Positions 1 to 64,000 of a stretch of 64,000 nucleotides of DNA are shown here, one piece after another. Source of the stretch: Streptomyces dengpaensis. Its GTDB lineage: Bacteria; Actinomycetota; Actinomycetes; Streptomycetales; Streptomycetaceae. The notes under the pieces were generated by a model. The model searched no databases, was not told the DNA's origin, and saw nothing but the letters and a program-made list of their open reading frames with translations. Position numbers and translations under genes: made by a program. The stretch spans positions 5,580,001 to 5,644,000 of the forward strand of contig NZ_CP026652.1 of assembly GCF_002946835.1 (NCBI RefSeq), written 5' to 3'. Every line of letters starts with the position of its first letter. The first letter of the stretch is position 1.

Positions 1-76
1 CGCGGCACACCGGCGCCGTGAAGGGCGGCCCCCGCACCGACGCCGCCGGCCGGTTGCCGTTCGGGCGACGGCGGGT

Positions 77-1126
77 TCACACCCGCGGCGCCCCCGTGGA
101 CCCCCGCACCATCAACTCCCCCCGCACCGTGGCGATCCCACCCGGCGGCGGCTCTTCGCGACCCATGGCGATCCGCCCGGCGCGGGCGCCTGCCTCGGAG
201 AGAGGGAGCCGCACGGTGGTGAGGGCAGGCACCGCGTCGATGCTGAAGGGCAGGTCGTCGAACCCGGCTACGGACACGTCGTCGGGGATGCGCAGCCCGG
301 AGTCCCGCAGGGCGGCGCACGCGCCGAGTGCCACCGTGTCGTTCGCGGCGACGACGGCCGTCAACGACGGGTCGCGGCGCAGGAGTTCGAGCGTGGTCTC
401 GTAGCCGGAACGGCGGTCGTAGCGGCCGTGCACCGTCCACCGCGGATCGTCGTCGATCCCGTGCGCGGCCAGTGCGGCGCGGTGGCCTTCCAGACGGTGC
501 CGCGTCGTCGTCCGCTCCTCGGGCCCCGCGATGTAACCGAGCCGCCGGTGCCCGAGCCCGATCAGGTGCTCGGTGAGCTGCCGTCCGCCGCCGCGGTTGT
601 CGAAGGTGAGCGCGATCGCCTCGGCGGCCTCGGGCGCGGGCGGGCGCCCGCACAGGACGACCCGGGTCCCCGCCTCGGCCAGCTTGCGCAGCTTCGCGGC
701 GACGGCAGAGGCGTGCGCGTTGTCCTCGACGGCGCCTCCGGTGAGGACGACCGCGGCGGCGCGCTGGCGCTGGAGGAGCGTGAGGTAGGTGAGTTCGCGC
801 TCCGGGGAGCCGCCGGTGTTGCACACGACTCCGAGCCGTTCCCCGCCCGCGCGGCCCCCGGGGCCGCCGATCTCCGACTGGATCGCGGCCGCCATGATTC
901 CGAAGAACGGGTCGGCGATGTCGTTGACGAGGATGCCGACTAGGTCGGACGTCGCCGCGGCAAGTGAGCTCGCCGGGCCGTTCAGGACGTAGTCCAACTC
1001 GTCCACGGCCCGCAGCACCCGCTCACGGGTGGAGGCGGCCACGGGGTAGTTCCCGTTCAGCACGCGCGACACCGTCGCGGGCGAGACCTGGGCACGCGCC
1101 GCCACGTCCGCCAGGGTCACGGTCAT
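77..1126 (-). CDS. LacI-family transcriptional regulator
   Basis: A 349-residue sugar-responsive repressor. The N-terminal LacI helix-turn-helix is clear: residues 4-24 read LADVAARAQVSPATVSRVLN, followed by a hinge region. The rest is a periplasmic-binding-protein-like effector domain, with VGILVNDIADPFF near residue 62 and AGFDDLPFS near residue 290, typical of GalR/LacI proteins. The start is ATG with GGAGG eight bases upstream. It is divergent from the MocA-type dehydrogenase gene across a 293-bp gap that contains a LacI-type palindrome, so it probably controls that catabolic operon and itself. The effector is not predictable from sequence; a sugar or polyol is likely. Length is normal for the family. 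Confidence 0.93.
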   Translation of the reverse strand: MTVTLADVAARAQVSPATVSRVLNGNYPVAASTRERVLRAVDELDYVLNGPASSLAAATSDLVGILVNDIADPFFGIMAAAIQSEIGGPGGRAGGERLGVVCNTGGSPERELTYLTLLQRQRAAAVVLTGGAVEDNAHASAVAAKLRKLAEAGTRVVLCGRPPAPEAAEAIALTFDNRGGGRQLTEHLIGLGHRRLGYIAGPEERTTTRHRLEGHRAALAAHGIDDDPRWTVHGRYDRRSGYETTLELLRRDPSLTAVVAANDTVALGACAALRDSGLRIPDDVSVAGFDDLPFSIDAVPALTTVRLPLSEAGARAGRIAMGREEPPPGGIATVRGELMVRGSTGAPRV

Positions 1127-1333
1127 CTCGTCGTCCTCCGGTCACGGTCACGCATCTCGTCGCACCTCGTCGTACCTCGCACGGACCATCTCCCCAGGGG
1201 CCCCGCCCCCGCAGGCCCGCGCCACGCCCGTGCAGACCATACGGCCATCAGCCCCCGTTGTTCGCCCCCTCGAACAACTCGTCATCGTCACGGTCTTGTC
1301 CGACAGCTGATCAGAGGCTAGTTTCTTGCGCAT

Positions 1334-1346
1334 AGAAAGCGCTTGC
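1334..1346. promoter_or_regulatory. Candidate LacI-family operator
   Basis: AGAAAGCGCTTGC in the divergent spacer fits the CG-centred palindrome bound by LacI/GalR regulators. It lies about 75 bp upstream of the MocA-type gene. The assignment to the neighbouring regulator is inference. Confidence 0.5.
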
Positions 1347-1419
1347 CGTCACGCTCGCCAGTGGAGCCAGAGCCCGGTGGAGCACACGCGGCGCGCACCC
1401 CGCGTACGGAGGGAATGAC

Positions 1420-2571
1420 GTGACACGCGAGACGGTGCGTATCGCCATGAACGGCGTGACGGGACGCATGGGCCACCGCCCGCACCTCGTCCGCTCGATC
1501 CTCGCCCTGCGCGACGAGGGCGGCCTCGACCTGGGCGACGGCACCGTGCTGTGGCCCGAACCCGTGCTCGTCGGCCGCCGCGGACACGCCCTGAGGGCGC
1601 TCGCCGAGCAGCACGGCCTGGAGCACTGGTCGACCGACCTGGACGCCGTCCTGGCCGACCCGGCCGTCGGCATCTACTTCGACGCGCAGGTCACCTCGGC
1701 CCGCGAGGAGGCGATCAAGAAGGCCATCGCGGCGGGCAAGCACATCTACACCGAGAAGCCGACGGCGACGAGCCTGGACGGCGCCCTGGAACTGGCCCGC
1801 CTGGCGGCCGAGAAGGGGGTGCGGCACGGCGTCGTCCAGGACAAGCTCTTCCTCCCCGGCCTGCGCAAGCTCAAGCGCCTCGTCGACGGCGGCTTCTTCG
1901 GCCGGATCCTGTCCATCCGCGGGGAGTTCGGCTACTGGGTCTTCGAGGGCGACTGGCAGCCGGCCCAGCGCCCCTCCTGGAACTACCGCGCCGAGGACGG
2001 CGGCGGCATCGTCCTCGACATGTTCCCGCACTGGGAGTACGTCCTGCACGAACTGTTCGGCCGCGTCACCTCCGTCCAGGCGCTCACCGCCACCCACATC
2101 CCGCAGCGCTGGGACGAGCGGGGCAAGCCGTACGACGCCACGGCCGACGACGCCGCGTACGGCGTCTTCGAGCTCGCAGGGGGCGCGATCGCCCAGATCA
2201 ACTCGTCGTGGGCGGTGCGCGTGAACCGCGACGAGCTGGTGGAGTTCCAGGTGGACGGCACGGAGGGCTCGGCCGTGGCCGGCCTGCGCACCTGCCGCGT
2301 CCAGCACCGGTCCGCGACCCCGAAGCCGGTCTGGGACCCGGACTTCCCGGCGGCGTACTCCTTCCGCGACCAGTGGCAGGAGGTCCCGGACAACGCGGAC
2401 TTCGGCAACGCCTTCAAGGCCCAGTGGGAGCTGTTCCTGCGGCACGTCTACGCCGGCGCGCCCTACCACTGGGACCTGCTGGCCGGCGCCCGCGGCGTCC
2501 AGCTCGCCGAACTGGGCCTGAAGTCCGCGGCGCAGGGCCGCCGTCTCGACCTACCGGAGATCGCGCTGTGA
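1420..2571 (+). CDS. Gfo/Idh/MocA-family oxidoreductase
   Basis: A 383-residue NAD(P)-dependent sugar or polyol dehydrogenase. The N-terminal Rossmann segment runs MNGVTGRMGHRPH. The family EKP motif (YTEKPTAT) supplies the lysine near residue 110. The second half is the alpha/beta substrate-binding domain, with a conserved aspartate-histidine region at DMFPHWEYV near residue 205. The GTG start at 1420 has GGAGGGA six bases before it. Its last bases overlap the start of the next gene, so the two are translationally coupled. Together with the aldolase-like and isomerase-like genes downstream it forms an oxidation-then-cleavage sugar pathway. The substrate is unknown; an inositol-related or keto-sugar role is possible but not shown. 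Confidence 0.88.
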   Translation: MTRETVRIAMNGVTGRMGHRPHLVRSILALRDEGGLDLGDGTVLWPEPVLVGRRGHALRALAEQHGLEHWSTDLDAVLADPAVGIYFDAQVTSAREEAIKKAIAAGKHIYTEKPTATSLDGALELARLAAEKGVRHGVVQDKLFLPGLRKLKRLVDGGFFGRILSIRGEFGYWVFEGDWQPAQRPSWNYRAEDGGGIVLDMFPHWEYVLHELFGRVTSVQALTATHIPQRWDERGKPYDATADDAAYGVFELAGGAIAQINSSWAVRVNRDELVEFQVDGTEGSAVAGLRTCRVQHRSATPKPVWDPDFPAAYSFRDQWQEVPDNADFGNAFKAQWELFLRHVYAGAPYHWDLLAGARGVQLAELGLKSAAQGRRLDLPEIAL

Positions 2572-3722
2572 CCCTCCAACTCCCGGACGCGCGCGGCCGT
2601 GTGCGGTCCTACGAGCCGCGCACCGAGCCCCTCGCCTTCGCAGCCGGCGCCCCCTTCACCTCCCGTACGGTCTTCGCGGCCGCGCACGTGGTCGCCGACC
2701 CGTACGCGGACGTGTCCCCCGACGCGCCCGCCGCCGTCGACTGGGACGCGACCCTCGCCTTCCGCCGCCACCTGTGGTCGCACGGGCTGGGTGTCGCCGA
2801 GGCGATGGACACCGCCCAGCGGGGCATGGGTCTGGACTGGGCGGGCGCGGCGGAGCTGATCCGCCGGTCCGCGGCGGAGGCCGAGGCGGTCGGCGGCCGT
2901 ATCGCCTGCGGCGTCGGCACGGACCAGCTCGCCGGCCCGGCCCGCCTGGAGGAGATCCGCACGGCGTACGAGGAGCAGCTGGCCGTCGTCGAGGAGTCGG
3001 GTGCCCAGGCGATCCTGATGGCCTCGCGCGCGCTGGCCGCGGCCGCCAGGCGCCCCCAGGACTACCTGGAGGTGTACGGCCATCTGCTCCGGCAGTCCGC
3101 CGAGCCCGTGATCCTGCACTGGCTCGGCCCGATGTTCGACCCGGCGCTGGAGGGCTACTGGGGGTCGAGCGACCTGGACGCGGCGACGGACACCTTCCTG
3201 GAGGTCATCGCCGCCCACCCCGGCAAAGTGGACGGCATCAAGGTGTCGCTGCTGGACGCCCGGCGCGAGACCGGCATCCGCCGCCGCCTCACAGACGGCG
3301 TCCGCTGCTACACGGGCGACGACTTCCACTACCCCGAGCTGATCGCGGGTGACGAGCAGGGCTTCAGCCACGCGCTGCTCGGCGTCTTCGACCCGCTGGG
3401 CCCGCTGGCGGCGGAGGCGGTACGGGTCCTGGACACGGGCGATGCGAAGGGCTTCCGCGAACTCCTCGACCCCACGGTCGAGTTGTCCCGCCACCTCTTC
3501 CAGACCCCCACCCGCTTCTACAAGACGGGCGTCGTCTTCCTGGCCTGGCTCGCGGGCCACCAGACACACTTCACGATGGTGGGCGGCCTGCAGTCGGCCC
3601 GCTCGCTCCCGCACTTCGCCCGCGCCTACGAACTGGCCGACGGCCTGGGCCTGTTCCCGGATCCCGAACTCGCGGAGGAACGGATGAAGAACCTGCTCGC
3701 GATGTACGGGGTGGGCCAGTGA
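2568..3722 (+). CDS. Dihydrodipicolinate synthase-like aldolase (DUF993 family)
   Basis: A 384-residue (beta/alpha)8-barrel protein of the DUF993 group of the DHDPS/N-acetylneuraminate lyase superfamily. The segment DGIKVSLLDARRE near residue 225 holds the likely Schiff-base lysine. The chosen GTG at 2568 overlaps the upstream stop (GTGA); longer readings of this frame run antisense-like through the dehydrogenase gene and lack family sequence. It probably cleaves or dehydrates the product of the preceding dehydrogenase, to feed the isomerase downstream. Family membership is secure, the actual reaction is inference. It is the middle gene of a three-gene operon with 4-base overlaps on both sides. 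Confidence 0.85.
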   Translation: MTLQLPDARGRVRSYEPRTEPLAFAAGAPFTSRTVFAAAHVVADPYADVSPDAPAAVDWDATLAFRRHLWSHGLGVAEAMDTAQRGMGLDWAGAAELIRRSAAEAEAVGGRIACGVGTDQLAGPARLEEIRTAYEEQLAVVEESGAQAILMASRALAAAARRPQDYLEVYGHLLRQSAEPVILHWLGPMFDPALEGYWGSSDLDAATDTFLEVIAAHPGKVDGIKVSLLDARRETGIRRRLTDGVRCYTGDDFHYPELIAGDEQGFSHALLGVFDPLGPLAAEAVRVLDTGDAKGFRELLDPTVELSRHLFQTPTRFYKTGVVFLAWLAGHQTHFTMVGGLQSARSLPHFARAYELADGLGLFPDPELAEERMKNLLAMYGVGQ

Positions 3723-4555
3723 ACGCTTCACTGTCCCGCTTCTCCATCAACCAGATGACGGTCAGGCAGTTGTCGCTGCCCGAACTCGCAGAGACCTGCG
3801 GCGCGTTGAGCATCGGCAACGTGGGCCTGTGGCGCGAGCCGGTCCAGGCGTACGGCGTGGAGGCGACGGCCAAGCTGGTCCGCGCCGCGGGCCTGACGGT
3901 GACGACGCTGTGCCGCGGCGGCTTCTTCACGGCGATCGACCCGGCCGCGCGCGCCAAGGCCCTCGCCGACAACCGCCGGGCGGTCGACGAGGCGGCGACG
4001 CTGGGCACGGACACGTTGGTGCTGGTGTCGGGCGGCCTCCCGGCGGGCTCCAGGGACCTGCGCGGCGCGCGGGAGCGGATAGCCGACGCGCTGGGGGAGT
4101 TGGGCCCGTACGCGGAATCCCGCGGCGTACGCCTGGCCATCGAGCCGCTGCACCCCATGTACGCGGCCGACCGCTGTGTGGTCTCCACCCTCGCCCAGGC
4201 CCTCGACCTCGCGGAACGCTTCCCCGCGCATCAGGTCGGCGTCACGGTGGACACGTACCACATCTGGTGGGACGACACCGCACCGGAGCAGATCGCCCGC
4301 GCGGGCTCCGGCGGCCGTATCCACGCCTTCCAACTCGCCGACTGGGTCACCCCGTTGCCGGAGGGTGTCCTCAACGGGCGCGGGCAGATCGGGGACGGCG
4401 CGCTCGACCTGCGGGAGTGGAAGGGGTACGTCGAGGCCGCCGGGTACACCGGTCCCATCGAGGTCGAGCTGTTCAACGACGGGCTGTGGGCCCGGGACGG
4501 CCGGGAGGTCCTGGCGGAGACCGCGGAGCGTTTCATCGCACACGTGATCCCGTGA
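3719..4555 (+). CDS. Sugar phosphate isomerase/epimerase family protein
   Basis: A 278-residue TIM-barrel protein of the AP-endonuclease-2 / xylose-isomerase-like superfamily. Conserved metal-ligand segments are visible: AIEPLHP near residue 140, GVTVDTYHIWWDD near residue 175, and EVELFND near residue 257. These carry the glutamate, aspartate and histidine ligands expected in the family. Start is GTG at 3719, overlapping the preceding stop, so it is coupled to the aldolase-like gene. It is the last gene of the operon started by the MocA-type dehydrogenase. Inosose or keto-sugar isomerase activity is plausible; the substrate cannot be read from sequence. Confidence 0.87.
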   Translation: MNASLSRFSINQMTVRQLSLPELAETCGALSIGNVGLWREPVQAYGVEATAKLVRAAGLTVTTLCRGGFFTAIDPAARAKALADNRRAVDEAATLGTDTLVLVSGGLPAGSRDLRGARERIADALGELGPYAESRGVRLAIEPLHPMYAADRCVVSTLAQALDLAERFPAHQVGVTVDTYHIWWDDTAPEQIARAGSGGRIHAFQLADWVTPLPEGVLNGRGQIGDGALDLREWKGYVEAAGYTGPIEVELFNDGLWARDGREVLAETAERFIAHVIP

Positions 4556-4809
4556 GGGGATGCGCACAGGTGCTCCCGTGACGGGATGAGGAAGTGGTCC
4601 CGGAAAAAGTCCCGGGGGACCGTGCAACCCTTTCGGCGGGCGGTGGGTCGTACTGGGTGTCAGAACTTCTGGAGGGGGATCTGGGGGGATCGCGGGGGTT
4701 CTGACGGTGGAGGGGGGAACCCGAGGGGGCCTGGTCGACGGACCGGGCCCCCTCGAAGCGTGTCACCGCCGGCTGCCGCCGCACGCGTCCTTCGTGGGCC
4801 TGGCGCAGA
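4556..4809. other. Intergenic stretch with possible ECF sigma promoter remnant
   Basis: No convincing gene in this 254-bp stretch. GCAACC at 4624-4629 followed by CGTA at 4649-4652 resembles an ECF-sigma promoter, but the spacing is long and the gene immediately after is an insertion-sequence relic, so any original downstream gene is missing. Weakly supported. Confidence 0.25.
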
Positions 4810-5334
4810 GTGCCCGCAGCGCTGCTGGCGCACTGGTGTGCTCGCAAGCGCGCGGAGCTGCAGAAGAAACAGACCCGCTCGGCCACCCGCCGCGCGGCCC
4901 GCCGCGCGAAGAAGGAACAGCGCCATGCCACGCATGTGAACCACCGGATCAGCAAGGAGATTGTGTCCGTTGCGCAACGCACCGGTCGCGGGATCGCCGT
5001 CGGGCAGCTGGACGGTATCCGTGAGCGGGTACGGCTTCGACGCGACCAGCGGGGCACCCTCTCCTCCTGGCCCTTCCACCAGCTCGGGCAGCACCTCGCC
5101 TATAAAGCCAGACAGGCCGGGGTGCCGTTTCTGGAGGTGGATGCGGCTTACACCTCGCAGCGCTGTCCGCGCTGCGGGCACACCGAGAAGGCCAACCGGC
5201 CCGATCGGGACCATTTTTCCTGTCGTCGATGCGGCCTCTCTGGGCCCGCCGACCACGTCGCCGGGGTCAACGTGCGCGACCGCGCGCGCTCGGCGTGGGC
5301 ATCCGTCACCATGCCCGTCCCGCTCCTGGCATAG
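4810..5334 (+). pseudogene. TnpB/OrfB (IS200/IS605 family) C-terminal relic
   Basis: About 174 residues matching only the C-terminal half of IS605-type TnpB, the RNA-guided transposon nuclease. The segment GIRERVRLRRDQRG followed by AYKARQAGVPFLEVDAAYTS is the late RuvC core. A four-cysteine zinc ribbon follows (CPRCGH then CRRCG). The final aspartate (GPADHVAGVN) is present. The RuvC glutamate position, usually in a 'LEDL' motif, here reads AVGQLDGIR, so Glu is replaced by Gly. The N-terminal half with the first RuvC aspartate is absent and no TnpA is nearby. This looks like a decayed insertion. A repurposed nuclease-dead TnpB is a weaker alternative, given the short length. Confidence 0.75.
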
Positions 5335-5399
5335 CCGACGGCGGGAGATGCGACCCGTGACCGCCCCGTCGTAGGGGGCAGTCGGGAGCGCGACAAGGT

Positions 5400-5433
5400 G
5401 TGAACGACCGAGTACACAAGCCCGGCCGTTCAC
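5400..5433 (+). other. Hairpin beyond TnpB relic (possible IS right end)
   Basis: GTGAACG at 5400-5406 pairs with CGTTCAC at 5427-5433, with a further CCG/CGG pairing inside. IS605 elements end in such hairpins, and TnpB guide RNAs come from this 3' zone. Assignment is inferred from position. Confidence 0.35.
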
Positions 5434-5626
5434 GACCGAGAAGGTGACGAGCATGCTCACACGCCCCCACCGCGTACCGCATGGCTTCTTCTGGCCCACG
5501 GAACATCGTAGGGAGCGGGTGAGGAAGGAACGGGAAGGGAATCCGGAGAGAGCGAGAGGGGCGGCGGTGGCCGCGCCTCACGCCCGCGGCATCAACCTTG
5601 TGGATCAACGGTGTTCGTGCTGGTTG

Positions 5627-6571
5627 CTAGTGCTCGACGAGCTCGGGCGGTGTCCTGCTCATGTACCAGCCGTCGACACGGGGCCCGACGAGATCGGACG
5701 GCCAGCCCGCCGTCTCGACAGCGGCTTCGTAGACGGCGTCACCGAACGCGACGATCGCCTGGTGCGGGTCCGGTGTCTCCCTGAGTTTGTCCCACGGCAG
5801 CTGAACCAGACCGGCGTCGGGATGCCAGGCCGCGCCCTCGACACCCCAGGACCGGCCCTCGAGTCCGTCCGGCTGGGGCCAGATGTAGGCGTACATGCCG
5901 GCGTTCGGAGCCTTGGCGTCCCCGAAGGAGAATCCCACCGACACATACGCGTCGAGCTGGGCGTTCTGCTGGAACGGCGGAGCGTGGGGCGGCGGCGTGG
6001 TGGGCTGCGCCCGCCACCGCGTCGCGGACAGGTCGAACCCGCCCCACATCACACCGACCCGGGGACGGTGTCCCAGGAAGGGTGCCTGCCACGCCTCTAG
6101 CCCGTCGGCGGCGAGGTCCAGCGCGGTCCACATCAGCCGGGCCGCATCGCCGTCCCACGTACGTTCGACCTGATCGTCCCTGAAGGTCGGCGGGGCATCC
6201 GGAATCTCGCAGATCAACGAGCTGTGCGGCCGGTGTACGCCGAGCTCGGCCGCCGCGGCGCAGAACGACGCGAAGAACGCGGCGACCGACCCCTTGGACA
6301 AGGGCAGGGTCCGCGAACCGCTGTCGGACTCGATGACCACGTCACCGTCGAGCAGGCGGTAGTGGACCACGAAGGTCACGCCTCCCTGCCGGAATGTCGG
6401 CGTACTGAGCCCCCGGGGGGTGACTTCGAGGACGATGTTTCCCCAGCCGACTTCGAAGGGCTCGTCGAGGGTGTACTTGCCCGCGACCTGAACCACGCGG
6501 TTCACGTAGTCGATCATGGGCGCCAGGTCCTTGTAGACCAGCGCCGGCCATGTATGCAGACGTTCGCTCAC
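5627..6571 (-). CDS. DUF5996 family protein
   Basis: A 314-residue cytosolic protein matching the DUF5996 family, recognisable from the N-terminal TWPALVYKDL and the stretch GNIVLEVTPRGLSTP, with FDLSATRW and FSFGDAKAPNAGMYAYIWPQ later. No signal peptide, no membrane segment, no known catalytic motif. The GTG start at 6571 has GGGAGG six bases upstream. It is divergent from recD2. Function unknown; I see nothing in the context that assigns one. Confidence 0.8.
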   Translation of the reverse strand: MSERLHTWPALVYKDLAPMIDYVNRVVQVAGKYTLDEPFEVGWGNIVLEVTPRGLSTPTFRQGGVTFVVHYRLLDGDVVIESDSGSRTLPLSKGSVAAFFASFCAAAAELGVHRPHSSLICEIPDAPPTFRDDQVERTWDGDAARLMWTALDLAADGLEAWQAPFLGHRPRVGVMWGGFDLSATRWRAQPTTPPPHAPPFQQNAQLDAYVSVGFSFGDAKAPNAGMYAYIWPQPDGLEGRSWGVEGAAWHPDAGLVQLPWDKLRETPDPHQAIVAFGDAVYEAAVETAGWPSDLVGPRVDGWYMSRTPPELVEH

Positions 6572-6781
6572 GGAGAGCCTCCCAGCGTGTCGAGGGGATC
6601 AGCGGGAGGGGACGCCGGGCGCCACGGCCGCTCCCCCATGCTGTTATGGGCGGGCCTCGGACACCGAAGTGTGATCCAGCGCCCATTTTCGCACGCGGGT
6701 CACGGCCCTGCCCGCTCGGTGGCGTGACGAGGTTGTCCACCGGCCGGCCGCGATGTCGGACCTGGCCTGTAGCGTCGGATC

Positions 6782-9076
6782 ATGTCCAATCAGGCAGGCA
6801 ACCGGCAGGTGAACCTGGCGGTGGTGGAAGGGGTCCTGGAGCGGATCACGTACGCCAACGAGGAGAACGGCTACACGGTCGCCCGCGTCGACACCGGACG
6901 AGGAGGCGGTGACCTGCTCACGGTCGTGGGTGCGCTGCTCGGCGCCCAGGTCGGCGAGTCCCTGCGCATGGAGGGCCGCTGGGGCTCCCACCCGCAGTAC
7001 GGCAAGCAGTTCACCGTCGAGAACTACACGACCGTCCTGCCGGCCACCGTCCAGGGCATCCGCCGCTATCTCGGCTCCGGCCTGGTCAAGGGCATCGGCC
7101 CGGTCTTCGCCGACCGCATCACCCAGCACTTCGGCCTGGACACCCTGCAGATCATCGAGGAGGAGCCCAAGCGGCTCATCGAGGTCCCGGGCCTCGGCCC
7201 CAAGCGCACCAAGAAGATCGCCGACGCCTGGGAGGAGCAGAAGGCGATCAAGGAGGTCATGCTCTTCCTCCAGACGGTCGAGGTGTCGACGTCCATCGCG
7301 GTCCGCATCTACAAGAAGTACGGCGACGCTTCGATCTCCGTGGTCAAGAACCAGCCCTACCGCCTCGCGGCCGACGTCTGGGGCATCGGCTTCCTCACCG
7401 CCGACAAGATCGCCCAGTCCGTCGGCATCCCGCACGACAGCCCGGAGCGCGTCAAGGCCGGTCTTCAGTACGCCCTTTCGCAGTCGGCCGACCAGGGCCA
7501 CTGCTTTCTCCCGGAGGAGCGGCTGATCGCGGACGCGGTGAAGCTGCTGCAGGTTGACACCGGTCTGGTCATCGAGTGCCTCGCGGAGCTGGCGGAGCCC
7601 GGCGAGGACGGCTCCGAGCCCGGTGTCGTCCGGGAGAAGGTGCCCGGCCCCGACGGTGGCGCTGCCCCCGTGACCGCGATCTACCTCGTCCCCTTCCACC
7701 GCGCCGAACTCTCCCTATCCGCCCAGCTGTTGCGTCTCCTGCGCACCGGCGAGGACCGGATGCCCGGCTTCCGCGACGTGGCCTGGGACAAGGCGCTGGC
7801 GTGGCTGAAGGGGCGTACGGGCGCGGAGCTGGCGGCGGCGCAGGAGGAGGCCGTCCGGCTCGCGCTCACCCAGAAGGTCGCCGTGCTCACCGGCGGCCCC
7901 GGCTGCGGCAAGTCGTTCACGGTCCGCTCGATCGTGGAACTGGCGCGCGCGAAGCGGGCGAAGGTCGTCCTGGCCGCCCCCACGGGCCGCGCGGCCAAGC
8001 GCCTCGCCGAGCTGACCGGCGCCGAGGCCTCCACCGTGCACCGGCTCCTGGAGCTCAAGCCGGGCGGCGACGCGGCGTACGACAAGGACCGTCCGCTGGA
8101 CGCCGACCTGGTGGTCGTGGACGAGGCCTCCATGCTCGACCTCCTCCTCGCCAACAAGCTGGTGAAGGCGGTGCCCCCGGGCGCCCACCTCCTCTTCGTG
8201 GGAGACGTCGACCAGCTCCCCAGCGTCGGCGCGGGCGAGGTCCTCAGAGACCTGCTCGCCGACGGGGGCCCCATCCCCTCCGTCCGCCTGACCCAGGTCT
8301 TCCGCCAGGCCCAGCAGTCGGGGGTGGTGACGAACGCGCACCGGATCAACTCCGGGCAGCACCCCGTCACCGACGGCATGAAGGACTTCTTCCTCTTCGT
8401 CGAGGACGACACCGAGGAGGCGGGACGGCTCACGGTGGACGTGGCGGCGCGGCGGATCCCGGCCAAGTTCGGGCTCGACCCGCGCCGGGACGTCCAGGTC
8501 CTGGCACCCATGCACCGGGGCCCGGCAGGCGCCGGCAACCTCAACGGCCTGCTCCAGCAGGCGATCACGCCCGGCCGCCCGGACCTCGCCGAGAAGCGCT
8601 TCGGCGGCCGCGTCTTCCGCGTCGGCGACAAGGTCACCCAGATTCGCAACAATTACGAGAAGGGCGAGAACGGCGTCTTCAACGGCACCGTGGGCGTCGT
8701 CACCTCGCTCGATCCCGTCGAACAGCGCCTGACGGTCCTGACGGACGAGGACGAGGAGGTGCCGTACGACTTCGACGAACTCGACGAGCTGGCCCACGCG
8801 TACGCGGTGACCATCCACCGCTCCCAGGGCAGCGAATACTCGGCGGTGGTGATCCCCGTCACCACGGGCGCGTGGATGATGCTCCAGCGCAATCTGCTCT
8901 ATACGGCCGTCACCCGCGCCAAGAAGCTGGTCGTCCTCGTGGGCTCCCGCAAGGCCATCGGCCAGGCGGTGCGCACGGTGTCGGCGGGCAGGCGGTGCAC
9001 GGCCCTGGACTTCCGCCTCTCCGGCTCCCGCCCGACGGCGGAGACCACTGCCGACACCCCGGCCCGGTCTGCCTGA
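6782..9076 (+). CDS. recD2: RecD2-type ATP-dependent DNA helicase
   Basis: A 764-residue SF1B helicase. The N-terminal OB-like region (residues 13-95) and tandem helix-hairpin-helix segments (GSGLVKGIGPVFADRI near 97; GLGPKRTKKI near 137) are typical of RecD2, which acts without RecBC. The Walker A motif TGGPGCGKS is near residue 369 and Walker B VVVDEASMLD near 443. FRQAQQS near 506 and VTIHRSQGSEYSAVVIP near 677 are the later helicase motifs, the last in a UvrD_C_2-type domain. It unwinds DNA 5' to 3' in repair or replication-stress responses. It is a single gene; the citrate synthase gene follows 325 bp downstream. Confidence 0.94.
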   Translation: MSNQAGNRQVNLAVVEGVLERITYANEENGYTVARVDTGRGGGDLLTVVGALLGAQVGESLRMEGRWGSHPQYGKQFTVENYTTVLPATVQGIRRYLGSGLVKGIGPVFADRITQHFGLDTLQIIEEEPKRLIEVPGLGPKRTKKIADAWEEQKAIKEVMLFLQTVEVSTSIAVRIYKKYGDASISVVKNQPYRLAADVWGIGFLTADKIAQSVGIPHDSPERVKAGLQYALSQSADQGHCFLPEERLIADAVKLLQVDTGLVIECLAELAEPGEDGSEPGVVREKVPGPDGGAAPVTAIYLVPFHRAELSLSAQLLRLLRTGEDRMPGFRDVAWDKALAWLKGRTGAELAAAQEEAVRLALTQKVAVLTGGPGCGKSFTVRSIVELARAKRAKVVLAAPTGRAAKRLAELTGAEASTVHRLLELKPGGDAAYDKDRPLDADLVVVDEASMLDLLLANKLVKAVPPGAHLLFVGDVDQLPSVGAGEVLRDLLADGGPIPSVRLTQVFRQAQQSGVVTNAHRINSGQHPVTDGMKDFFLFVEDDTEEAGRLTVDVAARRIPAKFGLDPRRDVQVLAPMHRGPAGAGNLNGLLQQAITPGRPDLAEKRFGGRVFRVGDKVTQIRNNYEKGENGVFNGTVGVVTSLDPVEQRLTVLTDEDEEVPYDFDELDELAHAYAVTIHRSQGSEYSAVVIPVTTGAWMMLQRNLLYTAVTRAKKLVVLVGSRKAIGQAVRTVSAGRRCTALDFRLSGSRPTAETTADTPARSA

Positions 9077-9264
9077 CGGAACGGCCGTCGGCCGGCTCGA
9101 TCGGCGGCCACGATCGGGTGGTTCACGTGGCGCCGCCGCCCCGCCCCGGCGCCGCCAAGTCGCCTGGGCCAGGGGGCCCGACCCCCGGCATCACAAAAAA
9201 TGATCGATCAAATGAGTCGCAAAGGTCACACAGCACTTCCGGATCCAGGGCGAAGGGGGGCAGG

Positions 9265-9351
9265 ATGAGCAGCCTGGCGGCACTCAGTGCCGCCAACGGG
9301 CCCAATGGTCGACCCCGAGTGCACTCTCCAGGGCCAAATGGGGGATGGTAG
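9265..9351 (+). CDS. Possible leader peptide upstream of citrate synthase
   Basis: A 28-codon ORF, ATG to TAG, with a purine-rich GAAGGGGGG element just upstream. It ends 50 bp before the citrate synthase start. It contains a repeated Gly-Pro-Asn-Gly motif (NGPNG, GPNGG). It may be a translated leader controlling the downstream gene, or chance. No homologue is known to me. Confidence 0.3.
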   Translation: MSSLAALSAANGPNGRPRVHSPGPNGGW

Positions 9352-9401
9352 AGACAGTCAGGGCACCTCAAAGAAGAGGCACAACGTCGGTGAGGGATGA
9401 C

Positions 9402-10691
9402 GTGAGCGACAACTCTGTAGTACTGCGGTACGGCGATGGCGAGTACACCTACCCGGTGATCGACAGCACCGTAGGCGACAAGGGCTTCGACATCGGGAAG
9501 CTGCGCGCCCAGACCGGGCTGGTGACTCTGGACAGCGGGTACGGCAACACTGCCGCCTATAAATCCGCTATCACCTACCTCGACGGTGAGCAGGGCATCC
9601 TCCGGTACCGCGGCTACCCGATCGAGCAGCTGGCCGAGCGCTCCACCTTCCTTGAGGTGGCGTACCTCCTGATCAACGGCGAACTGCCGAACGTCGACGA
9701 GCTCTCCGCCTTCAAGGGCGAGATCACGCAGCACACCCTGCTGCACGAGGACGTCAAGCGCTTCTTCCAGGGCTTCCCCCGCGACGCCCACCCGATGGCG
9801 ATGCTGTCGTCGGTGGTCAGCGCCCTGTCGACGTTCTACCAGGACAGCCACAACCCGTTCGACGAGAAGCAGCGTCACCTCTCCACGATCCGCCTTCTCG
9901 CCAAGCTTCCGACGATCGCGGCGTACGCCTACAAGAAGTCGATCGGCCACCCCTTCGTCTACCCGCGCAACGACCTCGGGTACGTCGAGAACTTCCTGCG
10001 CATGACCTTCTCGGTCCCCGCCCAGGAGTACGAGCTGGACCCGGTCGTCGTCGCCGCGCTCGACAAGCTCCTGATCCTGCACGCGGACCACGAGCAGAAC
10101 TGTTCGACCTCGACGGTCCGCCTGGTCGGCTCCTCGCAGGCGAACATGTTCGCCTCGATCTCCGCCGGTATCTCCGCCCTCTGGGGCCCGCTGCACGGCG
10201 GCGCCAACCAGTCCGTCCTGGAGATGCTGGAGGGCATCCAGGCCTCCGGCGGCGACGTCGACTCCTTCATCCGCAAGGTGAAGAACAAGGAGGACGGCGT
10301 CCGCCTGATGGGCTTCGGCCACCGCGTCTACAAGAACTTCGACCCCCGGGCGAAGATCATCAAGGCGGCCGCGCACGACGTCCTCTCCGCGCTCGGCAAG
10401 TCCGACGAGCTGCTGGACATCGCGCTCAAGCTGGAGGAGCACGCGCTCTCCGACGACTACTTCGTCTCGCGCAGCCTGTACCCGAACGTCGACTTCTACA
10501 CCGGCCTGATCTACCGCGCCATGGGCTTCCCGACCGAGATGTTCACGGTCCTCTTCGCCCTCGGCCGCCTCCCGGGCTGGATCGCCCAGTGGCACGAGAT
10601 GATCAAGGAGCCCGGCTCCCGCATCGGCCGCCCGCGCCAGATCTACACGGGTGAGGTCCTGCGCGACTTCGTCCCGGTCGAGTCGCGCTGA
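9402..10691 (+). CDS. citA: Citrate synthase
   Basis: A 429-residue type II citrate synthase that condenses acetyl-CoA and oxaloacetate in the TCA cycle. The protein is near identical in layout to Streptomyces CitA: SDNSVVLRYGDGEYTYPVI at the N-terminus, YRGYPIEQLAE near residue 70, catalytic histidines in LHADHEQNCSTS (near 227) and GPLHGGANQSVLEML (near 266), GFGHRVYKNFDPRA (near 305) with the third catalytic region, and an active aspartate around DFYTGLIY (near 365). An ATG at 9345 is in frame, but GTG at 9402 is preferred. It has GAGGG five bases upstream and matches the family N-terminus. A strong hairpin terminator lies downstream. Confidence 0.96.
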   Translation: MSDNSVVLRYGDGEYTYPVIDSTVGDKGFDIGKLRAQTGLVTLDSGYGNTAAYKSAITYLDGEQGILRYRGYPIEQLAERSTFLEVAYLLINGELPNVDELSAFKGEITQHTLLHEDVKRFFQGFPRDAHPMAMLSSVVSALSTFYQDSHNPFDEKQRHLSTIRLLAKLPTIAAYAYKKSIGHPFVYPRNDLGYVENFLRMTFSVPAQEYELDPVVVAALDKLLILHADHEQNCSTSTVRLVGSSQANMFASISAGISALWGPLHGGANQSVLEMLEGIQASGGDVDSFIRKVKNKEDGVRLMGFGHRVYKNFDPRAKIIKAAAHDVLSALGKSDELLDIALKLEEHALSDDYFVSRSLYPNVDFYTGLIYRAMGFPTEMFTVLFALGRLPGWIAQWHEMIKEPGSRIGRPRQIYTGEVLRDFVPVESR

Positions 10692-10814
10692 GCCCCGTAC
10701 GCAAGGCCCGCTGAGCTTCGTACCTGAGGCTTGGCGAGCCCCGTACGCCGGCACAGAACGAGCCCCGTACACCAGCACAAAAGTAACGAGCCCCGTACAC
10801 CAGCACAAAAATAC
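10690..10814. repeat. Imperfect tandem repeats after citrate synthase
   Basis: The core GAGCCCCGTAC recurs from the citrate synthase stop codon to the terminator. The best units are 10736-10759, 10760-10787 and 10788-10814, the last two sharing GAGCCCCGTACACCAGCACA and a 28-bp period. Shorter degenerate copies lie at 10690 and about 10712. There are no spacers, so it is not CRISPR. It lies in the 3' untranslated region. Confidence 0.8.
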
Positions 10815-10867
10815 GGAAAGCGCCCTGCCACCGGTCCCCCCACGGGCCGACAGTCAGGGCGCTTTCC
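10815..10867. terminator. Hairpin terminator downstream of citA
   Basis: GGAAAGCGCCCTG at 10815-10827 pairs perfectly with CAGGGCGCTTTCC at 10855-10867: a 13-bp stem with a 27-nt loop followed by TTG. It can end transcription of citA and possibly of readthrough from copA. Confidence 0.8.
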
Positions 10868-11322
10868 TTGTCCCGGTGCGGATTCCCCCCACGGGATCCG
10901 GCCGGGCGTCTGAGGACAGCGCCTGAATCGCTGCGAGCTGGCCGCAGGCCAGCGGTGAGCTGAACGAGCAAAACTCTCTGCACTGCTGCACTGCGCTCTG
11001 CCGGGACGCGCACGACGGGAGGGCCGCTCAAAGCTCCCCGGTGTACGTGCCCCGGCACCGCAATTTCCGGGAACGTCCCCCAAGACATCCCCAGATGTCA
11101 GTCACGCCCCCCAAGACGCTTCTGACATCGCCAACTTAGACCGACGAACCCCTTCGATGGTTACGTTCACATCACTGTGATCTGCGTCTCTTGCATATGT
11201 CCCGAAGATGCGCAAGAGCCCCGATACGGCAAAGGGGGCCCTGGCGTAAGGGAGATGCGCGAGCCTTGTGAAGAGCTTATGTGAGCCCGCCGTTGGACTC
11301 TAGGGGGACTCCTGCCCCAGCG
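10868..11322. other. Convergent intergenic region citA/copA
   Basis: 455 bp without a credible gene. CTCTTGC at 11188-11194 and GCAAGAG at 11212-11218 form an inverted repeat that could terminate copA. ATCACTGTGAT-like dyad sequence lies near 11171-11182. I see no coding signal. Confidence 0.5.
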
Positions 11323-13596
11323 TCATGAGAATGTCCTGAGCCGAAGGCTGTTCGTCACCACGAACACCGACGAGAAGGCCATCGCGGCGCCCGCGATCAT
11401 GGGGTTGAGGAGCCCGGCGGCGGCGAGCGGCAGCGCCGCCACGTTGTATCCGAACGCCCACACCAGGTTGCCCTTGATGGTCGTGAGCGTCCGCCGCGAC
11501 AGCCGGATCGCGTCCGCGGCGACCCGCAGATCCCCCCGTACCAGCGTCAGATCGCTCGCCTCGATCGCCGCGTCCGTGCCCGTACCCATCGCCAGGCCCA
11601 GGTCGGCGGTTGCCAGGGCCGCCGCGTCATTGACCCCGTCCCCGACCATCGCGACGGTCCGGCCCTCGCCCTGCAGCCGCTTGACGACGGCCACCTTGTC
11701 CTCGGGCAGCACCTCCGCGACCACATTCCCGGAGTCGATGCCGACGGCCCGCGCCACGGCCTGGGCGACCGCCCGGTTGTCGCCGGTGAGCAGGACCGGG
11801 GTGAGCCCCAGGGCGCGCAGCGCGCGTACGGCCTCGGCGCTGGTCTCCTTGATCGCGTCGGCGACGGTCACGACACCGAGTGCCACACCGTCCCGGGTGA
11901 CCACGACGGCCGTACGCCCCTCGGCCTCGTCCTTGGCGCGGGCCAGCTCGTCCGGAAGGGCGCCATGAAGAAGCCGCCCCACGGTGACGTCGTGGCCCGC
12001 CACGCGGCCGCGTACGCCGAGCCCCGGAACGTTCTCGAAGTCTTCCACTTCCCAAAGCGCCCCGGCGCGTTCCTGAGCGCCTGCCGCGATCGCCTGGGCA
12101 ATCGGATGCTCGGAGGCGTGTTCCAGGGCGCCGGCGAGCCGCAGGACGTCCTTCTCGGCGGCGCCGTCGGCGACGTACACCTCTTGAAGTTTCATCCGTC
12201 CCGTCGTGACCGTGCCGGTCTTGTCCAGGACGACGGTGTCGACGCGGCGTGTGGACTCCAGGACCTCCGGGCCCTTGATGAGGATGCCGAGCTGGGCGCC
12301 GCGCCCCGTGCCGACCATCAGGGCGGTCGGTGTGGCCAGGCCCAGCGCGCACGGGCAGGCGATGATCAGCACCGCGACGGCCGCGGTGAAGGCGGCGGCG
12401 GAGCCGCCGGCGACCGCGAGCCAGACCGCGAACGTGCCGAGCGCGATCAGCAGGACGATGGGCACGAAGATCCCGGAGATCCGGTCGGCCAGGCGCTGCA
12501 CCTCGGCCTTGCCGTTCTGCGCGTCCTCGACGAGCCGCGCCATCCGCGCGAGTTGGGTGTCGGCGCCGACCCGGGTCGCCTCGACGACGAGCCGCCCCCC
12601 GGCGTTCACGGTCGCGCCGGTGACCGAGGAGCCCGCCGTGACATCCACCGGCACCGACTCGCCCGTCAGCATGGAGGCGTCGACGGCGGAGGAACCTTCC
12701 AGCACCGTCCCGTCGGTGGCGATCTTCTCGCCGGGCCGTACGACGAAACGGTCGCCGACCGCGAGACGCGCGACGGGGATGCGGACCTCACCGCCGTCCC
12801 GCAGTACGGTCACGTCCTTGGCGCCCAGTTCCATCAGCGCCCGCAGCGCCGCACCCGCGCGCCGCTTGGAGCGGGCCTCCAGATAGCGGCCGAGCAGGAT
12901 GAACGCGATGACGCCGGCGGCGACTTCGAGGTAGATCGTCGACGCGCCGTCCATGCGCTCGACGGTGAGCCTGAATTCGTCGCGCATGCCGGGCATCCCG
13001 GCGTCCCCCCAGAACAGCGCCCACAGGGACCAGCCGAACGCCGAGAGCGTGCCGACCGAGACCAGCGTGTCCATGGTGGCGGCGCCGTGCCGCGCGTTCG
13101 TCAGCGCGGCCCTGTGGAAGGGCAGCCCGCCCCAGACGACGACGGGGGCGGCGAGCGTCAGCGCGAGCCACTGCCAGTTGTCGAACTGGAGGGCCGGGAT
13201 CATCGACAGCAGGATCACGGGGACGGCGAGGAGGACGGAGACGGTCAGCCGCTGCCGCAGAGACACCAGCTCGGGGTCCTCAGCGGGGCCTTCGGCGGAG
13301 CTCTCGGTGGGCGGTTCCTCCTGGGGAGGTGTGGGCGGCGGAGGTTCCTCGGCCGTGTATCCCGTCTTCACCACGGTGGCGATCAGATCGGAGACCTGAA
13401 CCCCCAAGGGGTAGGCGACCTTCGCCTTCTCCGTGGCGAAGTTGACCGTGGCGGTGACGCCGTCCAGGCGGTTGAGCTTCTTCTCGACGCGGGCCGCGCA
13501 GGAGGCGCAGGTCATTCCGCCGATCGTGAGTTCGACTTCCGAGAGCGCGGCTATGGGCGCTTCGGCGGGGGCTGTCTCAGCGGTGGTGCTGGTCAC
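11323..13596 (-). CDS. copA: Copper-exporting P1B-type ATPase
   Basis: A 757-residue heavy-metal P-type ATPase exporting Cu(I) across the cytoplasmic membrane. One N-terminal metal-binding domain carries [16 protein letters not shown] near residue 27. Eight membrane segments are expected; the transport motif CPC is in [12 protein letters not shown] near residue 411. The phosphorylation motif is DKTGTVTTG near 457, with TGES (actuator) near 313, SEHP in [11 protein letters not shown] near 492, and the hinge [10 protein letters not shown] near 651. CPC with SEHP indicates a group 1B-1 copper pump. Start is GTG with GGAG seven bases upstream. It lies 142 bp downstream of copZ in the same direction, probably one operon. 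Confidence 0.96.
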
Positions 13597-13616
13597 GTCC
13601 GTACTCCAGGGAACGG

Positions 13617-13661
13617 ACCGGGCCGTACGGAGCCAGTATCAGCTGGTCGGTACGGCCCGGT
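13617..13661 (-). promoter_or_regulatory. Intercistronic hairpin between copZ and copA
   Basis: ACCGGGCCGTAC (13617-13628) pairs perfectly with GTACGGCCCGGT (13650-13661), a 12-bp stem with a 21-nt loop just upstream of copA. There is no U-tract, so a partial terminator or mRNA-stabilising stem is more likely than full termination. Confidence 0.6.
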
Positions 13662-13738
13662 GAGGTGAGCTGCGGGGTGCGGGGCTGTGCTCCAGGTTTG
13701 TGGAGAGCGGTGGTCCAGGGCTTGCGGAGAGCCGCGCT

Positions 13739-13978
13739 TCAGGCCTGGCCGACGAGCTCGAAACCCGCCTCGTCGACCGCGGCGCGCACCGCGTCCTGGT
13801 CGAGCGGAACGGCGGAGACGACGGTGACCTCGCCCGTCGAGGCGACGGCCTTCACCGAGCTGACGCCGGCGATCTCGGCGATCTCGCTGCTGACCGAGCC
13901 TTCGCAGTGCCCGCAGCTCATGCCGCTCACCTTGTAGACGGCGGTGACGGAACCCGGGGCTTCGGTCTGGGCGGTCAT
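13739..13978 (-). CDS. copZ: CopZ-type copper metallochaperone
   Basis: A 79-residue heavy-metal-associated domain protein. The Cu(I)-binding motif is SGMSCGHCEGSVSSEIAE near residue 18, with the two cysteines of MxCxxC. The rest has the ferredoxin-like alpha/beta repeat (VTVVSAVPLDQDAVRAAVDEAGFELVG). It delivers copper to CopA encoded next. The ATG at 13978 is preferred over an upstream in-frame start because AGGAGA sits six bases before it and the family begins here. A CsoR-like operator lies about 90 bp upstream. Confidence 0.93.
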   Translation of the reverse strand: MTAQTEAPGSVTAVYKVSGMSCGHCEGSVSSEIAEIAGVSSVKAVASTGEVTVVSAVPLDQDAVRAAVDEAGFELVGQA

Positions 13979-14069
13979 GGCGTTTCTCCTCGTCGAGGCA
14001 GGTGCGGCGTGACGTACGGATGCGGGAGGGAGTCCTGGGGTCCCAGGTTTCCCCTTGCCGCTCACCACC

Positions 14070-14090
14070 TTATACCCCTAGGGGGTATAA
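14070..14090. promoter_or_regulatory. CsoR-like copper operator
   Basis: TTATACCCC-TA-G-GGGGTATAA, an almost perfect palindrome of C- and G-tracts flanked by AT arms, upstream of copZ. It resembles operators of CsoR copper sensors in actinobacteria. The csoR gene itself is not in this window. Confidence 0.75.
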
Positions 14091-14285
14091 CGCCAGCCTG
14101 AGTATCGGGCGTTTTGTCCGAACTTTAAGTTATCTGAGCGCTATGTCGCGGACTGGGCTCGCTGATCGTGGGTCAGCGGCGCCGCTCGCCGGAGTCCGGG
14201 GCGGTCGGCGGTGTGGGAGGTCCGCCGGGTTGACGGCTGTGTCGGCGTGGATCACCGGCCCGGGGTGACCGTGTGCCGGCGTCGA

Positions 14286-14445
14286 TCAACGGCCCGGGAT
14301 GACCGTGCCGGCGTCGATCACGGGTCCGAGGTAGCGGAACAGGACGTTCTTCAGCTCCTGGACGTACGCCTCGCGCTCGGCTCCCTCGTGGGAGAGGACC
14401 AGCTCAGGCCGGCCTTGTAGATGCCCAGACAGACCCGCGCGGCGC
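14286..14445 (-). pseudogene. TetR-family regulator C-terminal relic
   Basis: Two adjacent reading frames give one plausible protein end: ARVCLGIYKAG in one, then ELVLSHEGAEREAYVQEL and KNVLFRYLGPVID in the next, as in the last helices of TetR-type regulators. A frameshift joins them and no N-terminal DNA-binding domain is present. It is most likely a decayed fragment. The family call rests on the helix pattern only. Confidence 0.4.
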
Positions 14446-14663
14446 GTGACGTCGGCCTCGCGCCTCCTGCCGGGGGACGCGAGGCGTCCGCCGGTTCCGC
14501 GAGGAACTCGCCACCGGGCCACCTGGTGGGCACCGGGGCCGCTGCGCCGCTTCCACGACCGGTTCGGCCTCAGCGAGCGCGAAGCGCGATCCGGGGGGCT
14601 GGGGGGCGGAGCCCCCCAGGTACGGGACGGGTAGGGGCGGAGGGGGCGAGAACAGGGAGCGGG

Positions 14664-14864
14664 TCAGTCGTCCCGGCGGCTCCGGTTCCCCGGCCGGGAG
14701 GCGACCCAGGCCCGGACGGTGTCCGCGTACCAGTAGGGCTTTCCGGCCTCCACATGGTCGGGCGGAGGAAGCAGCCCGTGCTTCCGGTACGACCGGACGG
14801 TGTCCGGCTGCACCTTGATGTGCGCAGCGATCTCCTTGTACGACCAGAGCCTTCGGTCGGTCAT
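14664..14864 (-). CDS. Small helix-turn-helix DNA-binding protein
   Basis: A 66-residue protein consisting of one winged-helix/MerR-like HTH: LWSYKEIAAHIKVQPDTVRSYRKHGLLPPPD, then a short wing (KPYWYADTVRAWVASRPG). It resembles excisionase-type HTH_17 proteins and small Streptomyces regulators. ATG at 14864 has GGAGG eight bases upstream; a GTG nine bases earlier is an alternative. No recombinase is adjacent, so a regulatory role is more likely than excision. Confidence 0.75.
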   Translation of the reverse strand: MTDRRLWSYKEIAAHIKVQPDTVRSYRKHGLLPPPDHVEAGKPYWYADTVRAWVASRPGNRSRRDD

Positions 14865-15133
14865 GAGCTGCACCTCCCTGCGCGCACCGCGGCGGCGGCC
14901 GGGGGCGGCCGTCGGGGGAGCCGAGCGCTGCGCTGGCGATCACAAAGCCTGTGCCCGGTGAACGACACAGAGTGAGCACACGGCAGCGCCTGTCGACCGG
15001 GTGTGACCCAAGACCCGCGTACACGCGACATGTGTGACAGGAAGGCGATTTTTGTGACACGAGTGACGCATCGCCGGCCAAGCGACACCACTACCGCAGG
15101 GTGCCGCATGAGGCGGGCCCACGACCGCTGCGA

Positions 15134-16087
15134 CTACGCCCCGCAGGACCGCAGGAACGCCCGTGTCCGTTGCGCGATCGGCAGTGGCTTGTCCGGCGGG
15201 CAGGGATACATGTCCTGCTCGACGATGGCGAAGAGATCGACGCCGAGCCGCTGCGCGGCAGCGAGTACGGGCTCGAGGGCCGGTACGCCGGACGGCGGTT
15301 CGCACATCACCCCGCGCGCCACCGCCGGCCCGAACGGCACCTCGTTCGCGCGCACTTCGGCCAGGACCAGCGGGTCCACCTGCTTGAGGTGGAGATAGCC
15401 GATGCGTTCGCCGTACGTCTCGATGAGCTTGACGCTGTCGCCGCCGCAGTACGCGTAGTGGCCGGTGTCCAGGCACAGCGACACGAGCGAGGAGTCGGTC
15501 GCGTCGAGGAAGCGCGTGACGTTCTCCTCGCTGTCGATGTGCGTGTCGGCGTGCGGGTGGACGACGATGCTCAGCCCGTACCGCTCGCGCACCTCATGGG
15601 CGAGCCGCTCGGTCTGGGTGGTCAGCTGGCGCCACTGCGCCGGCGTCAGCGTGCTGTCCTCCAGTACCGCGCCCGTCTTGTCGTCCCGCCAGAAGGCCGG
15701 GATGACGACGAGGTGCTCGGCGCCCATCGCCTGGGTGAGTGCCGCGATGTCCGAGACATGCGCCCAGGTGGACTCCCACACCTCGGGGCCCCGGTGCAGC
15801 CCGGTGAAGACCGTGCCGGCCGAGACCGTCAGCCCGCGCCGCTCGGTCTCCTCCTTGAGGACGGCCGGGTCGGTGGGCAGATAGCCGTACGGGCCCAGCT
15901 CGATCCACTCGTACCCCGACGCGGAGACCTCGTCGAGGAAGCGCTGCCACGGGACCTGCTGGGGATCGTCGGGGAACCACACGCCCCAGGAGTCGGGAGC
16001 CGATCCGATCCGGATGCGGGACAGTGAGGAAGGAGGCGTCGGCTGCGGCGACGGCCCGGGCGATGACTGAGGTGGCAACGACGTCAT
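15134..16087 (-). CDS. TIM-barrel sugar isomerase/epimerase, IolE-like
   Basis: A 317-residue xylose-isomerase-like TIM barrel. The opening IGSAPDSWGVWFPDDP and the metal-site segments ELGPYGYLP, VVIPAFWRDD, VVHPHADTHID (near residue 179), LCLDTGHYAYCGGD (near 211) and IVEQDMY (near 290) carry the acidic and histidine ligands of the family. It is divergent from iolC and shares its promoter region, so it is a good candidate for inosose dehydratase (IolE) or an inosose isomerase (IolI/IolH); I cannot decide between these. ATG at 16087 with GGAAG upstream is preferred over a TTG 36 bases earlier. Confidence 0.83.
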   Translation of the reverse strand: MTSLPPQSSPGPSPQPTPPSSLSRIRIGSAPDSWGVWFPDDPQQVPWQRFLDEVSASGYEWIELGPYGYLPTDPAVLKEETERRGLTVSAGTVFTGLHRGPEVWESTWAHVSDIAALTQAMGAEHLVVIPAFWRDDKTGAVLEDSTLTPAQWRQLTTQTERLAHEVRERYGLSIVVHPHADTHIDSEENVTRFLDATDSSLVSLCLDTGHYAYCGGDSVKLIETYGERIGYLHLKQVDPLVLAEVRANEVPFGPAVARGVMCEPPSGVPALEPVLAAAQRLGVDLFAIVEQDMYPCPPDKPLPIAQRTRAFLRSCGA

Positions 16088-16137
16088 GCGCGTCAGCTTC
16101 CGGCGGCCCCGGAGGGGTGTCAAGGGCCTGGTCCGAA

Positions 16138-16181
16138 TGTCTGGACAAAACGTTGACAGGGCTCCCGCGCGGGACTACACC
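16138..16181 (+). promoter_or_regulatory. iol promoter with candidate operator
   Basis: TTGACA (16153-16158) and TACACC (16176-16181) are separated by 17 bp, a good vegetative-sigma promoter for iolC. Just upstream is the palindrome TGTCTGGACA (16138-16147), resembling a GntR-type operator. The regulator gene is not in the window. Confidence 0.6.
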
Positions 16182-16210
16182 TGGGGGCAGCCGATGGCGA
16201 AGGGAACTCG

Positions 16211-17176
16211 ATGGCGTACGACCTGATCACCATGGGGCGGATCGGTGTGGACCTGTATCCGTTGCAGACAGGGGTCCCGCTGGCGCGGGTGACGTCCTTC
16301 GGGAAGTACCTCGGCGGTTCGGCGACGAACGTCGCGGTGGCCGCGGCCCGGCTTGGACGGCGTACGGCGGTGATCACACGGACGGGTGACGACCCCTTCG
16401 GCGAGTATCTTCACGAGGCGCTGCGCGGCTTCGGCGTCGACGACCGCTGGGTCACGCCGGTCCCCGGCCTGCCGACGCCCGTCACCTTCTGCGAAATCTT
16501 CCCGCCGGACGACTTCCCGCTCTATTTCTACCGGCAGCCCAAGGCCCCCGACCTGGAGATCGACGCGCGCGAACTCGACCTGGACGCCATCCGCGAGGCC
16601 CGCGTCTTCTGGGTGACGGGTACGGGCCTGAGCGAGGAGCCCAGCCGCACGGCGACCCTCGCGGCGCTGGCCCACCGCGCCAAGTCCGGTACGACGGTCT
16701 TCGACCTCGACTGGCGGCCCACGCTCTGGAAAGACACGGCCTGGAAGGACCCAGCCGCTGCCCGCCCGTTCTATGCCGAGGCGCTGCGTCACGCCACCGT
16801 CGCCGTCGGCAATATCGACGAGGTCGAGATCGTTACGGGGGAGCGCGAACCGCACACCGCCGCCCGCGCCCTGCTGGACGCGGGCGTGGAACTCGCCGTG
16901 GTCAAGCAGGGTCCCAAGGGCGTCCTCGCCGTCCACCGCGACGGCGCCTCCGCCGAGGTCCCGCCCCTCCCGGTGAACGTCCTCAACGGCCTCGGCGCCG
17001 GCGACGCCTTCGGCGGCTCCCTGTGCCACGGCCTGCTCGCCGACTGGGACCTGGAGCGCATCATGCGCCACGCGAACGCCGCAGGCGCCATCGTCGCGTC
17101 CCGCCTGGAGTGCTCCTCCGCGATGCCGACCCCCGAAGAGGTCGAGCACGCGCTCATGACGGGAGCGGTCCGATGA
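16211..17176 (+). CDS. iolC: 5-dehydro-2-deoxygluconokinase
   Basis: A 321-residue PfkB/ribokinase-family kinase that phosphorylates 2-deoxy-5-keto-gluconate in myo-inositol catabolism. The N-terminus LITMGRIGVDLYPLQTG and GKYLGGSATNVAVAAARLG is the family signature 1. The C-terminal signature with the catalytic aspartate is NGLGAGDAFGGSLCHGLL near residue 257. It heads the operon iolC, Cgl0159-type aldolase, iolB, iolD and mmsA. It starts at ATG with GAAGGGA upstream and overlaps the next start by four bases (ATGA). Confidence 0.93.
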   Translation: MAYDLITMGRIGVDLYPLQTGVPLARVTSFGKYLGGSATNVAVAAARLGRRTAVITRTGDDPFGEYLHEALRGFGVDDRWVTPVPGLPTPVTFCEIFPPDDFPLYFYRQPKAPDLEIDARELDLDAIREARVFWVTGTGLSEEPSRTATLAALAHRAKSGTTVFDLDWRPTLWKDTAWKDPAAARPFYAEALRHATVAVGNIDEVEIVTGEREPHTAARALLDAGVELAVVKQGPKGVLAVHRDGASAEVPPLPVNVLNGLGAGDAFGGSLCHGLLADWDLERIMRHANAAGAIVASRLECSSAMPTPEEVEHALMTGAVR

Positions 17177-18063
17177 GCGCGCGGAACGTGGACATCCCCC
17201 ACCTAGTCCACACCCGCACCCACCACCCCGAGGCCATCGCCGAAGCCGCCGCACGCCGCCCCCGGCGCCCCCTCGTCAACGACTCGGGCCGACTGATGAT
17301 CGTCGCCGCGGACCACCCGGCCCGGGGTGCCCTGGCCGTAGGGGAGCGCAAGTTCGCCATGGCGAGCCGCGCCGATCTCCTTGAGCGGCTGTGCCTCGCC
17401 CTCTCCCGGCCCGGCGTCGACGGGGTGCTCGCCACCGCCGACATCCTCGACGACCTGCTGCTGCTCGGCGCGCTCGACCACAAGGTCGTCATCGGGTCGA
17501 TGAACCGCGGCGGACTCGCGGGCGCCTCCTTCGAGTTGGACGACCGGTTCACCGGGCACCGCCCGCAGGACATCGAGCGGCTCGGATTCGACGCGGGCAA
17601 GCTGCTGCTGCGGATCGACTACGACGACCCGGGCTCGCTGCGCACCCTGGAGTCCACCGCCCGGGTGATCGACGCGATGGCGGAGCGTCATCTCCCGATC
17701 TTCGTCGAACCGTTCCTCTGCCGTCGCCGCGATGACGGAACCCTGCGCAACGATCTCAGCGCCGAGGCCGTCACCAAGTCCATCGCCATCGCCAGCGGCC
17801 TGGGCGGCAGTTCGGCGTACACGTGGCTGAAGGTCCCCGTCACCGAGAACCCCGACGACATGGCTCGCGTCATGGAGACCTCCACCCTGCCCGCCGTGCT
17901 GCTCGGTGGCGATGTCGGCGAGGACCAGGAGGGCGCGTACGAGAAGTGGCGCGGGGCGCTCCAACTCCCCACCGTCCAGGGTCTGGTGGTCGGCCGTTCG
18001 CTGCTCTACCCGGCGGACGGCGATGTGGCCGCGGCCGTGGACACCGCCGTAGGACTGCTGTGA
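17173..18063 (+). CDS. Cgl0159-family (beta/alpha)8 protein, probable IolJ-type aldolase
   Basis: A 296-residue protein of the family typified by Cgl0159 in Corynebacterium inositol clusters. Characteristic segments are LMIVAADHPARGALAVG (near residue 38), VIGSMNRGGLAG (near 107), KLLLRIDYDDPGS (near 140), AYTWLKVPV (near 217) and QGLVVGRSLLYP (near 272). By analogy it takes the place of 6-phospho-5-dehydro-2-deoxy-D-gluconate aldolase between iolC and iolB, giving dihydroxyacetone phosphate and malonate semialdehyde. The lysine in WLKVP is a candidate Schiff base. The start ATG at 17173 overlaps the iolC stop; longer readings would run into iolC. Confidence 0.85.
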   Translation: MSARNVDIPHLVHTRTHHPEAIAEAAARRPRRPLVNDSGRLMIVAADHPARGALAVGERKFAMASRADLLERLCLALSRPGVDGVLATADILDDLLLLGALDHKVVIGSMNRGGLAGASFELDDRFTGHRPQDIERLGFDAGKLLLRIDYDDPGSLRTLESTARVIDAMAERHLPIFVEPFLCRRRDDGTLRNDLSAEAVTKSIAIASGLGGSSAYTWLKVPVTENPDDMARVMETSTLPAVLLGGDVGEDQEGAYEKWRGALQLPTVQGLVVGRSLLYPADGDVAAAVDTAVGLL

Positions 18064-18070
18064 GGTCCGC

Positions 18071-18913
18071 ATGAGCAACGAGCTGTACCTCCCCAAGGGC
18101 GCCACCGCCGACGCGTACTACGCGCTCGACATCGACCCCAAGCGGGCCGGATGGGCCCACAGCAGCCTGCGGATCGTGGAGCTGGGACCCGGCGGCACGC
18201 ACATGTTCACCACCGGTGACAGCGAGTGGATCGTGCTCCCCCTCAGCGGTGGATGCGCGGTCCATGTGAAGGACGGAACAGAGTACAGAGAGTTCCAGCT
18301 CTTGGGCAGGGACAGCGTGTTCGCCGGAGTCTCCGACTTCGCGTACGTGCCCCGTGACGCCCGGGCACAGATCGCCTCCGGCGCGGGAGGCCGCTTCGCC
18401 CTGGCAGGAGCGAAGTGCGAGCGCCGACTCCCCGCCCGCTACGGCCCCGCGCCGGAGGTTCCCGTCGAAGACCGCGGCAGCGGCACCTGCGCCCGCCAGG
18501 TGCGGGGCTTCGCCGCAGCCGACGCCTTCGACTGCGACAAGCTCATCGCCGTCGAGGTCATCACTCCCGGCGGTCACTGGTCCTCGTACCCGCCGCACAA
18601 GCACGACGAGAACCGCCCCGGCAAGGAGAGCGAACTCGAAGAGATCTACTACTTCGAGATCGACGGTCCGAACGGATACGGCTATCAGCGCGTATTCCCG
18701 TCGCGTGAGGGCGGATCCGACGTCCTCGCCGAGGTCCGCACCGGCGACGCCGTCCTCGTACCCGACGGATGGCACGGCCCGTCCATCGCCCAGCCCGGCC
18801 ACACGATGTACTACCTGAATGTGATGGCCGGGCCCGGCGAGGAAAGGGAATGGCGGATCTGCTTCCACCCGGAACACGTAGACAACACAGCGAGCACAGA
18901 GGGATACCGATGA
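18071..18913 (+). CDS. iolB: 5-deoxy-glucuronate isomerase
   Basis: A 280-residue bicupin of the KduI/IolB family that converts 5-deoxy-glucuronate to 2-deoxy-5-keto-gluconate. Metal-binding cupin motifs are visible in the second half: SYPPHKHDENRPGKESELEE near residue 176, with two histidines and glutamates, and VPDGWHGPSIAQPGHTMYYL near residue 234. It begins seven bases after the aldolase stop and overlaps iolD by four bases. Length is normal. Confidence 0.94.
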   Translation: MSNELYLPKGATADAYYALDIDPKRAGWAHSSLRIVELGPGGTHMFTTGDSEWIVLPLSGGCAVHVKDGTEYREFQLLGRDSVFAGVSDFAYVPRDARAQIASGAGGRFALAGAKCERRLPARYGPAPEVPVEDRGSGTCARQVRGFAAADAFDCDKLIAVEVITPGGHWSSYPPHKHDENRPGKESELEEIYYFEIDGPNGYGYQRVFPSREGGSDVLAEVRTGDAVLVPDGWHGPSIAQPGHTMYYLNVMAGPGEEREWRICFHPEHVDNTASTEGYR

Positions 18914-20793
18914 CCTCAACGACGAGGCTGACGGTCGCACAGGCGCTGGTGCGGTTCCTGGCCGCCCAGTACACGGAACGGGACGGCGAGCGGCGGCGGC
19001 TGATCGGCGCCACCTGGGGCATTTTCGGACACGGCAACGTCGCCGGGATCGGTCAGGCGCTCGTCGAGTACGCCGATGAGATGCCGTACCACCAGGGCCG
19101 TAACGAACAGGCCATGGTGCACGCGGCGGTCGGCTACGCGCGCCAGTCCAACCGCCTGTCCACGCACGCCGTGACCACCTCCATCGGCCCCGGCGCCACG
19201 AACCTCGTGACCGGTGCCGCCCTCGCGACGATCAACCACCTCCCGGTGCTGCTCCTGCCCGGCGACGTCTTCGCGACCCGCCCCGCCGACCCGGTCCTCC
19301 AGCAGCTCGAAGTCCCGTACGCCGGCGATGTGTCGGTCAACGACTGTCTGCGCCCGGTGTCGAAGTACTTCGACCGGATCACCCGTTCCGAGGCGCTGAT
19401 CCCGGCCGCCCTGCAGGCGATGCGGGTGCTCACCGACCCCGTCGAGACCGGCGCCGTCACGCTCGCGCTGCCGCAGGACGTGCAGGCGGAGGCGTACGAC
19501 TGGCCCGAGGAGTTCTTCGCCGAGCGCGTCTGGGCCGTACGCCGCCCCGCGCCCGACGCGTCCGAGCTGGCCGCCGCCGTGCACGCGATCCGCGAGGCCC
19601 GCCGTCCCCTTCTCGTCGCGGGCGGGGGTGTCCACCACAGCCGCGCCGAGGAGGCGCTCGCCGAACTCGCCGCCGCCACCCGCATCCCCGTCGCCTCCAC
19701 GCAGGCGGGCAAGGGCTCGCTGCGCTTCGACCATCCGCAGGACGTCGGCGGCATCGGCCACACCGGCACCGCGACCGCCGACGAACTGGCCCGCACCGCC
19801 GACCTGGTGATCGGCGTCGGCACCCGCTACACCGACTTCACCACGGCCTCAGGCACCCTGTTCGGCGCCGAGGGTGTCCGTTTCCTGAACCTCAATATCG
19901 CGCCGTACGACGGCCACAAGATGTCCGGGCAGACCCTGATCGCGGACGCGCGCGCGGGACTCGAAGAGCTCACCCAGGCACTGCTGCTGCACAAGCACCG
20001 CGCCGAGCCCGCGTACGTCACCGAGTACACGGACGACAAGGAGCGCTGGGAGTACCGGGTCGACGCGGCGTACGCAGCCGGGGACCCGGACGTCCGGCCG
20101 ACCCAGCCGCAGGTCCTCGGCCTGCTCGACGAACTGGTCGACGACGCCGACATCCTGATCAACGCGGCCGGCTCGCTCCCCGGTGACCTGCACAAACTGT
20201 GGCGGACCCGGTCCCTTGACCAGTACCACGTCGAGTACGGCTACTCGTGCATGGGCTACGAGATCCCGGCCGCGATCGGCGTACGGATGGCGGCGCCCGA
20301 CCGCCCCGTGTGGGCGCTGGTCGGCGACGGCACGTATCTGATGATGCCGACGGAGCTCGTCACGGCCGTGCAGGAGGGCATCGCGATCAAGGTACTGATC
20401 CTGCAGAACCACGGGTACGCCTCCATCGGCGGCCTCTCCGAGTCCGTGGGCGGCGAGCGGTTCGGCACCGCGTACCGCTACCGCTCCGCGGACCGTACGT
20501 ACACGGGGGCGCCGCTGCCCGTCGATCTCGCCGCCAACGCGGCCAGCCTGGGCCTGCGGGTCCTGCGCGCGAAGACGGTGCGTGACCTGCGTGCCGCCCT
20601 TGCCGAGGCGCGCGCCGCGGACACTCCCACATGTGTCTACGTGGAGACCGAAACGGCAGACACAGTGTCGGGCGCGCCCCCGGCTCAAGCCTGGTGGGAT
20701 GTCCCTGTGGCCGAGACCGCGACCCGATCGTCGGCGGTCAAGGCGCGCGAGGAGTACGACCGGCACGTCGCCGCCCGACGCCGCCATCTGTGA
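18910..20793 (+). CDS. iolD: 3D-(3,5/4)-trihydroxycyclohexane-1,2-dione acylhydrolase
   Basis: A 627-residue thiamine-diphosphate enzyme that opens the inositol ring. The catalytic glutamate region is GRNEQAMVHAAVGYARQ near residue 64. The ThDP-binding motif runs from GDGTYLMMPTELV (near 472) to VLILQNHGYASIGGL (near 495). Three domains of the acetolactate-synthase fold fit the length. The start ATG overlaps the iolB stop (ATGA); upstream sequence in the same frame is iolB read out of frame. It is followed by mmsA after 13 bases. Confidence 0.94.
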   Translation: MTSTTRLTVAQALVRFLAAQYTERDGERRRLIGATWGIFGHGNVAGIGQALVEYADEMPYHQGRNEQAMVHAAVGYARQSNRLSTHAVTTSIGPGATNLVTGAALATINHLPVLLLPGDVFATRPADPVLQQLEVPYAGDVSVNDCLRPVSKYFDRITRSEALIPAALQAMRVLTDPVETGAVTLALPQDVQAEAYDWPEEFFAERVWAVRRPAPDASELAAAVHAIREARRPLLVAGGGVHHSRAEEALAELAAATRIPVASTQAGKGSLRFDHPQDVGGIGHTGTATADELARTADLVIGVGTRYTDFTTASGTLFGAEGVRFLNLNIAPYDGHKMSGQTLIADARAGLEELTQALLLHKHRAEPAYVTEYTDDKERWEYRVDAAYAAGDPDVRPTQPQVLGLLDELVDDADILINAAGSLPGDLHKLWRTRSLDQYHVEYGYSCMGYEIPAAIGVRMAAPDRPVWALVGDGTYLMMPTELVTAVQEGIAIKVLILQNHGYASIGGLSESVGGERFGTAYRYRSADRTYTGAPLPVDLAANAASLGLRVLRAKTVRDLRAALAEARAADTPTCVYVETETADTVSGAPPAQAWWDVPVAETATRSSAVKAREEYDRHVAARRRHL

Positions 20794-20806
20794 GGGAGTT
20801 TTGGCC

Positions 20807-22318
<1,512 letters not shown>

Positions 22319-22334
22319 GGTCTTGAACGCGTCT

Positions 22335-22366
22335 GTCAGGCCGTCCCCCGCGGACGGCCTGACGTC
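22335..22366 (+). terminator. Terminator of the iol operon
   Basis: GTCAGGCCGTCC (22335-22346) pairs perfectly with GGACGGCCTGAC (22352-22363), a 12-bp stem with a 5-nt loop, followed within a few bases by CCCTTTTA. Confidence 0.85.
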
Positions 22367-22525
22367 CCTTTTACCTGCGGGCGTAACGGGCCGTAGGCCG
22401 CATTCGATGGGCCGTTCGTACGACGGGCGCGGTATGCGGCAGCGGGGCCGTACTCCTTAGGGAGGGGCGGGGGTTCAGCCTGGTGGCTGCATCGGTTGTC
22501 AGTGGGCGCCCGTACCTTTGAGGGC

Positions 22526-25174
22526 ATGGATCTTCGACTGCCCCGACTGCGCGGGCCCCGGCGGTGGGTCGCGGCCGCGGCCGCCGCCGTCGTCGTGCTC
22601 GCCGGCGCGGGCACGTGGACGGCTGTCGCGTCGGACGACACCCCGCGCGTGCACCGCGCCGACCGCGTCATGGCCATGGGCGGCGGGGTGCGGATCGACA
22701 CCTCGTACTTCACGGTGGGCGCGAGCTCGGACCGCCGCCCCGCCGTCCTCCTGGGGCACGGCTTCGGCGGCAGCAAGGACGACGTACGGGACGAGGCGGA
22801 GAGGCTCGCCCGCGACGGATACGCGGTGCTGACCTGGTCGGCGCGCGGCTTCGGGAAGTCCACCGGCAAGATCGGGCTGAACGACCCCCAGGGCGAGGTC
22901 GCCGATGTGTCGAAGCTGATCGACTGGCTGGCCGAACGGCCGGAGGTCCAGCTCGACAAGAGCGGCGACCCGCGCGTCGGCGCCACCGGCGCCTCGTACG
23001 GCGGGGCGATCTCCCTGCTGGCCGCCGGGCACGACCAGCGGGTCGACGCAATCGCCCCGGCGATCACGTACTGGAACCTCGCGGACGCCCTCTTCCCGAA
23101 CGGGGTCTTCAAGAAACTCTGGGCCGGCATCTTCGTCAACTCCGGCGGCGGCTGCGACCAGTTCGAGGCGCGGCTGTGCTCGATGTACAACCGGGTCGCG
23201 GAGTCCGGCACGCCGGACGCCGCCGCGCGGGAGCTGCTGGAAGCGCGCTCCCCGTCCGCGGTCGCCGACCGCATCACGGTGCCCACGCTCATCGTGCAGG
23301 GCCAGTCCGACTCCCTCTTCCCGCTCGGCCAGGCCGACGCGATGGCCAAGGCGATCCGGGCGGGCGGCGCGCCCGTGGACGTCGACTGGATCTCCGGCGG
23401 GCATGACGGCGGCGACATGGAGGCGGACCGCGTCCAGTCCCGCGTCGCCTCGTGGTTCGACCGCTACCTGAAGGACGACAAGAGCGCCGACACGGGCCCC
23501 GCCTTCCGCGTCACCCGCACCGGAGGCATCGACTCCACCAACGGCACCGCCCTGCTGCGGGGCGCGAGCGCGGACACCTATCCCGGACTGGACAGCGGCC
23601 GGCGCGCCGTCGCGCTGCAGGGCCGCGAGCAGAGCTTCGAGAACCCCGCGGGCGCGAACCCGCCCGCCGTCTCGGCCCTCCCCGGCCTGGGCGGCTCGGG
23701 CGGCCTCGCACAGCTCTCGACCCTTGGTGTCGGCGTCTCGCTCGACTTCCCCGGCCAGTACGCGCGGTTCGAGTCCACTGCGTTCGGCGAAGACCTGCGC
23801 ATCACCGGCTCGCCGGCCGTCACCGTGCACGTCAAGTCGTCCACGGACGACGCGGTCCTCTTCGGGAAGGTGTACGACGTCGGACCGGGCGGCGGTATGC
23901 AGCAGGTGCTGCCCTCGCAGCTGGTCACACCGGTGCGGGTCGAGGGCGCCAGGACCGGCAAGGACGTCACCGTCGCGCTGCCCGCCGTCGACCACGAGGT
24001 GCGCAAGGGCCACCGGCTGCGCCTCGTCCTCGCCTCCACGGACCTCGGTTATGCGTCACCGGCGACCCCGGCGACGTACACCGTGTCCCTCAAGAGCGAC
24101 CTCCAGGTCCCGACGGCATCCGGCGTGACGACCGCCGCCGCGCCGCTGCCCGCCTGGGTGTGGTGGCTGCCGCTCGCCGGAGCACTGGTCGCGCTGGCGC
24201 TGCTGCTGACGGGCCGCCGCCGTACGACGCCGGGGGCGCCCGATCCGGAGCTGGCCGAAGTGCCGCTCCAGATCACGGACTTGAGCAAGCGGTACGCGAA
24301 GTCGGCGGACCGGTACGCGGTACGGGACCTGTCGTTCCGCGTGGAGAAGGGCCAGGTTCTCGGCCTGCTCGGGCCGAACGGCGCGGGCAAGACGACCACC
24401 CTGCGCATGCTGATGGGCCTGATCAAGCCGGACGGCGGCGAGATCCGCGTCTTCGGGCACGCGATCCGGCCGGGCGCGCCCGTGCTCTCCCGGGTCGGCG
24501 CGTTCGTCGAGGGCGCGGGCTTCCTGCCGCACCTGTCCGGCCGCGAGAACCTGGAGCTGTACTGGCAGGCGACGGGCCGTCCGCCCGAGGACGCCCACCT
24601 GGAGGAGGCGCTGGAGATCGCGGGCCTCGGCGACGCGCTGGCCCGCGCGGTCCGCACGTACTCCCAGGGCATGCGCCAGCGGCTCGCCATCGCCCAGGCG
24701 ATGCTCGGCCTCCCGGACCTCCTCATCCTCGACGAACCGACCAACGGCCTCGACCCGCCCCAGATCCGCGAGATGCGCGAGGTGATGATCCGCTACGCCG
24801 CCGCGGGCCGCACGGTCATCGTCTCCAGCCACCTCCTGGCGGAGGTCGAGCAGTCCTGCACCCACCTGGTGGTCATGGACCGCGGCCGGCTGATCCAGGC
24901 GGGCCCGGTGTCCGAGATCGTCGGCTCGGGCGACACGCTCCTCGTCGGCACGGGTTCCCCCGTGGAAGAGCCGGTCGTCGAGAAGGTCGGCGCACTGCCG
25001 GGCGTGGCCTCGGCCGTCGCCGCCGAGGACGGGCTGCTGGTCCGCCTCGACCCCGGCGGCAGCGCGCAACGCCTGGTCGTGGAGCTGGTACGGCTCGAAG
25101 TGCCCGTGGAGTCGGTGGGCCCCCACCGACGTCTCGAAGACGCGTTCCTCACCCTGATCGGAGGCTCAGCATGA
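22526..25174 (+). CDS. S15-type alpha/beta hydrolase fused to ABC transporter ATPase
   Basis: An 882-residue two-part protein. An N-terminal membrane anchor or signal lies at residues 14-36. An alpha/beta hydrolase related to X-Pro dipeptidyl-peptidase (S15) follows, with the nucleophile serine in GATGASYGGAISLL near residue 155, GHDGGDM near 294, and a C-terminal jelly-roll region to about 540. A membrane segment WVWWLPLAGALVALALLL near 550 leads into a complete ABC ATPase: LGLLGPNGAGKTTTLRML (Walker A, near 612), YSQGMRQRLAIAQ (signature, near 712), LLILDEPTNGLDP (Walker B, near 731), and H-loop SSHLL. The topology puts the hydrolase outside and the ATPase inside. It overlaps its permease by four bases. 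Substrate unknown. Confidence 0.88.
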   Translation: MDLRLPRLRGPRRWVAAAAAAVVVLAGAGTWTAVASDDTPRVHRADRVMAMGGGVRIDTSYFTVGASSDRRPAVLLGHGFGGSKDDVRDEAERLARDGYAVLTWSARGFGKSTGKIGLNDPQGEVADVSKLIDWLAERPEVQLDKSGDPRVGATGASYGGAISLLAAGHDQRVDAIAPAITYWNLADALFPNGVFKKLWAGIFVNSGGGCDQFEARLCSMYNRVAESGTPDAAARELLEARSPSAVADRITVPTLIVQGQSDSLFPLGQADAMAKAIRAGGAPVDVDWISGGHDGGDMEADRVQSRVASWFDRYLKDDKSADTGPAFRVTRTGGIDSTNGTALLRGASADTYPGLDSGRRAVALQGREQSFENPAGANPPAVSALPGLGGSGGLAQLSTLGVGVSLDFPGQYARFESTAFGEDLRITGSPAVTVHVKSSTDDAVLFGKVYDVGPGGGMQQVLPSQLVTPVRVEGARTGKDVTVALPAVDHEVRKGHRLRLVLASTDLGYASPATPATYTVSLKSDLQVPTASGVTTAAAPLPAWVWWLPLAGALVALALLLTGRRRTTPGAPDPELAEVPLQITDLSKRYAKSADRYAVRDLSFRVEKGQVLGLLGPNGAGKTTTLRMLMGLIKPDGGEIRVFGHAIRPGAPVLSRVGAFVEGAGFLPHLSGRENLELYWQATGRPPEDAHLEEALEIAGLGDALARAVRTYSQGMRQRLAIAQAMLGLPDLLILDEPTNGLDPPQIREMREVMIRYAAAGRTVIVSSHLLAEVEQSCTHLVVMDRGRLIQAGPVSEIVGSGDTLLVGTGSPVEEPVVEKVGALPGVASAVAAEDGLLVRLDPGGSAQRLVVELVRLEVPVESVGPHRRLEDAFLTLIGGSA

Positions 25175-26034
25175 GCACGCTCGTCGAGCGGGCCGAGACG
25201 GCCGACGGGTACCGGGCGCGGGGCACCCTGCCGCTGCGCGTGGAGCTGATCCGGCAGTTGAAGCGGCGCCGCACCCTCGTGATGGGGGCGATCCTCGCGG
25301 TGCTGCCCTTCGTCCTGGTCGTGGCGTTCGCGATCGGCGGCGAGCCGGGCGCGCAGAACGGCCAGGTCACGCTGCTGGACACGGCCACCGCGTCGGGCGC
25401 GAACTTCGCCGCGGTGAACCTGTTCGTGTCCGCGGGCTTCCTCCTGGTGATCCCGGTCGCCCTGTTCTGCGGGGACACGATCGCCTCCGAGGCGAGCTGG
25501 TCGTCACTGCGCTATCTGCTGGCGGCCCCCGTGCCACGGGCCCGCCTGCTGTGGTCCAAGCTCACCGTCGCGCTGGGCCTCAGCCTCGCCGCGATGGTGC
25601 TGCTGCCGGTCGTCGCGCTGGCGGTGGGCACCGCGGCCTACGGCTGGGGCCCGTTGGAGATCCCCACCGGCGGCGAGCTCGACGCGGGCTCCGCGGCCCA
25701 GCGGCTCCTCGTGGTGATCGCGTACATCTTCGTGTCCCAACTGGTCACCGCGGGCCTCGCGTTCTGGCTGTCGACGAAGACGGACGCTCCCCTGGGCGCG
25801 GTCGGCGGCGCGGTCGGCCTGACGATCGTGGGGAACGTACTGGACGCGGTCACCGCCCTCGGCGACTGGCGCGCCTTCCTGCCCGCGCACTGGCAGTTCG
25901 CGTGGGCGGACGCCGTGCAGCCGACCCCGGAGTGGGGCGGCATGATCCAGGGCACGGCGATCTCCATAACGTACGCGCTCGTGCTGTTCGCCCTGGCCTT
26001 CCGCGGTTTCCGGCGCAAGGACATCGTGTCGTAG
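25171..26034 (+). CDS. ABC transporter permease (ABC-2 type)
   Basis: A 287-residue membrane protein with about six hydrophobic segments, for example ILAVLPFVLVVAFAIGG near residue 38, LFVSAGFLLVIPVALFCGD near 80, LGLSLAAMVLLPVVALAVG near 132, LLVVIAYIFVSQLVTAGLAF near 182, and a C-terminal span ending in RKDIVS. It is the partner of the hydrolase-ATPase fusion upstream, sharing an ATGA overlap. The pair resembles drug or antibiotic resistance ABC-2 exporters; cargo is not predictable. Confidence 0.87.
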   Translation: MSTLVERAETADGYRARGTLPLRVELIRQLKRRRTLVMGAILAVLPFVLVVAFAIGGEPGAQNGQVTLLDTATASGANFAAVNLFVSAGFLLVIPVALFCGDTIASEASWSSLRYLLAAPVPRARLLWSKLTVALGLSLAAMVLLPVVALAVGTAAYGWGPLEIPTGGELDAGSAAQRLLVVIAYIFVSQLVTAGLAFWLSTKTDAPLGAVGGAVGLTIVGNVLDAVTALGDWRAFLPAHWQFAWADAVQPTPEWGGMIQGTAISITYALVLFALAFRGFRRKDIVS

Positions 26035-26187
26035 GTCTCCGGAGGATCACCTACCGGTCTCGACGGCCGCCCGTCGTGGCCGCTTTGAGATCCATCCGCA
26101 ACACCCCGGAGCGCACATCCCGGCCCCCTCGGACGTCACAGTCACAGACGTCGGCCCACACACAGGCCGCTCACCGAGGGGGCACAG

Positions 26188-27783
26188 ATGGGGATGGACC
26201 ACATAGGGACGGGCGGCACGCGCGGTCGGCGACTGCGCGGCACGCTCCTCGCACTGACAGCGGCGGGCGCCGTGCTGCTGACGGGATGCAGCGCGAGCAG
26301 CGGCGGCGGCAACTCATCGGACGGCATGGACAAATCCGGCGGCCGCAACCTCCCCCTGCCCGCCCCCGCCCAGCCGTCGGGCCCGGACACCGCCGAGGGT
26401 GAGCAGACCGGCGCCCCCGACCGCGAGTTCGCCCCGGCCCCCGACTACCTCTCCACCTTCGCCCTCGACGTCGACACCGCCTCGTACGGCTATGCCCGCC
26501 GCACCCTGGAGGGCGGGGGGATCCCGGACCCGTCCACCATCCGCCCCGAGGAGTTCGTCAACAGCTTCCGCCAGGACTACGAACGCCCCGGCGGCAACGG
26601 CTTCTCGGTCACCGTCGACGGCGCCCGCACCGACGACGACCGCTGGTCGCTGGTCCGGGTCGGCCTCGCCACCCGCGCCGCCGAGAGCGACCGCGAACGC
26701 CCGCCCGCGGCCCTCACCTTCGTCCTCGACATCTCCGGTTCCATGGCGGAGCCGGGCCGCCTCGACCTGGCCAAGGACTCCCTCGACGTGATGACGGACC
26801 GGCTGCGCGACGACGACTCGGTCGCGCTGGTCACCTTCAGCGACGAGGCCGAGACCGTACTGCCGATGACCCGCCTCGGCGACCACCGCGGTCGGGTCCA
26901 CGACGCGATCGGCGGCCTGGAGCCGGAGGATTCGACCAACCTCGGCGCGGGCGTGGACACCGGGTACGAGACGGCCGTCGAGGGCCTGCGCGAGGGCGCC
27001 ACCAACCGTGTCGTCGTGATCTCCGACGCACTCGCCAACACCGGCGACACCGACGCGGACTCCATCCTGGAGCGCATCTCCGACGCACGCCGCGAGCACG
27101 GCATCACCCTCTTCGGCGTTGGCGTCGGCAGCGAGTACGGCGACGCCCTCATGGAGCGCCTCGCCGACAAGGGCGACGGCCACACCACGTACGTGTCGGA
27201 CCGCGACGAGGCCCGTACGGTGTTCTGCACCGAGCTCCCGCGGAACATCGGCCTCACGGCCCGCGACGCGAAGGCCCAGGTCGCCTTCGACCCGCAGACG
27301 GTCGAGAAGTTCCGGCTGATCGGCTACGACAACCGCAAGGTCGCCGACGAGGACTTCCGCGACGACCGGGTGGACGGCGGCGAGGTGGGCCCCGGCCACA
27401 CGGTCACCGCGCTCTACGCCGTCCGCACCAGGCCCGGCGCCTCGGGCCACCTCGCCACCGCGAGCGTCCGCTGGCTCGACCCCCGCACCCGCGCCCCGCA
27501 CGAGGCGTCCGGCCAACTGGAGTCCGGCTCCCTCCACGACGACCTGTGGACCTCCGCCCGCTCCTTCCAAGTCACCGCCGTGGCGGCCTACTTCGCCGAC
27601 GCCCTGCGCGCGGACGGCGAGGCCCGCCGGAGCAGCACCCTGCCCGGCGCCCTCCCCCTGGACGAACTCGCCGGCCGCGCCCACAGGCTGGCCGACGACT
27701 CCGAGGACTCGGCGGTGAGCGGCCTCGCGACCGCGCTCGAGCAGGCGAGCCGACTGAGCGACTGCGAGCTGGACTGCCCGTAG
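26188..27783 (+). CDS. von Willebrand factor type A domain lipoprotein
   Basis: A 531-residue extracellular lipoprotein. The signal ends in a lipobox, VLLTGCSASS, with the lipidated cysteine near residue 33. A von Willebrand N-terminal region (STFALDVDTASYGYARRTL near 90) is followed by a VWA domain with a complete MIDAS (FVLDISGSMAE near 178; DxSxS), T in STNLGAG near 252, and SDALANTGD near 282. The C-terminal part matches the DUF3520-type region. It resembles YfbK-like proteins. It may bind cations and surface ligands; no enzymatic function is visible. It begins about 150 bp after the permease, so may be a separate unit. Confidence 0.88.
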   Translation: MGMDHIGTGGTRGRRLRGTLLALTAAGAVLLTGCSASSGGGNSSDGMDKSGGRNLPLPAPAQPSGPDTAEGEQTGAPDREFAPAPDYLSTFALDVDTASYGYARRTLEGGGIPDPSTIRPEEFVNSFRQDYERPGGNGFSVTVDGARTDDDRWSLVRVGLATRAAESDRERPPAALTFVLDISGSMAEPGRLDLAKDSLDVMTDRLRDDDSVALVTFSDEAETVLPMTRLGDHRGRVHDAIGGLEPEDSTNLGAGVDTGYETAVEGLREGATNRVVVISDALANTGDTDADSILERISDARREHGITLFGVGVGSEYGDALMERLADKGDGHTTYVSDRDEARTVFCTELPRNIGLTARDAKAQVAFDPQTVEKFRLIGYDNRKVADEDFRDDRVDGGEVGPGHTVTALYAVRTRPGASGHLATASVRWLDPRTRAPHEASGQLESGSLHDDLWTSARSFQVTAVAAYFADALRADGEARRSSTLPGALPLDELAGRAHRLADDSEDSAVSGLATALEQASRLSDCELDCP

Positions 27784-27865
27784 CCCACCGTGCGCAACCC
27801 ATTGAAATTCCGTTACGCCTGAGTAAGTTGACCCACGAGTAAGAACCCTGCGACCGGGAGCCGTC

Positions 27866-29788
27866 ATGGGCGTACGCAAGGATCTGAAACGGGCCAGGAA
27901 GCGCACCGACCTGGCCATTCGCGGCACGTTGGAACTGGTCAGGGACGCGGCCGGCACCGTGCGCGAGGTGCGAACCGCCCGCCTGGCACCGAGCCCCGCC
28001 ACCGGCAGCACCGCCGACCTGCCCTTCACCAACGCGGTCGAGGCACCGGACGCCGTCGTCCTGCGCCGCAAGGCCCAGGGCACCTGGCGCCCGGTCACCG
28101 CCGCCGCCTTCGCCCGCGAAGTCACCGACACCGCCAAGGGGTTGATCGCGGCGGGCCTCGAACCGGGCGGCCGGGTCGCGGTGATGTCCCGTACACGCTA
28201 CGAGTGGACGGTCCTCGACTTCGCGATCTGGGCGGCCGGCGGCCAGACCGTCCCGGTCTACGCGACCGCGTCCGCCGAGCAAGTGGAGTGGATCGTACGG
28301 GACTCGGGCGCGCGTTTCGTGATCGTCGAGACGGCCGAGAACGCGGACACCGTGGCCACCGGCACGGCCCGGCACCCCGAACCCCCACGTGTCTGGGAGC
28401 TGGACAAAGTCGCTGTGCCCGAACTCGCCGCCCTGGGACGGGACATCCCCGACGAGGAGGTCACCAAGCGCCGCACCGCCCTGACCCCCGACACGGTCGC
28501 GACGGTCTGCTACACCTCCGGAACCACCGGCAAACCCAAGGGCTGCGTCCTCACGCACGCCAACCTGTACGCCGAGGCCGCCAACACGGTCGAGCTGCTG
28601 CACCCCATCTTCAAGGAGGTCACAGGCCAGATCGCCTCGACCCTCCTCTTCCTCCCGCTCGCCCACATCCTGGGCCGCACCCTCCAGATCGCCTGTCTGA
28701 TGGCCCGGATCGAGCTGGGCCACTGCCCGAGCATCAAGCCGGACGAACTGCGCCCCGCCCTCAAGGAGTTCCGCCCCACCTTCCTCGTCGGCGTCCCGTA
28801 CCTCTTCGAGAAGATCCACGACACCGGCCGCGCCACCGCCGAGAAGATCGGCCGGGGCGCCTCCTTCGACCGCGCCGACCGCATCGGCGTCCGCTTCGCG
28901 CAGGCGTACCTGAACAAGTTCCTCGGCGTGGGCAAGGGGCCCGGGCCCGGCCTGTACGCCGCCTGGGCTCTGTACGACCTGCTGGTGTACCGCCGTATCC
29001 GCAAGGAGATCGGGGGCCGGGCGCACTACGCCATCAGCGGAGGCTCCCCGCTCGACCGCAACCTCAACCTTTTCTTCTACGCCGCCGGAATCATCGTCTA
29101 CGAGGGCTACGGCCTGACCGAGACCACCGCGGCGGCCACCATCGTCCCGCCTCTCCGACCCCGCCCCGGCACGGTCGGCCTGCCGGTCCCGGGCACGGCC
29201 GTCCGCATCGCCGACGACGGCGAGGTCCTCATCAAGGGCGGCATCGTCTTCGGCGCCTACTGGAACAACCCGGCCGCGACCGACGCCGTCCTCACCGACG
29301 ACTGGTTCGCGACCGGCGACCTCGGCGCCCTGGACGAGGACGGCTATCTGACCATCACCGGCCGTAAGAAGGACATCCTCGTCACCTCCGGCGGCAAGAA
29401 CGTCTCGCCCGCCGTCCTGGAGGACCGGCTGCGCAGCCGCCCGCCCGTCGGCCAGTGCGTCGTCGTCGGCGACAACCGCCCGTACGTGGCGGCCCTGATC
29501 ACCCTCGACCCCGAGTCCGTCGCCCACTGGCTCGCCGTCCGCAAATGGCCCGCGGACACCCCGCTGTCCGAGGTCGTCCGCGACCCCCTGATGCGCGCCG
29601 ATGTCCAGAAGGCGGTGGACTACGCCAACGAAGCGGTCTCCCGGCCCGAGTCCATCCGCCGGTTCACTCTGGTGGAGGGCGAGTTCACCGAGGACAACGG
29701 CCTGCTCACCCCGTCCCTGAAGGTCAAACGCCACGCGGTGTCGGCGGCGTACGTGGCCGAGATCGAGGCGCTGTACGGCGAGGCATGA
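27866..29788 (+). CDS. Long-chain fatty acid-CoA ligase (AMP-dependent synthetase)
   Basis: A 640-residue ANL-superfamily enzyme of the FadD15-like long-chain group. The P-loop motif is VCYTSGTTGKPKGCVLTHAN near residue 214. ISGGSPLDRNLNLFFYAAG (near 391) and YEGYGLTETTAAATIVPP (near 412) form the core. DDWFATGDLGALDEDGYLTI (near 473) and GRKKDILVTSGGKNVSP (near 495) contain the adenylation aspartate and hinge. It activates fatty acids to acyl-CoA. It stands alone, ending against the rodlin genes on the other strand with a shared hairpin terminator. Confidence 0.92.
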   Translation: MGVRKDLKRARKRTDLAIRGTLELVRDAAGTVREVRTARLAPSPATGSTADLPFTNAVEAPDAVVLRRKAQGTWRPVTAAAFAREVTDTAKGLIAAGLEPGGRVAVMSRTRYEWTVLDFAIWAAGGQTVPVYATASAEQVEWIVRDSGARFVIVETAENADTVATGTARHPEPPRVWELDKVAVPELAALGRDIPDEEVTKRRTALTPDTVATVCYTSGTTGKPKGCVLTHANLYAEAANTVELLHPIFKEVTGQIASTLLFLPLAHILGRTLQIACLMARIELGHCPSIKPDELRPALKEFRPTFLVGVPYLFEKIHDTGRATAEKIGRGASFDRADRIGVRFAQAYLNKFLGVGKGPGPGLYAAWALYDLLVYRRIRKEIGGRAHYAISGGSPLDRNLNLFFYAAGIIVYEGYGLTETTAAATIVPPLRPRPGTVGLPVPGTAVRIADDGEVLIKGGIVFGAYWNNPAATDAVLTDDWFATGDLGALDEDGYLTITGRKKDILVTSGGKNVSPAVLEDRLRSRPPVGQCVVVGDNRPYVAALITLDPESVAHWLAVRKWPADTPLSEVVRDPLMRADVQKAVDYANEAVSRPESIRRFTLVEGEFTEDNGLLTPSLKVKRHAVSAAYVAEIEALYGEA

Positions 29789-29830
29789 CGCAGCCGCGGC
29801 GTGACACGGCGGCGGCATGACACGCGAAAC

Positions 29831-29858
29831 AGCGGGCCGCTCCGAAGAGCGACCCGCT
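29831..29858. terminator. Terminator between acyl-CoA ligase and rodlin
   Basis: AGCGGGCCGCTC (29831-29842), CGAA tetraloop, GAGCGACCCGCT (29847-29858): a 12-bp stem with one G:T-type mismatch, between convergent genes, so it may work in both directions. Confidence 0.75.
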
Positions 29859-29878
29859 GCGCGCGGTGCCGAGGGGGG

Positions 29879-30289
29879 TCAGCTGTTGCTGGCGCCGTTG
29901 CCCGACAGGACCGGGATGTTGTCCAGGATGTGCGAGAGCGGCTCGTCGCCCTTGATCTGGGTGGAGTTCTCGGTGCACTGCTGGTTCTGCGGGGCCGAGA
30001 GGACCGGCACGTCCTGGACGGCGGTGACCGGCACCAGGCCGACGACCGAGCCCACGTTGGCCTTGGCCGGCAGACCGACACACGGCTTGTTCAGCGAGCC
30101 CTGGATGAGCGCCATCTGCGGGCTCATGTCGCCGTGCGTTTCCTGGTTGCCGTAACTCTGGACGGCGTTGGTGCCCTGCTCGGTGTTGACGCCGTCGTCG
30201 TTGCCGATCGCCAGCGCCTGGGGAGCGGCGGCAGCTGAGATACCGGCGAGAGAGGCGGCAATGGCCGCGGTCGCCCACAGCTTCTTCAT
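29879..30289 (-). CDS. Rodlin (rodlet-layer protein), copy 1
   Basis: A 136-residue secreted rodlin of the aerial-hypha and spore rodlet layer. A Sec signal (MKKLWATAAIAASLAG then AAPQALA) is followed by the mature segment [13 protein letters not shown]. The conserved core contains [38 protein letters not shown] and the C-terminal [20 protein letters not shown]. Two cysteines lie in the mature part. ATG at 30289 is chosen over an upstream in-frame start because the signal peptide begins there. Its 3' half is nearly identical at DNA level to the next rodlin, which suggests recent duplication or gene conversion. Confidence 0.93.
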   Translation of the reverse strand: MKKLWATAAIAASLAGISAAAAPQALAIGNDDGVNTEQGTNAVQSYGNQETHGDMSPQMALIQGSLNKPCVGLPAKANVGSVVGLVPVTAVQDVPVLSAPQNQQCTENSTQIKGDEPLSHILDNIPVLSGNGASNS

Positions 30290-30415
30290 GTTCGTTTGCC
30301 CTTTCGGAGTGCGGACTCCGGTGCGGAGCCCCGTGATGATCAACAGTCCGCCGGGTGTGCCGGGACCGGAGGTGACGCGCGCCGCTGCCGCTGTCGTCGT
30401 GGACGGGACAGCGGC

Positions 30416-30446
30416 AGCGGGCCGCCGGGGGGATCGGCGGCCCGCT
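30416..30446. terminator. Terminator after rodlin copy 2
   Basis: AGCGGGCCGCC (30416-30426) pairs perfectly with GGCGGCCCGCT (30436-30446), an 11-bp stem with a 9-nt loop, just past the stop of rodlin copy 2. The similar hairpin after copy 1 shows the 3' flank was duplicated with the gene. Confidence 0.75.
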
Positions 30447-30466
30447 GCGCGCGGTGCCGAGGGGGG

Positions 30467-30880
30467 TCAGCTGTTGCTGGCGCCGTTGCCCGACAGGACC
30501 GGGATGTTGTCCAGGATGTGCGAGAGCGGCTCGTCGCCCTTGACCTGGGTGGAGTTCTCGGTGCACTGCTGGTTCTGCGGGGCCGAGAGGACCGGCACGT
30601 CCTGGACGGCGGTGACCGGCACCAGGCCGACGACCGAGCCCACGTTGCCCTTGGCCGGCAGGCCGATGCAGGGCTTGTTCAGCGAGCCCTGGATGAGCGC
30701 CATCTGCGGGCTCATCGAGCCGTACGTGTACTGGTTGCCGTAGATCTGTGCGGCGCCGCTACCGTTCTCGGTGGTGACGCCGCCGTCGTTGCCGATCGCC
30801 AGCGCCTGGGGCGCGGCGGCAGCAGAGGCTCCGACGACGGAAGCGGCGACTGCCGCGGCAGCCATAACCTTCTTGATCAC
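30467..30880 (-). CDS. Rodlin, copy 2
   Basis: A 137-residue rodlin with the same layout: signal MIKKVMAAAAVAASVVG..ALA, mature start AIGNDGGVTTENG, then the common rodlin core and the same last 60 residues as copy 1 except a few changes (for example TQVKGDE for TQIKGDE). It lies in tandem upstream of copy 1 and is divergent from copy 3 across about 250 bp. The divergent pair copy 2/copy 3 corresponds to the rdlA/rdlB arrangement known from other Streptomyces; I do not assign A or B. Confidence 0.94.
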   Translation of the reverse strand: MIKKVMAAAAVAASVVGASAAAAPQALAIGNDGGVTTENGSGAAQIYGNQYTYGSMSPQMALIQGSLNKPCIGLPAKGNVGSVVGLVPVTAVQDVPVLSAPQNQQCTENSTQVKGDEPLSHILDNIPVLSGNGASNS

Positions 30881-31131
30881 TTACTGGTCCCTTCTGGAGT
30901 AACCCCGTCCACCGGAGCGCTCTGGACAACTGACCCCGGCCCGCATGGTTGCTCCGATTCACTCCGATGGCTCACGCGGCGGACGTGGTCACCGGGCCTC
31001 TGGACGAGGTGTTCCATGAATTCCAGGATCGCGAACGGTCCATTCGGGTGATGCCACGAAACCAATCCCGCCGCCCTCGGTTGATGTGGGAGCAGGAATA
31101 CGTGTTCTCTGCCTAGGAAAGGACCGGAGAA

Positions 31132-31545
31132 ATGCTCAAGAAGGCAATGGCCGCGGCGATGGTCGCGGCTTCCGTCGTCGGTGTCTCGGCGGCGGCCGCC
31201 CCGCAGGCGCTGGCCATCGGCAACGATGACGGTGTCACCACGGCCAACGGGACCGGTGCCGAGCAGTCGTACGGCAACGGGGCCACGCACGGCGACCAGA
31301 GCCCCCAGCTCTCGGCGGTCCAGGGCACGTTGAACAAGCTCTGTGTCGGTCTGCCGGCCAAGGCCAACGTGGGCTCGGTCGTCGGCGCGGTGCCGGTCAC
31401 CGCCGTCCAGGACGTGCCGGTCCTCTCGGCCCCGCAGAACCAGCAGTGCACCGAGAACTCCACCCAGATCAAGGGCGACGAGCCGCTCTCGCACATCCTG
31501 GACAACATCCCGGTCCTGTCGGGCAACGGCGCCGTCGGCAGCTGA
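31132..31545 (+). CDS. Rodlin, copy 3
   Basis: A 137-residue rodlin on the opposite strand. Signal [23 protein letters not shown], mature [13 protein letters not shown]. It differs from the other two in the middle ([32 protein letters not shown]) and ends GNGAVGS rather than GNGASNS, so it is the more diverged paralogue. AGGAAAGGA lies a few bases before the ATG. It is followed by chaplin genes in the same direction. Confidence 0.94.
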
Positions 31546-31776
31546 TCGCCGGTCCCGGAGTGGCTCGGGCCGCGCGCCGTCGCGTCCGCGTGCCGGCCGC
31601 CCGAGCCGCCGTGAATTCGGGGGCGATTCGAGTGAATTCCCAAACGCCTCGCGTTCTGTAGTTCCCCCGGGCACTTATCCCTCGTTACAGCCTGCAGGTC
31701 ATGGTGCGAGCCATTCATGGTGTGCTCGCTCGGTTTCGGCCGTCAAAGGGGCATGACCGCAAAGAAGGGAAAGTAC

Positions 31777-32010
31777 GTGAAGCTCAAGAAGACCGCCGCT
31801 CTCGTCGCCGGTGTGATCACGGCCCTGGGTATGGCCACCCCGGCCTTCGCGGACACCGGCGCCGAGGGCCTCGCCACCGGAAGCCCGGGTGTCCTCTCCG
31901 GCAACGTGATCCAGATTCCCGTGCACGCTCCCATCAACCTGTGCGGCAACACGGTCGACGTCATCGGCGTGCTGAACCCGGCGTTCGGCAACGGCTGCGC
32001 CAGCGACTGA
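31777..32010 (+). CDS. Short chaplin
   Basis: A 77-residue secreted chaplin, the amyloid-forming surfactant protein of aerial hyphae. Signal KLKKTAALVAGVITALGMAT ends at AFA. The mature chaplin domain reads SPGVLSGNVIQIPVHAPINL then CGNTVDVIGVLNPAFGNGC, with the two conserved cysteines. The GTG at 31777 follows AAGGGA by six bases; the longer in-frame reading has no signal-peptide logic. It is similar in length to ChpD-H. A sortase signal is absent. Confidence 0.93.
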   Translation: MKLKKTAALVAGVITALGMATPAFADTGAEGLATGSPGVLSGNVIQIPVHAPINLCGNTVDVIGVLNPAFGNGCASD

Positions 32011-32116
32011 CGATACGGGCACATCAGCCGCCTCGTCTGTGTCACGGTCGGCCTTGGAACGCCTCTTCGGTTCCAAGGCCGGCCCCCTTACTTCAACAAG
32101 CAGGAAGAGAACGAGA

Positions 32117-33061
32117 TTGCGACAGACCCTGAGCAGGGGAATGGTCCTGGCCGCGGCCGCGACGAGCATTCTGTCCCTGTACGACATCCCCGCCCTCGCC
32201 GACTCGGTCGCTGACGGTGCCACTTCGGACTCGCCCGGCGTGCTGTCGGGCAACACTGTGCAGGCGCCGATCCATGTACCGGTCAACGCCTGCGGCAATA
32301 CGATCAACGTCCTCGGTCTGCTGAACCCGGCGTTCGGCAACTCCTGTGCCAGCCAGGTGAATTCGGCCGCACAAGTCTCGCAGGATATCCCGAGGCAAGC
32401 GGGTTCCAGTGACACCGGCTCCTCGCAGACGCTCCTGCCGACGGGCGTCGCGAGCACCTCACCCGTCGCTCGCACTCCGGCTCCCCGGCTGCCCTCCCCC
32501 GCCGAACAGCCGCGGGGCGACTCGGCCTCCCCGGAGCAGCAGTACGACTCCTCCTCCACCCACCAGGCGCAGGGGGGGGATCTCACCCCCACGGAGGAGG
32601 ATCTCACCGCGCAGGGGGAGGATCTCACCCCCACGGGGGAGGACCTCACCGCGCAGGGGGGGGATCTCACCCCCACGGGGGAGGATCTCACCGCGCAGGG
32701 GGGGGATCTCACCCCCACGGAGGAGGATCTCACCGCGCAGGGGGAGGATCTCACCCCCACGGAGGAGGATCTCACCGCGCAGGGGGAGGATCTCACCCCC
32801 ACGGAGGAGGACCTCACCGCGCAGGGGGAGGATCTCACCCCCACGGGGGAGGATCTCACCACGCAGGGGGAGGATCTCACCGCGCAGGGGGGGGATCTCA
32901 CCCCCACGGAGGAGGATCTCACCCTCATGGGTGGCGAAACCCAGTCCGTCCTGGCAGAGACCGGTAGTGGGACCCTGCTGGCGACCTCGGGCGTCAGCGC
33001 CGCACTCATCGCGGGGGGGATGATCCTGTACCGGCGAAGCCGAGCCGCGCACTGTAGGTGA
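32117..33061 (+). CDS. Long chaplin with heptad-repeat stalk and sortase signal
   Basis: A 314-residue wall-anchored chaplin. After a signal peptide (RQTLSRGMVLAAAATSILS, cleaved after ALA) comes one chaplin domain: SPGVLSGNTVQAPIHVPVNA then CGNTINVLGLLNPAFGNSC. A Ser/Thr/Pro linker follows, then 17 acidic heptads of the type GEDLTPT/EEDLTAQ (32573-32929). The tail has LAETG (32951-32965), a hydrophobic span and RRSR, a LAxTG sortase signal. Known long chaplins (ChpA-C) usually carry two chaplin domains, so one domain plus a repetitive stalk is unusual. TTG at 32117 with GGAAGAGA upstream is the likely start; it is less certain than the rest. Confidence 0.88.
   Translation: MRQTLSRGMVLAAAATSILSLYDIPALADSVADGATSDSPGVLSGNTVQAPIHVPVNACGNTINVLGLLNPAFGNSCASQVNSAAQVSQDIPRQAGSSDTGSSQTLLPTGVASTSPVARTPAPRLPSPAEQPRGDSASPEQQYDSSSTHQAQGGDLTPTEEDLTAQGEDLTPTGEDLTAQGGDLTPTGEDLTAQGGDLTPTEEDLTAQGEDLTPTEEDLTAQGEDLTPTEEDLTAQGEDLTPTGEDLTTQGEDLTAQGGDLTPTEEDLTLMGGETQSVLAETGSGTLLATSGVSAALIAGGMILYRRSRAAHCR
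32573..32929 (+). repeat. 21-bp tandem repeats (17 heptad codons) in long chaplin
   Basis: Seventeen in-frame 21-bp units encode [G/E][G/E]DLT[P/A/T][T/Q]. Units mostly alternate DLTPT and DLTAQ, giving a 42-bp higher-order repeat. One extra heptad (GEDLTTQ before GEDLTAQ) breaks the alternation. DNA identity between units is very high, so the array should be variable in length between strains. Confidence 0.95.
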
Positions 33062-33124
33062 TCAGCCGGTGCCGACGCCCGAGTGCCCGGCACCCGTAGC
33101 AGTCCAGTCGTAGCAACCTCGATG

Positions 33125-33159
33125 GGTCTGCCATGTGTGAGGAGTCCACATGGCAGACC
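33125..33159 (+). terminator. Terminator after long chaplin
   Basis: GGTCTGCCATGTG (33125-33137) and CACATGGCAGACC (33147-33159) form a perfect 13-bp stem with a 9-nt loop. Confidence 0.75.
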
Positions 33160-33723
33160 GTCAGTGACGTACCGGGGCCATCGCCCCGCTCCGTCCCCGC
33201 CCGCCGACGCCCGAATCGCGCTACTCCAGGGCTCCGTGGGCAGCCGGCGCCGTACCCCCGGTACGAGGTCGCAGCCGTGGAGGCCGCGTTGTGCGCGAAG
33301 CGCATGGCCGGGCCGAGGCCGGAGGCCGTTACCGGGCCGGCCATGGAGAGCCCGGGACGCGAGGACGCGAAGCCCCGCCCGACCGCCGACGCTCTGGCAG
33401 TTTGCTGGAGAACGGTCAGGGGCTGGTCCCAAGTCGTCGTCCTGAGACCCATCGCCGCGATCGCGTGCTCGGTCCCCCGGACTGGCCTCGCCCGCCCCGC
33501 TCACCGTCTCCGGTCACAGCCCGCCGCCCGTGGCTCCACGTCGGCGCCCTGGAGACCAGGGCGGGGGCGGGGCGCCGGGCGTTGTACCGCCTGCCGGCGT
33601 CCGTGCAGGCCGGTTCTTCGGCAGATCACTCCTCTGGCGGCACAACCTTCGCCGAAGCCGCGCGTTGACACAGCGTCGGGCATCCGCCCGGATGTTTGTG
33701 TCAACCCCAAGGAGAACCTCTCC
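33160..33723. other. Chaplin intergenic region
   Basis: 564 bp between two chaplins with no credible gene; frames here lack family sequence. It presumably contains the promoter of the next chaplin and perhaps a long 5' leader. I did not identify a confident sigma factor site. Confidence 0.4.
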
Positions 33724-33963
33724 ATGTCGCTTATCGCGAAGGGCCTGGTCCTTACCTCCGTCGCCGCTGCGGCCGTTGCCGGCGCCGCTGGCATCGCCGC
33801 CGCGGACAGTGGCGCGAACGGCACCGCCAGCAACTCCCCGGGCGTCCTGTCGGGCAATACGATCCAGGTCCCTGTTCACGTGCCGGTCAACGTCTGCGGC
33901 AACACCGTCGATGTCATCGGTCTGCTGAACCCAGCGTTCGGCAACACCTGCGCCAACACCTGA
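33724..33963 (+). CDS. Short chaplin
   Basis: A 79-residue chaplin. Signal MSLIAKGLVLTSVAAAAVAG with cleavage after AAA. The mature domain is SPGVLSGNTIQVPVHVPVNV then CGNTVDVIGLLNPAFGNTC, with both cysteines. AAGGAGAA stands eight bases before the ATG. It is the third chaplin in the cluster and has no sortase signal, so it should assemble with the wall-anchored chaplin at the hyphal surface. Confidence 0.94.
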   Translation: MSLIAKGLVLTSVAAAAVAGAAGIAAADSGANGTASNSPGVLSGNTIQVPVHVPVNVCGNTVDVIGLLNPAFGNTCANT

Positions 33964-33984
33964 CGTCGCCGCGCACTCCATCGG

Positions 33985-34017
33985 CCGGCCGCCCCCCCCG
34001 CACGGGAGGGCGGCCGG
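33985..34017 (+). terminator. Terminator after short chaplin
   Basis: CCGGCCGCC (33985-33993) pairs with GGCGGCCGG (34009-34017), a 9-bp GC stem followed by TTCGCTTGTT. Confidence 0.7.
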
Positions 34018-34176
34018 TTCGCTTGTTCTGTGGCGCACGTGCGGTGCCCCGAATGGGCGGGAGGGGCGCCGGATCACCGGGCCGGCCCGAGCAAGCGCCT
34101 CACCAGGAACGATGGATGGGGCGGATCGTGACGCAGCGCTTCCGGTCGGTTGCAGATGATGGTGAGCGATTGAACG

Positions 34177-34752
34177 GTGGTCGCAAGATCCGAAGCACCA
34201 CCGAAAGGAACCCTGCGTGGTCTGATCGCATGGCGCATCGCGTCCACCGCACTCTGCGCTGCCCTCCTCGCCGGCATAACCGGCCCGGCCGCCATGGCGG
34301 CGGACTCCGTAAGGGAGCGCAGCCATGCGGCATCCCATGCATCCGTCCCTGGTGTGGACACGCTCATGGCGCAGATCAAGAGCCTCGGCAATCTCGGCGA
34401 AGCGGTCACCCCGGTCACCGGCCTGCTCAACACCGTGCTCAAGGCCGACAACGGCCAACTCGCCACGACCGAGGCGACCCAGCTCATCAAGGCCGTGAAG
34501 CAGGCCATCGCCGACGTGACCCCGAAGGCCGTCGGCGACCCGCAGGCCAAGGACGCCGTGAGCGACGCCCTCGCCGCCCTGCAGAAGTCGCTGGACACCC
34601 TCCTCGATGCCGTCACCTCCGGGGATTCCGGCAAGGTAGCCACGGCGGTCACCGGCGTGGTCACGGCCCTCGTCAACTATGTCGCAGCCACGCTGCTCGC
34701 CAGCGGCCTGCCCGCGCCCGACCTGCCCGGCCTGTCGGTGCCGACGCCGTAA
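34177..34752 (+). CDS. Secreted protein of unknown function in chaplin cluster
   Basis: A 191-residue protein with a signal-like segment IASTALCAALLAGITG ending near AMA. The mature part is predicted almost all helical and low in aromatic residues: VDTLMAQIKSLGNLGEAVTP, LIKAVKQAIADVTPKAVGD, ALQKSLDTLLDAVTSG, ending LPAPDLPGLSVPTP. No cysteines in the mature part and no known domain. The GTG at 34177 has only a weak ribosome site; a start slightly downstream is possible. Location among chaplins suggests a cell-surface role in aerial growth, which is inference. Confidence 0.7.
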   Translation: MVARSEAPPKGTLRGLIAWRIASTALCAALLAGITGPAAMAADSVRERSHAASHASVPGVDTLMAQIKSLGNLGEAVTPVTGLLNTVLKADNGQLATTEATQLIKAVKQAIADVTPKAVGDPQAKDAVSDALAALQKSLDTLLDAVTSGDSGKVATAVTGVVTALVNYVAATLLASGLPAPDLPGLSVPTP

Positions 34753-34773
34753 GACATCACGGGAAGCGGACCC

Positions 34774-34819
34774 ACAGCCGTTGCGCCGGAATCTCCCAGC
34801 CGGCGCAACGGCTGTTTTC
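34774..34819 (+). terminator. Strong intrinsic terminator
   Basis: ACAGCCGTTGCGCCGG (34774-34789) and CCGGCGCAACGGCTGT (34800-34815) form a perfect 16-bp stem with a 10-nt loop, followed by a T-tract (TTTT). Confidence 0.9.
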
Positions 34820-34949
34820 TTATTCCGATCTGATGACGACTCCCGGGTGCAGAAACTTCTGCACCCGGGGTTTCCGTCCCGGCCGGGGATCGTTGATCAC
34901 GGCGTCAGAAATTGCTGAAGTGACATGAGTTGCCGAGGAAAGGAAGACG

Positions 34950-35231
34950 ATGAAGTCTCTGAAGGCTGCCGCAGTCGTTGCCGGATCCATGGCCGTCGCC
35001 AGTGCCGCCGCGCCCGCGTTCGCCTACGACGCCGCCGAAGTGACGCCCACCAGCCTCAACGGCGCAGTCAACACGCTCACACAGGGCCCCATCGACGTGA
35101 TGCCGCTGCGTCACCAGTCGAGCGCGCTCGACACGGAGAACAAGGATTCCGTGCTCAACACCGTCAAAGGCGCGACCGGTGCGCTGAACCAGCACAACCC
35201 GTTGCTGGGCGGCCTGCCGTTGCAGAGCTGA
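34950..35231 (+). CDS. Small secreted protein of unknown function
   Basis: A 93-residue protein with a clear signal peptide (MKSLKAAAVVAGSMAVASA, cleaved after AFA). The mature 65 residues (YDAAEVTPTSLNGAVNTLTQ ... LNTVKGATGALNQHNPLLGG) have no cysteine and no recognised domain. GAGGAAAGGAAG precedes the ATG. It sits between the chaplin-linked secreted gene and a DUF5949 gene. I know of similar small secreted proteins in Streptomyces but no function. Confidence 0.78.
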   Translation: MKSLKAAAVVAGSMAVASAAAPAFAYDAAEVTPTSLNGAVNTLTQGPIDVMPLRHQSSALDTENKDSVLNTVKGATGALNQHNPLLGGLPLQS

Positions 35232-35354
35232 CCTTCCCGGGACGGCGTTCGAGGGGCGTCGAGGGGCGTCCCTCGTTCGTGTGGAGGGAGTTCGAGGCAT
35301 CGTCCACTCGGGTGAGAAGACACCGAGGCGCTTTCGGGGCGTCGATACGGTCGC

Positions 35355-35855
35355 GTGGTGACCTCAACCTCAAGCGAAACCCGCCCCCTGCGCCCTGCCG
35401 AGCTGGGCACGCTCGTCGTACTTGCCTGGAGCGGCGAGGCCCCCGACGGTGATATGCCCTATCTGCTCACCTACACCCTCGGCGACGGCGTGGGCGGCCC
35501 CGAGGCGTCATCCGCCGCCGTGCGGCAGTTGTTGGAGAGCAACCGCCTGCCTGTGGGCGGCGACCTCCTCGACGGTGTCACGAAGCCCGGCCTGCCTGTC
35601 AGCCTGCTGGTCGAGGCCGGGCAGGCGGTCGTCACCATGCCGCAGTTCACTGCCCAGTGCACCGCTCCGCCCGAATGGCTGAAGGCGGTCGCCCAACGCG
35701 GCTTCGCTTACCTGGTGTTCACCAGCCGTCCCTGGCCTGAGGCCGCACCGGGCAAGCTCGTGGCCCCCGAGGCGCTGGCAGCGTTCGCGGGCGCCGATGA
35801 GACGCTGGAGAAGGCGGCGCACGTCGTCCTGCCGGCCCGGAGCCTGCGCGGTTGA
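35355..35855 (+). CDS. DUF5949 family protein
   Basis: A 166-residue cytosolic protein matching the Streptomyces-typical DUF5949 family: RPAELGTLVVLAWSGEAPDG at the N-terminus, DMPYLLTYTLGDGVGGPEAS, LPVSLLVEAGQAVVTMPQF in the middle and PEWLKAVAQRGFAYLVFTSR later. No signal peptide or catalytic motif. Two GTG codons (35355, 35358) compete as start. Function unknown. Confidence 0.78.
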   Translation: MVTSTSSETRPLRPAELGTLVVLAWSGEAPDGDMPYLLTYTLGDGVGGPEASSAAVRQLLESNRLPVGGDLLDGVTKPGLPVSLLVEAGQAVVTMPQFTAQCTAPPEWLKAVAQRGFAYLVFTSRPWPEAAPGKLVAPEALAAFAGADETLEKAAHVVLPARSLRG

Positions 35856-36189
35856 TGGCGAGAACCGCGGGCGCAGGCCGGAGGCCTGGGTGCTGCCACT
35901 GCTGCACCCATCGCAATCGTCGGCATGCTGATCCTGACGCGGTGGTGGGACATCTGGACGAGCTGACGGATCCCTCCCTCCTGCAATGGCGGCGCCCGGT
36001 TGGTTCCTGAACCTGTTCCGTTCCCGGCTCGGCATGGTGCCCGATGCGGATCCCGCATGTCCGAAACGGACTGCATCTGAGCTGCCCGAGGTCGAGCGCC
36101 ACCTGTCCGACGGGGATCGGCGCCGCGTACAGCCCACAAGGCGGGAAAAGGGAAAGCGGCCCGTGCTGCCCGCCGGACAGGCGGGCAGC

Positions 36190-36634
36190 ACGGACCGTTC
36201 AGCTGGGCATAGGCGGCGAGGATGAGCCACACCCACCGGTCCGCCTGCTCGGGACTGCGCAGGCGGGGGCGGGTCAGGCCGAGGGTCTGCTTGAAGAAGC
36301 GGAAAGTATGCTCAATATCGAATCTTGGAAGGAAGATCCGCCACAGGCGGTCGACGTCATGCGCGGTGGCGTCGGGGTCGCTGTGCCACCGCCACAACCG
36401 CTTGGGGTCACGGTTGCCGGGCAGGTGCTCAACTGCCAGGTGAACCAGGGTTCCCTCGACGATGGGGAGTTCGCCCTGGTGGCCGGCCCAGGGCCGGTCC
36501 AGCTTCGGGTGCAGGTGACCCCAGCAGCGCGCCAGGACCTTGCCGAAGCGGTCATGGGTACCGGTCTGTCCGGCGAACGACGAACCCCACCAAGAAACGG
36601 TCGGCCCCGCCGGACGCCCCGTGCTTTCGCGCAT
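36190..36634 (-). pseudogene. Transposase relic (DDE type)
   Basis: A truncated transposase with the C-terminal DDE region: FDIEHTFRFFKQTLGLTRPR and SPEQADRWVWLILAAYAQLN, preceded by KRLWRWHSDPDATAHDVDRL. The catalytic glutamate of DIEHTFRF is present. The N-terminal part with the first two acidic residues is missing, and after AYAQLN the frame shifts into unrelated sequence. No terminal inverted repeats were found by eye. It is a decayed insertion. Confidence 0.72.
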
Positions 36635-36873
36635 CCGGAGTACTGGGCGGCGATCTCGTCCGCCCGGTCCAACTCCTTACACGAAGCGGCGTCCCGCGGC
36701 GGCGTGAGCCGGTTTTCCAGCCGGCCGATGCGGTGTCAGGGGCGTTCGCCCCCGTGGCAGTATCCGGGTGCCGCCGCTCCGCGATGCGGCCCGGGCGCCT
36801 GAGGGCCGGGCCGTGGGCTCACGGAGTCACCGTGGTGTGGCCGTTGAGTTGCCAAGGTCAGGATCGTTCGGGT
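36635..36873. other. Intergenic stretch after surface protein gene
   Basis: About 240 bp between the transposase relic and the thioester protein. No gene recognised; fragments of the same transposase may extend into it. Confidence 0.4.
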
Positions 36874-38283
36874 TCAGTCCTGGGTCGGTGCCGCCTTCTT
36901 GCGGACGAAGAGTACCGCCGCGCCGCCGATCACCACGAGGCCGATGGCGATGCCCGCGATGAACGGGGTCGCGCTGGTGCTGCCGGTCTCGGCGAGGTCG
37001 GTGCCCCCGTCGGAGGTGCCGCCCACCGTCGCGGGGCTCGGCTCACTGACCGTCTGGGTCGAGATGTCGCTCGTGCCGCCCTGGACCTCGCAGTCGAGGA
37101 CACCCTTGAAGTGCTTCACGAAGCCGCTTGGACCGTTGATTGTGAAGCCGTACTCCTGGTCCTCCTGCAGCGGGATGGTCACCGCCTGGGACGTGCCCGC
37201 CTCGATGGTGTACTCGATCCCCATCAGCTCGAAGCTGAACGCCTCGTCGCCCGCGTTGGCCGCCGTGATGTCCACGCCGCCCTCGGCGCAGTTCTTCTCG
37301 GCGGACAGGGCGGGTATCGCGCCCTTCTCGGCCCAGTTCGCCGTCGCCGTCGCCGTGACCATCGACTCGCTGGAGCCCGCGAGGATCTGTGTCTGGCTGC
37401 GGGTCTCCGAGGTGAAGGCGCGGCCGACCGGCACGGTCGTGGACGCGTGCACGGTCAGCGAGGACGAACCGTCCGCGCTGTCTATCGGTACGTCGAAGTA
37501 GAGCCGGCTGCCCTCGACCGCGGAGGTGATCTCCTTGCCGTTCTCGTCGACGATCTTCACCCCGTCGGCGGTGGCGTCCGAGGGCGGCGTCACGGTCACG
37601 CTGTCCGCGTTGGTGTGCACGGTGACCGGGCCGAGCCTCTCGCCCGCGCGGCCGGAGACCGCGGCCGGTTCGAGGGCCAGCGAGGCCTTGGGCTCCGCGA
37701 GGTTCCGCGCGCTCTTGTACAGATAGTCCGCCAGCTTCTCCGCCGGCGCGTCCACCGCTTCCACGTCGGCGCCGTCCGAGTACCGCCAGATGGCCACCTG
37801 GGTGCCGGCCGCCGCGTCCTTCTCGGTGAGGCTGCCGACACCGGCCTTCTTGGCGAGGGCCGCGAGGTCGTTCACCTGCGGGTAGGAGTTCTGCAGGATC
37901 CAGCGGATCTTGCCCGCGTCCTTGTTGCCGTTCAGCGACGTACCGCTCCAGGGGGTCTCCTGGTACTTGGCGTCCTGCTGCGTCGGGTTGTGGAGGTCGA
38001 CGCAGTAGGTCTGCAGCATGCCGCCGCTGTCGACGGACATCTCGAACAGACCGGCGGACACCCACGAGTCCGCGCCGTCGGCGTGGATGACCGCGGACCC
38101 GTACGTCTTGAGGTCACCTATGGTGGCGGTCGCGCCGCCCTGGCTCTGCGGGGTCTCGTCGGCGACGGCCGTACCGGCGGTGGCCAGCGCCACCGCGGCG
38201 ACGAGTCCCGACACCAACGTCCCGGCGGCGAGGCGGGCGACCCCTCGCCTGCGCGCGGACGACGCAGAGAACGAAGAAAACAC
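36874..38283 (-). CDS. Thioester-domain (TQXA) LAxTG-anchored surface protein
   Basis: A 469-residue wall-anchored protein. The signal peptide runs through GTLVSGLVAAVALATAGTAV ending AVADE. The thioester domain has the cysteine in LQTYCVDLHNPTQQ near residue 95 and the glutamine in AAGTQVAIWRYSD (the TQXA motif) near residue 163, the pair that forms an internal thioester in Gram-positive adhesins. Ig-like segments follow. The C-terminus has DLAETGSTSATPF, a hydrophobic span (FIAGIAIGLVVIGGAAVLFV) and RKK, a LAxTG sortase signal. GTG at 38283 with AAGGGGA upstream is the start; earlier residues in that frame are not signal-like. It may bind host or substrate surfaces covalently. Confidence 0.9.
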   Translation of the reverse strand: MFSSFSASSARRRGVARLAAGTLVSGLVAAVALATAGTAVADETPQSQGGATATIGDLKTYGSAVIHADGADSWVSAGLFEMSVDSGGMLQTYCVDLHNPTQQDAKYQETPWSGTSLNGNKDAGKIRWILQNSYPQVNDLAALAKKAGVGSLTEKDAAAGTQVAIWRYSDGADVEAVDAPAEKLADYLYKSARNLAEPKASLALEPAAVSGRAGERLGPVTVHTNADSVTVTPPSDATADGVKIVDENGKEITSAVEGSRLYFDVPIDSADGSSSLTVHASTTVPVGRAFTSETRSQTQILAGSSESMVTATATANWAEKGAIPALSAEKNCAEGGVDITAANAGDEAFSFELMGIEYTIEAGTSQAVTIPLQEDQEYGFTINGPSGFVKHFKGVLDCEVQGGTSDISTQTVSEPSPATVGGTSDGGTDLAETGSTSATPFIAGIAIGLVVIGGAAVLFVRKKAAPTQD

Positions 38284-38543
38284 AGAATTCCCCTTCGCGC
38301 AGGACCCGTTGACATGGGGGGACGGTCCCGCCAGCAGAATCAGAAGCCCCGAGAGCTGTGTTCGGCATCCTAAAGACGCGGCGCACCGCACTCCCCACTG
38401 GTGCGGTCGGGTAACCGATCCGACTCGGAATCGTTATCGCCCACACGGCTGTGAGCTGGGCCTATCGACAAATCCATGGGGACCGTTCGGAAGGTACTTG
38501 CCGGTAAGCCGCAGGTCGATTCAGGTTCTGCGCGTCTCTGACA

Positions 38544-39002
38544 TCACGTCACTCCCGCTGGCTCGGGCCGCTGTTGGGGCGTGGAGTCGGGCTGGGCTTG
38601 CGGAACGGTTTCCCAACTGGGCTCCGGCTGAGCGGCCGGAGCCGGTCCCATGTCGCCCTTCGACGCCCGGCGGAAGGCGGATGTGCCTCGCGAGAGGTCG
38701 TGCCCGATCGCCACGGCGTCGACGTCCGCCGAGGCCCACGTCTGGCCGTCGCGTGTTTCCGTGCGTACCTTCAGCCGCCCCTGCACGACGACCGGATCGC
38801 CCACCGACAGAGACGCTCCCGCGTTCGTCGCGAGTGCCCGCCTGGCCCACACCGTGAAGAAGTTGGTGTGTCCGTCGGCCCACAAGTTCTTCTCGCGATC
38901 CCAGTAACGCGAGGTCACGGCCAGCCGAAACCGCGTCGACGCCCCCGTCGACAACTCCTTGTACACCGGCCGCGTCGCGACATTCCCCACCACGCACACC
39001 AT
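38544..39002 (-). CDS. ssbB: Single-stranded DNA-binding protein (SsbB type), 5' end displaced by prophage
   Basis: A 152-residue OB-fold SSB: VCVVGNVATRPVYKEL, ARFRLAVTSRYWDREKN-like core (here TRFRLAVTSRYWDREKNLWA), TNFFTVWARRALATNAGASL, GDPVVVQGRLKVRTETRDGQ. The long acidic tip of SsbA-type SSBs is absent, as in the Streptomyces SsbB paralogue involved in sporulation chromosome segregation. Reading back from ATG 39002 gives ACC, GTA, GGC, then TAA, so this start is internal Met-5. The original first four codons (Met-Asn-Glu-Thr) lie 21.4 kb away at 60436-60447. It presumably works as a four-residue-shorter protein with promoter and ribosome site (AAGG) donated by the prophage. Confidence 0.9.
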   Translation of the reverse strand: MVCVVGNVATRPVYKELSTGASTRFRLAVTSRYWDREKNLWADGHTNFFTVWARRALATNAGASLSVGDPVVVQGRLKVRTETRDGQTWASADVDAVAIGHDLSRGTSAFRRASKGDMGPAPAAQPEPSWETVPQAQPDSTPQQRPEPAGVT

Positions 39003-39005
39003 GGT
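39001..39005 (-). other. attL
   Basis: Read on the minus strand, the prophage arm CCTAAGGCGTAACC runs into ATGGTGTGC of ssbB. The sequence shared with attR is AC-N-AT (39005 to 39001). It joins the phage left edge to codon 5 of ssbB. Confidence 0.8.
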
Positions 39006-39092
39006 TACGCCTTAGGACTTGGGAGGTTGTGAAGCAGCCGACCCGTTCAGACAAGACAGCGGCCCCGCCCGGTGCTGGAACACCGGACAGGG

Positions 39093-39116
39093 CCTAGGTC
39101 GAACACCTGATCTAGG
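39093..39116. promoter_or_regulatory. CCTAG-type operator O1, between ssbB and first prophage gene
   Basis: CCTAGGTCG (39093-39101) and TGATCTAGG (39108-39116) form an imperfect inverted repeat with 6-bp spacing, 14 bp before the first rightward gene and about 90 bp upstream of ssbB. The motif matches two sites beside the GntR gene. Confidence 0.6.
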
Positions 39117-39129
39117 CAGGAGACGACCC

Positions 39130-39312
39130 ATGACCGACACTACCCCTGACACGAACCCGCCCGCGGACCGCTTCAACTTCGGGCTGGTCCACGACGTCTT
39201 CCAGGTTCTCGAAGCACACGGCTACGAGCGCGGCAGCAACCAGGCCGTCGGCCACGCGGTCGGCATCCTCATGGGCCTCGTGAAGGCGTACGAGGGCGGC
39301 GAGGCGCGGTGA
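39130..39312 (+). CDS. Small prophage protein, unknown function
   Basis: A 60-residue protein ending in a conserved-looking helical segment: DRFNFGLVHDVFQVLEAHGY, SNQAVGHAVGILMGLVKAYE. AGGAG seven bases before the ATG. It overlaps the next small gene by four bases (GTGA). Such short proteins occur next to excision and regulation genes of actinobacterial phages and integrative elements. No domain recognised. Confidence 0.75.
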   Translation: MTDTTPDTNPPADRFNFGLVHDVFQVLEAHGYERGSNQAVGHAVGILMGLVKAYEGGEAR

Positions 39313-39479
39313 ACGCCGACCCCGCCCGCGAAGAGGCCGAGTACGAGCGCTGGCTGAACGAGATGGCCGCGGCGCTGCCCCAGGGCCGCGAGAAGGCCGA
39401 GCGGATGGCGCGTATGAGCTGCGTCAGGCGTGCCTTCGGGCTCCCCGACGACCCCGCCCAGACTGAGGTAGCCACGTAG
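39309..39479 (+). CDS. Small prophage protein, unknown function
   Basis: A 56-residue charged protein (MNADPAREEAEYERWLNEMA ... CVRRAFGLPDDPAQTEVAT) starting at GTG 39309 in the overlap with the preceding stop, so translationally coupled. Mostly helical, no known domain. A strong terminator follows 11 bases after the stop. Confidence 0.68.
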   Translation: MNADPAREEAEYERWLNEMAAALPQGREKAERMARMSCVRRAFGLPDDPAQTEVAT

Positions 39480-39489
39480 CAGACGACGA

Positions 39490-39530
39490 AGCGCCCCCCG
39501 CTCCCGACGACTCAGGGAACGGGGGGCGCT
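39490..39530. terminator. Bidirectional terminator between convergent small genes
   Basis: AGCGCCCCCCG (39490-39500) and CGGGGGGCGCT (39520-39530), an 11-bp perfect stem with a 19-nt loop followed by GTCTTGT. Confidence 0.85.
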
Positions 39531-39541
39531 GTCTTGTGGGC

Positions 39542-39748
39542 TTACCGCTGGACCTGCGCCGTCCAGATGCGGGCCATGATCCGAAGGACGACAGGGTCAA
39601 TCAGCTCCACCAGGTCGACGTGATCGCGGTGCGCGTAGATGTCCCATCCCGGACCGCTGTTGCCGAGTTCGTGAGCGACCAACACCGCGTCTTCGGGGTC
39701 GGTGATCGGCTCGTCGCAGTGTCGGCAGACGCGCACCGTCGCGGTCAC
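39542..39748 (-). CDS. Small prophage zinc-binding-like protein
   Basis: A 68-residue protein with an N-terminal CRHCDEPI motif, then a histidine-rich middle (VAHELGNSGPGWDIYAHRDH) that could complete a small zinc site. GTG at 39748 overlaps the stop of the upstream gene (GTGA), so the two are coupled. No family recognised. Confidence 0.65.
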   Translation of the reverse strand: MTATVRVCRHCDEPITDPEDAVLVAHELGNSGPGWDIYAHRDHVDLVELIDPVVLRIMARIWTAQVQR

Positions 39749-39966
39749 CGGCTGCCACCCGCGGCGGTGCGCGCTTCCTTGTACTGTCGCCACAGTTCCG
39801 CGCCGCTCTCGCAGTGACCGCCGATAGCCTGGCAGCCCTCGCACTCCAGCGCGTGCGTGACGTAGCGCCTATAGGTGTTCAGCACCTTCTCGGTGACGCG
39901 CGCGACATGAGCCGGGACCATGGCCCGCGCGCCGCTTCCCCGTTGTTCGATCTCGTGCCTTGCCAT
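39745..39966 (-). CDS. Small prophage protein with cysteine cluster
   Basis: A 73-residue protein. VARVTEKVLNTYRRYVTHAL leads to ECEGCQAIGGHCESGAELW, with CxxC and a further Cys-His, suggesting a zinc site. ATG at 39966 has GGAGG eight bases upstream; an ATG 15 bases earlier is less well placed. First gene of a two-gene leftward unit divergent from the GntR repressor, with operators O2 and O3 between. Confidence 0.7.
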   Translation of the reverse strand: MARHEIEQRGSGARAMVPAHVARVTEKVLNTYRRYVTHALECEGCQAIGGHCESGAELWRQYKEARTAAGGSR

Positions 39967-39987
39967 CGGCCCCGCCTCCATGACTGC

Positions 39988-40021
39988 TGTCCTAGGTCAG
40001 ACCGTAGCGTGACCTAGGACA
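39988..40021. promoter_or_regulatory. CCTAG-type operator O2
   Basis: TGTCCTAGGTCA (39988-39999) and TGACCTAGGACA (40010-40021) are perfect 12-bp inverted repeats around a 10-bp spacer, immediately upstream of the leftward small genes. Confidence 0.75.
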
Positions 40022-40068
40022 GAGTCTCAAGGCATCTGCGCAACATCCCTCGCAGGGATTACCCGTGC

Positions 40069-40094
40069 CCTAGTACAGTCGCCCGTGCACTAGG
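40069..40094. promoter_or_regulatory. CCTAG-type operator O3
   Basis: CCTAGTACA (40069-40077) and TGCACTAGG (40086-40094), one mismatch, 8-bp spacer, 22 bp before the GntR start. Probable autorepression site. Confidence 0.65.
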
Positions 40095-40116
40095 TCACGC
40101 GCCATCAGGAGTCGCA

Positions 40117-40866
40117 ATGCCGGACACAGATCAGCCTCCGTACATGCAGGTTGCCGAGCGCATTCGCCGCCGCATTCTTGACGGCCAGCTGAAGGAGGGC
40201 GCAAAGCTGCCGCCACAGCGCGAGCTTGCGCAACAAGAGGGCGTTGCAGTCGCCACGCTCGGCCGCAGCCTCGATCACCTTCAGGTGGAGGGGTACATCG
40301 TCACCTCGCGCCGCGGAACGTTCGTCGCCAACGCGCCGTCTGTGGCGCCCAGTTCGTACGACCGCATCACGCGGGTACTGCGTACCGGGTCTGTCCTCGG
40401 CGAGGGCGAGACGATGCTTGTCACGGCTGCCGAGCTGGTCGCCCCGCCGCAGTACGTTGCGGAGATCTTCGACCTGGACGAAGGCGATCAGGTGGTGCGC
40501 CGTCAATGGCACACCGGCAAGGGCTCCAAGCGCCTCATGCTCGCCGTCACCTGGTACCCGGCGCGGTTCGCTGCCCTCGTACCGGAGCTGCTGTCGACGG
40601 CGCCGGGCAAGGGCACAGGACTGCTGCCGCGTATCCAGGAGGCCGCTGGACGGCGCGTCACGGCGGGTCGGGACGACGTCCACAGCCGCGACGCAGACGA
40701 GCGTGAGGCGAGCTTCCTGGGCGTCCGCGTCGGGTCGCCCATCCTGGCCGGCGCGCACCGCCTATGGGACGACCAGGGCGTCATCGAGTACGGGGAATGG
40801 TGCCTGCCGTACCGGCTGACGGTGGGTTACGAGTACAGCTTCGAAGCGGTCCAGGACGGCGCCTGA
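40117..40866 (+). CDS. GntR/HutC-type repressor of the prophage
   Basis: A 249-residue regulator. The N-terminal winged helix is classical GntR: YMQVAERIRRRILDGQLKEG, AKLPPQRELAQQEGVAVATL, DHLQVEGYIVTSRRGTFVAN. The C-terminal half is a UTRA-type effector domain (LDEGDQVVRRQWHTGKGSKR, GVRVGSPILAGAHRLWDDQG, YGEWCLPYRLTVGYEYSFE). GntR repressors of this kind (KorSA-like) control actinobacterial integrative elements. The three CCTAG inverted repeats around it suggest it silences itself, the leftward pair and the leftmost rightward pair. Confidence 0.88.
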   Translation: MPDTDQPPYMQVAERIRRRILDGQLKEGAKLPPQRELAQQEGVAVATLGRSLDHLQVEGYIVTSRRGTFVANAPSVAPSSYDRITRVLRTGSVLGEGETMLVTAAELVAPPQYVAEIFDLDEGDQVVRRQWHTGKGSKRLMLAVTWYPARFAALVPELLSTAPGKGTGLLPRIQEAAGRRVTAGRDDVHSRDADEREASFLGVRVGSPILAGAHRLWDDQGVIEYGEWCLPYRLTVGYEYSFEAVQDGA

Positions 40867-40889
40867 CGGAGAGTGACTGGGTGTCACGG

Positions 40890-41142
40890 ACTGTCGACCA
40901 GGTGGAAGATTTCCTCCACCTGCTCTCAGGTCATCAGCGACTGTCGTGTGAGCTAGGCCCAGCCCGGACGCGACAGCCCTGTTCGACATGCCCTCGGCGC
41001 TCATCTCCGCGACGATCTCTCGCCGCTGGTCGCGGGGCAGGCGGACCATGCGAGCGCCCTCGAACTCCGTCGCGCAGTACGCGTCCCACGAGGCGTAGCC
41101 AAGTGCCTCCCAGACGACAGGCGCCGCAACGCCCTCCGTTGC
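40890..41142 (-). pseudogene. ParB-like HTH protein relic
   Basis: A truncated copy of a protein common in actinobacterial phages and integrative elements. The open frame reads EGVAAPVVWEALGYASWDAY then EFEGARMVRLPRDQRREIVA and EMSAEGMSNRAVASGLGLAH, the conserved region plus HTH. There is no start codon upstream before the terminator, and after NLPPGRQ the sequence runs into antisense of the GntR gene. The N-terminus and C-terminus are both lost. An internal ATG at 41049 could still express the HTH. Confidence 0.65.
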
Positions 41143-41153
41143 AGGACATGGAA

Positions 41154-41194
41154 AAGCCCCCCATCACCGGCCCGACAGCGGTGATGGGGGGCTT
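41154..41194 (-). terminator. Terminator of the leftward structural operon
   Basis: AAGCCCCCCATCACCG (41154-41169) and CGGTGATGGGGGGCTT (41179-41194) form a perfect 16-bp stem with a 9-nt loop. Read leftward, it is followed by TTTTCC. Confidence 0.9.
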
Positions 41195-41223
41195 CCTTCC
41201 CGCGCATGCCCTACGCGGGGGTC

Positions 41224-41637
41224 TTAGTCGATGATGAAGGCCGCGTGCAGCCGGAGAGTGGTCGTGCCAGTTCCGGCCGTGCCGCCGATGTTCGATGACG
41301 CCGTCCGGAGGGTGCAGATTCCGTCAGTGCCGATGACGAACCCGCCCTCGGAGATCCCGTTGTCCCACGGCCCGTTGATCGTCCCGTTCGTGGGACGCCA
41401 TCCCGCGGGAACGGTGCAGATCTGCGTGTCGGTGATGTTGCCGCTGGTCTGCGTGATGTCGGTGCCGGTGCGCGCCATGAACATGTCCAGCACAATGACC
41501 TTCCCGGACTTATAACCGCGAAAGTCATTGACGCTGAACCCCGACGCGGCCACAAGCCCGCTGGCCGTGGTCGTGGCGTCGATGCCGTCGTTGAGGCGCG
41601 CCGCGGTGATCGTCATACCGGCAAGCCAGTTGGTCAT
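41224..41637 (-). CDS. Tail tip/fibre-like protein
   Basis: A 137-residue beta-rich protein at the end of the tail module. MTNWLAGMTITAARLND is the start typical of short actinophage tail-tip or fibre proteins; GWRPTNGTINGPWDNGISEG and a Ser/Thr/Gly-rich end (IGGTAGTGTTTLRLHAAFI) suggest a beta-sandwich receptor-facing domain. It starts nine bases after the minor tail protein. It is the last gene before the strong terminator. Confidence 0.75.
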   Translation of the reverse strand: MTNWLAGMTITAARLNDGIDATTTASGLVAASGFSVNDFRGYKSGKVIVLDMFMARTGTDITQTSGNITDTQICTVPAGWRPTNGTINGPWDNGISEGGFVIGTDGICTLRTASSNIGGTAGTGTTTLRLHAAFIID

Positions 41638-41646
41638 GCGAACCCC

Positions 41647-44400
41647 CTACAAGGCGACGATCGCCGGATGAGTGAGACGGACATCGGTGCCCGCCAGCTG
41701 CGCCTTCACAACACCGTTGACGCTTCTCGTGACGGTGAACGTCTGAGGACTGGCCGCGCCAGTGATCGCGGTGACGCGCATGACCTCGCCCGCAACGGTG
41801 ACGTCGAACGGCATCTCCGCGCCGGACGTCGTCCAGATGGGGCCCGACGTCGTGGCGACGCTGATAGACGTGGCCGTGCTGGTCGCGCCCACGCTCAGCT
41901 CGCTGCCCTCGGTGTCCGCCTTGCCGACCGTGGTGTTGTCGGCGGACGCGACGTCGAAGGGCCGCGCCGGAGTGCAGTTGAAGTCAAAGCCCCACTCGAA
42001 CTGGTCGATGGTCTCGGTATAGCCCTGCATCAATAGATCGATCGTGTCGGGCGGGAGCCACGCGGGCGGGTTGCTGATGGTGATGCGGTCGCCCAGGTCC
42101 AGCGCCGTCACGGACTCGATCAGGCTCGGCGCCGCGGATAGTTCCACGTGCAACACCGGGTACCGGGTCACGTCCTGCGTACCCAGCCACAGGAGCCATC
42201 CGGCGTGGTCGTCAGCCTGGTCGTCCTCGAACAGATTGAGCGTCACCGACTCGTCGTAGCGCCCCACCCCGTCCGGCGGCGCCAGTACCGACAGCGCCCC
42301 CGTGTCGAGCGTGACGCGGGCTGAGCTGCCCCCGGTACGCGTGACTGTGACGTCGTTGCGTACGGCCTGGTCGTCGTCGACCGGTTCGAGGGGCGGCGTC
42401 ACGTGGCCGGCTGTCGTGTAGCTCAAGGCCAGCGCGGGCGTCTGGTTGCACATGCCCGCAAGGTCCCTGTACTGGAGAGCCACAGAGTCGCGCGCCTCGT
42501 ACAAAACGCCGTGATCCGCGTCGGCGCACTCGCCCAAGAGGTCCAGCAGGGGTGTAGGCAGCTGCGCGCCCACCGGGGTTGCGCCGTCCCCATACGCGAG
42601 CAGAGGTACCGACTCTTCGTCCGTGAGCCTGACGAGACGGTCGCCCGCGGTCTCCCCCGCCCACGCGGTGACGGCGCCGTCGTATGCGAAGGTCGTCTCA
42701 GACCCAAATACGGCGATGTGTCCGATAGCCATGCCGTCGATGTCTGCTGAGTAGCCGTCCGGGGGCGAACTGACGGCGAGGGGGCGACCCGTTGCGCCGG
42801 TAAAGGTCCCGGATATCTGGCCAGCGTCGCCGCCGACGTCCGTCCACTGGACTGCCCAGTGAACATCACTGCCGCTCGTACGGATCTGGAGTTCGGCCTG
42901 TATCCACTGGTTATAGAGATCGGTGCTCGTCACGAAGTCGTTCGTGAAGACGGTGACGCCGTCGCTGTCCTTGCCAAGGACGCGAGTCAAGTCGTTGCGG
43001 GTCTGGACGTACCACTCAGCGACCGTGCCCGTGCTGAGGACGCGCATGAAGGTACGGAGCGTGGTGTTCACCGTGTCGAGCCGGTACATCCAAGTGACGT
43101 TCCACTCAGTGACCACGCCTGCAGGGGTAGGGACAGTGCCTTTCAGCTCACACGGCGTAGTGGTCGAACTGTTCAGCGTCGGCAGCGCAGTGGAGCTGGC
43201 CAGGGTGTCGACGGCCGCCCAGCGCGCGGGCGTCAGCTTCAGCGGCCTCACGCCCTTGATGGGCGAGTACGCGCGCGTCGCCGTACTGCCCTCCTCCGCC
43301 GGCCAGTACGCGAGCAGCGGCTCAGAGGCGAACGACGGGATACGGCGCCGCAACGTCGACTGAAGCGGCGACGCGCCCTGACCGAGTCGGCGCATGATGC
43401 CCGCCGCTTCGACCTGTACATATACGTCCATGCCGGACACGTCCCAGCGGGCCGGCCACGAAGAGACCTCGCCGACGAACCGTGCCTTGCGGTTGGTGAT
43501 GGTGGTGCTGGCGCCGACCGTCCAGGTCTTGCCAGTGCCGTCCGCGAACGACGTGGCGCCCGGCGTCTGCACGCGGAAGTTCGGGTTCGCAACCACGGTG
43601 CCGCCGATGCTGCTGCGCAGCTCGAAGGCGTGCACCGCCCCGGACGAGCACGGAAACGCAAGGTCTCCCCAGCCGTCGCCGGCGCGGACAGGCGCAGTGC
43701 TGTTGAAGATGCTGGTCGTCCCCGCGGTGGTGACGGCGCTCCCAAGCTGCGTCCACGTGCCACTGATCGAGGGCGCGGTGTAGAACGTCACCACGTTGTT
43801 GCCCGCGCCGTCGTTGACGTCCAGCGTGACCCGCACAGCGAGCCGGCCAGAGGGCGGCAGCGGCAGCGCGGCCGTGCAGTCCTTCTGAATGGTCGTCGTG
43901 CCCGCCGCAGACCATTCGAAGTGCAGCCGCTCGTCACGCATCATCAGGACCCACGACCGCTGATTGCCAGTGATGAGCCCCTTACCGCACAGCTCGACAG
44001 AGCCCGCGGCATTCCAGTTGCTGAGGGTCGCCTCAAAGCGGATGTCGATATCGCCCGTGATGTCCAGCGCAGCGACGTCAGGAGTACTGGCCCCGTTGTT
44101 CGAAGTCGTCGTTCCGGTCGTCGCAAGGTAAGAGTCACCGGCGTTCACGGAAACCCTGATCGGAGTGTTTCTGCCTATGAGTCCGTAATAGGCGCCCGTG
44201 GGATTCCGGGGCGAGTACTTGCCGTTGCGGTTATTGAAAGTCAGCTTGCACTTCGTGGGGTCGACGCGTGACGCCCAGTCGCCGCGCCCCCGCTCAATCT
44301 CGATGGGGTTACGCAGATAGACGTCAGAAGTGACGTCCGTCCACGTGCCCCCGAGGTTCAGCTCTACCTGCGTTGCAAGGGGAGTCGTCGGGAATGCCAT
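41647..44400 (-). CDS. Phage minor tail protein
   Basis: A 917-residue protein following the tape measure, where Dit/Tal-type distal tail proteins lie. The N-terminus (TQVELNLGGTWTDVTSDVYL, RGDWASRVDPTKCKLTFNNR, NGKYSPRNPTGAYYGLIGRN) is the standard actinophage minor tail motif. A concanavalin-like middle and a C-terminal region (MQGYTETIDQFEWGFDFNCT) follow. It probably combines baseplate hub and receptor-binding parts, since no separate Dit is visible. GC lower than the host. Confidence 0.85.
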   Translation of the reverse strand: MAFPTTPLATQVELNLGGTWTDVTSDVYLRNPIEIERGRGDWASRVDPTKCKLTFNNRNGKYSPRNPTGAYYGLIGRNTPIRVSVNAGDSYLATTGTTTSNNGASTPDVAALDITGDIDIRFEATLSNWNAAGSVELCGKGLITGNQRSWVLMMRDERLHFEWSAAGTTTIQKDCTAALPLPPSGRLAVRVTLDVNDGAGNNVVTFYTAPSISGTWTQLGSAVTTAGTTSIFNSTAPVRAGDGWGDLAFPCSSGAVHAFELRSSIGGTVVANPNFRVQTPGATSFADGTGKTWTVGASTTITNRKARFVGEVSSWPARWDVSGMDVYVQVEAAGIMRRLGQGASPLQSTLRRRIPSFASEPLLAYWPAEEGSTATRAYSPIKGVRPLKLTPARWAAVDTLASSTALPTLNSSTTTPCELKGTVPTPAGVVTEWNVTWMYRLDTVNTTLRTFMRVLSTGTVAEWYVQTRNDLTRVLGKDSDGVTVFTNDFVTSTDLYNQWIQAELQIRTSGSDVHWAVQWTDVGGDAGQISGTFTGATGRPLAVSSPPDGYSADIDGMAIGHIAVFGSETTFAYDGAVTAWAGETAGDRLVRLTDEESVPLLAYGDGATPVGAQLPTPLLDLLGECADADHGVLYEARDSVALQYRDLAGMCNQTPALALSYTTAGHVTPPLEPVDDDQAVRNDVTVTRTGGSSARVTLDTGALSVLAPPDGVGRYDESVTLNLFEDDQADDHAGWLLWLGTQDVTRYPVLHVELSAAPSLIESVTALDLGDRITISNPPAWLPPDTIDLLMQGYTETIDQFEWGFDFNCTPARPFDVASADNTTVGKADTEGSELSVGATSTATSISVATTSGPIWTTSGAEMPFDVTVAGEVMRVTAITGAASPQTFTVTRSVNGVVKAQLAGTDVRLTHPAIVAL

Positions 44401-44411
44401 GTCAACTCCCC

Positions 44412-46376
44412 TTACTCGAACAGTGCGTTGACGCTGCCGCGTCCTTCGACGCTGACCATCTTCCGAATGCGCCGCTTCAGATAGGCGTCGTCGGCGTCGA
44501 CATGGAGATACACGTCAACTCGGGTGCCCGCCCCGCCTACAGGCAGCGGGGCAACTCCCGCACCCCTGGGCAGACTCAGGACTTCCGGCCCACGCTCACC
44601 GACCATCGCCATACCGCCGCGGGTGATGAGACCGCCCTTGGCGAGATAGGGAATGTTCGGCGTGCCGATCGTCACTCTCGGAAGACTCTTGCCCATGAAC
44701 GAGCCGCCGCCGATGCTGAATCCGAAGTTGTTCCACTTACCGATGACCCAGTTGATAGCGGACCGGAAAGCGTTCTTCACTCCGTTGAACATGCCGCTCG
44801 TGGCGCGTCCGATCTTGCCGGGGAGGCCGCGGAAGAATCCGATGAAGCCATCCCACTTGCCGCGGACCCACGAAAGCATTCCGCCGACTACGGATTGCAC
44901 CTTGTTCTTCGTTGAGTTCCAGGCGCCAACTACGGCGTCCCTGACCATGCCCGACCATCGCGGGATCGTCTGCGTGAAGAAACGGCCGATCGGCCCGAAC
45001 ACCTTGTCACGGATGAACGACCAACTAGCCGATACGGCAGTCTTGATAGCGCCCCATGCGACTTTCCATATGGTCTGGAACCATGTCGTCTTCGTGGCGA
45101 TAATGACAATGATCGCGATCAGAGCGACGATGCCAACGATGATCCACGTAATCGGGGAAGCGAACAGGGCGCTGTTCCACAGCCATTGCGCGGCCGTGGC
45201 AACCGCGGTGGCAGCCGACCAGGCAGCCTGAGCGGCAGCCCACGCCATCATCCCAGCCTTGACGGTGAGGACGACAGCCGCGATGCCGCCGATCGCGTAA
45301 GCGAGGGGCTCGAAGACGCCCTGGTTCTCCATCGCGAACTTGATGAAGTGCCCGGCTATCTCCGAGAGATCTCCGACCACCTTCCGCTTAAAGCTCTCGA
45401 TGGCAGCCTTCGGGTTGTCACCGAGCGTCTTCGCCATCTTGTCCGCGGCGCCCCCGACCTTCCCGAGGCTGTCAGCCGCCTTGGACGGGTCAAGTGACAT
45501 CATCGCCTTCCCCATGTCTTCCCACTGCGTACCGAACAGTGCGACGCCCGCAGCGTTCTGCTTTACCGGGTCCTTCATGGCGCGGAGCCTGTCCAGGGTT
45601 TCGTCAAGTGCCTTGTTCGCTCCGGGGCCACCCGCCGCAATCTTCTTCGACATGTCGTCGGCGCTGAGGCCGATCAACTTGAAGCCATCGGCGGTCGTCT
45701 TGCTCCCGTCAATGGCCCTGATGCCGAATTCCTTGAAGGCATCCGCCACGATGTCGGCATCGCGGGCGCCACCCTTGAGTCCCTGACTGATTAGCCCGAT
45801 TGCCTGTGGGCCGTCGATGCCCAGCTTCCTGAACTGAGTTGAGTACTCATTGAAGGTGTCAAGGAAGTCGCCGGACTTGTCGGCGCCCTTCTGGAAACCC
45901 ACGGTAAGAAGGTCCATGGCTTCGTCGAAGTTCTTCGCCATTCCGGTCTTGACCATCTGGCCGGCCGCGTACGTACTCGCCGTCAAGTCCTGGTCGAATG
46001 CATCCGACAGAGCCATTACCTTGACCGTGGCGCCCTCAAGCCCGCCCTGCGCCTTCGAGGTGTCGCCAATGTTCATATACACGTTCTTGATGGCGTCGTT
46101 GACTTCCGCGGTGGACTCGCCCCACGCGCCCTCGTACACCTTCGCCGAGACCTTCGAAAGCTCTGCCGCCTTGGCCGGTCCGACCCCGAGCTGTGCGGCC
46201 AACTTATCGTTAGCCGCTTCCATATCGAGGTTGGCCGCAATGCCGACGCCCAGCGCTGCGGCCACGCCCGCGCCGATACCGGCAGCCGCCGCATCGAACT
46301 TCTCGCGGACCTTCTCCAGCGTCTGGCCGGTGTTGTCGCGTGCGACCAGGTTGAAGACAAGAGAAACATCCGACAT
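44412..46376 (-). CDS. Tape measure protein
   Basis: A 654-residue tail length protein. The N-terminus is predicted coiled (TLEKVREKFDAAAAGIGAGV); a TMP-type region carries GKAMMSLDPSKAADSLGKVG. Two long hydrophobic spans occupy the middle (AYAIGGIAAVVLTVKAGMMA; WIIVGIVALIAIIVIIATKT). The C-terminus has GNFGFSIGGG-like and GGLITRGGMAMVGERGPEVL, the usual tape-measure end. For a phage, 654 residues implies a fairly short tail, on the order of 100 nm by the general residue-to-length rule. It follows the tail chaperone genes, as expected. Confidence 0.9.
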   Translation of the reverse strand: MSDVSLVFNLVARDNTGQTLEKVREKFDAAAAGIGAGVAAALGVGIAANLDMEAANDKLAAQLGVGPAKAAELSKVSAKVYEGAWGESTAEVNDAIKNVYMNIGDTSKAQGGLEGATVKVMALSDAFDQDLTASTYAAGQMVKTGMAKNFDEAMDLLTVGFQKGADKSGDFLDTFNEYSTQFRKLGIDGPQAIGLISQGLKGGARDADIVADAFKEFGIRAIDGSKTTADGFKLIGLSADDMSKKIAAGGPGANKALDETLDRLRAMKDPVKQNAAGVALFGTQWEDMGKAMMSLDPSKAADSLGKVGGAADKMAKTLGDNPKAAIESFKRKVVGDLSEIAGHFIKFAMENQGVFEPLAYAIGGIAAVVLTVKAGMMAWAAAQAAWSAATAVATAAQWLWNSALFASPITWIIVGIVALIAIIVIIATKTTWFQTIWKVAWGAIKTAVSASWSFIRDKVFGPIGRFFTQTIPRWSGMVRDAVVGAWNSTKNKVQSVVGGMLSWVRGKWDGFIGFFRGLPGKIGRATSGMFNGVKNAFRSAINWVIGKWNNFGFSIGGGSFMGKSLPRVTIGTPNIPYLAKGGLITRGGMAMVGERGPEVLSLPRGAGVAPLPVGGAGTRVDVYLHVDADDAYLKRRIRKMVSVEGRGSVNALFE

Positions 46377-46380
46377 CGAG

Positions 46381-46524
46381 TCACGCCCTCTTCATCTTCG
46401 CTTCTGCCTTCTGGCAGTCCTCTATGTATTTGTCGCAGACATCGCACACCGCGTTGGCGTCCTCAACGGTGAGTAGGTCCCATTCCCACGGGCGGATACC
46501 GAAGAGATTCGCCGCAGTCGCCAT
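46381..46524 (-). CDS. Tail assembly chaperone T-region (expressed by -1 frameshift)
   Basis: A 47-codon frame (MATAANLFGIRPWEWDLL ... CDVCDKYIEDCQKAEAKMKR). It is continuous with the upstream chaperone gene in the -1 frame from the slippery site at 46554-46560, without an intervening stop. It is the C-terminal extension of a G-T fusion that binds the tape measure. It ends five bases before the tape-measure start. It may also be started on its own ATG. Confidence 0.75.
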   Translation of the reverse strand: MATAANLFGIRPWEWDLLTVEDANAVCDVCDKYIEDCQKAEAKMKRA

Positions 46525-46529
46525 GTGCT

Positions 46530-46940
46530 TTATACGGCGAGCGGCGAACTGGCTTTTCCCGTCTCCTCGGAGTCGTCATAAGCGGCCTCGATTTCCTTGT
46601 CGATCTGCTCAAGGGCCATCGCAAGCTGATCGCCGCGGAGGCTTTCGGATGCGGCATCCCTCATCTCGATCCACTCACTCTTCGAGTACTCGATAGTGAG
46701 TTCATCCCACGCGAAGTCGACGTCTTCCCACTTGACCTTCGCGTGATCCCGCTTCGTGTACATGTAGAGCAGAGCACGGCGGCAGAGGCTGTTCCCCTGC
46801 ATGACGTCCTTGTGGAAGTCAGAGAAGTTGCGGTCAGTACGCCGCTCCAACATCTCCCGCTCTGCTGACATGAGCCTCTGCGGCTGGTACTTGTACCGCG
46901 TCGGCTCTTCCTGTCCATCGGGCCTGTACACGAGATACAT
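46530..46940 (-). CDS. Tail assembly chaperone (gpG-like)
   Basis: A 136-residue acidic cytosolic protein (YLVYRPDGQEEPTRYKYQPQ, MLERRTDRNFSDFHKDVMQG, KVKWEDVDFAWDELTIEYSK) directly upstream of the tape measure, the position and size of the G product. ATG at 46940 with AGGGGGG upstream is used. Near its end the codons GGA AAA follow a G (46560-46554), a canonical X XXY YYZ slippery heptamer; a -1 slip reads on into the 47-codon T-region. Both products are expected. Confidence 0.85.
   Translation of the reverse strand: MYLVYRPDGQEEPTRYKYQPQRLMSAEREMLERRTDRNFSDFHKDVMQGNSLCRRALLYMYTKRDHAKVKWEDVDFAWDELTIEYSKSEWIEMRDAASESLRGDQLAMALEQIDKEIEAAYDDSEETGKASSPLAV
46554..46560 (-). promoter_or_regulatory. 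Programmed -1 frameshift site G GGA AAA
   Basis: On the coding strand the heptamer GGGAAAA lies in the right phase: zero-frame codons are ACG GGA AAA GCC. A -1 slip then reads GGG AAA AGC CAG and stays open through the T-region stop at 46381. Confidence 0.85.
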
Positions 46941-46948
46941 GGGTCCCC

Positions 46949-47449
46949 CTATTGGGCACGATTTGCGATGCGTTCGGCCATGGCTTCCATGGCCTCGAAG
47001 ACTGCTTGTTTGTATTCGGCCTTGTGTGCGCTGGTCGCCCGGTCGAACCAGTTGAGCTTTCCGGGCTGATTGCGCCACACGCCGTTGCCCCACGACTGCG
47101 TGCGCCAGGTGTCGGACTGAGTCCGCTTCGGGGCGTTGGCGAAGCCGCGGACAGTCGGCGTCTTGCGCGCCTTGACGCGTGCGCCGGTCCAGCGACCGCC
47201 CAGCTTTACTTCCGGCCTGATCTTCTTGGCGATGGCAGATCGCAGCGCGGGTGACGTTCCCGGGCCGGCGCCACCCGAAGCCATCGACGCAATACCGCTC
47301 TTCGCCTGCACGGCCGCGGGCTTCAGGGCGTCGCGCATGTTCTTGGCAAGTTCCTTGCGGAGTTCCTTGCCGTCCGCTTCCTGGCGGATAGCGCGCACCA
47401 GAGCCTGAAGCCCGTCACATGAAACCGAGAGGTCGATAGGGTTAGCCAT
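46949..47449 (-). CDS. Probable head-tail/tail completion protein (HK97 gp10-like)
   Basis: A 166-residue basic protein (IRQEADGKELRKELAKNMRD, VKLGGRWTGARVKARKTPTV, GNGVWRNQPGKLNWFDRATS). The region WFDRAT is a common feature of gp10-like minor structural proteins of HK97-type phages. Its ATG overlaps the stop of the major tail protein gene by one base. Placement after the tail-tube genes is slightly unusual. Confidence 0.65.
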   Translation of the reverse strand: MANPIDLSVSCDGLQALVRAIRQEADGKELRKELAKNMRDALKPAAVQAKSGIASMASGGAGPGTSPALRSAIAKKIRPEVKLGGRWTGARVKARKTPTVRGFANAPKRTQSDTWRTQSWGNGVWRNQPGKLNWFDRATSAHKAEYKQAVFEAMEAMAERIANRAQ

Positions 47450-47859
47450 TACGCAGTCGCTCGGGTAACAGCTCCCGTAGTCGGGAAACTGACGCTCTGC
47501 GTCGCCTCATCGCCGACACCGCCGGATATCGGCTTCAGTTCCTTGACGAGCACGTTGCCCGTCCACTTCGGGTTGGACGTGCCGACGACGGACTGAGTAG
47601 GCCGGACCTCGAAGGCAACGACCGTGCCGAACAGCGGCCAGAGAATTGAATCCAGCGCGCCCGCGGCAAAGTCTGTCTTGAACTCAAGAGAGAGTTCACC
47701 GGACTTCAGGCCACCAATCATTTCCTTCCAGCCGAGGGACGCATACGTAGTCACGTCCTTCTCTTCCACTTCGACGCTCAGCTCAGCCTTGTTGCAGTAC
47801 GCCTTGAGGTCGTTGGAAGCGAGGCTGATGTATTCAGCGGTAAGCACCATGAGAGCCAC
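47449..47859 (-). CDS. Major tail (tube) protein, paralogue B
   Basis: A 136-residue tail-tube-like protein. The N-terminal half (AELSVEVEEKDVTTYASLGW, KEMIGGLKSGELSLEFKTDF) matches the upstream 245-residue protein. The C-terminal half is the usual tube fold (GNVLVKELKPISGGVGDEAT). GTG at 47859 with AAGGAG upstream is the start; earlier codons in that frame overlap the neighbouring gene. Two paralogous tube-like genes side by side are notable. Confidence 0.8.
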   Translation of the reverse strand: MALMVLTAEYISLASNDLKAYCNKAELSVEVEEKDVTTYASLGWKEMIGGLKSGELSLEFKTDFAAGALDSILWPLFGTVVAFEVRPTQSVVGTSNPKWTGNVLVKELKPISGGVGDEATQSVSFPTTGAVTRATA

Positions 47860-47870
47860 GGCGATACTCC

Positions 47871-48608
47871 TTACTGGATTCCGAAAGCGACAGCGAAAAG
47901 GAATGACGGCGTGGTGCCGGTGATGGTCCAGCCGACGCGCCACCACGTATCGTTGATCGCTGAGCCGCTGGTGCGCAGAATCTCGCCGCTGATAGCGGTG
48001 GCCGCGGTGAAAGTGAGTCGAGTCGTGGGCGCGGCGAATGCGCCGGAGGTGTCGGATTCGATGCGCGCTGTGATGGTCGGTGTGGCCGTACCGGCGACGC
48101 TGAGGACGTGCAGGGCCGCGTACAGCCGCTTGTTCAAGGCCGCGGCGCCCAGGTTGACGCCCGTGCCCGTACCGGTCGTGGTGCGCGCCGTACCGGGCGG
48201 GTGGGCTATCTGGCCGCGGGCGACAGGCCAACTGCCCGACGCCTTGGCCGACCAGGGGGCGACATCGCCCACGGCGCCCAAGAGCTTGTATTCAGCCCTC
48301 AGGGCGCTTGTCGTGTACGCCGGATCCCCGACAGAGGCGCCGACAGGCGCGACCGTCCACGGGCCCGTACCGCCTATCTGCGACCAGCTCGCGTCATCAA
48401 CCTTGGAAGCGTCTCCGGCCTCCCAGAAGCCCTCAGCGGATATCTCGCTCGACGCGATACCGCCCAGGACTTCCTTCCAGCCATTCGACCCATAAGTCGT
48501 CGAATCTTTTTCCTCGACTTCCGCGCTCAACTCGGCTTTGTTGTTTGTACTGGTGAGGTCGGCGCCGACAGCGAAGAGGCGCACTCCCGTAAGCACTTGA
48601 AGTGACAT
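47871..48608 (-). CDS. Tail tube-like protein, paralogue A
   Basis: A 245-residue protein. Residues 20-60 (NKAELSAEVEEKDSTTYGSN, GWKEVLGGIASSEISAEGFW) match the neighbouring 136-residue protein, so one arose from the other. The C-terminal 100 residues (SVAGTATPTITARIESDTSG, LTFTAATAISGEILRTSGSA) are a beta-sandwich addition seen in tail proteins with surface Ig-like or carbohydrate-binding domains. It may be the main tube protein or a decorated minor form. Confidence 0.78.
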   Translation of the reverse strand: MSLQVLTGVRLFAVGADLTSTNNKAELSAEVEEKDSTTYGSNGWKEVLGGIASSEISAEGFWEAGDASKVDDASWSQIGGTGPWTVAPVGASVGDPAYTTSALRAEYKLLGAVGDVAPWSAKASGSWPVARGQIAHPPGTARTTTGTGTGVNLGAAALNKRLYAALHVLSVAGTATPTITARIESDTSGAFAAPTTRLTFTAATAISGEILRTSGSAINDTWWRVGWTITGTTPSFLFAVAFGIQ

Positions 48609-49052
48609 TTACGCCCCGTCTCCGATTACTTCTACGACGAGTTCAGCGCCGACGTACTTTGTTCCGTCGTGCTCGTACCAGCGATAGGCCTGCACGCGGA
48701 TCACGCGTAGGTCATGCGCGAGTCCGCCTAGAGCCTTTTGGCCGGGGGCGCCGCGCACCGCCTCGATGGCGACCTTCAATGACGACGGCCCACCTCTGGA
48801 GAGCAAGCCGTCCAGGATCTTTTGACACGAGAGGTCGTCTGCGCGCCCGACCAGCACGAGGCACGTGAACTCGACACGGTCCACGCCGCCGTAAGTCCGG
48901 TCGTATTCCTGGTCGTACTCGCCCACGTAGAAATGCGGCTCATAGATCGAGTCGGGCAGGTAGCCAGTACAGGTGAGCTTCCCAACGCCAGTCGGCATGA
49001 CGACAGCTGACGCCGCCGCCGCTATCGCGGCGCGGATCTCTGATATCTGCAT
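48609..49052 (-). CDS. Phage tail terminator/head-tail protein
   Basis: A 147-residue protein between connector and tail tube genes (QISEIRAAIAAAASAV, HFYVGEYDQEYDRTYGGVDR, YVGAELVVEVIGDG). The order and size fit a tail terminator (lambda gpU-type). It is coupled to the tube gene, its stop abutting the next start. Confidence 0.68.
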   Translation of the reverse strand: MQISEIRAAIAAAASAVVMPTGVGKLTCTGYLPDSIYEPHFYVGEYDQEYDRTYGGVDRVEFTCLVLVGRADDLSCQKILDGLLSRGGPSSLKVAIEAVRGAPGQKALGGLAHDLRVIRVQAYRWYEHDGTKYVGAELVVEVIGDGA

Positions 49053-49061
49053 CTCATCCCC

Positions 49062-49655
49062 TCAGAAACCTGGAAGCGTGAGATGCTTGGTCAGCTCGAA
49101 TACGTCGGGGTCGATGCGACCGAGACGCAGAGCGCCGCCCCAGTCGGCGGACCCCAGGACACCTTCCGGCGAGTCCTTGCGCTTGTAGAGGCGAGACGCC
49201 TGAATGAGCGCAGCCTGCGCGACCTCTTCCGGCACAGCCGGCCAGCCCCACTTAGCGGTGACCCTGACCCGCGATATGCCGCGGCCCCAACTTCCGCCCG
49301 TACGCAGAAGCCCCGTGACCGGGAGGCCACGGGGCGTTGCGTTCTCTGGGGTCGTCTCGTAATCGGTGATGGCCGTATAGGTTCCGCCGACAGAGCCGAC
49401 TTCGACTATCAGGCCCGTGAGGCTTCCGATGTCATCAACGATCAGAAGCTCTCCGTCGTTCTTGCACAGGGCGCGGCCGTCAGGCTTATAAATACGCTGA
49501 CTGATCGCCGCATCGAGGTAGAAGCGGCGCCCGGTATTCCGGTCGATAAGGCGTGACGCTGCGGCTATGGCGGCCGTCAGCAGATCATCCCTAGCGTTGT
49601 CCGTCGTACCGAACGATGCCTTCAGCGTGGCGATGTTGACGTACTCATTAGCCAC
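49062..49655 (-). CDS. Head-tail connector (gp6-like)
   Basis: A 197-residue protein with the N-terminal helices of HK97 gp6-type connectors: LKASFGTTDNARDDLLTAAI, AAASRLIDRNTGRRFYLDAA, and a C-terminal helix VPEEVAQAALIQASRLYKRK. It follows the capsid region and precedes the tail terminator. It should form the ring below the portal. Confidence 0.82.
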   Translation of the reverse strand: MANEYVNIATLKASFGTTDNARDDLLTAAIAAASRLIDRNTGRRFYLDAAISQRIYKPDGRALCKNDGELLIVDDIGSLTGLIVEVGSVGGTYTAITDYETTPENATPRGLPVTGLLRTGGSWGRGISRVRVTAKWGWPAVPEEVAQAALIQASRLYKRKDSPEGVLGSADWGGALRLGRIDPDVFELTKHLTLPGF

Positions 49656-49659
49656 GACG

Positions 49660-49863
49660 TCACTTCCTCGACTGCGGAGGGCGCCCCGGTCCGCGCCGTG
49701 TCTCTACTGGCTTGCGAACCGCGATGGGCTCAGCCACTCCCGCAGCGCAGAGCGCCGCGCCTTCGTCGTCGGGTACTTCGTATTCCCTGCCGGGCTCGCC
49801 CAGGCGGCCACTCCTGAGGGAGACGCCGCCCCAATTCGCCCGGACCGCAATGCGGACTCTCAT
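49660..49863 (-). CDS. Small prophage structural-region protein
   Basis: A 67-residue protein (RVRIAVRANWGGVSLRSGRL, YEVPDDEGAALCAAGVAEPI, ending RRGPGRPPQSRK). Small basic-tailed proteins at this place occur after capsid genes in actinophages; function unknown. It lies 12 bp... within the capsid-connector gap and shares its transcription direction. Confidence 0.62.
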   Translation of the reverse strand: MRVRIAVRANWGGVSLRSGRLGEPGREYEVPDDEGAALCAAGVAEPIAVRKPVETRRGPGRPPQSRK

Positions 49864-49883
49864 CCTGTTTCTCCAAGGCTCGG

Positions 49884-49917
49884 AGCCGGGGCAAGGCGGG
49901 TAGGCCGTGCCCCGGCT
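49884..49917 (-). terminator. Attenuator hairpin downstream of capsid gene
   Basis: AGCCGGGGCA (49884-49893) pairs with TGCCCCGGCT (49908-49917), a perfect 10-bp stem just past the capsid stop. It could reduce transcription into the connector and tail genes relative to capsid. Confidence 0.6.
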
Positions 49918-49925
49918 GTAGGGGA

Positions 49926-51173
49926 TTAGGTGAGAGTGGTGAGGACGCGAATCGCCTGCGTGTCACCGAGCTTGCCGTCAGTGCGGTACAGCACGCGGAA
50001 GCTGACCATGTCCGTGTCGAACTTGAAGTCGTCGGACCGCTCGAAGCGCAGGGGCGTGACATCGCGGATGAAGTAGCCGCCGAAGTCACCGAACGCGATG
50101 ACCTTCCGGCCCGTCGCGCCGAACTGCTCCATATTCGGGTCGGCATAAACCGGCCGGCCAAGGAGCGTGTCAGGAACGCCCGCAGTAAGAGCGGGCTGCC
50201 AGAGGTACTGACCGGTGGTGTCCTTGAGCTTCCGCGCGGCCTTGATCGTGGTGTCGTGCATAAGCCACGAACCGCGGGGGCGGTACTGCGGCAGCACACC
50301 ATGGAAAGCGTCGTAAAGGGTGTCCGCCTGCGTGACGCCAGCAACGAAGCCGTTGACGGTGCCAGTGCCCATCGAGGTCGTCTGAAGACCCGCGTTGACC
50401 AGGAAGCCTTCGGGGCGAGTGCCACCGGCACCCGCTACGTAGGCCTGGTCGACTGCAATGCCGATATTGCGCCCCGCGTGCTGCGAGATGAACCCGAGCA
50501 GATCGAAGCCCGTGTCCTGAAGCAGTTCGTAGGAGATAAAGATGGACTTGCCGACCTTGAAAGAGCCGAGCGTGACACTGGAAAGCGTCGGGTCGGACGG
50601 AGTCAGCGCCACGTTTTCAGCGGTCCACGTCGCCGTACCTTCTGCGGTGGAAATCGGAACAGTCAGGTTCTCACCCGAAGAGGTGGTATAGACCGTCGGG
50701 TTCGTGGCGCGCATCGTGGACGTGTCGACCAGGTAGTTGTAAAGCTGACCGATGAACGTAGTCGGAACAGGCGCACCCGACTTGATCAGCGAACGGTTCT
50801 CGACACCGCCGGACAGCTGCCGACGCTCGAAGGCACTCGGCATAGCAACATCGATGTTGCGGATTTCGCCAGCGGCAAGCTTGCGGAACTGGTCCGCAAG
50901 ATCCTGGTCCGGGTTGCCCGCGGGGCTGCCGTCGCCCTTGCGCGGCGCGCCGCCGAACATAGCCGTGTCGGCGTCCTTGGCGCGCTTCTCCATCGCAAGG
51001 ACATTCTTCACGCGCTCGTCAATGGTGTCGATCTCGTCGTTGAGGCGCGTCCATGTCTGCTCTTCTTCACCCGTGAACGCGCGGTTCTCATCTCCGGCCC
51101 GGTCGACGATCGCCTTAGCCTCGTTGTAGGCAGACAGGCGACGCTCATTGAGCCGCTTAGCAAGCTCTGACAT
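49926..51173 (-). CDS. HK97-type major capsid protein
   Basis: A 415-residue capsid precursor. The N-terminal delta domain is coiled and charged (LAKRLNERRLSAYNEAKAIV, NDEIDTIDERVKNVLAMEKR). The core has the HK97 fold features: NYLVDTSTMRATNPT near 140, SFKVGKSIFISYELLQDTGF, QHAGRNIGIAVDQAYVAGAG, and the C-terminal PVYADPNMEQFG and FGDFGGYFIRDVTPL. The prohead protease gene lies directly upstream and would remove the delta domain. Its ribosome-binding site sits in a hairpin. Confidence 0.93.
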   Translation of the reverse strand: MSELAKRLNERRLSAYNEAKAIVDRAGDENRAFTGEEEQTWTRLNDEIDTIDERVKNVLAMEKRAKDADTAMFGGAPRKGDGSPAGNPDQDLADQFRKLAAGEIRNIDVAMPSAFERRQLSGGVENRSLIKSGAPVPTTFIGQLYNYLVDTSTMRATNPTVYTTSSGENLTVPISTAEGTATWTAENVALTPSDPTLSSVTLGSFKVGKSIFISYELLQDTGFDLLGFISQHAGRNIGIAVDQAYVAGAGGTRPEGFLVNAGLQTTSMGTGTVNGFVAGVTQADTLYDAFHGVLPQYRPRGSWLMHDTTIKAARKLKDTTGQYLWQPALTAGVPDTLLGRPVYADPNMEQFGATGRKVIAFGDFGGYFIRDVTPLRFERSDDFKFDTDMVSFRVLYRTDGKLGDTQAIRVLTTLT

Positions 51174-51174
51174 T

Positions 51175-51206
51175 ACCCAATTCCTTTTGTCTCGTGGGAA
51201 TTGGGT
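51175..51206 (-). promoter_or_regulatory. Hairpin covering the capsid ribosome-binding site
   Basis: In the mRNA, ACCCAATTCC pairs perfectly with GGAATTGGGT, a 10-bp stem with a 12-nt loop ending two bases before the capsid ATG. The right arm contains the AAGGAA ribosome site, so translation would be limited unless the stem is opened. Confidence 0.65.
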
Positions 51207-51277
51207 GGCTGTCGGCCTGCCCGGCTGCTTCGGCTATTCAGTTAGCGAGGTGGATTTCGTCCTGCCTCGGATATGCC

Positions 51278-51958
51278 TTACGGAACGTAAGGCGAGTCGC
51301 GCCGCGCAAGCAGCTTCATCCGCGCCTGCGCGGGCGTGAGCCGGCTGCCCGCCGTGCCGCCGACTTCAGCGGCGCGAATGACGGGCTGGTCGGTGCGCAC
51401 GAACAGCTTCCGCAGCTCTTCACGTTCGGCGAGCTTGCGCACGTCCTCAAAGGGCGCGTCGAACTTGCGCGCCAGGGAGCGGAGCCCTGCGGAGGTATCC
51501 GGGTAGGCGGGGCTGACAACCGGCGCGACGTCCAGCAATTGGACGCTCAAAAGCGTGCGCTTCGGGAAGCCCTGTTCCGTGGCCGACCAGTCATCTTCGA
51601 AAGTCCTAAACGCAAAAGAGGACTTCTGGACGTCGCCGCGCTGGACGAGTTCGAGGACATCCGCGCGGGCATTCGGCGGTGTCACATCGTAATTGAGCCC
51701 GGTGTTGTCCAGCGACAGCCGCAGCGTTCCGGCCGTAGTAGTGCCCAGAAGGAACATGTCCTCGTGATTGAAGCGAGCCACGACGTCCGGCCAGCCGTCG
51801 CCGCGGGACTTGTTGAACGCCGCGGGGTCGACAACCTCGACGAAGCCGCCCAGGTTCGAGGACTCCCGATTGAAGACCGCGGCATAGCCGGTGATGTTCT
51901 TCCCGTCGCCGCTCGCCCGCGCCTCAACACGGGTATAACGCCGCTCGACTTCACGCAT
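51278..51958 (-). CDS. HK97-family prohead protease
   Basis: A 226-residue serine protease of the HK97 prohead family (S78). The N-terminus ERRYTRVEARASGDGKNITG and YAAVFNRESSNLGGFVEVVD is the family start. The catalytic histidine lies in VVARFNHEDMFLLGTT near residue 65 and the serine in DVQKSSFAFRTFEDDW near residue 110. ATG at 51958 overlaps the portal stop by eight bases and has AAGGGA upstream. It matures the capsid. Confidence 0.9.
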   Translation of the reverse strand: MREVERRYTRVEARASGDGKNITGYAAVFNRESSNLGGFVEVVDPAAFNKSRGDGWPDVVARFNHEDMFLLGTTTAGTLRLSLDNTGLNYDVTPPNARADVLELVQRGDVQKSSFAFRTFEDDWSATEQGFPKRTLLSVQLLDVAPVVSPAYPDTSAGLRSLARKFDAPFEDVRKLAEREELRKLFVRTDQPVIRAAEVGGTAGSRLTPAQARMKLLARRDSPYVP

Positions 51959-53168
51959 TGGCGTCCCTTTCACTTGCGAGCAGTTCGAGGAACGCGCGGC
52001 CCTCTGGGCTCAGTTGCTGTTCGTCGGGCGGTACTGGCGCGGGCTGTGGTGCGAGCGACTTGTAGACCTGGCCGGCGCCGTTCGGAAGGGGCGCCAGATT
52101 CTCAAGGGCGCGCACTTCGTCAACGCTCATCCATCCGTTCTGAAGTGCCAGAGAATAGACCTCGTAACGCGTCCTCGTGTCAACGCGAATCATGGCGTCG
52201 ACATTGAAGCGCATCATCTGTCGGCCGGCTAGCTGGTCAGAGACCGCGTTCTCAATCCTGACCAGCCACGCACGAAACGTCAGCGTCGTGAGGTTGATCG
52301 TCTGCTGTTCGACGTTGGCGTACGTGACGGAGCCGCCGCCCTGATCGCCTCCGACCATGCCCGGCGGAACGCCGTAGATCGACGCAATAGCCGTGGCGTT
52401 GAGCCGCCGCGTCTCGATGAATTGAGACTCATTGGGATTGACGTCAAGAGCCGTAAAGTCCCAGTCGTTACCGATGACGATGGGCTTTCCGGAACGAATC
52501 GCAATCGAGAGCCTATTACGAATCTCTTCCGACTCTTCCGGGTTGATCGTCTTGGCCGAGTTCTTCATGACCGCCGGAGGCGTGCCGCCGTTCTCGAACC
52601 ACCTGCGGCCGTATTCGGTCGCCGCGACATTCTCACCGAGCGTGCTGGCAAACCACTGAATGGGCGACAGGCCGACTACACAGCCAGGCATCACGAACCA
52701 CGGGATGTGAAATACGTCTTCCGTCGGAAGTGGCATGCCCTGCCAGTGGTAAATAGGCTCCGTGGGCCGCTCTTCGTCCACCCAAACGTCATCAGGGTGA
52801 AGCCATTCTATATTGACGGGGAATCCGAAATTGTCCCTTGCCGTGATGAGGCCGTACGCATTGCCGCGGGCCGCGAGTGAGACCACGCACTTATGCAGCC
52901 ATTGAAACAGATTGTCCCGAGCGGCCGGACGGAACAGCAGATCAGGCAGAAAGGGATTCGGTAGCCTGGTCGCGGCGTTCCGCTGGAACGTCTGCACAGG
53001 AAGCGAAGCGATGTTGTCGGCAAGAATTCTCCAGCACGCGAAGAGCGGAACGATCCTCCCCGCCGTCTGGCTTGACACCTGACTCGGCATCGCCCCGCCG
53101 ACGTCCCACGGCAGCGAGGTAATCGCGCGCTCCTCCGTCCTGCGGAAGAGACGCCGGGTCCACTTCAT
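51951..53168 (-). CDS. Phage portal protein
   Basis: A 405-residue HK97-type portal. SQTAGRIVPLFACWRILADN near residue 34, LVSLAARGNAYG-like VVSLAARGNAYGLITARD, GLSPIQWFASTLGENVAATE, FIETRRLNATAIASIYGVPP, and the RNLSL-like segment are family marks. ATG at 53168 follows AAGGGG by about eight bases; the first ~28 residues of the longer frame lack the family sequence. It forms the DNA gate of the head. Confidence 0.92.
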   Translation of the reverse strand: MKWTRRLFRRTEERAITSLPWDVGGAMPSQVSSQTAGRIVPLFACWRILADNIASLPVQTFQRNAATRLPNPFLPDLLFRPAARDNLFQWLHKCVVSLAARGNAYGLITARDNFGFPVNIEWLHPDDVWVDEERPTEPIYHWQGMPLPTEDVFHIPWFVMPGCVVGLSPIQWFASTLGENVAATEYGRRWFENGGTPPAVMKNSAKTINPEESEEIRNRLSIAIRSGKPIVIGNDWDFTALDVNPNESQFIETRRLNATAIASIYGVPPGMVGGDQGGGSVTYANVEQQTINLTTLTFRAWLVRIENAVSDQLAGRQMMRFNVDAMIRVDTRTRYEVYSLALQNGWMSVDEVRALENLAPLPNGAGQVYKSLAPQPAPVPPDEQQLSPEGRAFLELLASERDANA

Positions 53169-53178
53169 ACGGGCCCCT

Positions 53179-54714
53179 TCAGAAGACGGAGTTGAGAACG
53201 TCGTAGTCATCGAGCACCGCAGCGCCCTTGGCGAGCAGCGCCCAGCGGGCATTGGTCACCGCGACCAACGGGGCGATATCGACGGGTGAGTTAGTGCGAT
53301 CCAAAACCCACGCATCGCCATTACGCCTTGTACGGGCCGCATTTACCGCAGCCGTCAATGGCGCTTGGTCCAGGTGCGCGACGGCGCCCTGACGGACCGC
53401 GTCAGCGAACTGGGCAGCGGCCTCGCTCGCGTCGCCCGTGCGCAGCACGACCAGGTGCCCGCGGTGCGGGTTGCCCTTGTCTGCGGGCACCGTGATGCCC
53501 GCCGCCTCGATGTCGTCTATGAGGCTCTGCGAGGGCGCCCCAGAGCCGGCCACAGCGACGACCAGAGGGCGGCGGCGCTGCGACAGGAGCGCGAGCGCCT
53601 CAGCGACCCACGCGGTACCTGGACGGCGGGCGACCACCTCAAGGTGAGTGCGGCCGTCAGCGCGCTTCGAGGCGACACCTATCGACGACGACGAACGGTC
53701 CTGCGCCACGTCGACCGCGAACACGAGATCAGCGCCCGCCTGCGACGTCTCGTCGACCAGCTTCGGCCAGGCCTCACGCGGGATATTCGGATCGCTGATT
53801 GGGGTCGGCATTCTCGTCCGATTCAAATACGCCCTGTCGAATTCGGGCGCATCCATCGAGTCGAGTTCGCCGCGGATGACTTCCTCCTTGGCCGTGATTC
53901 CGAGCGCGGGCATACAGGTACGCCAAGTTTTCGGGTCATCACGCGGGAGATCGTCAGGAGCAAACCATTCGAAATAGGCGACCTGCGACCATTGACCGGT
54001 GGCCCAGCCGCGCTCGATAAGCTCGCGGCCCTGCTTACGCTTGTTATTAAGGAACGTCGCCTTCGTGTCGCCGCCTGCGGAAGCCCACCACATTTGCGCG
54101 TTCTGGCGCGTCAGCATTGCGGGAGACATCGACTGCTCGACACGATCGTCTCTATGGGCAAATATCTCGTCCATCATGCCCAGGTCGAGCGGCGGACCGT
54201 GCCCGGCTTTCTCGGTATTACTGACGATCCCAAGGCGCGAACGATTCGACTTCCAGATGATGGCTTCATTGCCCGTCGTCTTCCGCGGGTGATATCTGCC
54301 GAAGAGCCTGGACGCGTCCATCTTGGCAAGGAATTCGTCTTCCCACCGCTTGCGCGCATCGATACGCGTCTGTGCCGAGTAGACGATGTTCTGATTCGGC
54401 CAGGCCATCATGCGGTGAATCATCACCGTCAAAATCGTCTCGGTTTTGCCCTGCTGCCTCGGGACACTCAGGCCCACTTTGCGGTGGAGAAACAGCCCAG
54501 TATCGGGGTCGACCTCAAGGGCCGTATCCAACACATATTGCTGCCACGCCATCGGCTCATGGCCAAGAGCCCGCATCACCTTGGCAGCAGCACCGCCCAG
54601 GGTGGGGTGTTCGAATCGGCGCGGAGTTCCCCAAGCCGGCGGACATTCAAGCCCGTACTCGCGGCGCAGGTCTTCGGCGAAGCTACTCGGGGGCCGCCAG
54701 ATCTCCGAACTCAT
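53179..54714 (-). CDS. Terminase large subunit
   Basis: A 511-residue DNA-packaging motor. ATPase part: the Walker A-like motif is LSVPRQQGKTETIL near residue 88, with MIHRMMAWPNQNIVYSAQTR following and the Walker B-like LDLGMMDEIF near 178. The nuclease part starts with LVFAVDVAQDRSSSSIGVAS near 332, with further acidic residues near 395. ATG at 54714 has GGGGGGA six bases upstream and overlaps terS by 32 bases. Confidence 0.92.
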   Translation of the reverse strand: MSSEIWRPPSSFAEDLRREYGLECPPAWGTPRRFEHPTLGGAAAKVMRALGHEPMAWQQYVLDTALEVDPDTGLFLHRKVGLSVPRQQGKTETILTVMIHRMMAWPNQNIVYSAQTRIDARKRWEDEFLAKMDASRLFGRYHPRKTTGNEAIIWKSNRSRLGIVSNTEKAGHGPPLDLGMMDEIFAHRDDRVEQSMSPAMLTRQNAQMWWASAGGDTKATFLNNKRKQGRELIERGWATGQWSQVAYFEWFAPDDLPRDDPKTWRTCMPALGITAKEEVIRGELDSMDAPEFDRAYLNRTRMPTPISDPNIPREAWPKLVDETSQAGADLVFAVDVAQDRSSSSIGVASKRADGRTHLEVVARRPGTAWVAEALALLSQRRRPLVVAVAGSGAPSQSLIDDIEAAGITVPADKGNPHRGHLVVLRTGDASEAAAQFADAVRQGAVAHLDQAPLTAAVNAARTRRNGDAWVLDRTNSPVDIAPLVAVTNARWALLAKGAAVLDDYDVLNSVF

Positions 54715-54925
54715 CGTCGATCCCCCCGCCATGCCCCTGCGTCAGTTGCTGAAGGGTCAAGCGGAGTTCGCGGCTGAGGGCGGACATCTGCCGTCCCTCT
54801 TCGCCGCCGCCCTGGTCAATCTCGCGGGCGACGCGGTACGCGAGTTCGGCGAGCGTGGGCTCTACGCCCAGCAGCTGGCCGAGGTCTTTAACGTCGTCAC
54901 GGACTGCGGACTCGACGGGACCCAC
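54683..54925 (-). CDS. Terminase small subunit-like protein
   Basis: An 80-residue helical protein (VESAVRDDVKDLGQLLGVEP, LAELAYRVAREIDQGGGEEG, ALSRELRLTLQQLTQG) overlapping terL by 32 bases. Its size, helical repeat and position match actinophage small terminases, which recognise the packaging site. No classical HTH is evident. Confidence 0.7.
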   Translation of the reverse strand: MGPVESAVRDDVKDLGQLLGVEPTLAELAYRVAREIDQGGGEEGRQMSALSRELRLTLQQLTQGHGGGIDDEFGDLAAPE

Positions 54926-55014
54926 CGGGTACCCCCTTGATCATCGCTGGGACATCCGGCCTGGCACAAAAAAGAAAGAGTTGGGCGCGGGGCTGGGAAT
55001 GCCCGATTTCTAAA

Positions 55015-55049
55015 AAAATCTCGTAGATCTCTGAAGTCTCTGAGATTTT
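55015..55049 (-). terminator. Terminator after HNH gene / AT-rich packaging-region candidate
   Basis: AAAATCTC (55015-55022) pairs with GAGATTTT (55042-55049); read leftward the stem is followed by TTTTTTT. TCTCTGA occurs at 55028-55034 and 55037-55043, with TTTCTGA at 55047-55053. The AT-rich stretch sits between HNH and terS, where cos sites occur. Confidence 0.65.
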
Positions 55050-55056
55050 CTGAGAA

Positions 55057-55344
55057 TTATTCAGCGAACCAATCACGCGAAGTTTTCAACGTGCTGACCT
55101 CACTGAGTAGCTTGTCAGACTTCTCGCCATTGCAGTTGCGCCCGCACGTCGGACACTTCTTCACGCCATGAGCGGGGCGCAGGTTATTGATGTCGAGCGG
55201 GTCGCCACCCTTGGCAATTGAGATGACGTGATCAGCAACATCTGCATTGGGATGGCCGCAGATATGGCAGATGTCGCATGCGCTCAGTAGCTGAGCACGC
55301 ACCTGCCGATATGCATAGCTCGAATAGAGCGGGTTGCCTGCCAC
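55057..55344 (-). CDS. HNH endonuclease
   Basis: A 95-residue HNH nuclease. Two cysteine pairs (CDICHICGH, KKCPTCGRNC) frame the motif ADVADHVISIAKGGDPLDIN and NLRPAHGVKKC, with the catalytic DH and the N and H of the HNH fold. GTG at 55344 is chosen; longer readings overlap the HTH gene without family sequence. HNH genes beside terminase occur in many cos-type phages, where they cut together with the terminase. Confidence 0.85.
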   Translation of the reverse strand: MAGNPLYSSYAYRQVRAQLLSACDICHICGHPNADVADHVISIAKGGDPLDINNLRPAHGVKKCPTCGRNCNGEKSDKLLSEVSTLKTSRDWFAE

Positions 55345-55348
55345 GTGG

Positions 55349-55687
55349 TCACCGCCCCTGTGCGGGGCGGGCAGGCGGGCTGTAGCGGACGCGGGGCGGG
55401 GCAGGGAAGCGGGGGGTGTCCGCGTTGTACTCCTGGCCGGCCAGCTCCCGCAGGTCCACAGTCTTGTGACCGCGGCTGCCACGCAGCCTGATACGCCCCT
55501 CACGGTGCCACCTGTACAGGGCGCCTGTAGGCCTACCGCACCACGCTGCCGCCTCTTCCACTGTCGCCCAGCGCGGGCCCGTGAGAGCGGGACTGAGGCC
55601 ACGCCGCGGGAGCGGCCCGGGGGTCGTCGTTACCTGGGCGCCCTCGCCTGCTGGAGAGCCATCAGACAGCAGGCGAGGGCGAGTCAT
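55349..55687 (-). CDS. Prophage helix-turn-helix protein
   Basis: A 112-residue protein with a MerR/excisionase-type HTH: PRWATVEEAAAWCGRPTGAL then YRWHREGRIRLRGSRGHKTV. ATG at 55687 with GGAGG eight bases upstream. The proline-rich C-terminus is probably disordered. It could be a regulator of late genes or an excision factor for the integrase; there is no way to tell. Confidence 0.75.
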   Translation of the reverse strand: MTRPRLLSDGSPAGEGAQVTTTPGPLPRRGLSPALTGPRWATVEEAAAWCGRPTGALYRWHREGRIRLRGSRGHKTVDLRELAGQEYNADTPRFPAPPRVRYSPPARPAQGR

Positions 55688-55689
55688 GG

Positions 55690-55908
55690 TCACCACCTCC
55701 GGGGCTCCCGAGACCTGGTCTCAAGGGCCTTGTCGAGCTTGGCGTCAACGCGCCCGAGGATCTCGGCAGAGAGCGCCATGGTGTCGGTGAGGACGTCGAC
55801 CTTGTCACGCAGCCCGATCAGGGCCACGGCGAGTTCCTTGAGCGCGCTGCCCTCGGTTGCCTGCTCTGCGATCTCTTCGAGGACGGGGCGTCCATTGCTC
55901 TGCGACAT
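55690..55908 (-). CDS. Small coiled prophage protein
   Basis: A 72-residue helical protein (VLEEIAEQATEGSALKELAV, DVLTDTMALSAEILGRVDAK, ending KALETRSREPRRW). It ends three bases before the HTH gene start. The start is unsure: an in-frame ATG at 55968 would add 20 residues, but neither site has a strong ribosome-binding sequence. Confidence 0.6.
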   Translation of the reverse strand: MSQSNGRPVLEEIAEQATEGSALKELAVALIGLRDKVDVLTDTMALSAEILGRVDAKLDKALETRSREPRRW

Positions 55909-55987
55909 GAGGTGAGACCGTTCTGTGTCGGGCCAGAGGAGCCGGAGGGTGTGTGAGACGGCCGCCATCGCCCCGCCATCACAGCGA

Positions 55988-56021
55988 AGAGCCCCCGACC
56001 AGCTACGGCGGCGGGGGCTCT
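55988..56021 (-). terminator. Terminator upstream of small coiled protein gene
   Basis: AGAGCCCCCG (55988-55997) pairs with CGGGGGCTCT (56012-56021), a 10-bp perfect stem with a 14-nt loop, separating transcription units. Confidence 0.75.
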
Positions 56022-56116
56022 GGATCGCGCGGGGCCTGGTTGGCAGCCCAGGACTCGATCTCGAAGGGGGCCGCCCAGCGGGCATGCCCCTCCGCTGCCT
56101 AGTTTGAATGATCGTC

Positions 56117-56155
56117 AGCGCTAGCGCAATAGTGCTAGCAAGATTGTTTAGCGCT
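56117..56155. promoter_or_regulatory. Nested inverted repeats around GCTAGC
   Basis: AGCGCTA (56117-56123) and TAGCGCT (56149-56155) flank two GCTAGC sites (56120-56125, 56134-56139). It may act as an operator or as the terminator of the small cysteine protein gene. Confidence 0.45.
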
Positions 56156-56333
56156 CCTCGCGGACCTCGTACGTCCCGCGCTGGCGCCCTATGCAGTCAG
56201 AGGTGCGGTAGCCGTCGCCGTCGCCGACGTTGGGGCCCACGACGCCGTGGCGGTGTTCGCGATGGCAGAACGGACAGACGACGACCAGGTTTGGGCCATC
56301 GCGCCAGGCGATCGCCGTTGGAGTTGCTGGCAT
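56148..56333 (-). CDS. Small prophage zinc-finger-like protein
   Basis: A 61-residue protein with VVVCPFCHREHRHGVVGP (Cys-x2-Cys then His-rich) and a late cysteine in SDCIGRQRG, consistent with a small zinc site. AAGGAAGGAA lies just upstream of the ATG. Such short proteins often follow replication genes in actinophages. Function unknown. Confidence 0.72.
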   Translation of the reverse strand: MPATPTAIAWRDGPNLVVVCPFCHREHRHGVVGPNVGDGDGYRTSDCIGRQRGTYEVREER

Positions 56334-56364
56334 GGGTAGCTTCCTTCCTTGCTGATCCTTTGTC

Positions 56365-56593
56365 GTGTGACTTCAATGCGATGCGTCCGTGTGACCGTGA
56401 GCGCCCCCTTATAAGGGGGGGCGCAATCACACACATGTGACTGGTCACGTGTGACCGTGTTGGTCACGCGGGCTGACCAGGCCTTTTACTGGCCGCCGCG
56501 TGATCCATCCATCCTTCGAATGGCTTGCCGTGTGACGTCACACGCATGACCTGGGCGGATCCGAACCGATCTGACGGGCCGTCACGGTCACAC
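56365..56593. repeat. GTGTGACC repeat cluster (iteron-like)
   Basis: GTGTGAC motifs in both orientations: GTGTGACCGTGA at 56389-56400, its reverse complement at 56582-56593, GTGTGACCGTGT at 56449-56460, the palindrome GGTCACGTGTGACC at 56443-56456 and the perfect palindrome CGTGTGACGTCACACG at 56529-56544. A GC hairpin with TTATAA centre lies at 56401-56424. The cluster borders the helicase gene. Confidence 0.7.
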
Positions 56594-57910
56594 GGGCCGA
56601 GCTGCACCTTTCTCCGTTACCACCCACGACCCGGGGAAGCCGGTCCGAAGGCCTTCCTGATGGGCGGCATAGCCCAGCTCGGTCAGAGTCTTGAGCCCCC
56701 TGGCGCACGTCTCGCGTACGAGTCCGTGTCCGTGCTCCTTCTTGACGCGGTCGACCAGCCGCTCGATCGTCTCGTACCCCTTAGCCTGTTGAAGCGCCTG
56801 CAATAGCTTCCATTCGGCGGGCTTCAGCTTGACCTCCTGGCCTCCCTGGTCGGGCATGGTGTCGATCGTCACGCTGTAGTGCATTGGCGAGTTGAGGTCG
56901 GTGGGGTCTTCGGCGCGGACGCGACGGATCAGGTTCACGCCAGTGTCGGCGATCTCGTCTCCGGCGAACTGCCAGTCAAGGACCACGGTCGATTCCAGCG
57001 TGACCGGGTTCGTGCTCTTGCTCTTCACGGCCACGGAGATCAGGAAGCGGCCCCATTCGGCAGGGCCTACGCCGCTGCTGCGGTCGTGCCCGTTGCCCTG
57101 TCCGCCCTTGTTCCAGTGGTGCGAGATCATCAGGCTCGCTCCGGCGTCCTGGACGACGCGCTGAACGTTGCCGAGCAGCGCGCCCATGGAGTACAGGTCG
57201 CTGCCCTTGGCGCCGCCTGCCGAGAGGTACAGGGGATCGATGATGACCAGCTTGGGGCGGTACTGCTCAACTGCCTTGCGCATCAAGTGCAGGTGCTGTT
57301 CGTCGTTCAGCTGCGGTGCACGGCAGCACACCACAATGTCAAGCGCATCGGTCTGCTCGTAGCTGAGCCCCTTGGCCGCACCGATGGCGCGAAGGCGTCG
57401 CGTCAGCTTGGCGTCGGAGCCCTCTCCGTAGAAGACCAGTACGCAGCCGGGCGTGCGGCACGGGAAGGCGCCCATCCACGGCATTCCAGCCGCGCACGAT
57501 ACGGCCGCGTCGCCCACTCCCCAACTCTTTCCCGCCTTCTTCTCCGCCGCCATGATTCCGTAGTCACCGGCCACTATTACCGGCTCGAACAGGAACTCCC
57601 TGGGCGGGCGCGTGTCGACGTCGCGTGCAATGTCGGCCAGCGTGCGGAAGACGAGATCCGGCGTGGGCCCTTCTTCGGTGGACTTAGCCGCGTCACGCGC
57701 CTCTTCGGCTTTCTTGATGTAGGTGTGGAACGTGGAAGGGTCGGTGATAAAGCCCGCCGCGGTCCAAAGGTCCGTCCTGGTGGCGTCGTTGAGTTCGCCA
57801 TTCGTGATGGCGTCCGCGAGCGCACGCAGGGTCGCGTCATTGGGATTTTCAGGGCGGGCAAAGATCGGCTCTTCTTGTGCGGACCCCTGCGCCCCGTTAA
57901 AGTCGTACAT
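56588..57910 (-). CDS. RepA-like AAA ATPase/replicative helicase
   Basis: A 440-residue RecA-fold ATPase of the RepA/AAA_25 helicase group. Walker A is IMAAEKKAGKSWGVGDAAVS near residue 117 (AGKS), Walker B is LVIIDPLYLSAGGAKGSDLY near 222, and MISHHWNKGGQGNGHDRSSG near 258 supplies the sensor histidines. The C-terminal 70 residues form a winged-helix (LKPAEWKLLQALQQAKGYET ... LKTLTELGYAAHQEG). It probably replicates the element after induction. It is flanked by the repeat cluster. Confidence 0.88.
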   Translation of the reverse strand: MYDFNGAQGSAQEEPIFARPENPNDATLRALADAITNGELNDATRTDLWTAAGFITDPSTFHTYIKKAEEARDAAKSTEEGPTPDLVFRTLADIARDVDTRPPREFLFEPVIVAGDYGIMAAEKKAGKSWGVGDAAVSCAAGMPWMGAFPCRTPGCVLVFYGEGSDAKLTRRLRAIGAAKGLSYEQTDALDIVVCCRAPQLNDEQHLHLMRKAVEQYRPKLVIIDPLYLSAGGAKGSDLYSMGALLGNVQRVVQDAGASLMISHHWNKGGQGNGHDRSSGVGPAEWGRFLISVAVKSKSTNPVTLESTVVLDWQFAGDEIADTGVNLIRRVRAEDPTDLNSPMHYSVTIDTMPDQGGQEVKLKPAEWKLLQALQQAKGYETIERLVDRVKKEHGHGLVRETCARGLKTLTELGYAAHQEGLRTGFPGSWVVTEKGAARPV

Positions 57911-57977
57911 GAAGTACTCGTCTCGATAAGCCCCCCGGATCGCGGTGACGGTCTCGGGGGGTTTCGTCGTGCAGGGG

Positions 57978-58256
57978 CTAAAAGGAGAGGCGCACGGAGA
58001 AGCTGAAGTGACGTATCAGATCAGATTGCGTCCAGGGGCGACGCTCGTAAAGGACGACCGGGCTCAGGTCGGTGTAGCGGTCCATTACGGTTTCGTCTTC
58101 TTCGTCGCGGTCGTTGTGCACGACTACGGCCCATCCGATAACGGGAACGGTCGTCACGTACTTGCCATCCTTGTAAAGGGATGCGTCAAGTTCGCGGTCC
58201 GGGGCGGGCGTGAAGCTGATGACGTGCGTGCCTTCGGCCAGGGCTTCGATGTCCAT
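57978..58256 (-). CDS. Prophage protein of unknown function
   Basis: A 92-residue beta-rich protein (MDIEALAEGTHVISFTPAPD, KYVTTVPVIGWAVVVHNDRD, DLSPVVLYERRPWTQSDLIR). Its start overlaps the stop of the upstream gene (TGATG). The aromatic-charged pattern suggests a small globular fold; no family recognised. Confidence 0.68.
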   Translation of the reverse strand: MDIEALAEGTHVISFTPAPDRELDASLYKDGKYVTTVPVIGWAVVVHNDRDEEDETVMDRYTDLSPVVLYERRPWTQSDLIRHFSFSVRLSF

Positions 58257-58471
58257 CACGCCCCCATTCCAGGACGCAGGAGCGAAGCCAGCTTGGAGAG
58301 CTGCTCGTCAGTGAGTTCGGGCGCCGTGTCTACGACGCGCCTGATGTGGTCTTCGAGGGAAAGGGCCTTGATCTCGCGGTCCAGATCGGTGGTGTCACGG
58401 TCCGGATGGTGGCGAGTCGTGATGGCTTTCTTCGCTATGAGGCGTCGCTGTTCTGCGGTCTTGGCAGGCAT
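58256..58471 (-). CDS. Prophage protein of unknown function
   Basis: A 71-residue highly charged helical protein (AEQRRLIAKKAITTRHHPDR, DLDREIKALSLEDHIRRVVD, TDEQLSKLASLLRPGMG). GGGAG lies about eight bases before the ATG. First gene of a leftward early operon that continues into the helicase. It may bind DNA or a protein partner; no family assigned. Confidence 0.7.
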   Translation of the reverse strand: MPAKTAEQRRLIAKKAITTRHHPDRDTTDLDREIKALSLEDHIRRVVDTAPELTDEQLSKLASLLRPGMGA

Positions 58472-58827
58472 GAATGCACTCCCGAGTCAGAGCGCTATCC
58501 CCCGTAGGAGTGCGCTTCGATGACTCGCGTGCAACGCGTATGCCCCTCCGCAGCCGATATCCGAGGCCACTACCCCTGTCGGGGTACTCGGTCTTCGACT
58601 CTCCACAGCCGTGGAGTTAGGAGGCGTCCGGTCAATTCCGGCGTTCGCGAGAACTTACTAAGCACGAAGGTACGTACTGGGGCTTATAGAAGCAATGCCC
58701 CCTTGGCGGGGTTGTGTCACGTTATGTCGTGATGTCCGGTATGACGTCCCAAGTCTGTAGCTTCCTACGAGAGTTGTGCCACGCGAGAGCCCCCGGCGCG
58801 AAGCCAGGGGCCCAAGGTCGCAACCGG
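58472..58827. other. Early promoter region and integrase terminator
   Basis: 356 bp without a gene. GCCCCC-GGC/GCC-GGGGC hairpin at 58789-58811 should terminate the integrase transcript. The rest probably contains the promoter of the early leftward operon; I see no confident -10/-35 pair. Confidence 0.5.
58789..58811 (-). terminator. Terminator of the integrase gene
   Basis: GCCCC with GGGGC and, inside, GGC with GCC, around a CGCGAA loop, located 17 bp past the integrase stop. Confidence 0.6.
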
Positions 58828-60381
58828 TCAGACGTCGCGAAGCCACCGGATCCGCTCTGTGACGGGCACGGAGACGCGGCCCGGCGCTGGCATGACCCGC
58901 ACCTGCCCGAGCAGCCCAGGGGACAGCAGCAGCGCCGCAATGGCCCGCTGTCGCCGTACATCCAGGGCCGTCCACCACGACACCACGTCGGCCTCAGGAT
59001 CGGTCGGCAGGAGTCCCGCCAGCGGATTGGGTGCGTCCGACTTCCGCAACGCAGCTTCTAGCTTCGTGATCTCCAGCTCGAACGCCTCCATATCGTTGGT
59101 CCGCGCGATCCGGGCGCGAGCCGTCTGCGGCGTGGGCGCCTCTTCGAGCTCTTTCAACTCCTTCTGAAGGCGGATCAGTTCGGCGCGCACCGCGGCCTCT
59201 TCGGCGGACGTGTCACCGGCTGGCCGGCTCAGTGCCGCGTGGCGGTGCGGCGCCGCGACGTACGTCAGGATCACGCCCAGCTTGGGCGGCAGCGGCTCGC
59301 CGTTCTCGGGGTCGACGCGCTCAAGCTCACCGACCAGGAACGCGTCTGTCTCATCCTTCGGAATCCGGGAGCATCCGCCCTTTTGGCACTCGTAACCGAG
59401 GCCGCGCCTGTGCTTGCTGACGACCATGGGGCCTTCGCATGAGTCGCACCGCAGCGTTGTGGACAGCGCCCACCTGACGCCCCCGCCCATGTAGGTGCGC
59501 CGCGACGGGTCGGCGAGCACCGCTTGCGCGCGGTCGAACAACTCGCGGGAAACGACGGGCGTCCAGCCCTCCCAGCGGGGAAGCTCCTGACCGTTGAAGA
59601 TCCGGACACCCGCGTACACCGGCCGCACAAGCAACGCCCGGAGGTGCTGCGCGGTGAACGGGCGGGACGGGATGACCTCGCCGTTCTCCGTCTTCTCCGG
59701 GATCCACCAACCGCGCCTCTCCCAATCCTTGGCGATCGAGTAGATCGGCTCAGGGAGCTTCCCCCCGTCCCCGGCAACGCGCGTGAATAGTCCCTCGATC
59801 CGGGGGCCCCAGACTGAATCCGGGTACTGCTTCACGCAGCGCGGACGGCCGTCAATGCTCTCGTAATCGCGGCTGTAGCCGAGTGGCACGCGGCCGTGTG
59901 GCCGGCCGTCCCTGGCTGCGGAGTTGATGCCGCTCCGGGTGCGCTTGGACAACAGCCGGCTCTCTTTCTCTGCGTCGTTGATGCCGCCGATCAGGGAGTG
60001 GCGGTCGTCGTAGTTGGCCGGATTGAACGTGCGCTCCACGCTGGTGACGTGGATCAGGTAGCCGCCTGTCTCTACCGCGTCGATGAGCGCAACGCCCTTG
60101 CCCGTCTCGCGGGCCAGTCGGCTGATCTCCCACAAGACCAAGACGTCGCCGGGGTCGCCGAACGCGCCGGATCGCAGATCAGCCATGAGCCGCTCGAAGT
60201 CGTCGCGCGCCCTGGTCGCGTACTTGCTGGCGCTGCCGGTGTCCCTGTACGGCTCGCCCCACGACCAGGGGCCGTGCTCCTGCTCGGCCGTGAGGTTCTC
60301 GGTGTGCTGCCGGTCGATGCTGCGGGCGGTACGCCCCTTGCCCTTGGACACACGCAAATACTCGCGCGCTGTTGCTGTCAT
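58828..60381 (-). CDS. int: Large serine integrase
   Basis: A 517-residue large serine recombinase. The catalytic domain starts YLRVSKGKGRTARSIDRQHT; the nucleophile serine is the one in RVSKG. LVLWEISRLARETGKGVALI near 90 and RDGRPHGRVPLGYSR near 160 are conserved. The recombinase domain lies at residues 190-290. The zinc domain has CDSCEGPM and CQKGGC. A coiled-coil follows (EEAAVRAELIRLQKELKELE). It starts about 50 bp from attR, as integrases do. ATG at 60381 with GGGGGG seven bases upstream; an ATG two codons earlier is equally possible. Confidence 0.95.
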   Translation of the reverse strand: MTATAREYLRVSKGKGRTARSIDRQHTENLTAEQEHGPWSWGEPYRDTGSASKYATRARDDFERLMADLRSGAFGDPGDVLVLWEISRLARETGKGVALIDAVETGGYLIHVTSVERTFNPANYDDRHSLIGGINDAEKESRLLSKRTRSGINSAARDGRPHGRVPLGYSRDYESIDGRPRCVKQYPDSVWGPRIEGLFTRVAGDGGKLPEPIYSIAKDWERRGWWIPEKTENGEVIPSRPFTAQHLRALLVRPVYAGVRIFNGQELPRWEGWTPVVSRELFDRAQAVLADPSRRTYMGGGVRWALSTTLRCDSCEGPMVVSKHRRGLGYECQKGGCSRIPKDETDAFLVGELERVDPENGEPLPPKLGVILTYVAAPHRHAALSRPAGDTSAEEAAVRAELIRLQKELKELEEAPTPQTARARIARTNDMEAFELEITKLEAALRKSDAPNPLAGLLPTDPEADVVSWWTALDVRRQRAIAALLLSPGLLGQVRVMPAPGRVSVPVTERIRWLRDV

Positions 60382-60433
60382 AGTCATCCCCCCAGCCCGG
60401 TGCGACTCTTGCACCACTGGCTAAGACGATACT

Positions 60434-60438
60434 ATCGT
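60434..60438 (-). other. attR
   Basis: Read leftward, ATGAACGAGACG of ssbB runs into ATAGTATCGTCTTAG of the prophage. Shared core with attL is AC-N-AT. The ssbB frame continues only four more codons to TAG. Confidence 0.8.
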
Positions 60439-60447
60439 CTCGTTCAT
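60436..60447 (-). pseudogene. ssbB: Detached 5' end of ssbB (codons 1-4)
   Basis: ATGAACGAGAC(G) encodes Met-Asn-Glu-Thr; after that the phage sequence gives Ile-Val-Ser-Ser-stop. Together with the attL side it reconstitutes Met-Asn-Glu-Thr-Met-Val-Cys. A purine-rich GAGAGGGG ribosome site precedes the ATG. Confidence 0.8.
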
Positions 60448-60694
60448 CGTCCCGAACCCCTCTCCCGTACGAAATGCGTCTGTCGCGGCGACCGCATCCG
60501 CTGCGTTCGCCGCGAGATCAGACTGCCTTCGCCGGGCGGAGCCCGCTGAGCGCTGTGGGCTACCGGCTGGTTGTGGACAACCGCGTCACCCGACGGAGTG
60601 AGGCCACGTCAGCGCACCCCGGCACGGCCGCCGAGTGCGGTCGTCCCACCGGCGGGCGCTCTCGTCATCTCACCTGACAGGCGCCCACGTCGTC
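60448..60694. promoter_or_regulatory. Native upstream region of ssbB
   Basis: 247 bp between dynB stop and the detached ssbB start. It must hold the original ssbB leader and, if present, its promoter. No protein is seen. After integration it points into a short aborted reading frame and then the integrase, and no longer into ssbB. Confidence 0.6.
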
Positions 60695-62794
60695 TCAGCC
60701 GACAGGCGCCGACGTCGCCGCCCCCGTGACCCGCACGTACTGCTCGCGCACCTCCCGGTAGCGCAGCAGTTCAGCGGCCACGGGATCCAGTACGCGGGCC
60801 CTCCCGCACCCCGCGGCGGCCTCGCGCAGCCGCCGTTCGGCTTCGAGCCCGTAGCGCCGGGCGGGCCCGCGTACCGCCATCCTGCTGCTCCACTCGACGG
60901 CCGGACCGCCGATGATGCCCGCCACCATCAGCAGCACCGGCACCCCGAGATTCGGCGATGCGACCCCGATGATCTGCGCCACCAGCCAGAGTCCGCCGAT
61001 GACTTGGAGGATCGTCATCGAGGCCTGCGCCAGTACGGCGACCGGCCACCAGCCGGGCCGCGGCGGACGCCCCACCGGGGTCGTGGCGCGTGCCGCCATC
61101 TCGTCCAGGGCCTCGGGCAGGCCCTGCGCCCCGCGTACGGCGGCCTCGCGCACCGCCATCGCCCAGGGCGCGGGGAGCCCGTACGACGCCCGGTCCGCGA
61201 CCGTCCGTACGGCCTGCTCGACGCGCTGGCGTGCCGTGGCCTCCTCGTCCACCAGGGCCCGTACGGGCAGGCGGCCGGTCACGGGCTCGCCCCGGCCCTC
61301 GTACCAGCGCCACAGCCGCAGCCAGGGCGTCCCGCAGGCGCGGTTGGCGTTGCGGCGCCATGCACGCTCGGCGGCCTCGCCGGCCGCGACGGCGCCCACC
61401 GCGTCCGCGAGCCGGTCCGCGAACTCGTCGCGTGCCTGCTCGCTGAGCCCGACGTGCCGCCCGGTCGCGTAGACGGGCCGCAGGCGGGCGGCGGCCGCGT
61501 CCACGTCGGCGGAGATCCGGCGCGCCGCGGCGCCGCGCTCGGCCACGAACTGGCCAAGCGACTCGCGCAGTTCACCGACGCCGTCCCCGTTGAGCGCGGA
61601 CAGCGCAAGCACGGTCGCGCCCGGTTCGCCGTACTCGCCGAGCGCGATCCCGTCCTCGTCGAGCAGCCGCCGCAGATCGTCGAGGACCTGGTCGGCGGCC
61701 TCCCCGGGCAGTCGGTCCACCTGATTGAGGACGACGAACATGACCTCCGCGTGCCCGGCCATGGGCCGCAGATAGCGCTCGTGGAGCATGGCGTCGGCGT
61801 ACTTCTCCGGATCCACGACCCAGATGACCGCGTCGACGAGCGCCAGGATGCGGTCGACCTGTTCGCGGTGCTGAACGGCGGCGGAGTCGTGGTCGGGCAG
61901 GTCCACCAGGACGAGGCCGCGCAGTTGCGCCTCCGCTTCGGGGCTCTGCAGCGGACGTCTGCGCAGCCGTCCGGGGATGCCGAGCCGGTCGATGAGCGCC
62001 GCCGCGCCGTCGCTCCAACTGCACACGATGGGCGCGGCGGTGGTCGGCCTGCGGACACCGGTCTCCGAAATGGCCACGCCGGCGAGCGCGTTGAAGAGCG
62101 TCGACTTGCCACTCCCCGTGGCCCCGGCGATGGCGACGACGGTGTGCTGCCCGGAGTGCTTGCGGCGCGCCGCCGCCTCGTCGAGGACCCGGCCCGCCTC
62201 GGCGAGCGTCCCGCTGTCGAGCCGCGTGCGCGACAGGCCCACCAGCTCGCCGAGGGCGTCCAGCCGTGAGCGCAGCGGTCCGTCGTACGCGAGGGGGGCT
62301 GGCGGGGTGTGCACGGCGGGCTTGGTCTCCACGACCGGCGCCGCCTCCTGCCCGGTGGCCGTCACTGTCACGCGCCGTGCGATGAGTCCGTCGTCCCAGA
62401 CGGGGTCGCCGTCCGCGGGCGCGGACGTGTCGTCGTTGCCCTTCATGTCCTTCGCGCGCGTGTGACCGTCCATGTCCTTCACACGGTCCTTCACGCGCGC
62501 GTGCCCGTCGCTGGAGGCGGCGCGGTCGGCGAGCCCCCCTTCGGAGGCGCTGCTGTCCCCGGTGCCCTCCTGGGGCGGGTCCTCGGACATCGCCTCCCCG
62601 GAGAGGCCGTTTTCGAAAGTGCCCTCTTCGAAGGAGGCGTTTTCGGAAGCGGCGTCCTGGGGGAGGCCGTCTTCGCGCCGGTCCTCCCCGCGCCGGTCCT
62701 CCCCGCGCCGGTCCTCCCTGCTCCGGTCCTCCCCGGGCCGTTCCGGACGGTCGGCGTGATCCGTGTGGTCAGCGACGGCAGTCACGGCGGTCAC
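60695..62794 (-). CDS. dynB: Dynamin-like GTPase DynB (YfjP-type)
   Basis: A 699-residue membrane GTPase. The N-terminus (first 170 residues) is acidic and disordered, with [14 protein letters not shown] repeats. The G domain has [14 protein letters not shown] (G1, near 223), [13 protein letters not shown] (G3, near 297) and [13 protein letters not shown] (G4, near 352). Two hydrophobic spans near the C-terminus ([34 protein letters not shown]) anchor it. It matches Streptomyces DynB, which with DynA stabilises sporulation septa. GTG start overlaps the dynA stop (GTGA). Confidence 0.87.
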
Positions 62795-64000
62795 CTCTCC
62801 TTCTGCAGTACGGACAGCGCGGCGATGAGTTCGGCCTGGGGTTCTGGGTGGACGTCCAGCGCGTCGAGGGGCGCGAGACGGCGTTCGCGTTCGGTGTGCA
62901 GGGCCCTGTCGAGGTACTCCGTGAGCAGCCGTCCGCCCCGGTCGCGCAACCGCAGCGCGCCGTGCGCCCCGATCCGCCCCGCGAGCCCCTCGCCCGCGGT
63001 GCGTGCCCTGCGTCCGCCCAGGAGCGCCGTGGCGACCAACGCGGCGACGACTTCGGGGTCCGGCGCGAAGTTCTTGTCCATGCCGCGCACTTCGTCCTCC
63101 GCGTACTCCTCCAGGACGCGCCGCCAGCGTCGTACGGCCATGCCGATCCGGTGCTCGGCGCTCTCCAGCGTCGGATCACCGTCCGTCAGCCCCGCAGCGC
63201 TCGCGCCCGGTTCGCGCCGCCACGCATCGTCCACGCGCTCGTCGGCCGCCGTGACGGAGCACAGCAGCAGGGCGCTCAGGCTCTCGGCGAGCGAGTCCAG
63301 CAGTTCGCTCGCGCTGCAGTCGAGGGGATAGGCGCGCCAGCGCTTGAGCGCGTCCCCGGAGAGCACGGCCCCGGCCTGCAGACGTCCCTTCACGCGCGCG
63401 TACTCGCTGTCGTACGCCCCGTCGACGGCCGCGTTGAGGCGCAGCGCGGCGGCGTGCTGCGCGGCGGCCGCGCTGGCCAGCTCGGGCATCCGCGCCTTCA
63501 GCGAGTCGAGGACTCCGCAGGCCGTACGGGCCATCGCCGCATGTCGGGCTGCCGGGTCCTGCGCCTGGTGCGTGAGCCACGTACGCAACGGCGCGACGGC
63601 GGTGGCGGGCAGCAGGCCGCCACCCCACGCGGACTCGGGCAGCTCGGGCACGGTAAAGCGGGGCAGCTCGCCGAGTCCGGCCTTGGTGAGCAGGGCGCCG
63701 TACTGCCGCGAGACCTCGGAGACCACCTGGTGGGGCACCCGGTCGAGCACGGTGACCAGGGTCGCCTTGTGCTCCTTGGCCGTACGCAGCAGATGCCACG
63801 GCACGGCGTCGGCGTACCGCGCGGCCGTGGTGACCATGACCCAGATGTCGGCCGCGCTGATCAGTTCGGCGGCGAGTACGCGGTTGCCGGCGACCAGGGA
63901 GTCGATGTCCGGCGCGTCGAGGAGGGCGAGGCCGCGGGTGAGCGTGTCGGCGGTCTCGATGCGCAGCACCCGTTCCTCGCGTTCGCTGAGCGAGGCCAGG
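62791..64000 (-). CDS. dynA: Dynamin-like GTPase DynA (partial, start beyond window)
   Basis: At least 400 residues; the 5' end lies past the right edge. G3 is [16 protein letters not shown]4 is [12 protein letters not shown]1 is not in the window. The C-terminal part is helical, with no clear transmembrane span, ending [12 protein letters not shown]. It is upstream of and coupled to dynB, as in Streptomyces dynAB operons. Its partner role is in septum stability during sporulation. Confidence 0.85.

Follow-up and report, generated by a model that had tools for sequence, protein, structure and literature searches.

The ssbB Locus and Its Prophage

In the window analysed here, a stretch of 64,000 nucleotides from Streptomyces dengpaensis, a tailed-phage prophage of 21.4 kb (39003-60433) lies within the 5' end of ssbB. 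What is left of the host gene (38544..39002, minus strand) encodes a single-stranded DNA-binding protein in 152 codons running from an internal methionine, Met5 (MVCVVGNV...; Pfam SSB, E 1.7e-16). The best PDB match of its product is 4dam (E 1.7e-55), which we take to be the S. coelicolor paralogue, and this match, the neighbouring dynB and the MNET N-terminus of its relatives mark the gene as a Streptomyces ssbB. SsbB serves chromosome segregation in sporulation (S. coelicolor). Upstream, across the prophage, is a dynB-like gene for a dynamin GTPase (60695..62794, minus strand; Pfam Dynamin_N 4.4e-10), which adjoins ssbB in 18 of 19 relative loci.

The initial annotation had called the element a prophage, and its genes bear this out: terminase, portal, head, protease, tail and integrase genes of a temperate tailed phage are all present. 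The structural module (41224..54732, minus strand; PHROGs and Pfam matches) comprises phage proteins of unknown function (41224-41637 and 41647-44400), the tape measure (44412-46376), the major tail protein (47449-48231) among tail and connector genes, the major head protein (49926-51173), the prohead protease (51278-51973), the portal (51951-53252) and the large terminase (53179-54732). Also on the minus strand are an HNH endonuclease that gives a weak small-terminase match as well (55057..55602; PHROGs HNH 1.8e-16, terminase small subunit 2.2e-5) and a primase/helicase-like AAA ATPase (56588..57910; Pfam AAA_25 1.7e-25, PHROGs DNA primase 1.8e-18). A candidate prophage regulator of the GntR family with a UTRA domain is encoded on the plus strand (40117..40866; Pfam GntR 1.3e-14, UTRA 1.6e-9). 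The sequence CCTAGGTC occurs three times in the window, always near the left end of the prophage; since 9 of 100 shuffles matched that count, the idea that the GntR gene and the left end have a regulator site in common is only a lead.

The Insertion Site and Its Uninterrupted Form

On the minus strand the left edge reads TAA-GGC-GTA-ACC-ATG-GTG, with ssbB opening at 39002. The right edge, from 60447 to 60421, reads ATG-AAC-GAG-ACG-ATA-GTA-TCG-TCT-TAG, in which the native ssbB start is stranded in an eight-codon frame (MNETIVSS-stop; 60421..60447, minus strand) heading towards the integrase gene. Matches to ssbB were found in 364 of 392 genomes, and among the matches listed the best relatives are G212/L047 (93%) and G040/L048 (92%); in these two, the nearest found, the uninterrupted site is ATGAACGAGACGATGGTGTGC (MNETMVC), extending as ATGAACGAGACGATGGTGTGCGTGGTG to MNETMVCVV. 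Within the best 150 of the 364 matches the 149 others align from residue 1, and the alignment of the window's own gene starts only at residue 3. A start-site parse that required MN[ED] covered 26 of 30 loci and returned MNET in 26/26, with ACG as codon 4 in 24, ACC in one and ACA in one; left out were the window's own locus and three others, L052, L058 and L069, these three having starts that did not fit the ATGAACGA pattern but alignments that begin at residue 1. Of a further 19 relatives the start sites of eight were used; among these L026, L028 and L029, which are more distant, begin MNDT or MNDA, and L026 also has ACC as codon 4.

Most of what the initial annotation said of this junction holds. 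It had the prophage splitting the start of ssbB from the gene, and both edges read as it claimed, with relatives that carry the empty site; it gave MNETMVC as the native N-terminus, which is what the dynB-ssbB junction of L047 and L048 encodes; and it had the gene four codons shorter after integration, as the frame starting at Met5 is. Its rebuilt codon 4, ACC, has to be revised, the relatives indicating that before insertion this codon was most likely ACG in the S. dengpaensis strain, as in the great majority of parsed loci. An assembly error is unlikely because both junctions lie inside a single contig of 8.54 Mb and because 18.5 kb of the prophage are identical in an IMG/VR record, which is possibly from the same genome and whose compared part does not span the junctions. 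No report of this ssbB insertion site appeared in the open literature searched; the kind of event is already known.

The Crossover Dinucleotide and the Rebuilt attP

Set against the empty sites of L047 and L048, host identity in attL starts at the AT of positions 39001..39002, which is also the AT of the ssbB ATG and the centre of a dyad. The AT of attR (60434..60435) is placed by the same comparison and dyad centre, both on the minus strand. Together these alignments locate the crossover at the AT of Met5's start codon. The left arm of attP (39003..39022, minus strand) carries CTAAGG at -13 to -8 from the core, in the register of the attP arms inferred for the phage L092; the right arm (60414..60433, minus strand), by arm comparison, carries TCTTAG at +8 to +13, with a TAGTAT, which fits the -10-like TANNNT and lies on the integrase side of the insertion, starting at the T of the core. 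The rebuilt attP is CTAAGGCGTAACC-AT-AGTATCGTCTTAG. Its dyad centred on AT matches at 9 of 13 positions, the count obtained previously, and at 12 of 20 when extended, while the runner-up centre within the 82-bp stretch reaches 8/20; on the attB side the dyad is absent at AT (6/20).

The earlier proposal of a 2-bp serine-integrase crossover at AC or AT therefore survives as to its length and narrows to AT, since codon 4 is ACG in the relatives and, with an attB of ACGATGG, only AT divides host-like from phage-like flanks. It is most improbable that the strain's original attB carried ACC and that the crossover was AC, for although AC is common to both edges, ACC does occur in that one parsed relative and in L026, and the related attP of L092 is inferred to have an AC core, both nearest relatives have ACG, an AC-centred dyad with the letters this hypothesis implies matches at 3/13 and 7/20 positions against 9 and 12 for AT, and the attP arm motif stands in the register expected for AT.

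In serine-integrase sites a short attP holds an imperfect dyad, centred on the 2 bp of crossover that it has in common with attB, and the rebuilt site is organised in this way. The AT core is self-complementary rather than non-palindromic, the form that gives a fixed orientation. A non-palindromic core is usual for large serine integrases rather than strictly defining, and the membership of the integrase therefore stands; what the self-complementary AT renders questionable is the control of orientation. For the LI integrase, the outer integrase motif is reported to be shifted by 5 bp between attP and attB (PMC3783163); an LI-type shift looked for between attP and attB here gave no clear signal, with 3 to 6 of 12 matches at shift 5. 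The rebuilt attP had 0 matches in the viral contig collection and the attR junction one in the genome contig collection, from Kordia and taken as chance; either collection may omit this genome.

The Integrase and Its Relatives

The integrase gene (58828..60381, minus strand) encodes 517 aa from the ATG at 60381, the length of its database copy as well; the frame is open to 60417 and contains a further ATG at 60387. With Resolvase (PF00239, 2.9e-17) and Recombinase (PF07508, 4.8e-6) domains above cut-off and a length inside the expected range of about 450-600 aa, the protein is a large serine integrase, in agreement with the serine type assigned initially. Among phage records the best 20 of 151 matches are all less than 30% identical. 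The database search scored 7997 candidates, those with the most words in common, and the best 120 of 123 matches were listed. Integrases of 65-68% identity are on record, and a second contig has the same integrase too. An exact-word protein query of genome and viral contigs returned no relatives, the words being probably too specific; an alignment query of the viral contigs returned three.

The integrases of the group to which it belongs are 39-69% identical to that of the prophage over the matched parts. They have target genes other than ssbB: a comEC-like gene in G296, G381 and L091 and a response-regulator/thioredoxin-reductase-like gene in G049 and G373 (comEC and thioredoxin reductase being putative names), with a free attP inferred for L092/L093. 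The L092 integrase is 55% identical, and its inferred attP has CTAAGG equally far from the core and a dyad of 17/20. CCTTA stands at +8 to +12 in the five arms read from L092, L091, G296 and G381, and CCTTAG in three of the five. The core is AC by inference in L092 and by assumption in the comEC group, in contrast to AT here, and was not placed for G049, G373, G324 and G267. We also considered whether integrase homologues in the genus mark further ssbB insertions; of six such homologues none has dynB or ssbB as its neighbour in the stretches examined.

Expression of ssbB in the Lysogen

The insertion separates ssbB from its upstream region. In the relatives a conserved block precedes the gene, consisting of TTGTCCACA and, 53 bp further on (start to start), GGCAGTCTG; TNNTCCACA occurs in 22/26 relatives, GGCAGTCTG in 24/26, and of the 21 relatives with both, 18 show the spacing of 53. 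In the window this block (60519..60580, minus strand), which we infer to be the putative ssbB promoter, is on the host side of attR, next to dynB, and now precedes the integrase gene. That gene is codirectional with ssbB and now follows immediately on the native upstream region of ssbB, a point absent from the initial annotation.

Between the prophage and ssbB, on the ssbB coding strand, is a terminator-like hairpin (39061..39094, minus strand; terminator scan and folding) with a 15-pair stem, a 4-nt loop and the tail GCTGTCTTGT; 58 bp separate the end of the hairpin from the ssbB ATG. The scan found one such structure with 0.3 expected; the 71-nt fold has -39 kcal/mol and z -4.1, the 121-nt fold is less exceptional (z -2.1), and the tail has only 5 T in 8 positions. 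No TANNNT hexamer was found between the hairpin and the ATG, and a sigma-70 promoter scan of 38900-40200 found 0. Consensus scans miss many Streptomyces promoters. A -35-like TTGTCT is present at 39049-39054 and could belong to an unrecognised promoter. The earlier view that integration puts ssbB under prophage expression signals is thus doubtful, given the hairpin ahead of the gene and the lack of a TANNNT hexamer between them. With its upstream block lost, a hairpin before it and no recognisable promoter, ssbB is probably much less expressed in the lysogen. Translation from Met5 could still start, because the integrase motif CTAAGG places its AAGG seven bases upstream of the ATG. From Met5 on, ssbB remains an intact frame, and its dN/dS is 0.13-0.15 against the two nearest relatives; as a test of silencing this ratio is uninformative because the distance includes time before the insertion, and a normal value, which fits a recent insertion or continued expression alike, does not favour silencing.

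A Model for Integration at ssbB

We consider it reasonably probable that the prophage lowers ssbB expression reversibly. Sequence comparison shows that the first codons of ssbB served as the attB at which the large serine integrase of a temperate tailed phage inserted the phage genome, with AT as the crossover. The ssbB frame survives from Met5, with AAGG as a putative weak ribosome-binding site; the gene is cut off from its conserved upstream block, which now lies beyond the prophage, and follows the terminator-like hairpin, with no promoter recognisable in the 58 bp between them, and its expression would probably fall. The integrase gene would gain the native ssbB upstream region, whose position is plain and whose activity is presumed, and excision would restore ssbB exactly. 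Were ssbB silenced in this way, lysogeny would be a reversible off-switch for a protein of chromosome segregation in sporulation.

Continued expression of ssbB, four residues shorter, from a prophage promoter or by read-through, such that the insertion is neutral for the host, is the version of the initial annotation and is possible but clearly less likely. The intact frame under normal codon-level constraint and the position of AAGG agree with it, as do G049 and G373, in which the host gene keeps an in-frame start codon supplied by the element, so that keeping of the target frame occurs elsewhere in the integrase group; the hairpin and the missing TANNNT before ssbB weigh against it. We find it unlikely that the prophage is a dead remnant unable to excise, with ssbB turning into a pseudogene. 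The element is only 21.4 kb long, and no separate endolysin or holin was recognised in the prophage frames scanned with Pfam and PHROGs, but the tape-measure protein, whose best PHROG carries the label endolysin (the following ones tape measure), may conceal a lysis function; moreover, open frames encode the integrase, terminase, portal, protease, head and tail proteins, the att arms agree with a related attP and ssbB has not decayed.

Reversible down-regulation also admits a bolder extension, which we regard as a long shot. Since the crossover AT is the AT of the start codon, integration automatically sets AAGG seven bases ahead, and CTAAGG might double as integrase motif and ribosome-binding site; a sporulation-timed integrase might drive excision that restores ssbB, and the AT core might permit either prophage orientation. 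If so, the integrase would be raised when ssbB is normally switched on, in sporulation, and the prophage would excise and restore ssbB then, while the two orientations possible with a palindromic core would each affect ssbB differently. This natural self-complementary core tests how serine integrases choose orientation, and the base-resolved attB/attP pair, for an integrase group of several Streptomyces, is usable as an integration tool.

Comparison With Known Systems

The SpyCI islands of Streptococcus pyogenes lie at the 5' end of mutL and block transcription from the upstream operon promoter, which excision restores; in one strain an alternative element-derived promoter was proposed to rescue mutL expression (PMC3430984). 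In both cases the target of a phage-like element is the 5' end of a gene for DNA maintenance; they differ in host and target gene, and SpyCI excision runs in step with growth. By analogy, we read ssbB as down-regulated by the prophage and recoverable by excision, much as mutL is with SpyCI. The SpyCI integrase belongs to another recombinase class.

In recombination the comparison is with phiJoe, which has a serine integrase and whose short attP has imperfect inverted repeats flanking a 2-bp crossover; it and related Streptomyces serine-integrase phages have the integrase type and attP architecture seen here, but in phiJoe the core is GG and the site is 74 bp away from a radical-SAM gene's end, as against AT at the ssbB 5' end (PMC5311408). 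Listeria phage A118 in comK has a GG core (PMC3556126), and excision of gin from gerE makes gerE whole (PMC5595907). Both elements interrupt a host gene, as the prophage does at ssbB. A118 and gin lie inside comK and gerE, and A118 excision likewise makes comK whole; the ssbB prophage, unlike either, leaves a nearly full host frame.

Anatomy of the Insertion and the Empty Site

In the Streptomyces dengpaensis genome (8.7 Mb, three contigs), dynB (60695–62794, minus strand) is separated from a 21.4 kb prophage (39003–60433) by a stranded ssbB start (60447, minus strand), and the remainder of ssbB lies beyond the prophage (39002–38544, minus strand). The edge letters on which the initial annotation based an insertion in ssbB codons 4–5 read the same at both edges on re-examination of the window, and comparison with empty sites indicates that this anatomy was nearly right overall. 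A protein search with the rejoined SsbB matched 364 of 392 genomes of the genus, of which 150 are listed and 214 lie outside the listing; the alignment starts from residue 1 in all 149 other listed matches, the window’s gene being the sole exception. In G212 and G040, the genomes with the best SsbB matches among those listed (93% and 92% identity over 117 residues), the dynB–ssbB junction is uninterrupted and reads GGGATGAACGAGACGATGGTGTGCGTGGTG, so that the proposed comparison with prophage-free relatives finds the empty site in both. Of 19 further relative loci, 18 have dynB and ssbB together within ~3.5 kb; dynB was not found in the stretch of the other one (L028). No second insertion at the ssbB site was seen among the matches listed (150 of 364).

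Crossover Dinucleotide and att Sites

Codon 4 of ssbB is ACG in 24 of 26 parsed relatives; the ACC originally read at this position would mean the same C in both parents. With attB reading ACGATGG, the host letters end at AT in attR (the dynB edge, 60434–60435) and resume from AT in attL (the ssbB edge, 39001–39002), hence the crossover is AT. The rebuilt attP agrees: its arms match around AT at 9/13 positions, reproducing the earlier count, and at 12/20, while every other centre gives at most 8/20. Of the two dinucleotides first proposed, AC or AT, the former is thus disfavored by its dyad (3/13 and 7/20 matches) and the latter is retained on the attB comparison, the dyad and the register of the arms. 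From these comparisons of letters, we regard the attachment site as settled to the base.

Read outward, the left attP arm is GG-TTACG-CCTTAG and the right AG-TATCG-TCTTAG, both in the same register as the arms found in two phage contigs whose integrase is 55% identical to the one encoded here. These contigs, counted as one observation because they are identical over the 200 bp compared, carry a 17/20 dyad with an AC centre directly ahead of the integrase gene, which we take to be their attP because no match to dynB, ssbB or the comEC-like protein was obtained in either stretch; its arms are GG-AAGTG-CCTTAG and GG-AAATG-CCTTAG. At least 10/13 matches to the arms of one of them (L092) occur at 9 of 127,974 window positions; the left arm here scores 10 and the right arm 8. 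CCTTA recurs at +8 to +12 in insertions into a comEC-like gene (genomes G296 and G381 and viral contig L091), where the core was placed by the register of the related attP and where the GG of the arms may be host sequence. Such an arm motif could not be placed for the integrase homologues of G324, G049, G373 and G267. Within attR lies a 17-base sequence, partly host and partly phage, with complementary 7-base arms (AGACGAT-AGT-ATCGTCT, 60424–60440).

Related Integrases and Their Target Genes

Integrase matches at E ≤ 1e-80 occur in 7 of 392 genus genomes, the window’s own included, and none of the other six adjoins dynB or ssbB; that of G373 is fragmentary and contains a stop. Besides the comEC-like gene interrupted in G296, G381 and L091, a response-regulator/thioredoxin-reductase-like gene is interrupted in G049 and G373 (stretches L037 and L041), where the junction lies close to codon 12 as counted in the relatives’ frame. 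Manual reading of the letters indicates that the element there supplies a fresh in-frame ATG, giving the joined starts MSPSQSTVGV-ILTVDDDP and MPPKSSTVGV-IMTVDDDP (relatives, e.g., MAQAADAARTVI-LTVDDDP), which makes this a second case in the integrase group of a gene-start site with the target frame kept. Among the matches listed from 5.8 billion proteins, the nearest other integrases are 65–68% identical and the named ones are from Streptomyces; the 100% identity cluster holds three sequences on two contigs, so that a second contig may carry the same integrase.

As far as our searches show, the ssbB site, the start-codon crossover with a built-in AAGG and the palindromic core are new; use of ssbB for phage attachment did not come up among the open-licence papers listed. 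SpyCI at mutL, as described in excerpts of its report (PMC3430984), is a clear precedent for this kind of event.

Consequences for ssbB

Because of an in-frame TAA, translation of the split ssbB can begin no earlier than Met5. The AAGG seven bases ahead of this ATG belongs to the attP arm motif, thus arriving together with the att site; it may serve as the ribosome-binding site of the split gene. Within the final 92 bp of the prophage on the ssbB side lies a hairpin of 15 pairs whose tail includes T residues (71 nt, −39 kcal/mol, z −4.1; 121 nt, z −2.1), oriented such that it would stop transcripts heading for ssbB. TANNNT is absent from the 58 bp between hairpin and ATG, and a promoter scan of the stretch ahead of ssbB found none. 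The earlier proposal that ssbB had come under prophage expression signals is therefore not favored: insertion probably lowers ssbB transcription rather than swapping it to prophage control.

The conserved native upstream block consists of TNNTCCACA (22/26 relatives) and GGCAGTCTG (24/26). Of the 21 relatives with both, 18 have the two starts 53 bp apart; the window keeps the block, also with a spacing of 53 bp, on the dynB side. At 60519–60580, TTGTCCACA, which resembles a DnaA box, is accompanied by GGCAGTCTG, and in the relatives the two keep a nearly constant distance from each other ahead of native ssbB; the distance from GGCAGTCTG to the ATG varies (74 to 241 bp). Control of ssbB by DnaA is possible on this pattern. 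In S. coelicolor, ssbB reportedly has one promoter ~73 bp ahead of its AUG, and its loss is said to leave some spores without DNA. The portion consulted of one study groups ssbB with genes that respond to sporulation or stress and are little transcribed in standard growth (PMC6637917).

The Integrase Gene and Integration Orientation

Exchange at the core places int behind the native ssbB region: its ATG (60381) follows the stranded ssbB ATG by 66 bp and is read the same way, after an eight-codon frame ending in TAG, and the hexamer TAGTAT stands on the int side of the core. In Streptomyces lividans, phiC31 integrase alone gives low-frequency excision, according to an extract of the source (PMC11784100). 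Serine integrases pair sites in either direction, with efficient strand exchange only when the central dinucleotides are parallel (PMC3783163, in part). Since the AT core is self-complementary, identical on both strands, this phage, taken at face value, should be able to integrate in both orientations; a single orientation is seen, in one genome.

The Prophage Itself

Profile searches identified head, packaging and tail genes in the 21.4 kb prophage and recognised no separate lysis gene; the PHROG that best matches the tape-measure protein carries the label endolysin. The head protein has no match of at least 60% among 50,697 phage records. The one close record returned by head and portal queries of IMG/VR (UViG_2873258297_000004; L031, L045) does not differ from the window across the 18.5 kb compared. 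This record ends at 58471, ahead of the integrase, and its length of 24,106 bases should reach host genes beyond ssbB with the integrase left out, so that the IMG/VR boundaries look wrong. Upstream of a GntR-family gene, a perfect 13-bp inverted repeat (CTGTCCTAGGTCA/TGACCTAGGACAG) occupies 39987–40022, and the half-site CCTAGGTC has a further copy at 39093, in the stretch separating ssbB from the first plus-strand frame; judged by sequence, both are candidate repressor operators. A second strong hairpin (39490–39530), with 16-nt arms that are 94% complementary, follows the small plus-strand genes of the prophage left end.
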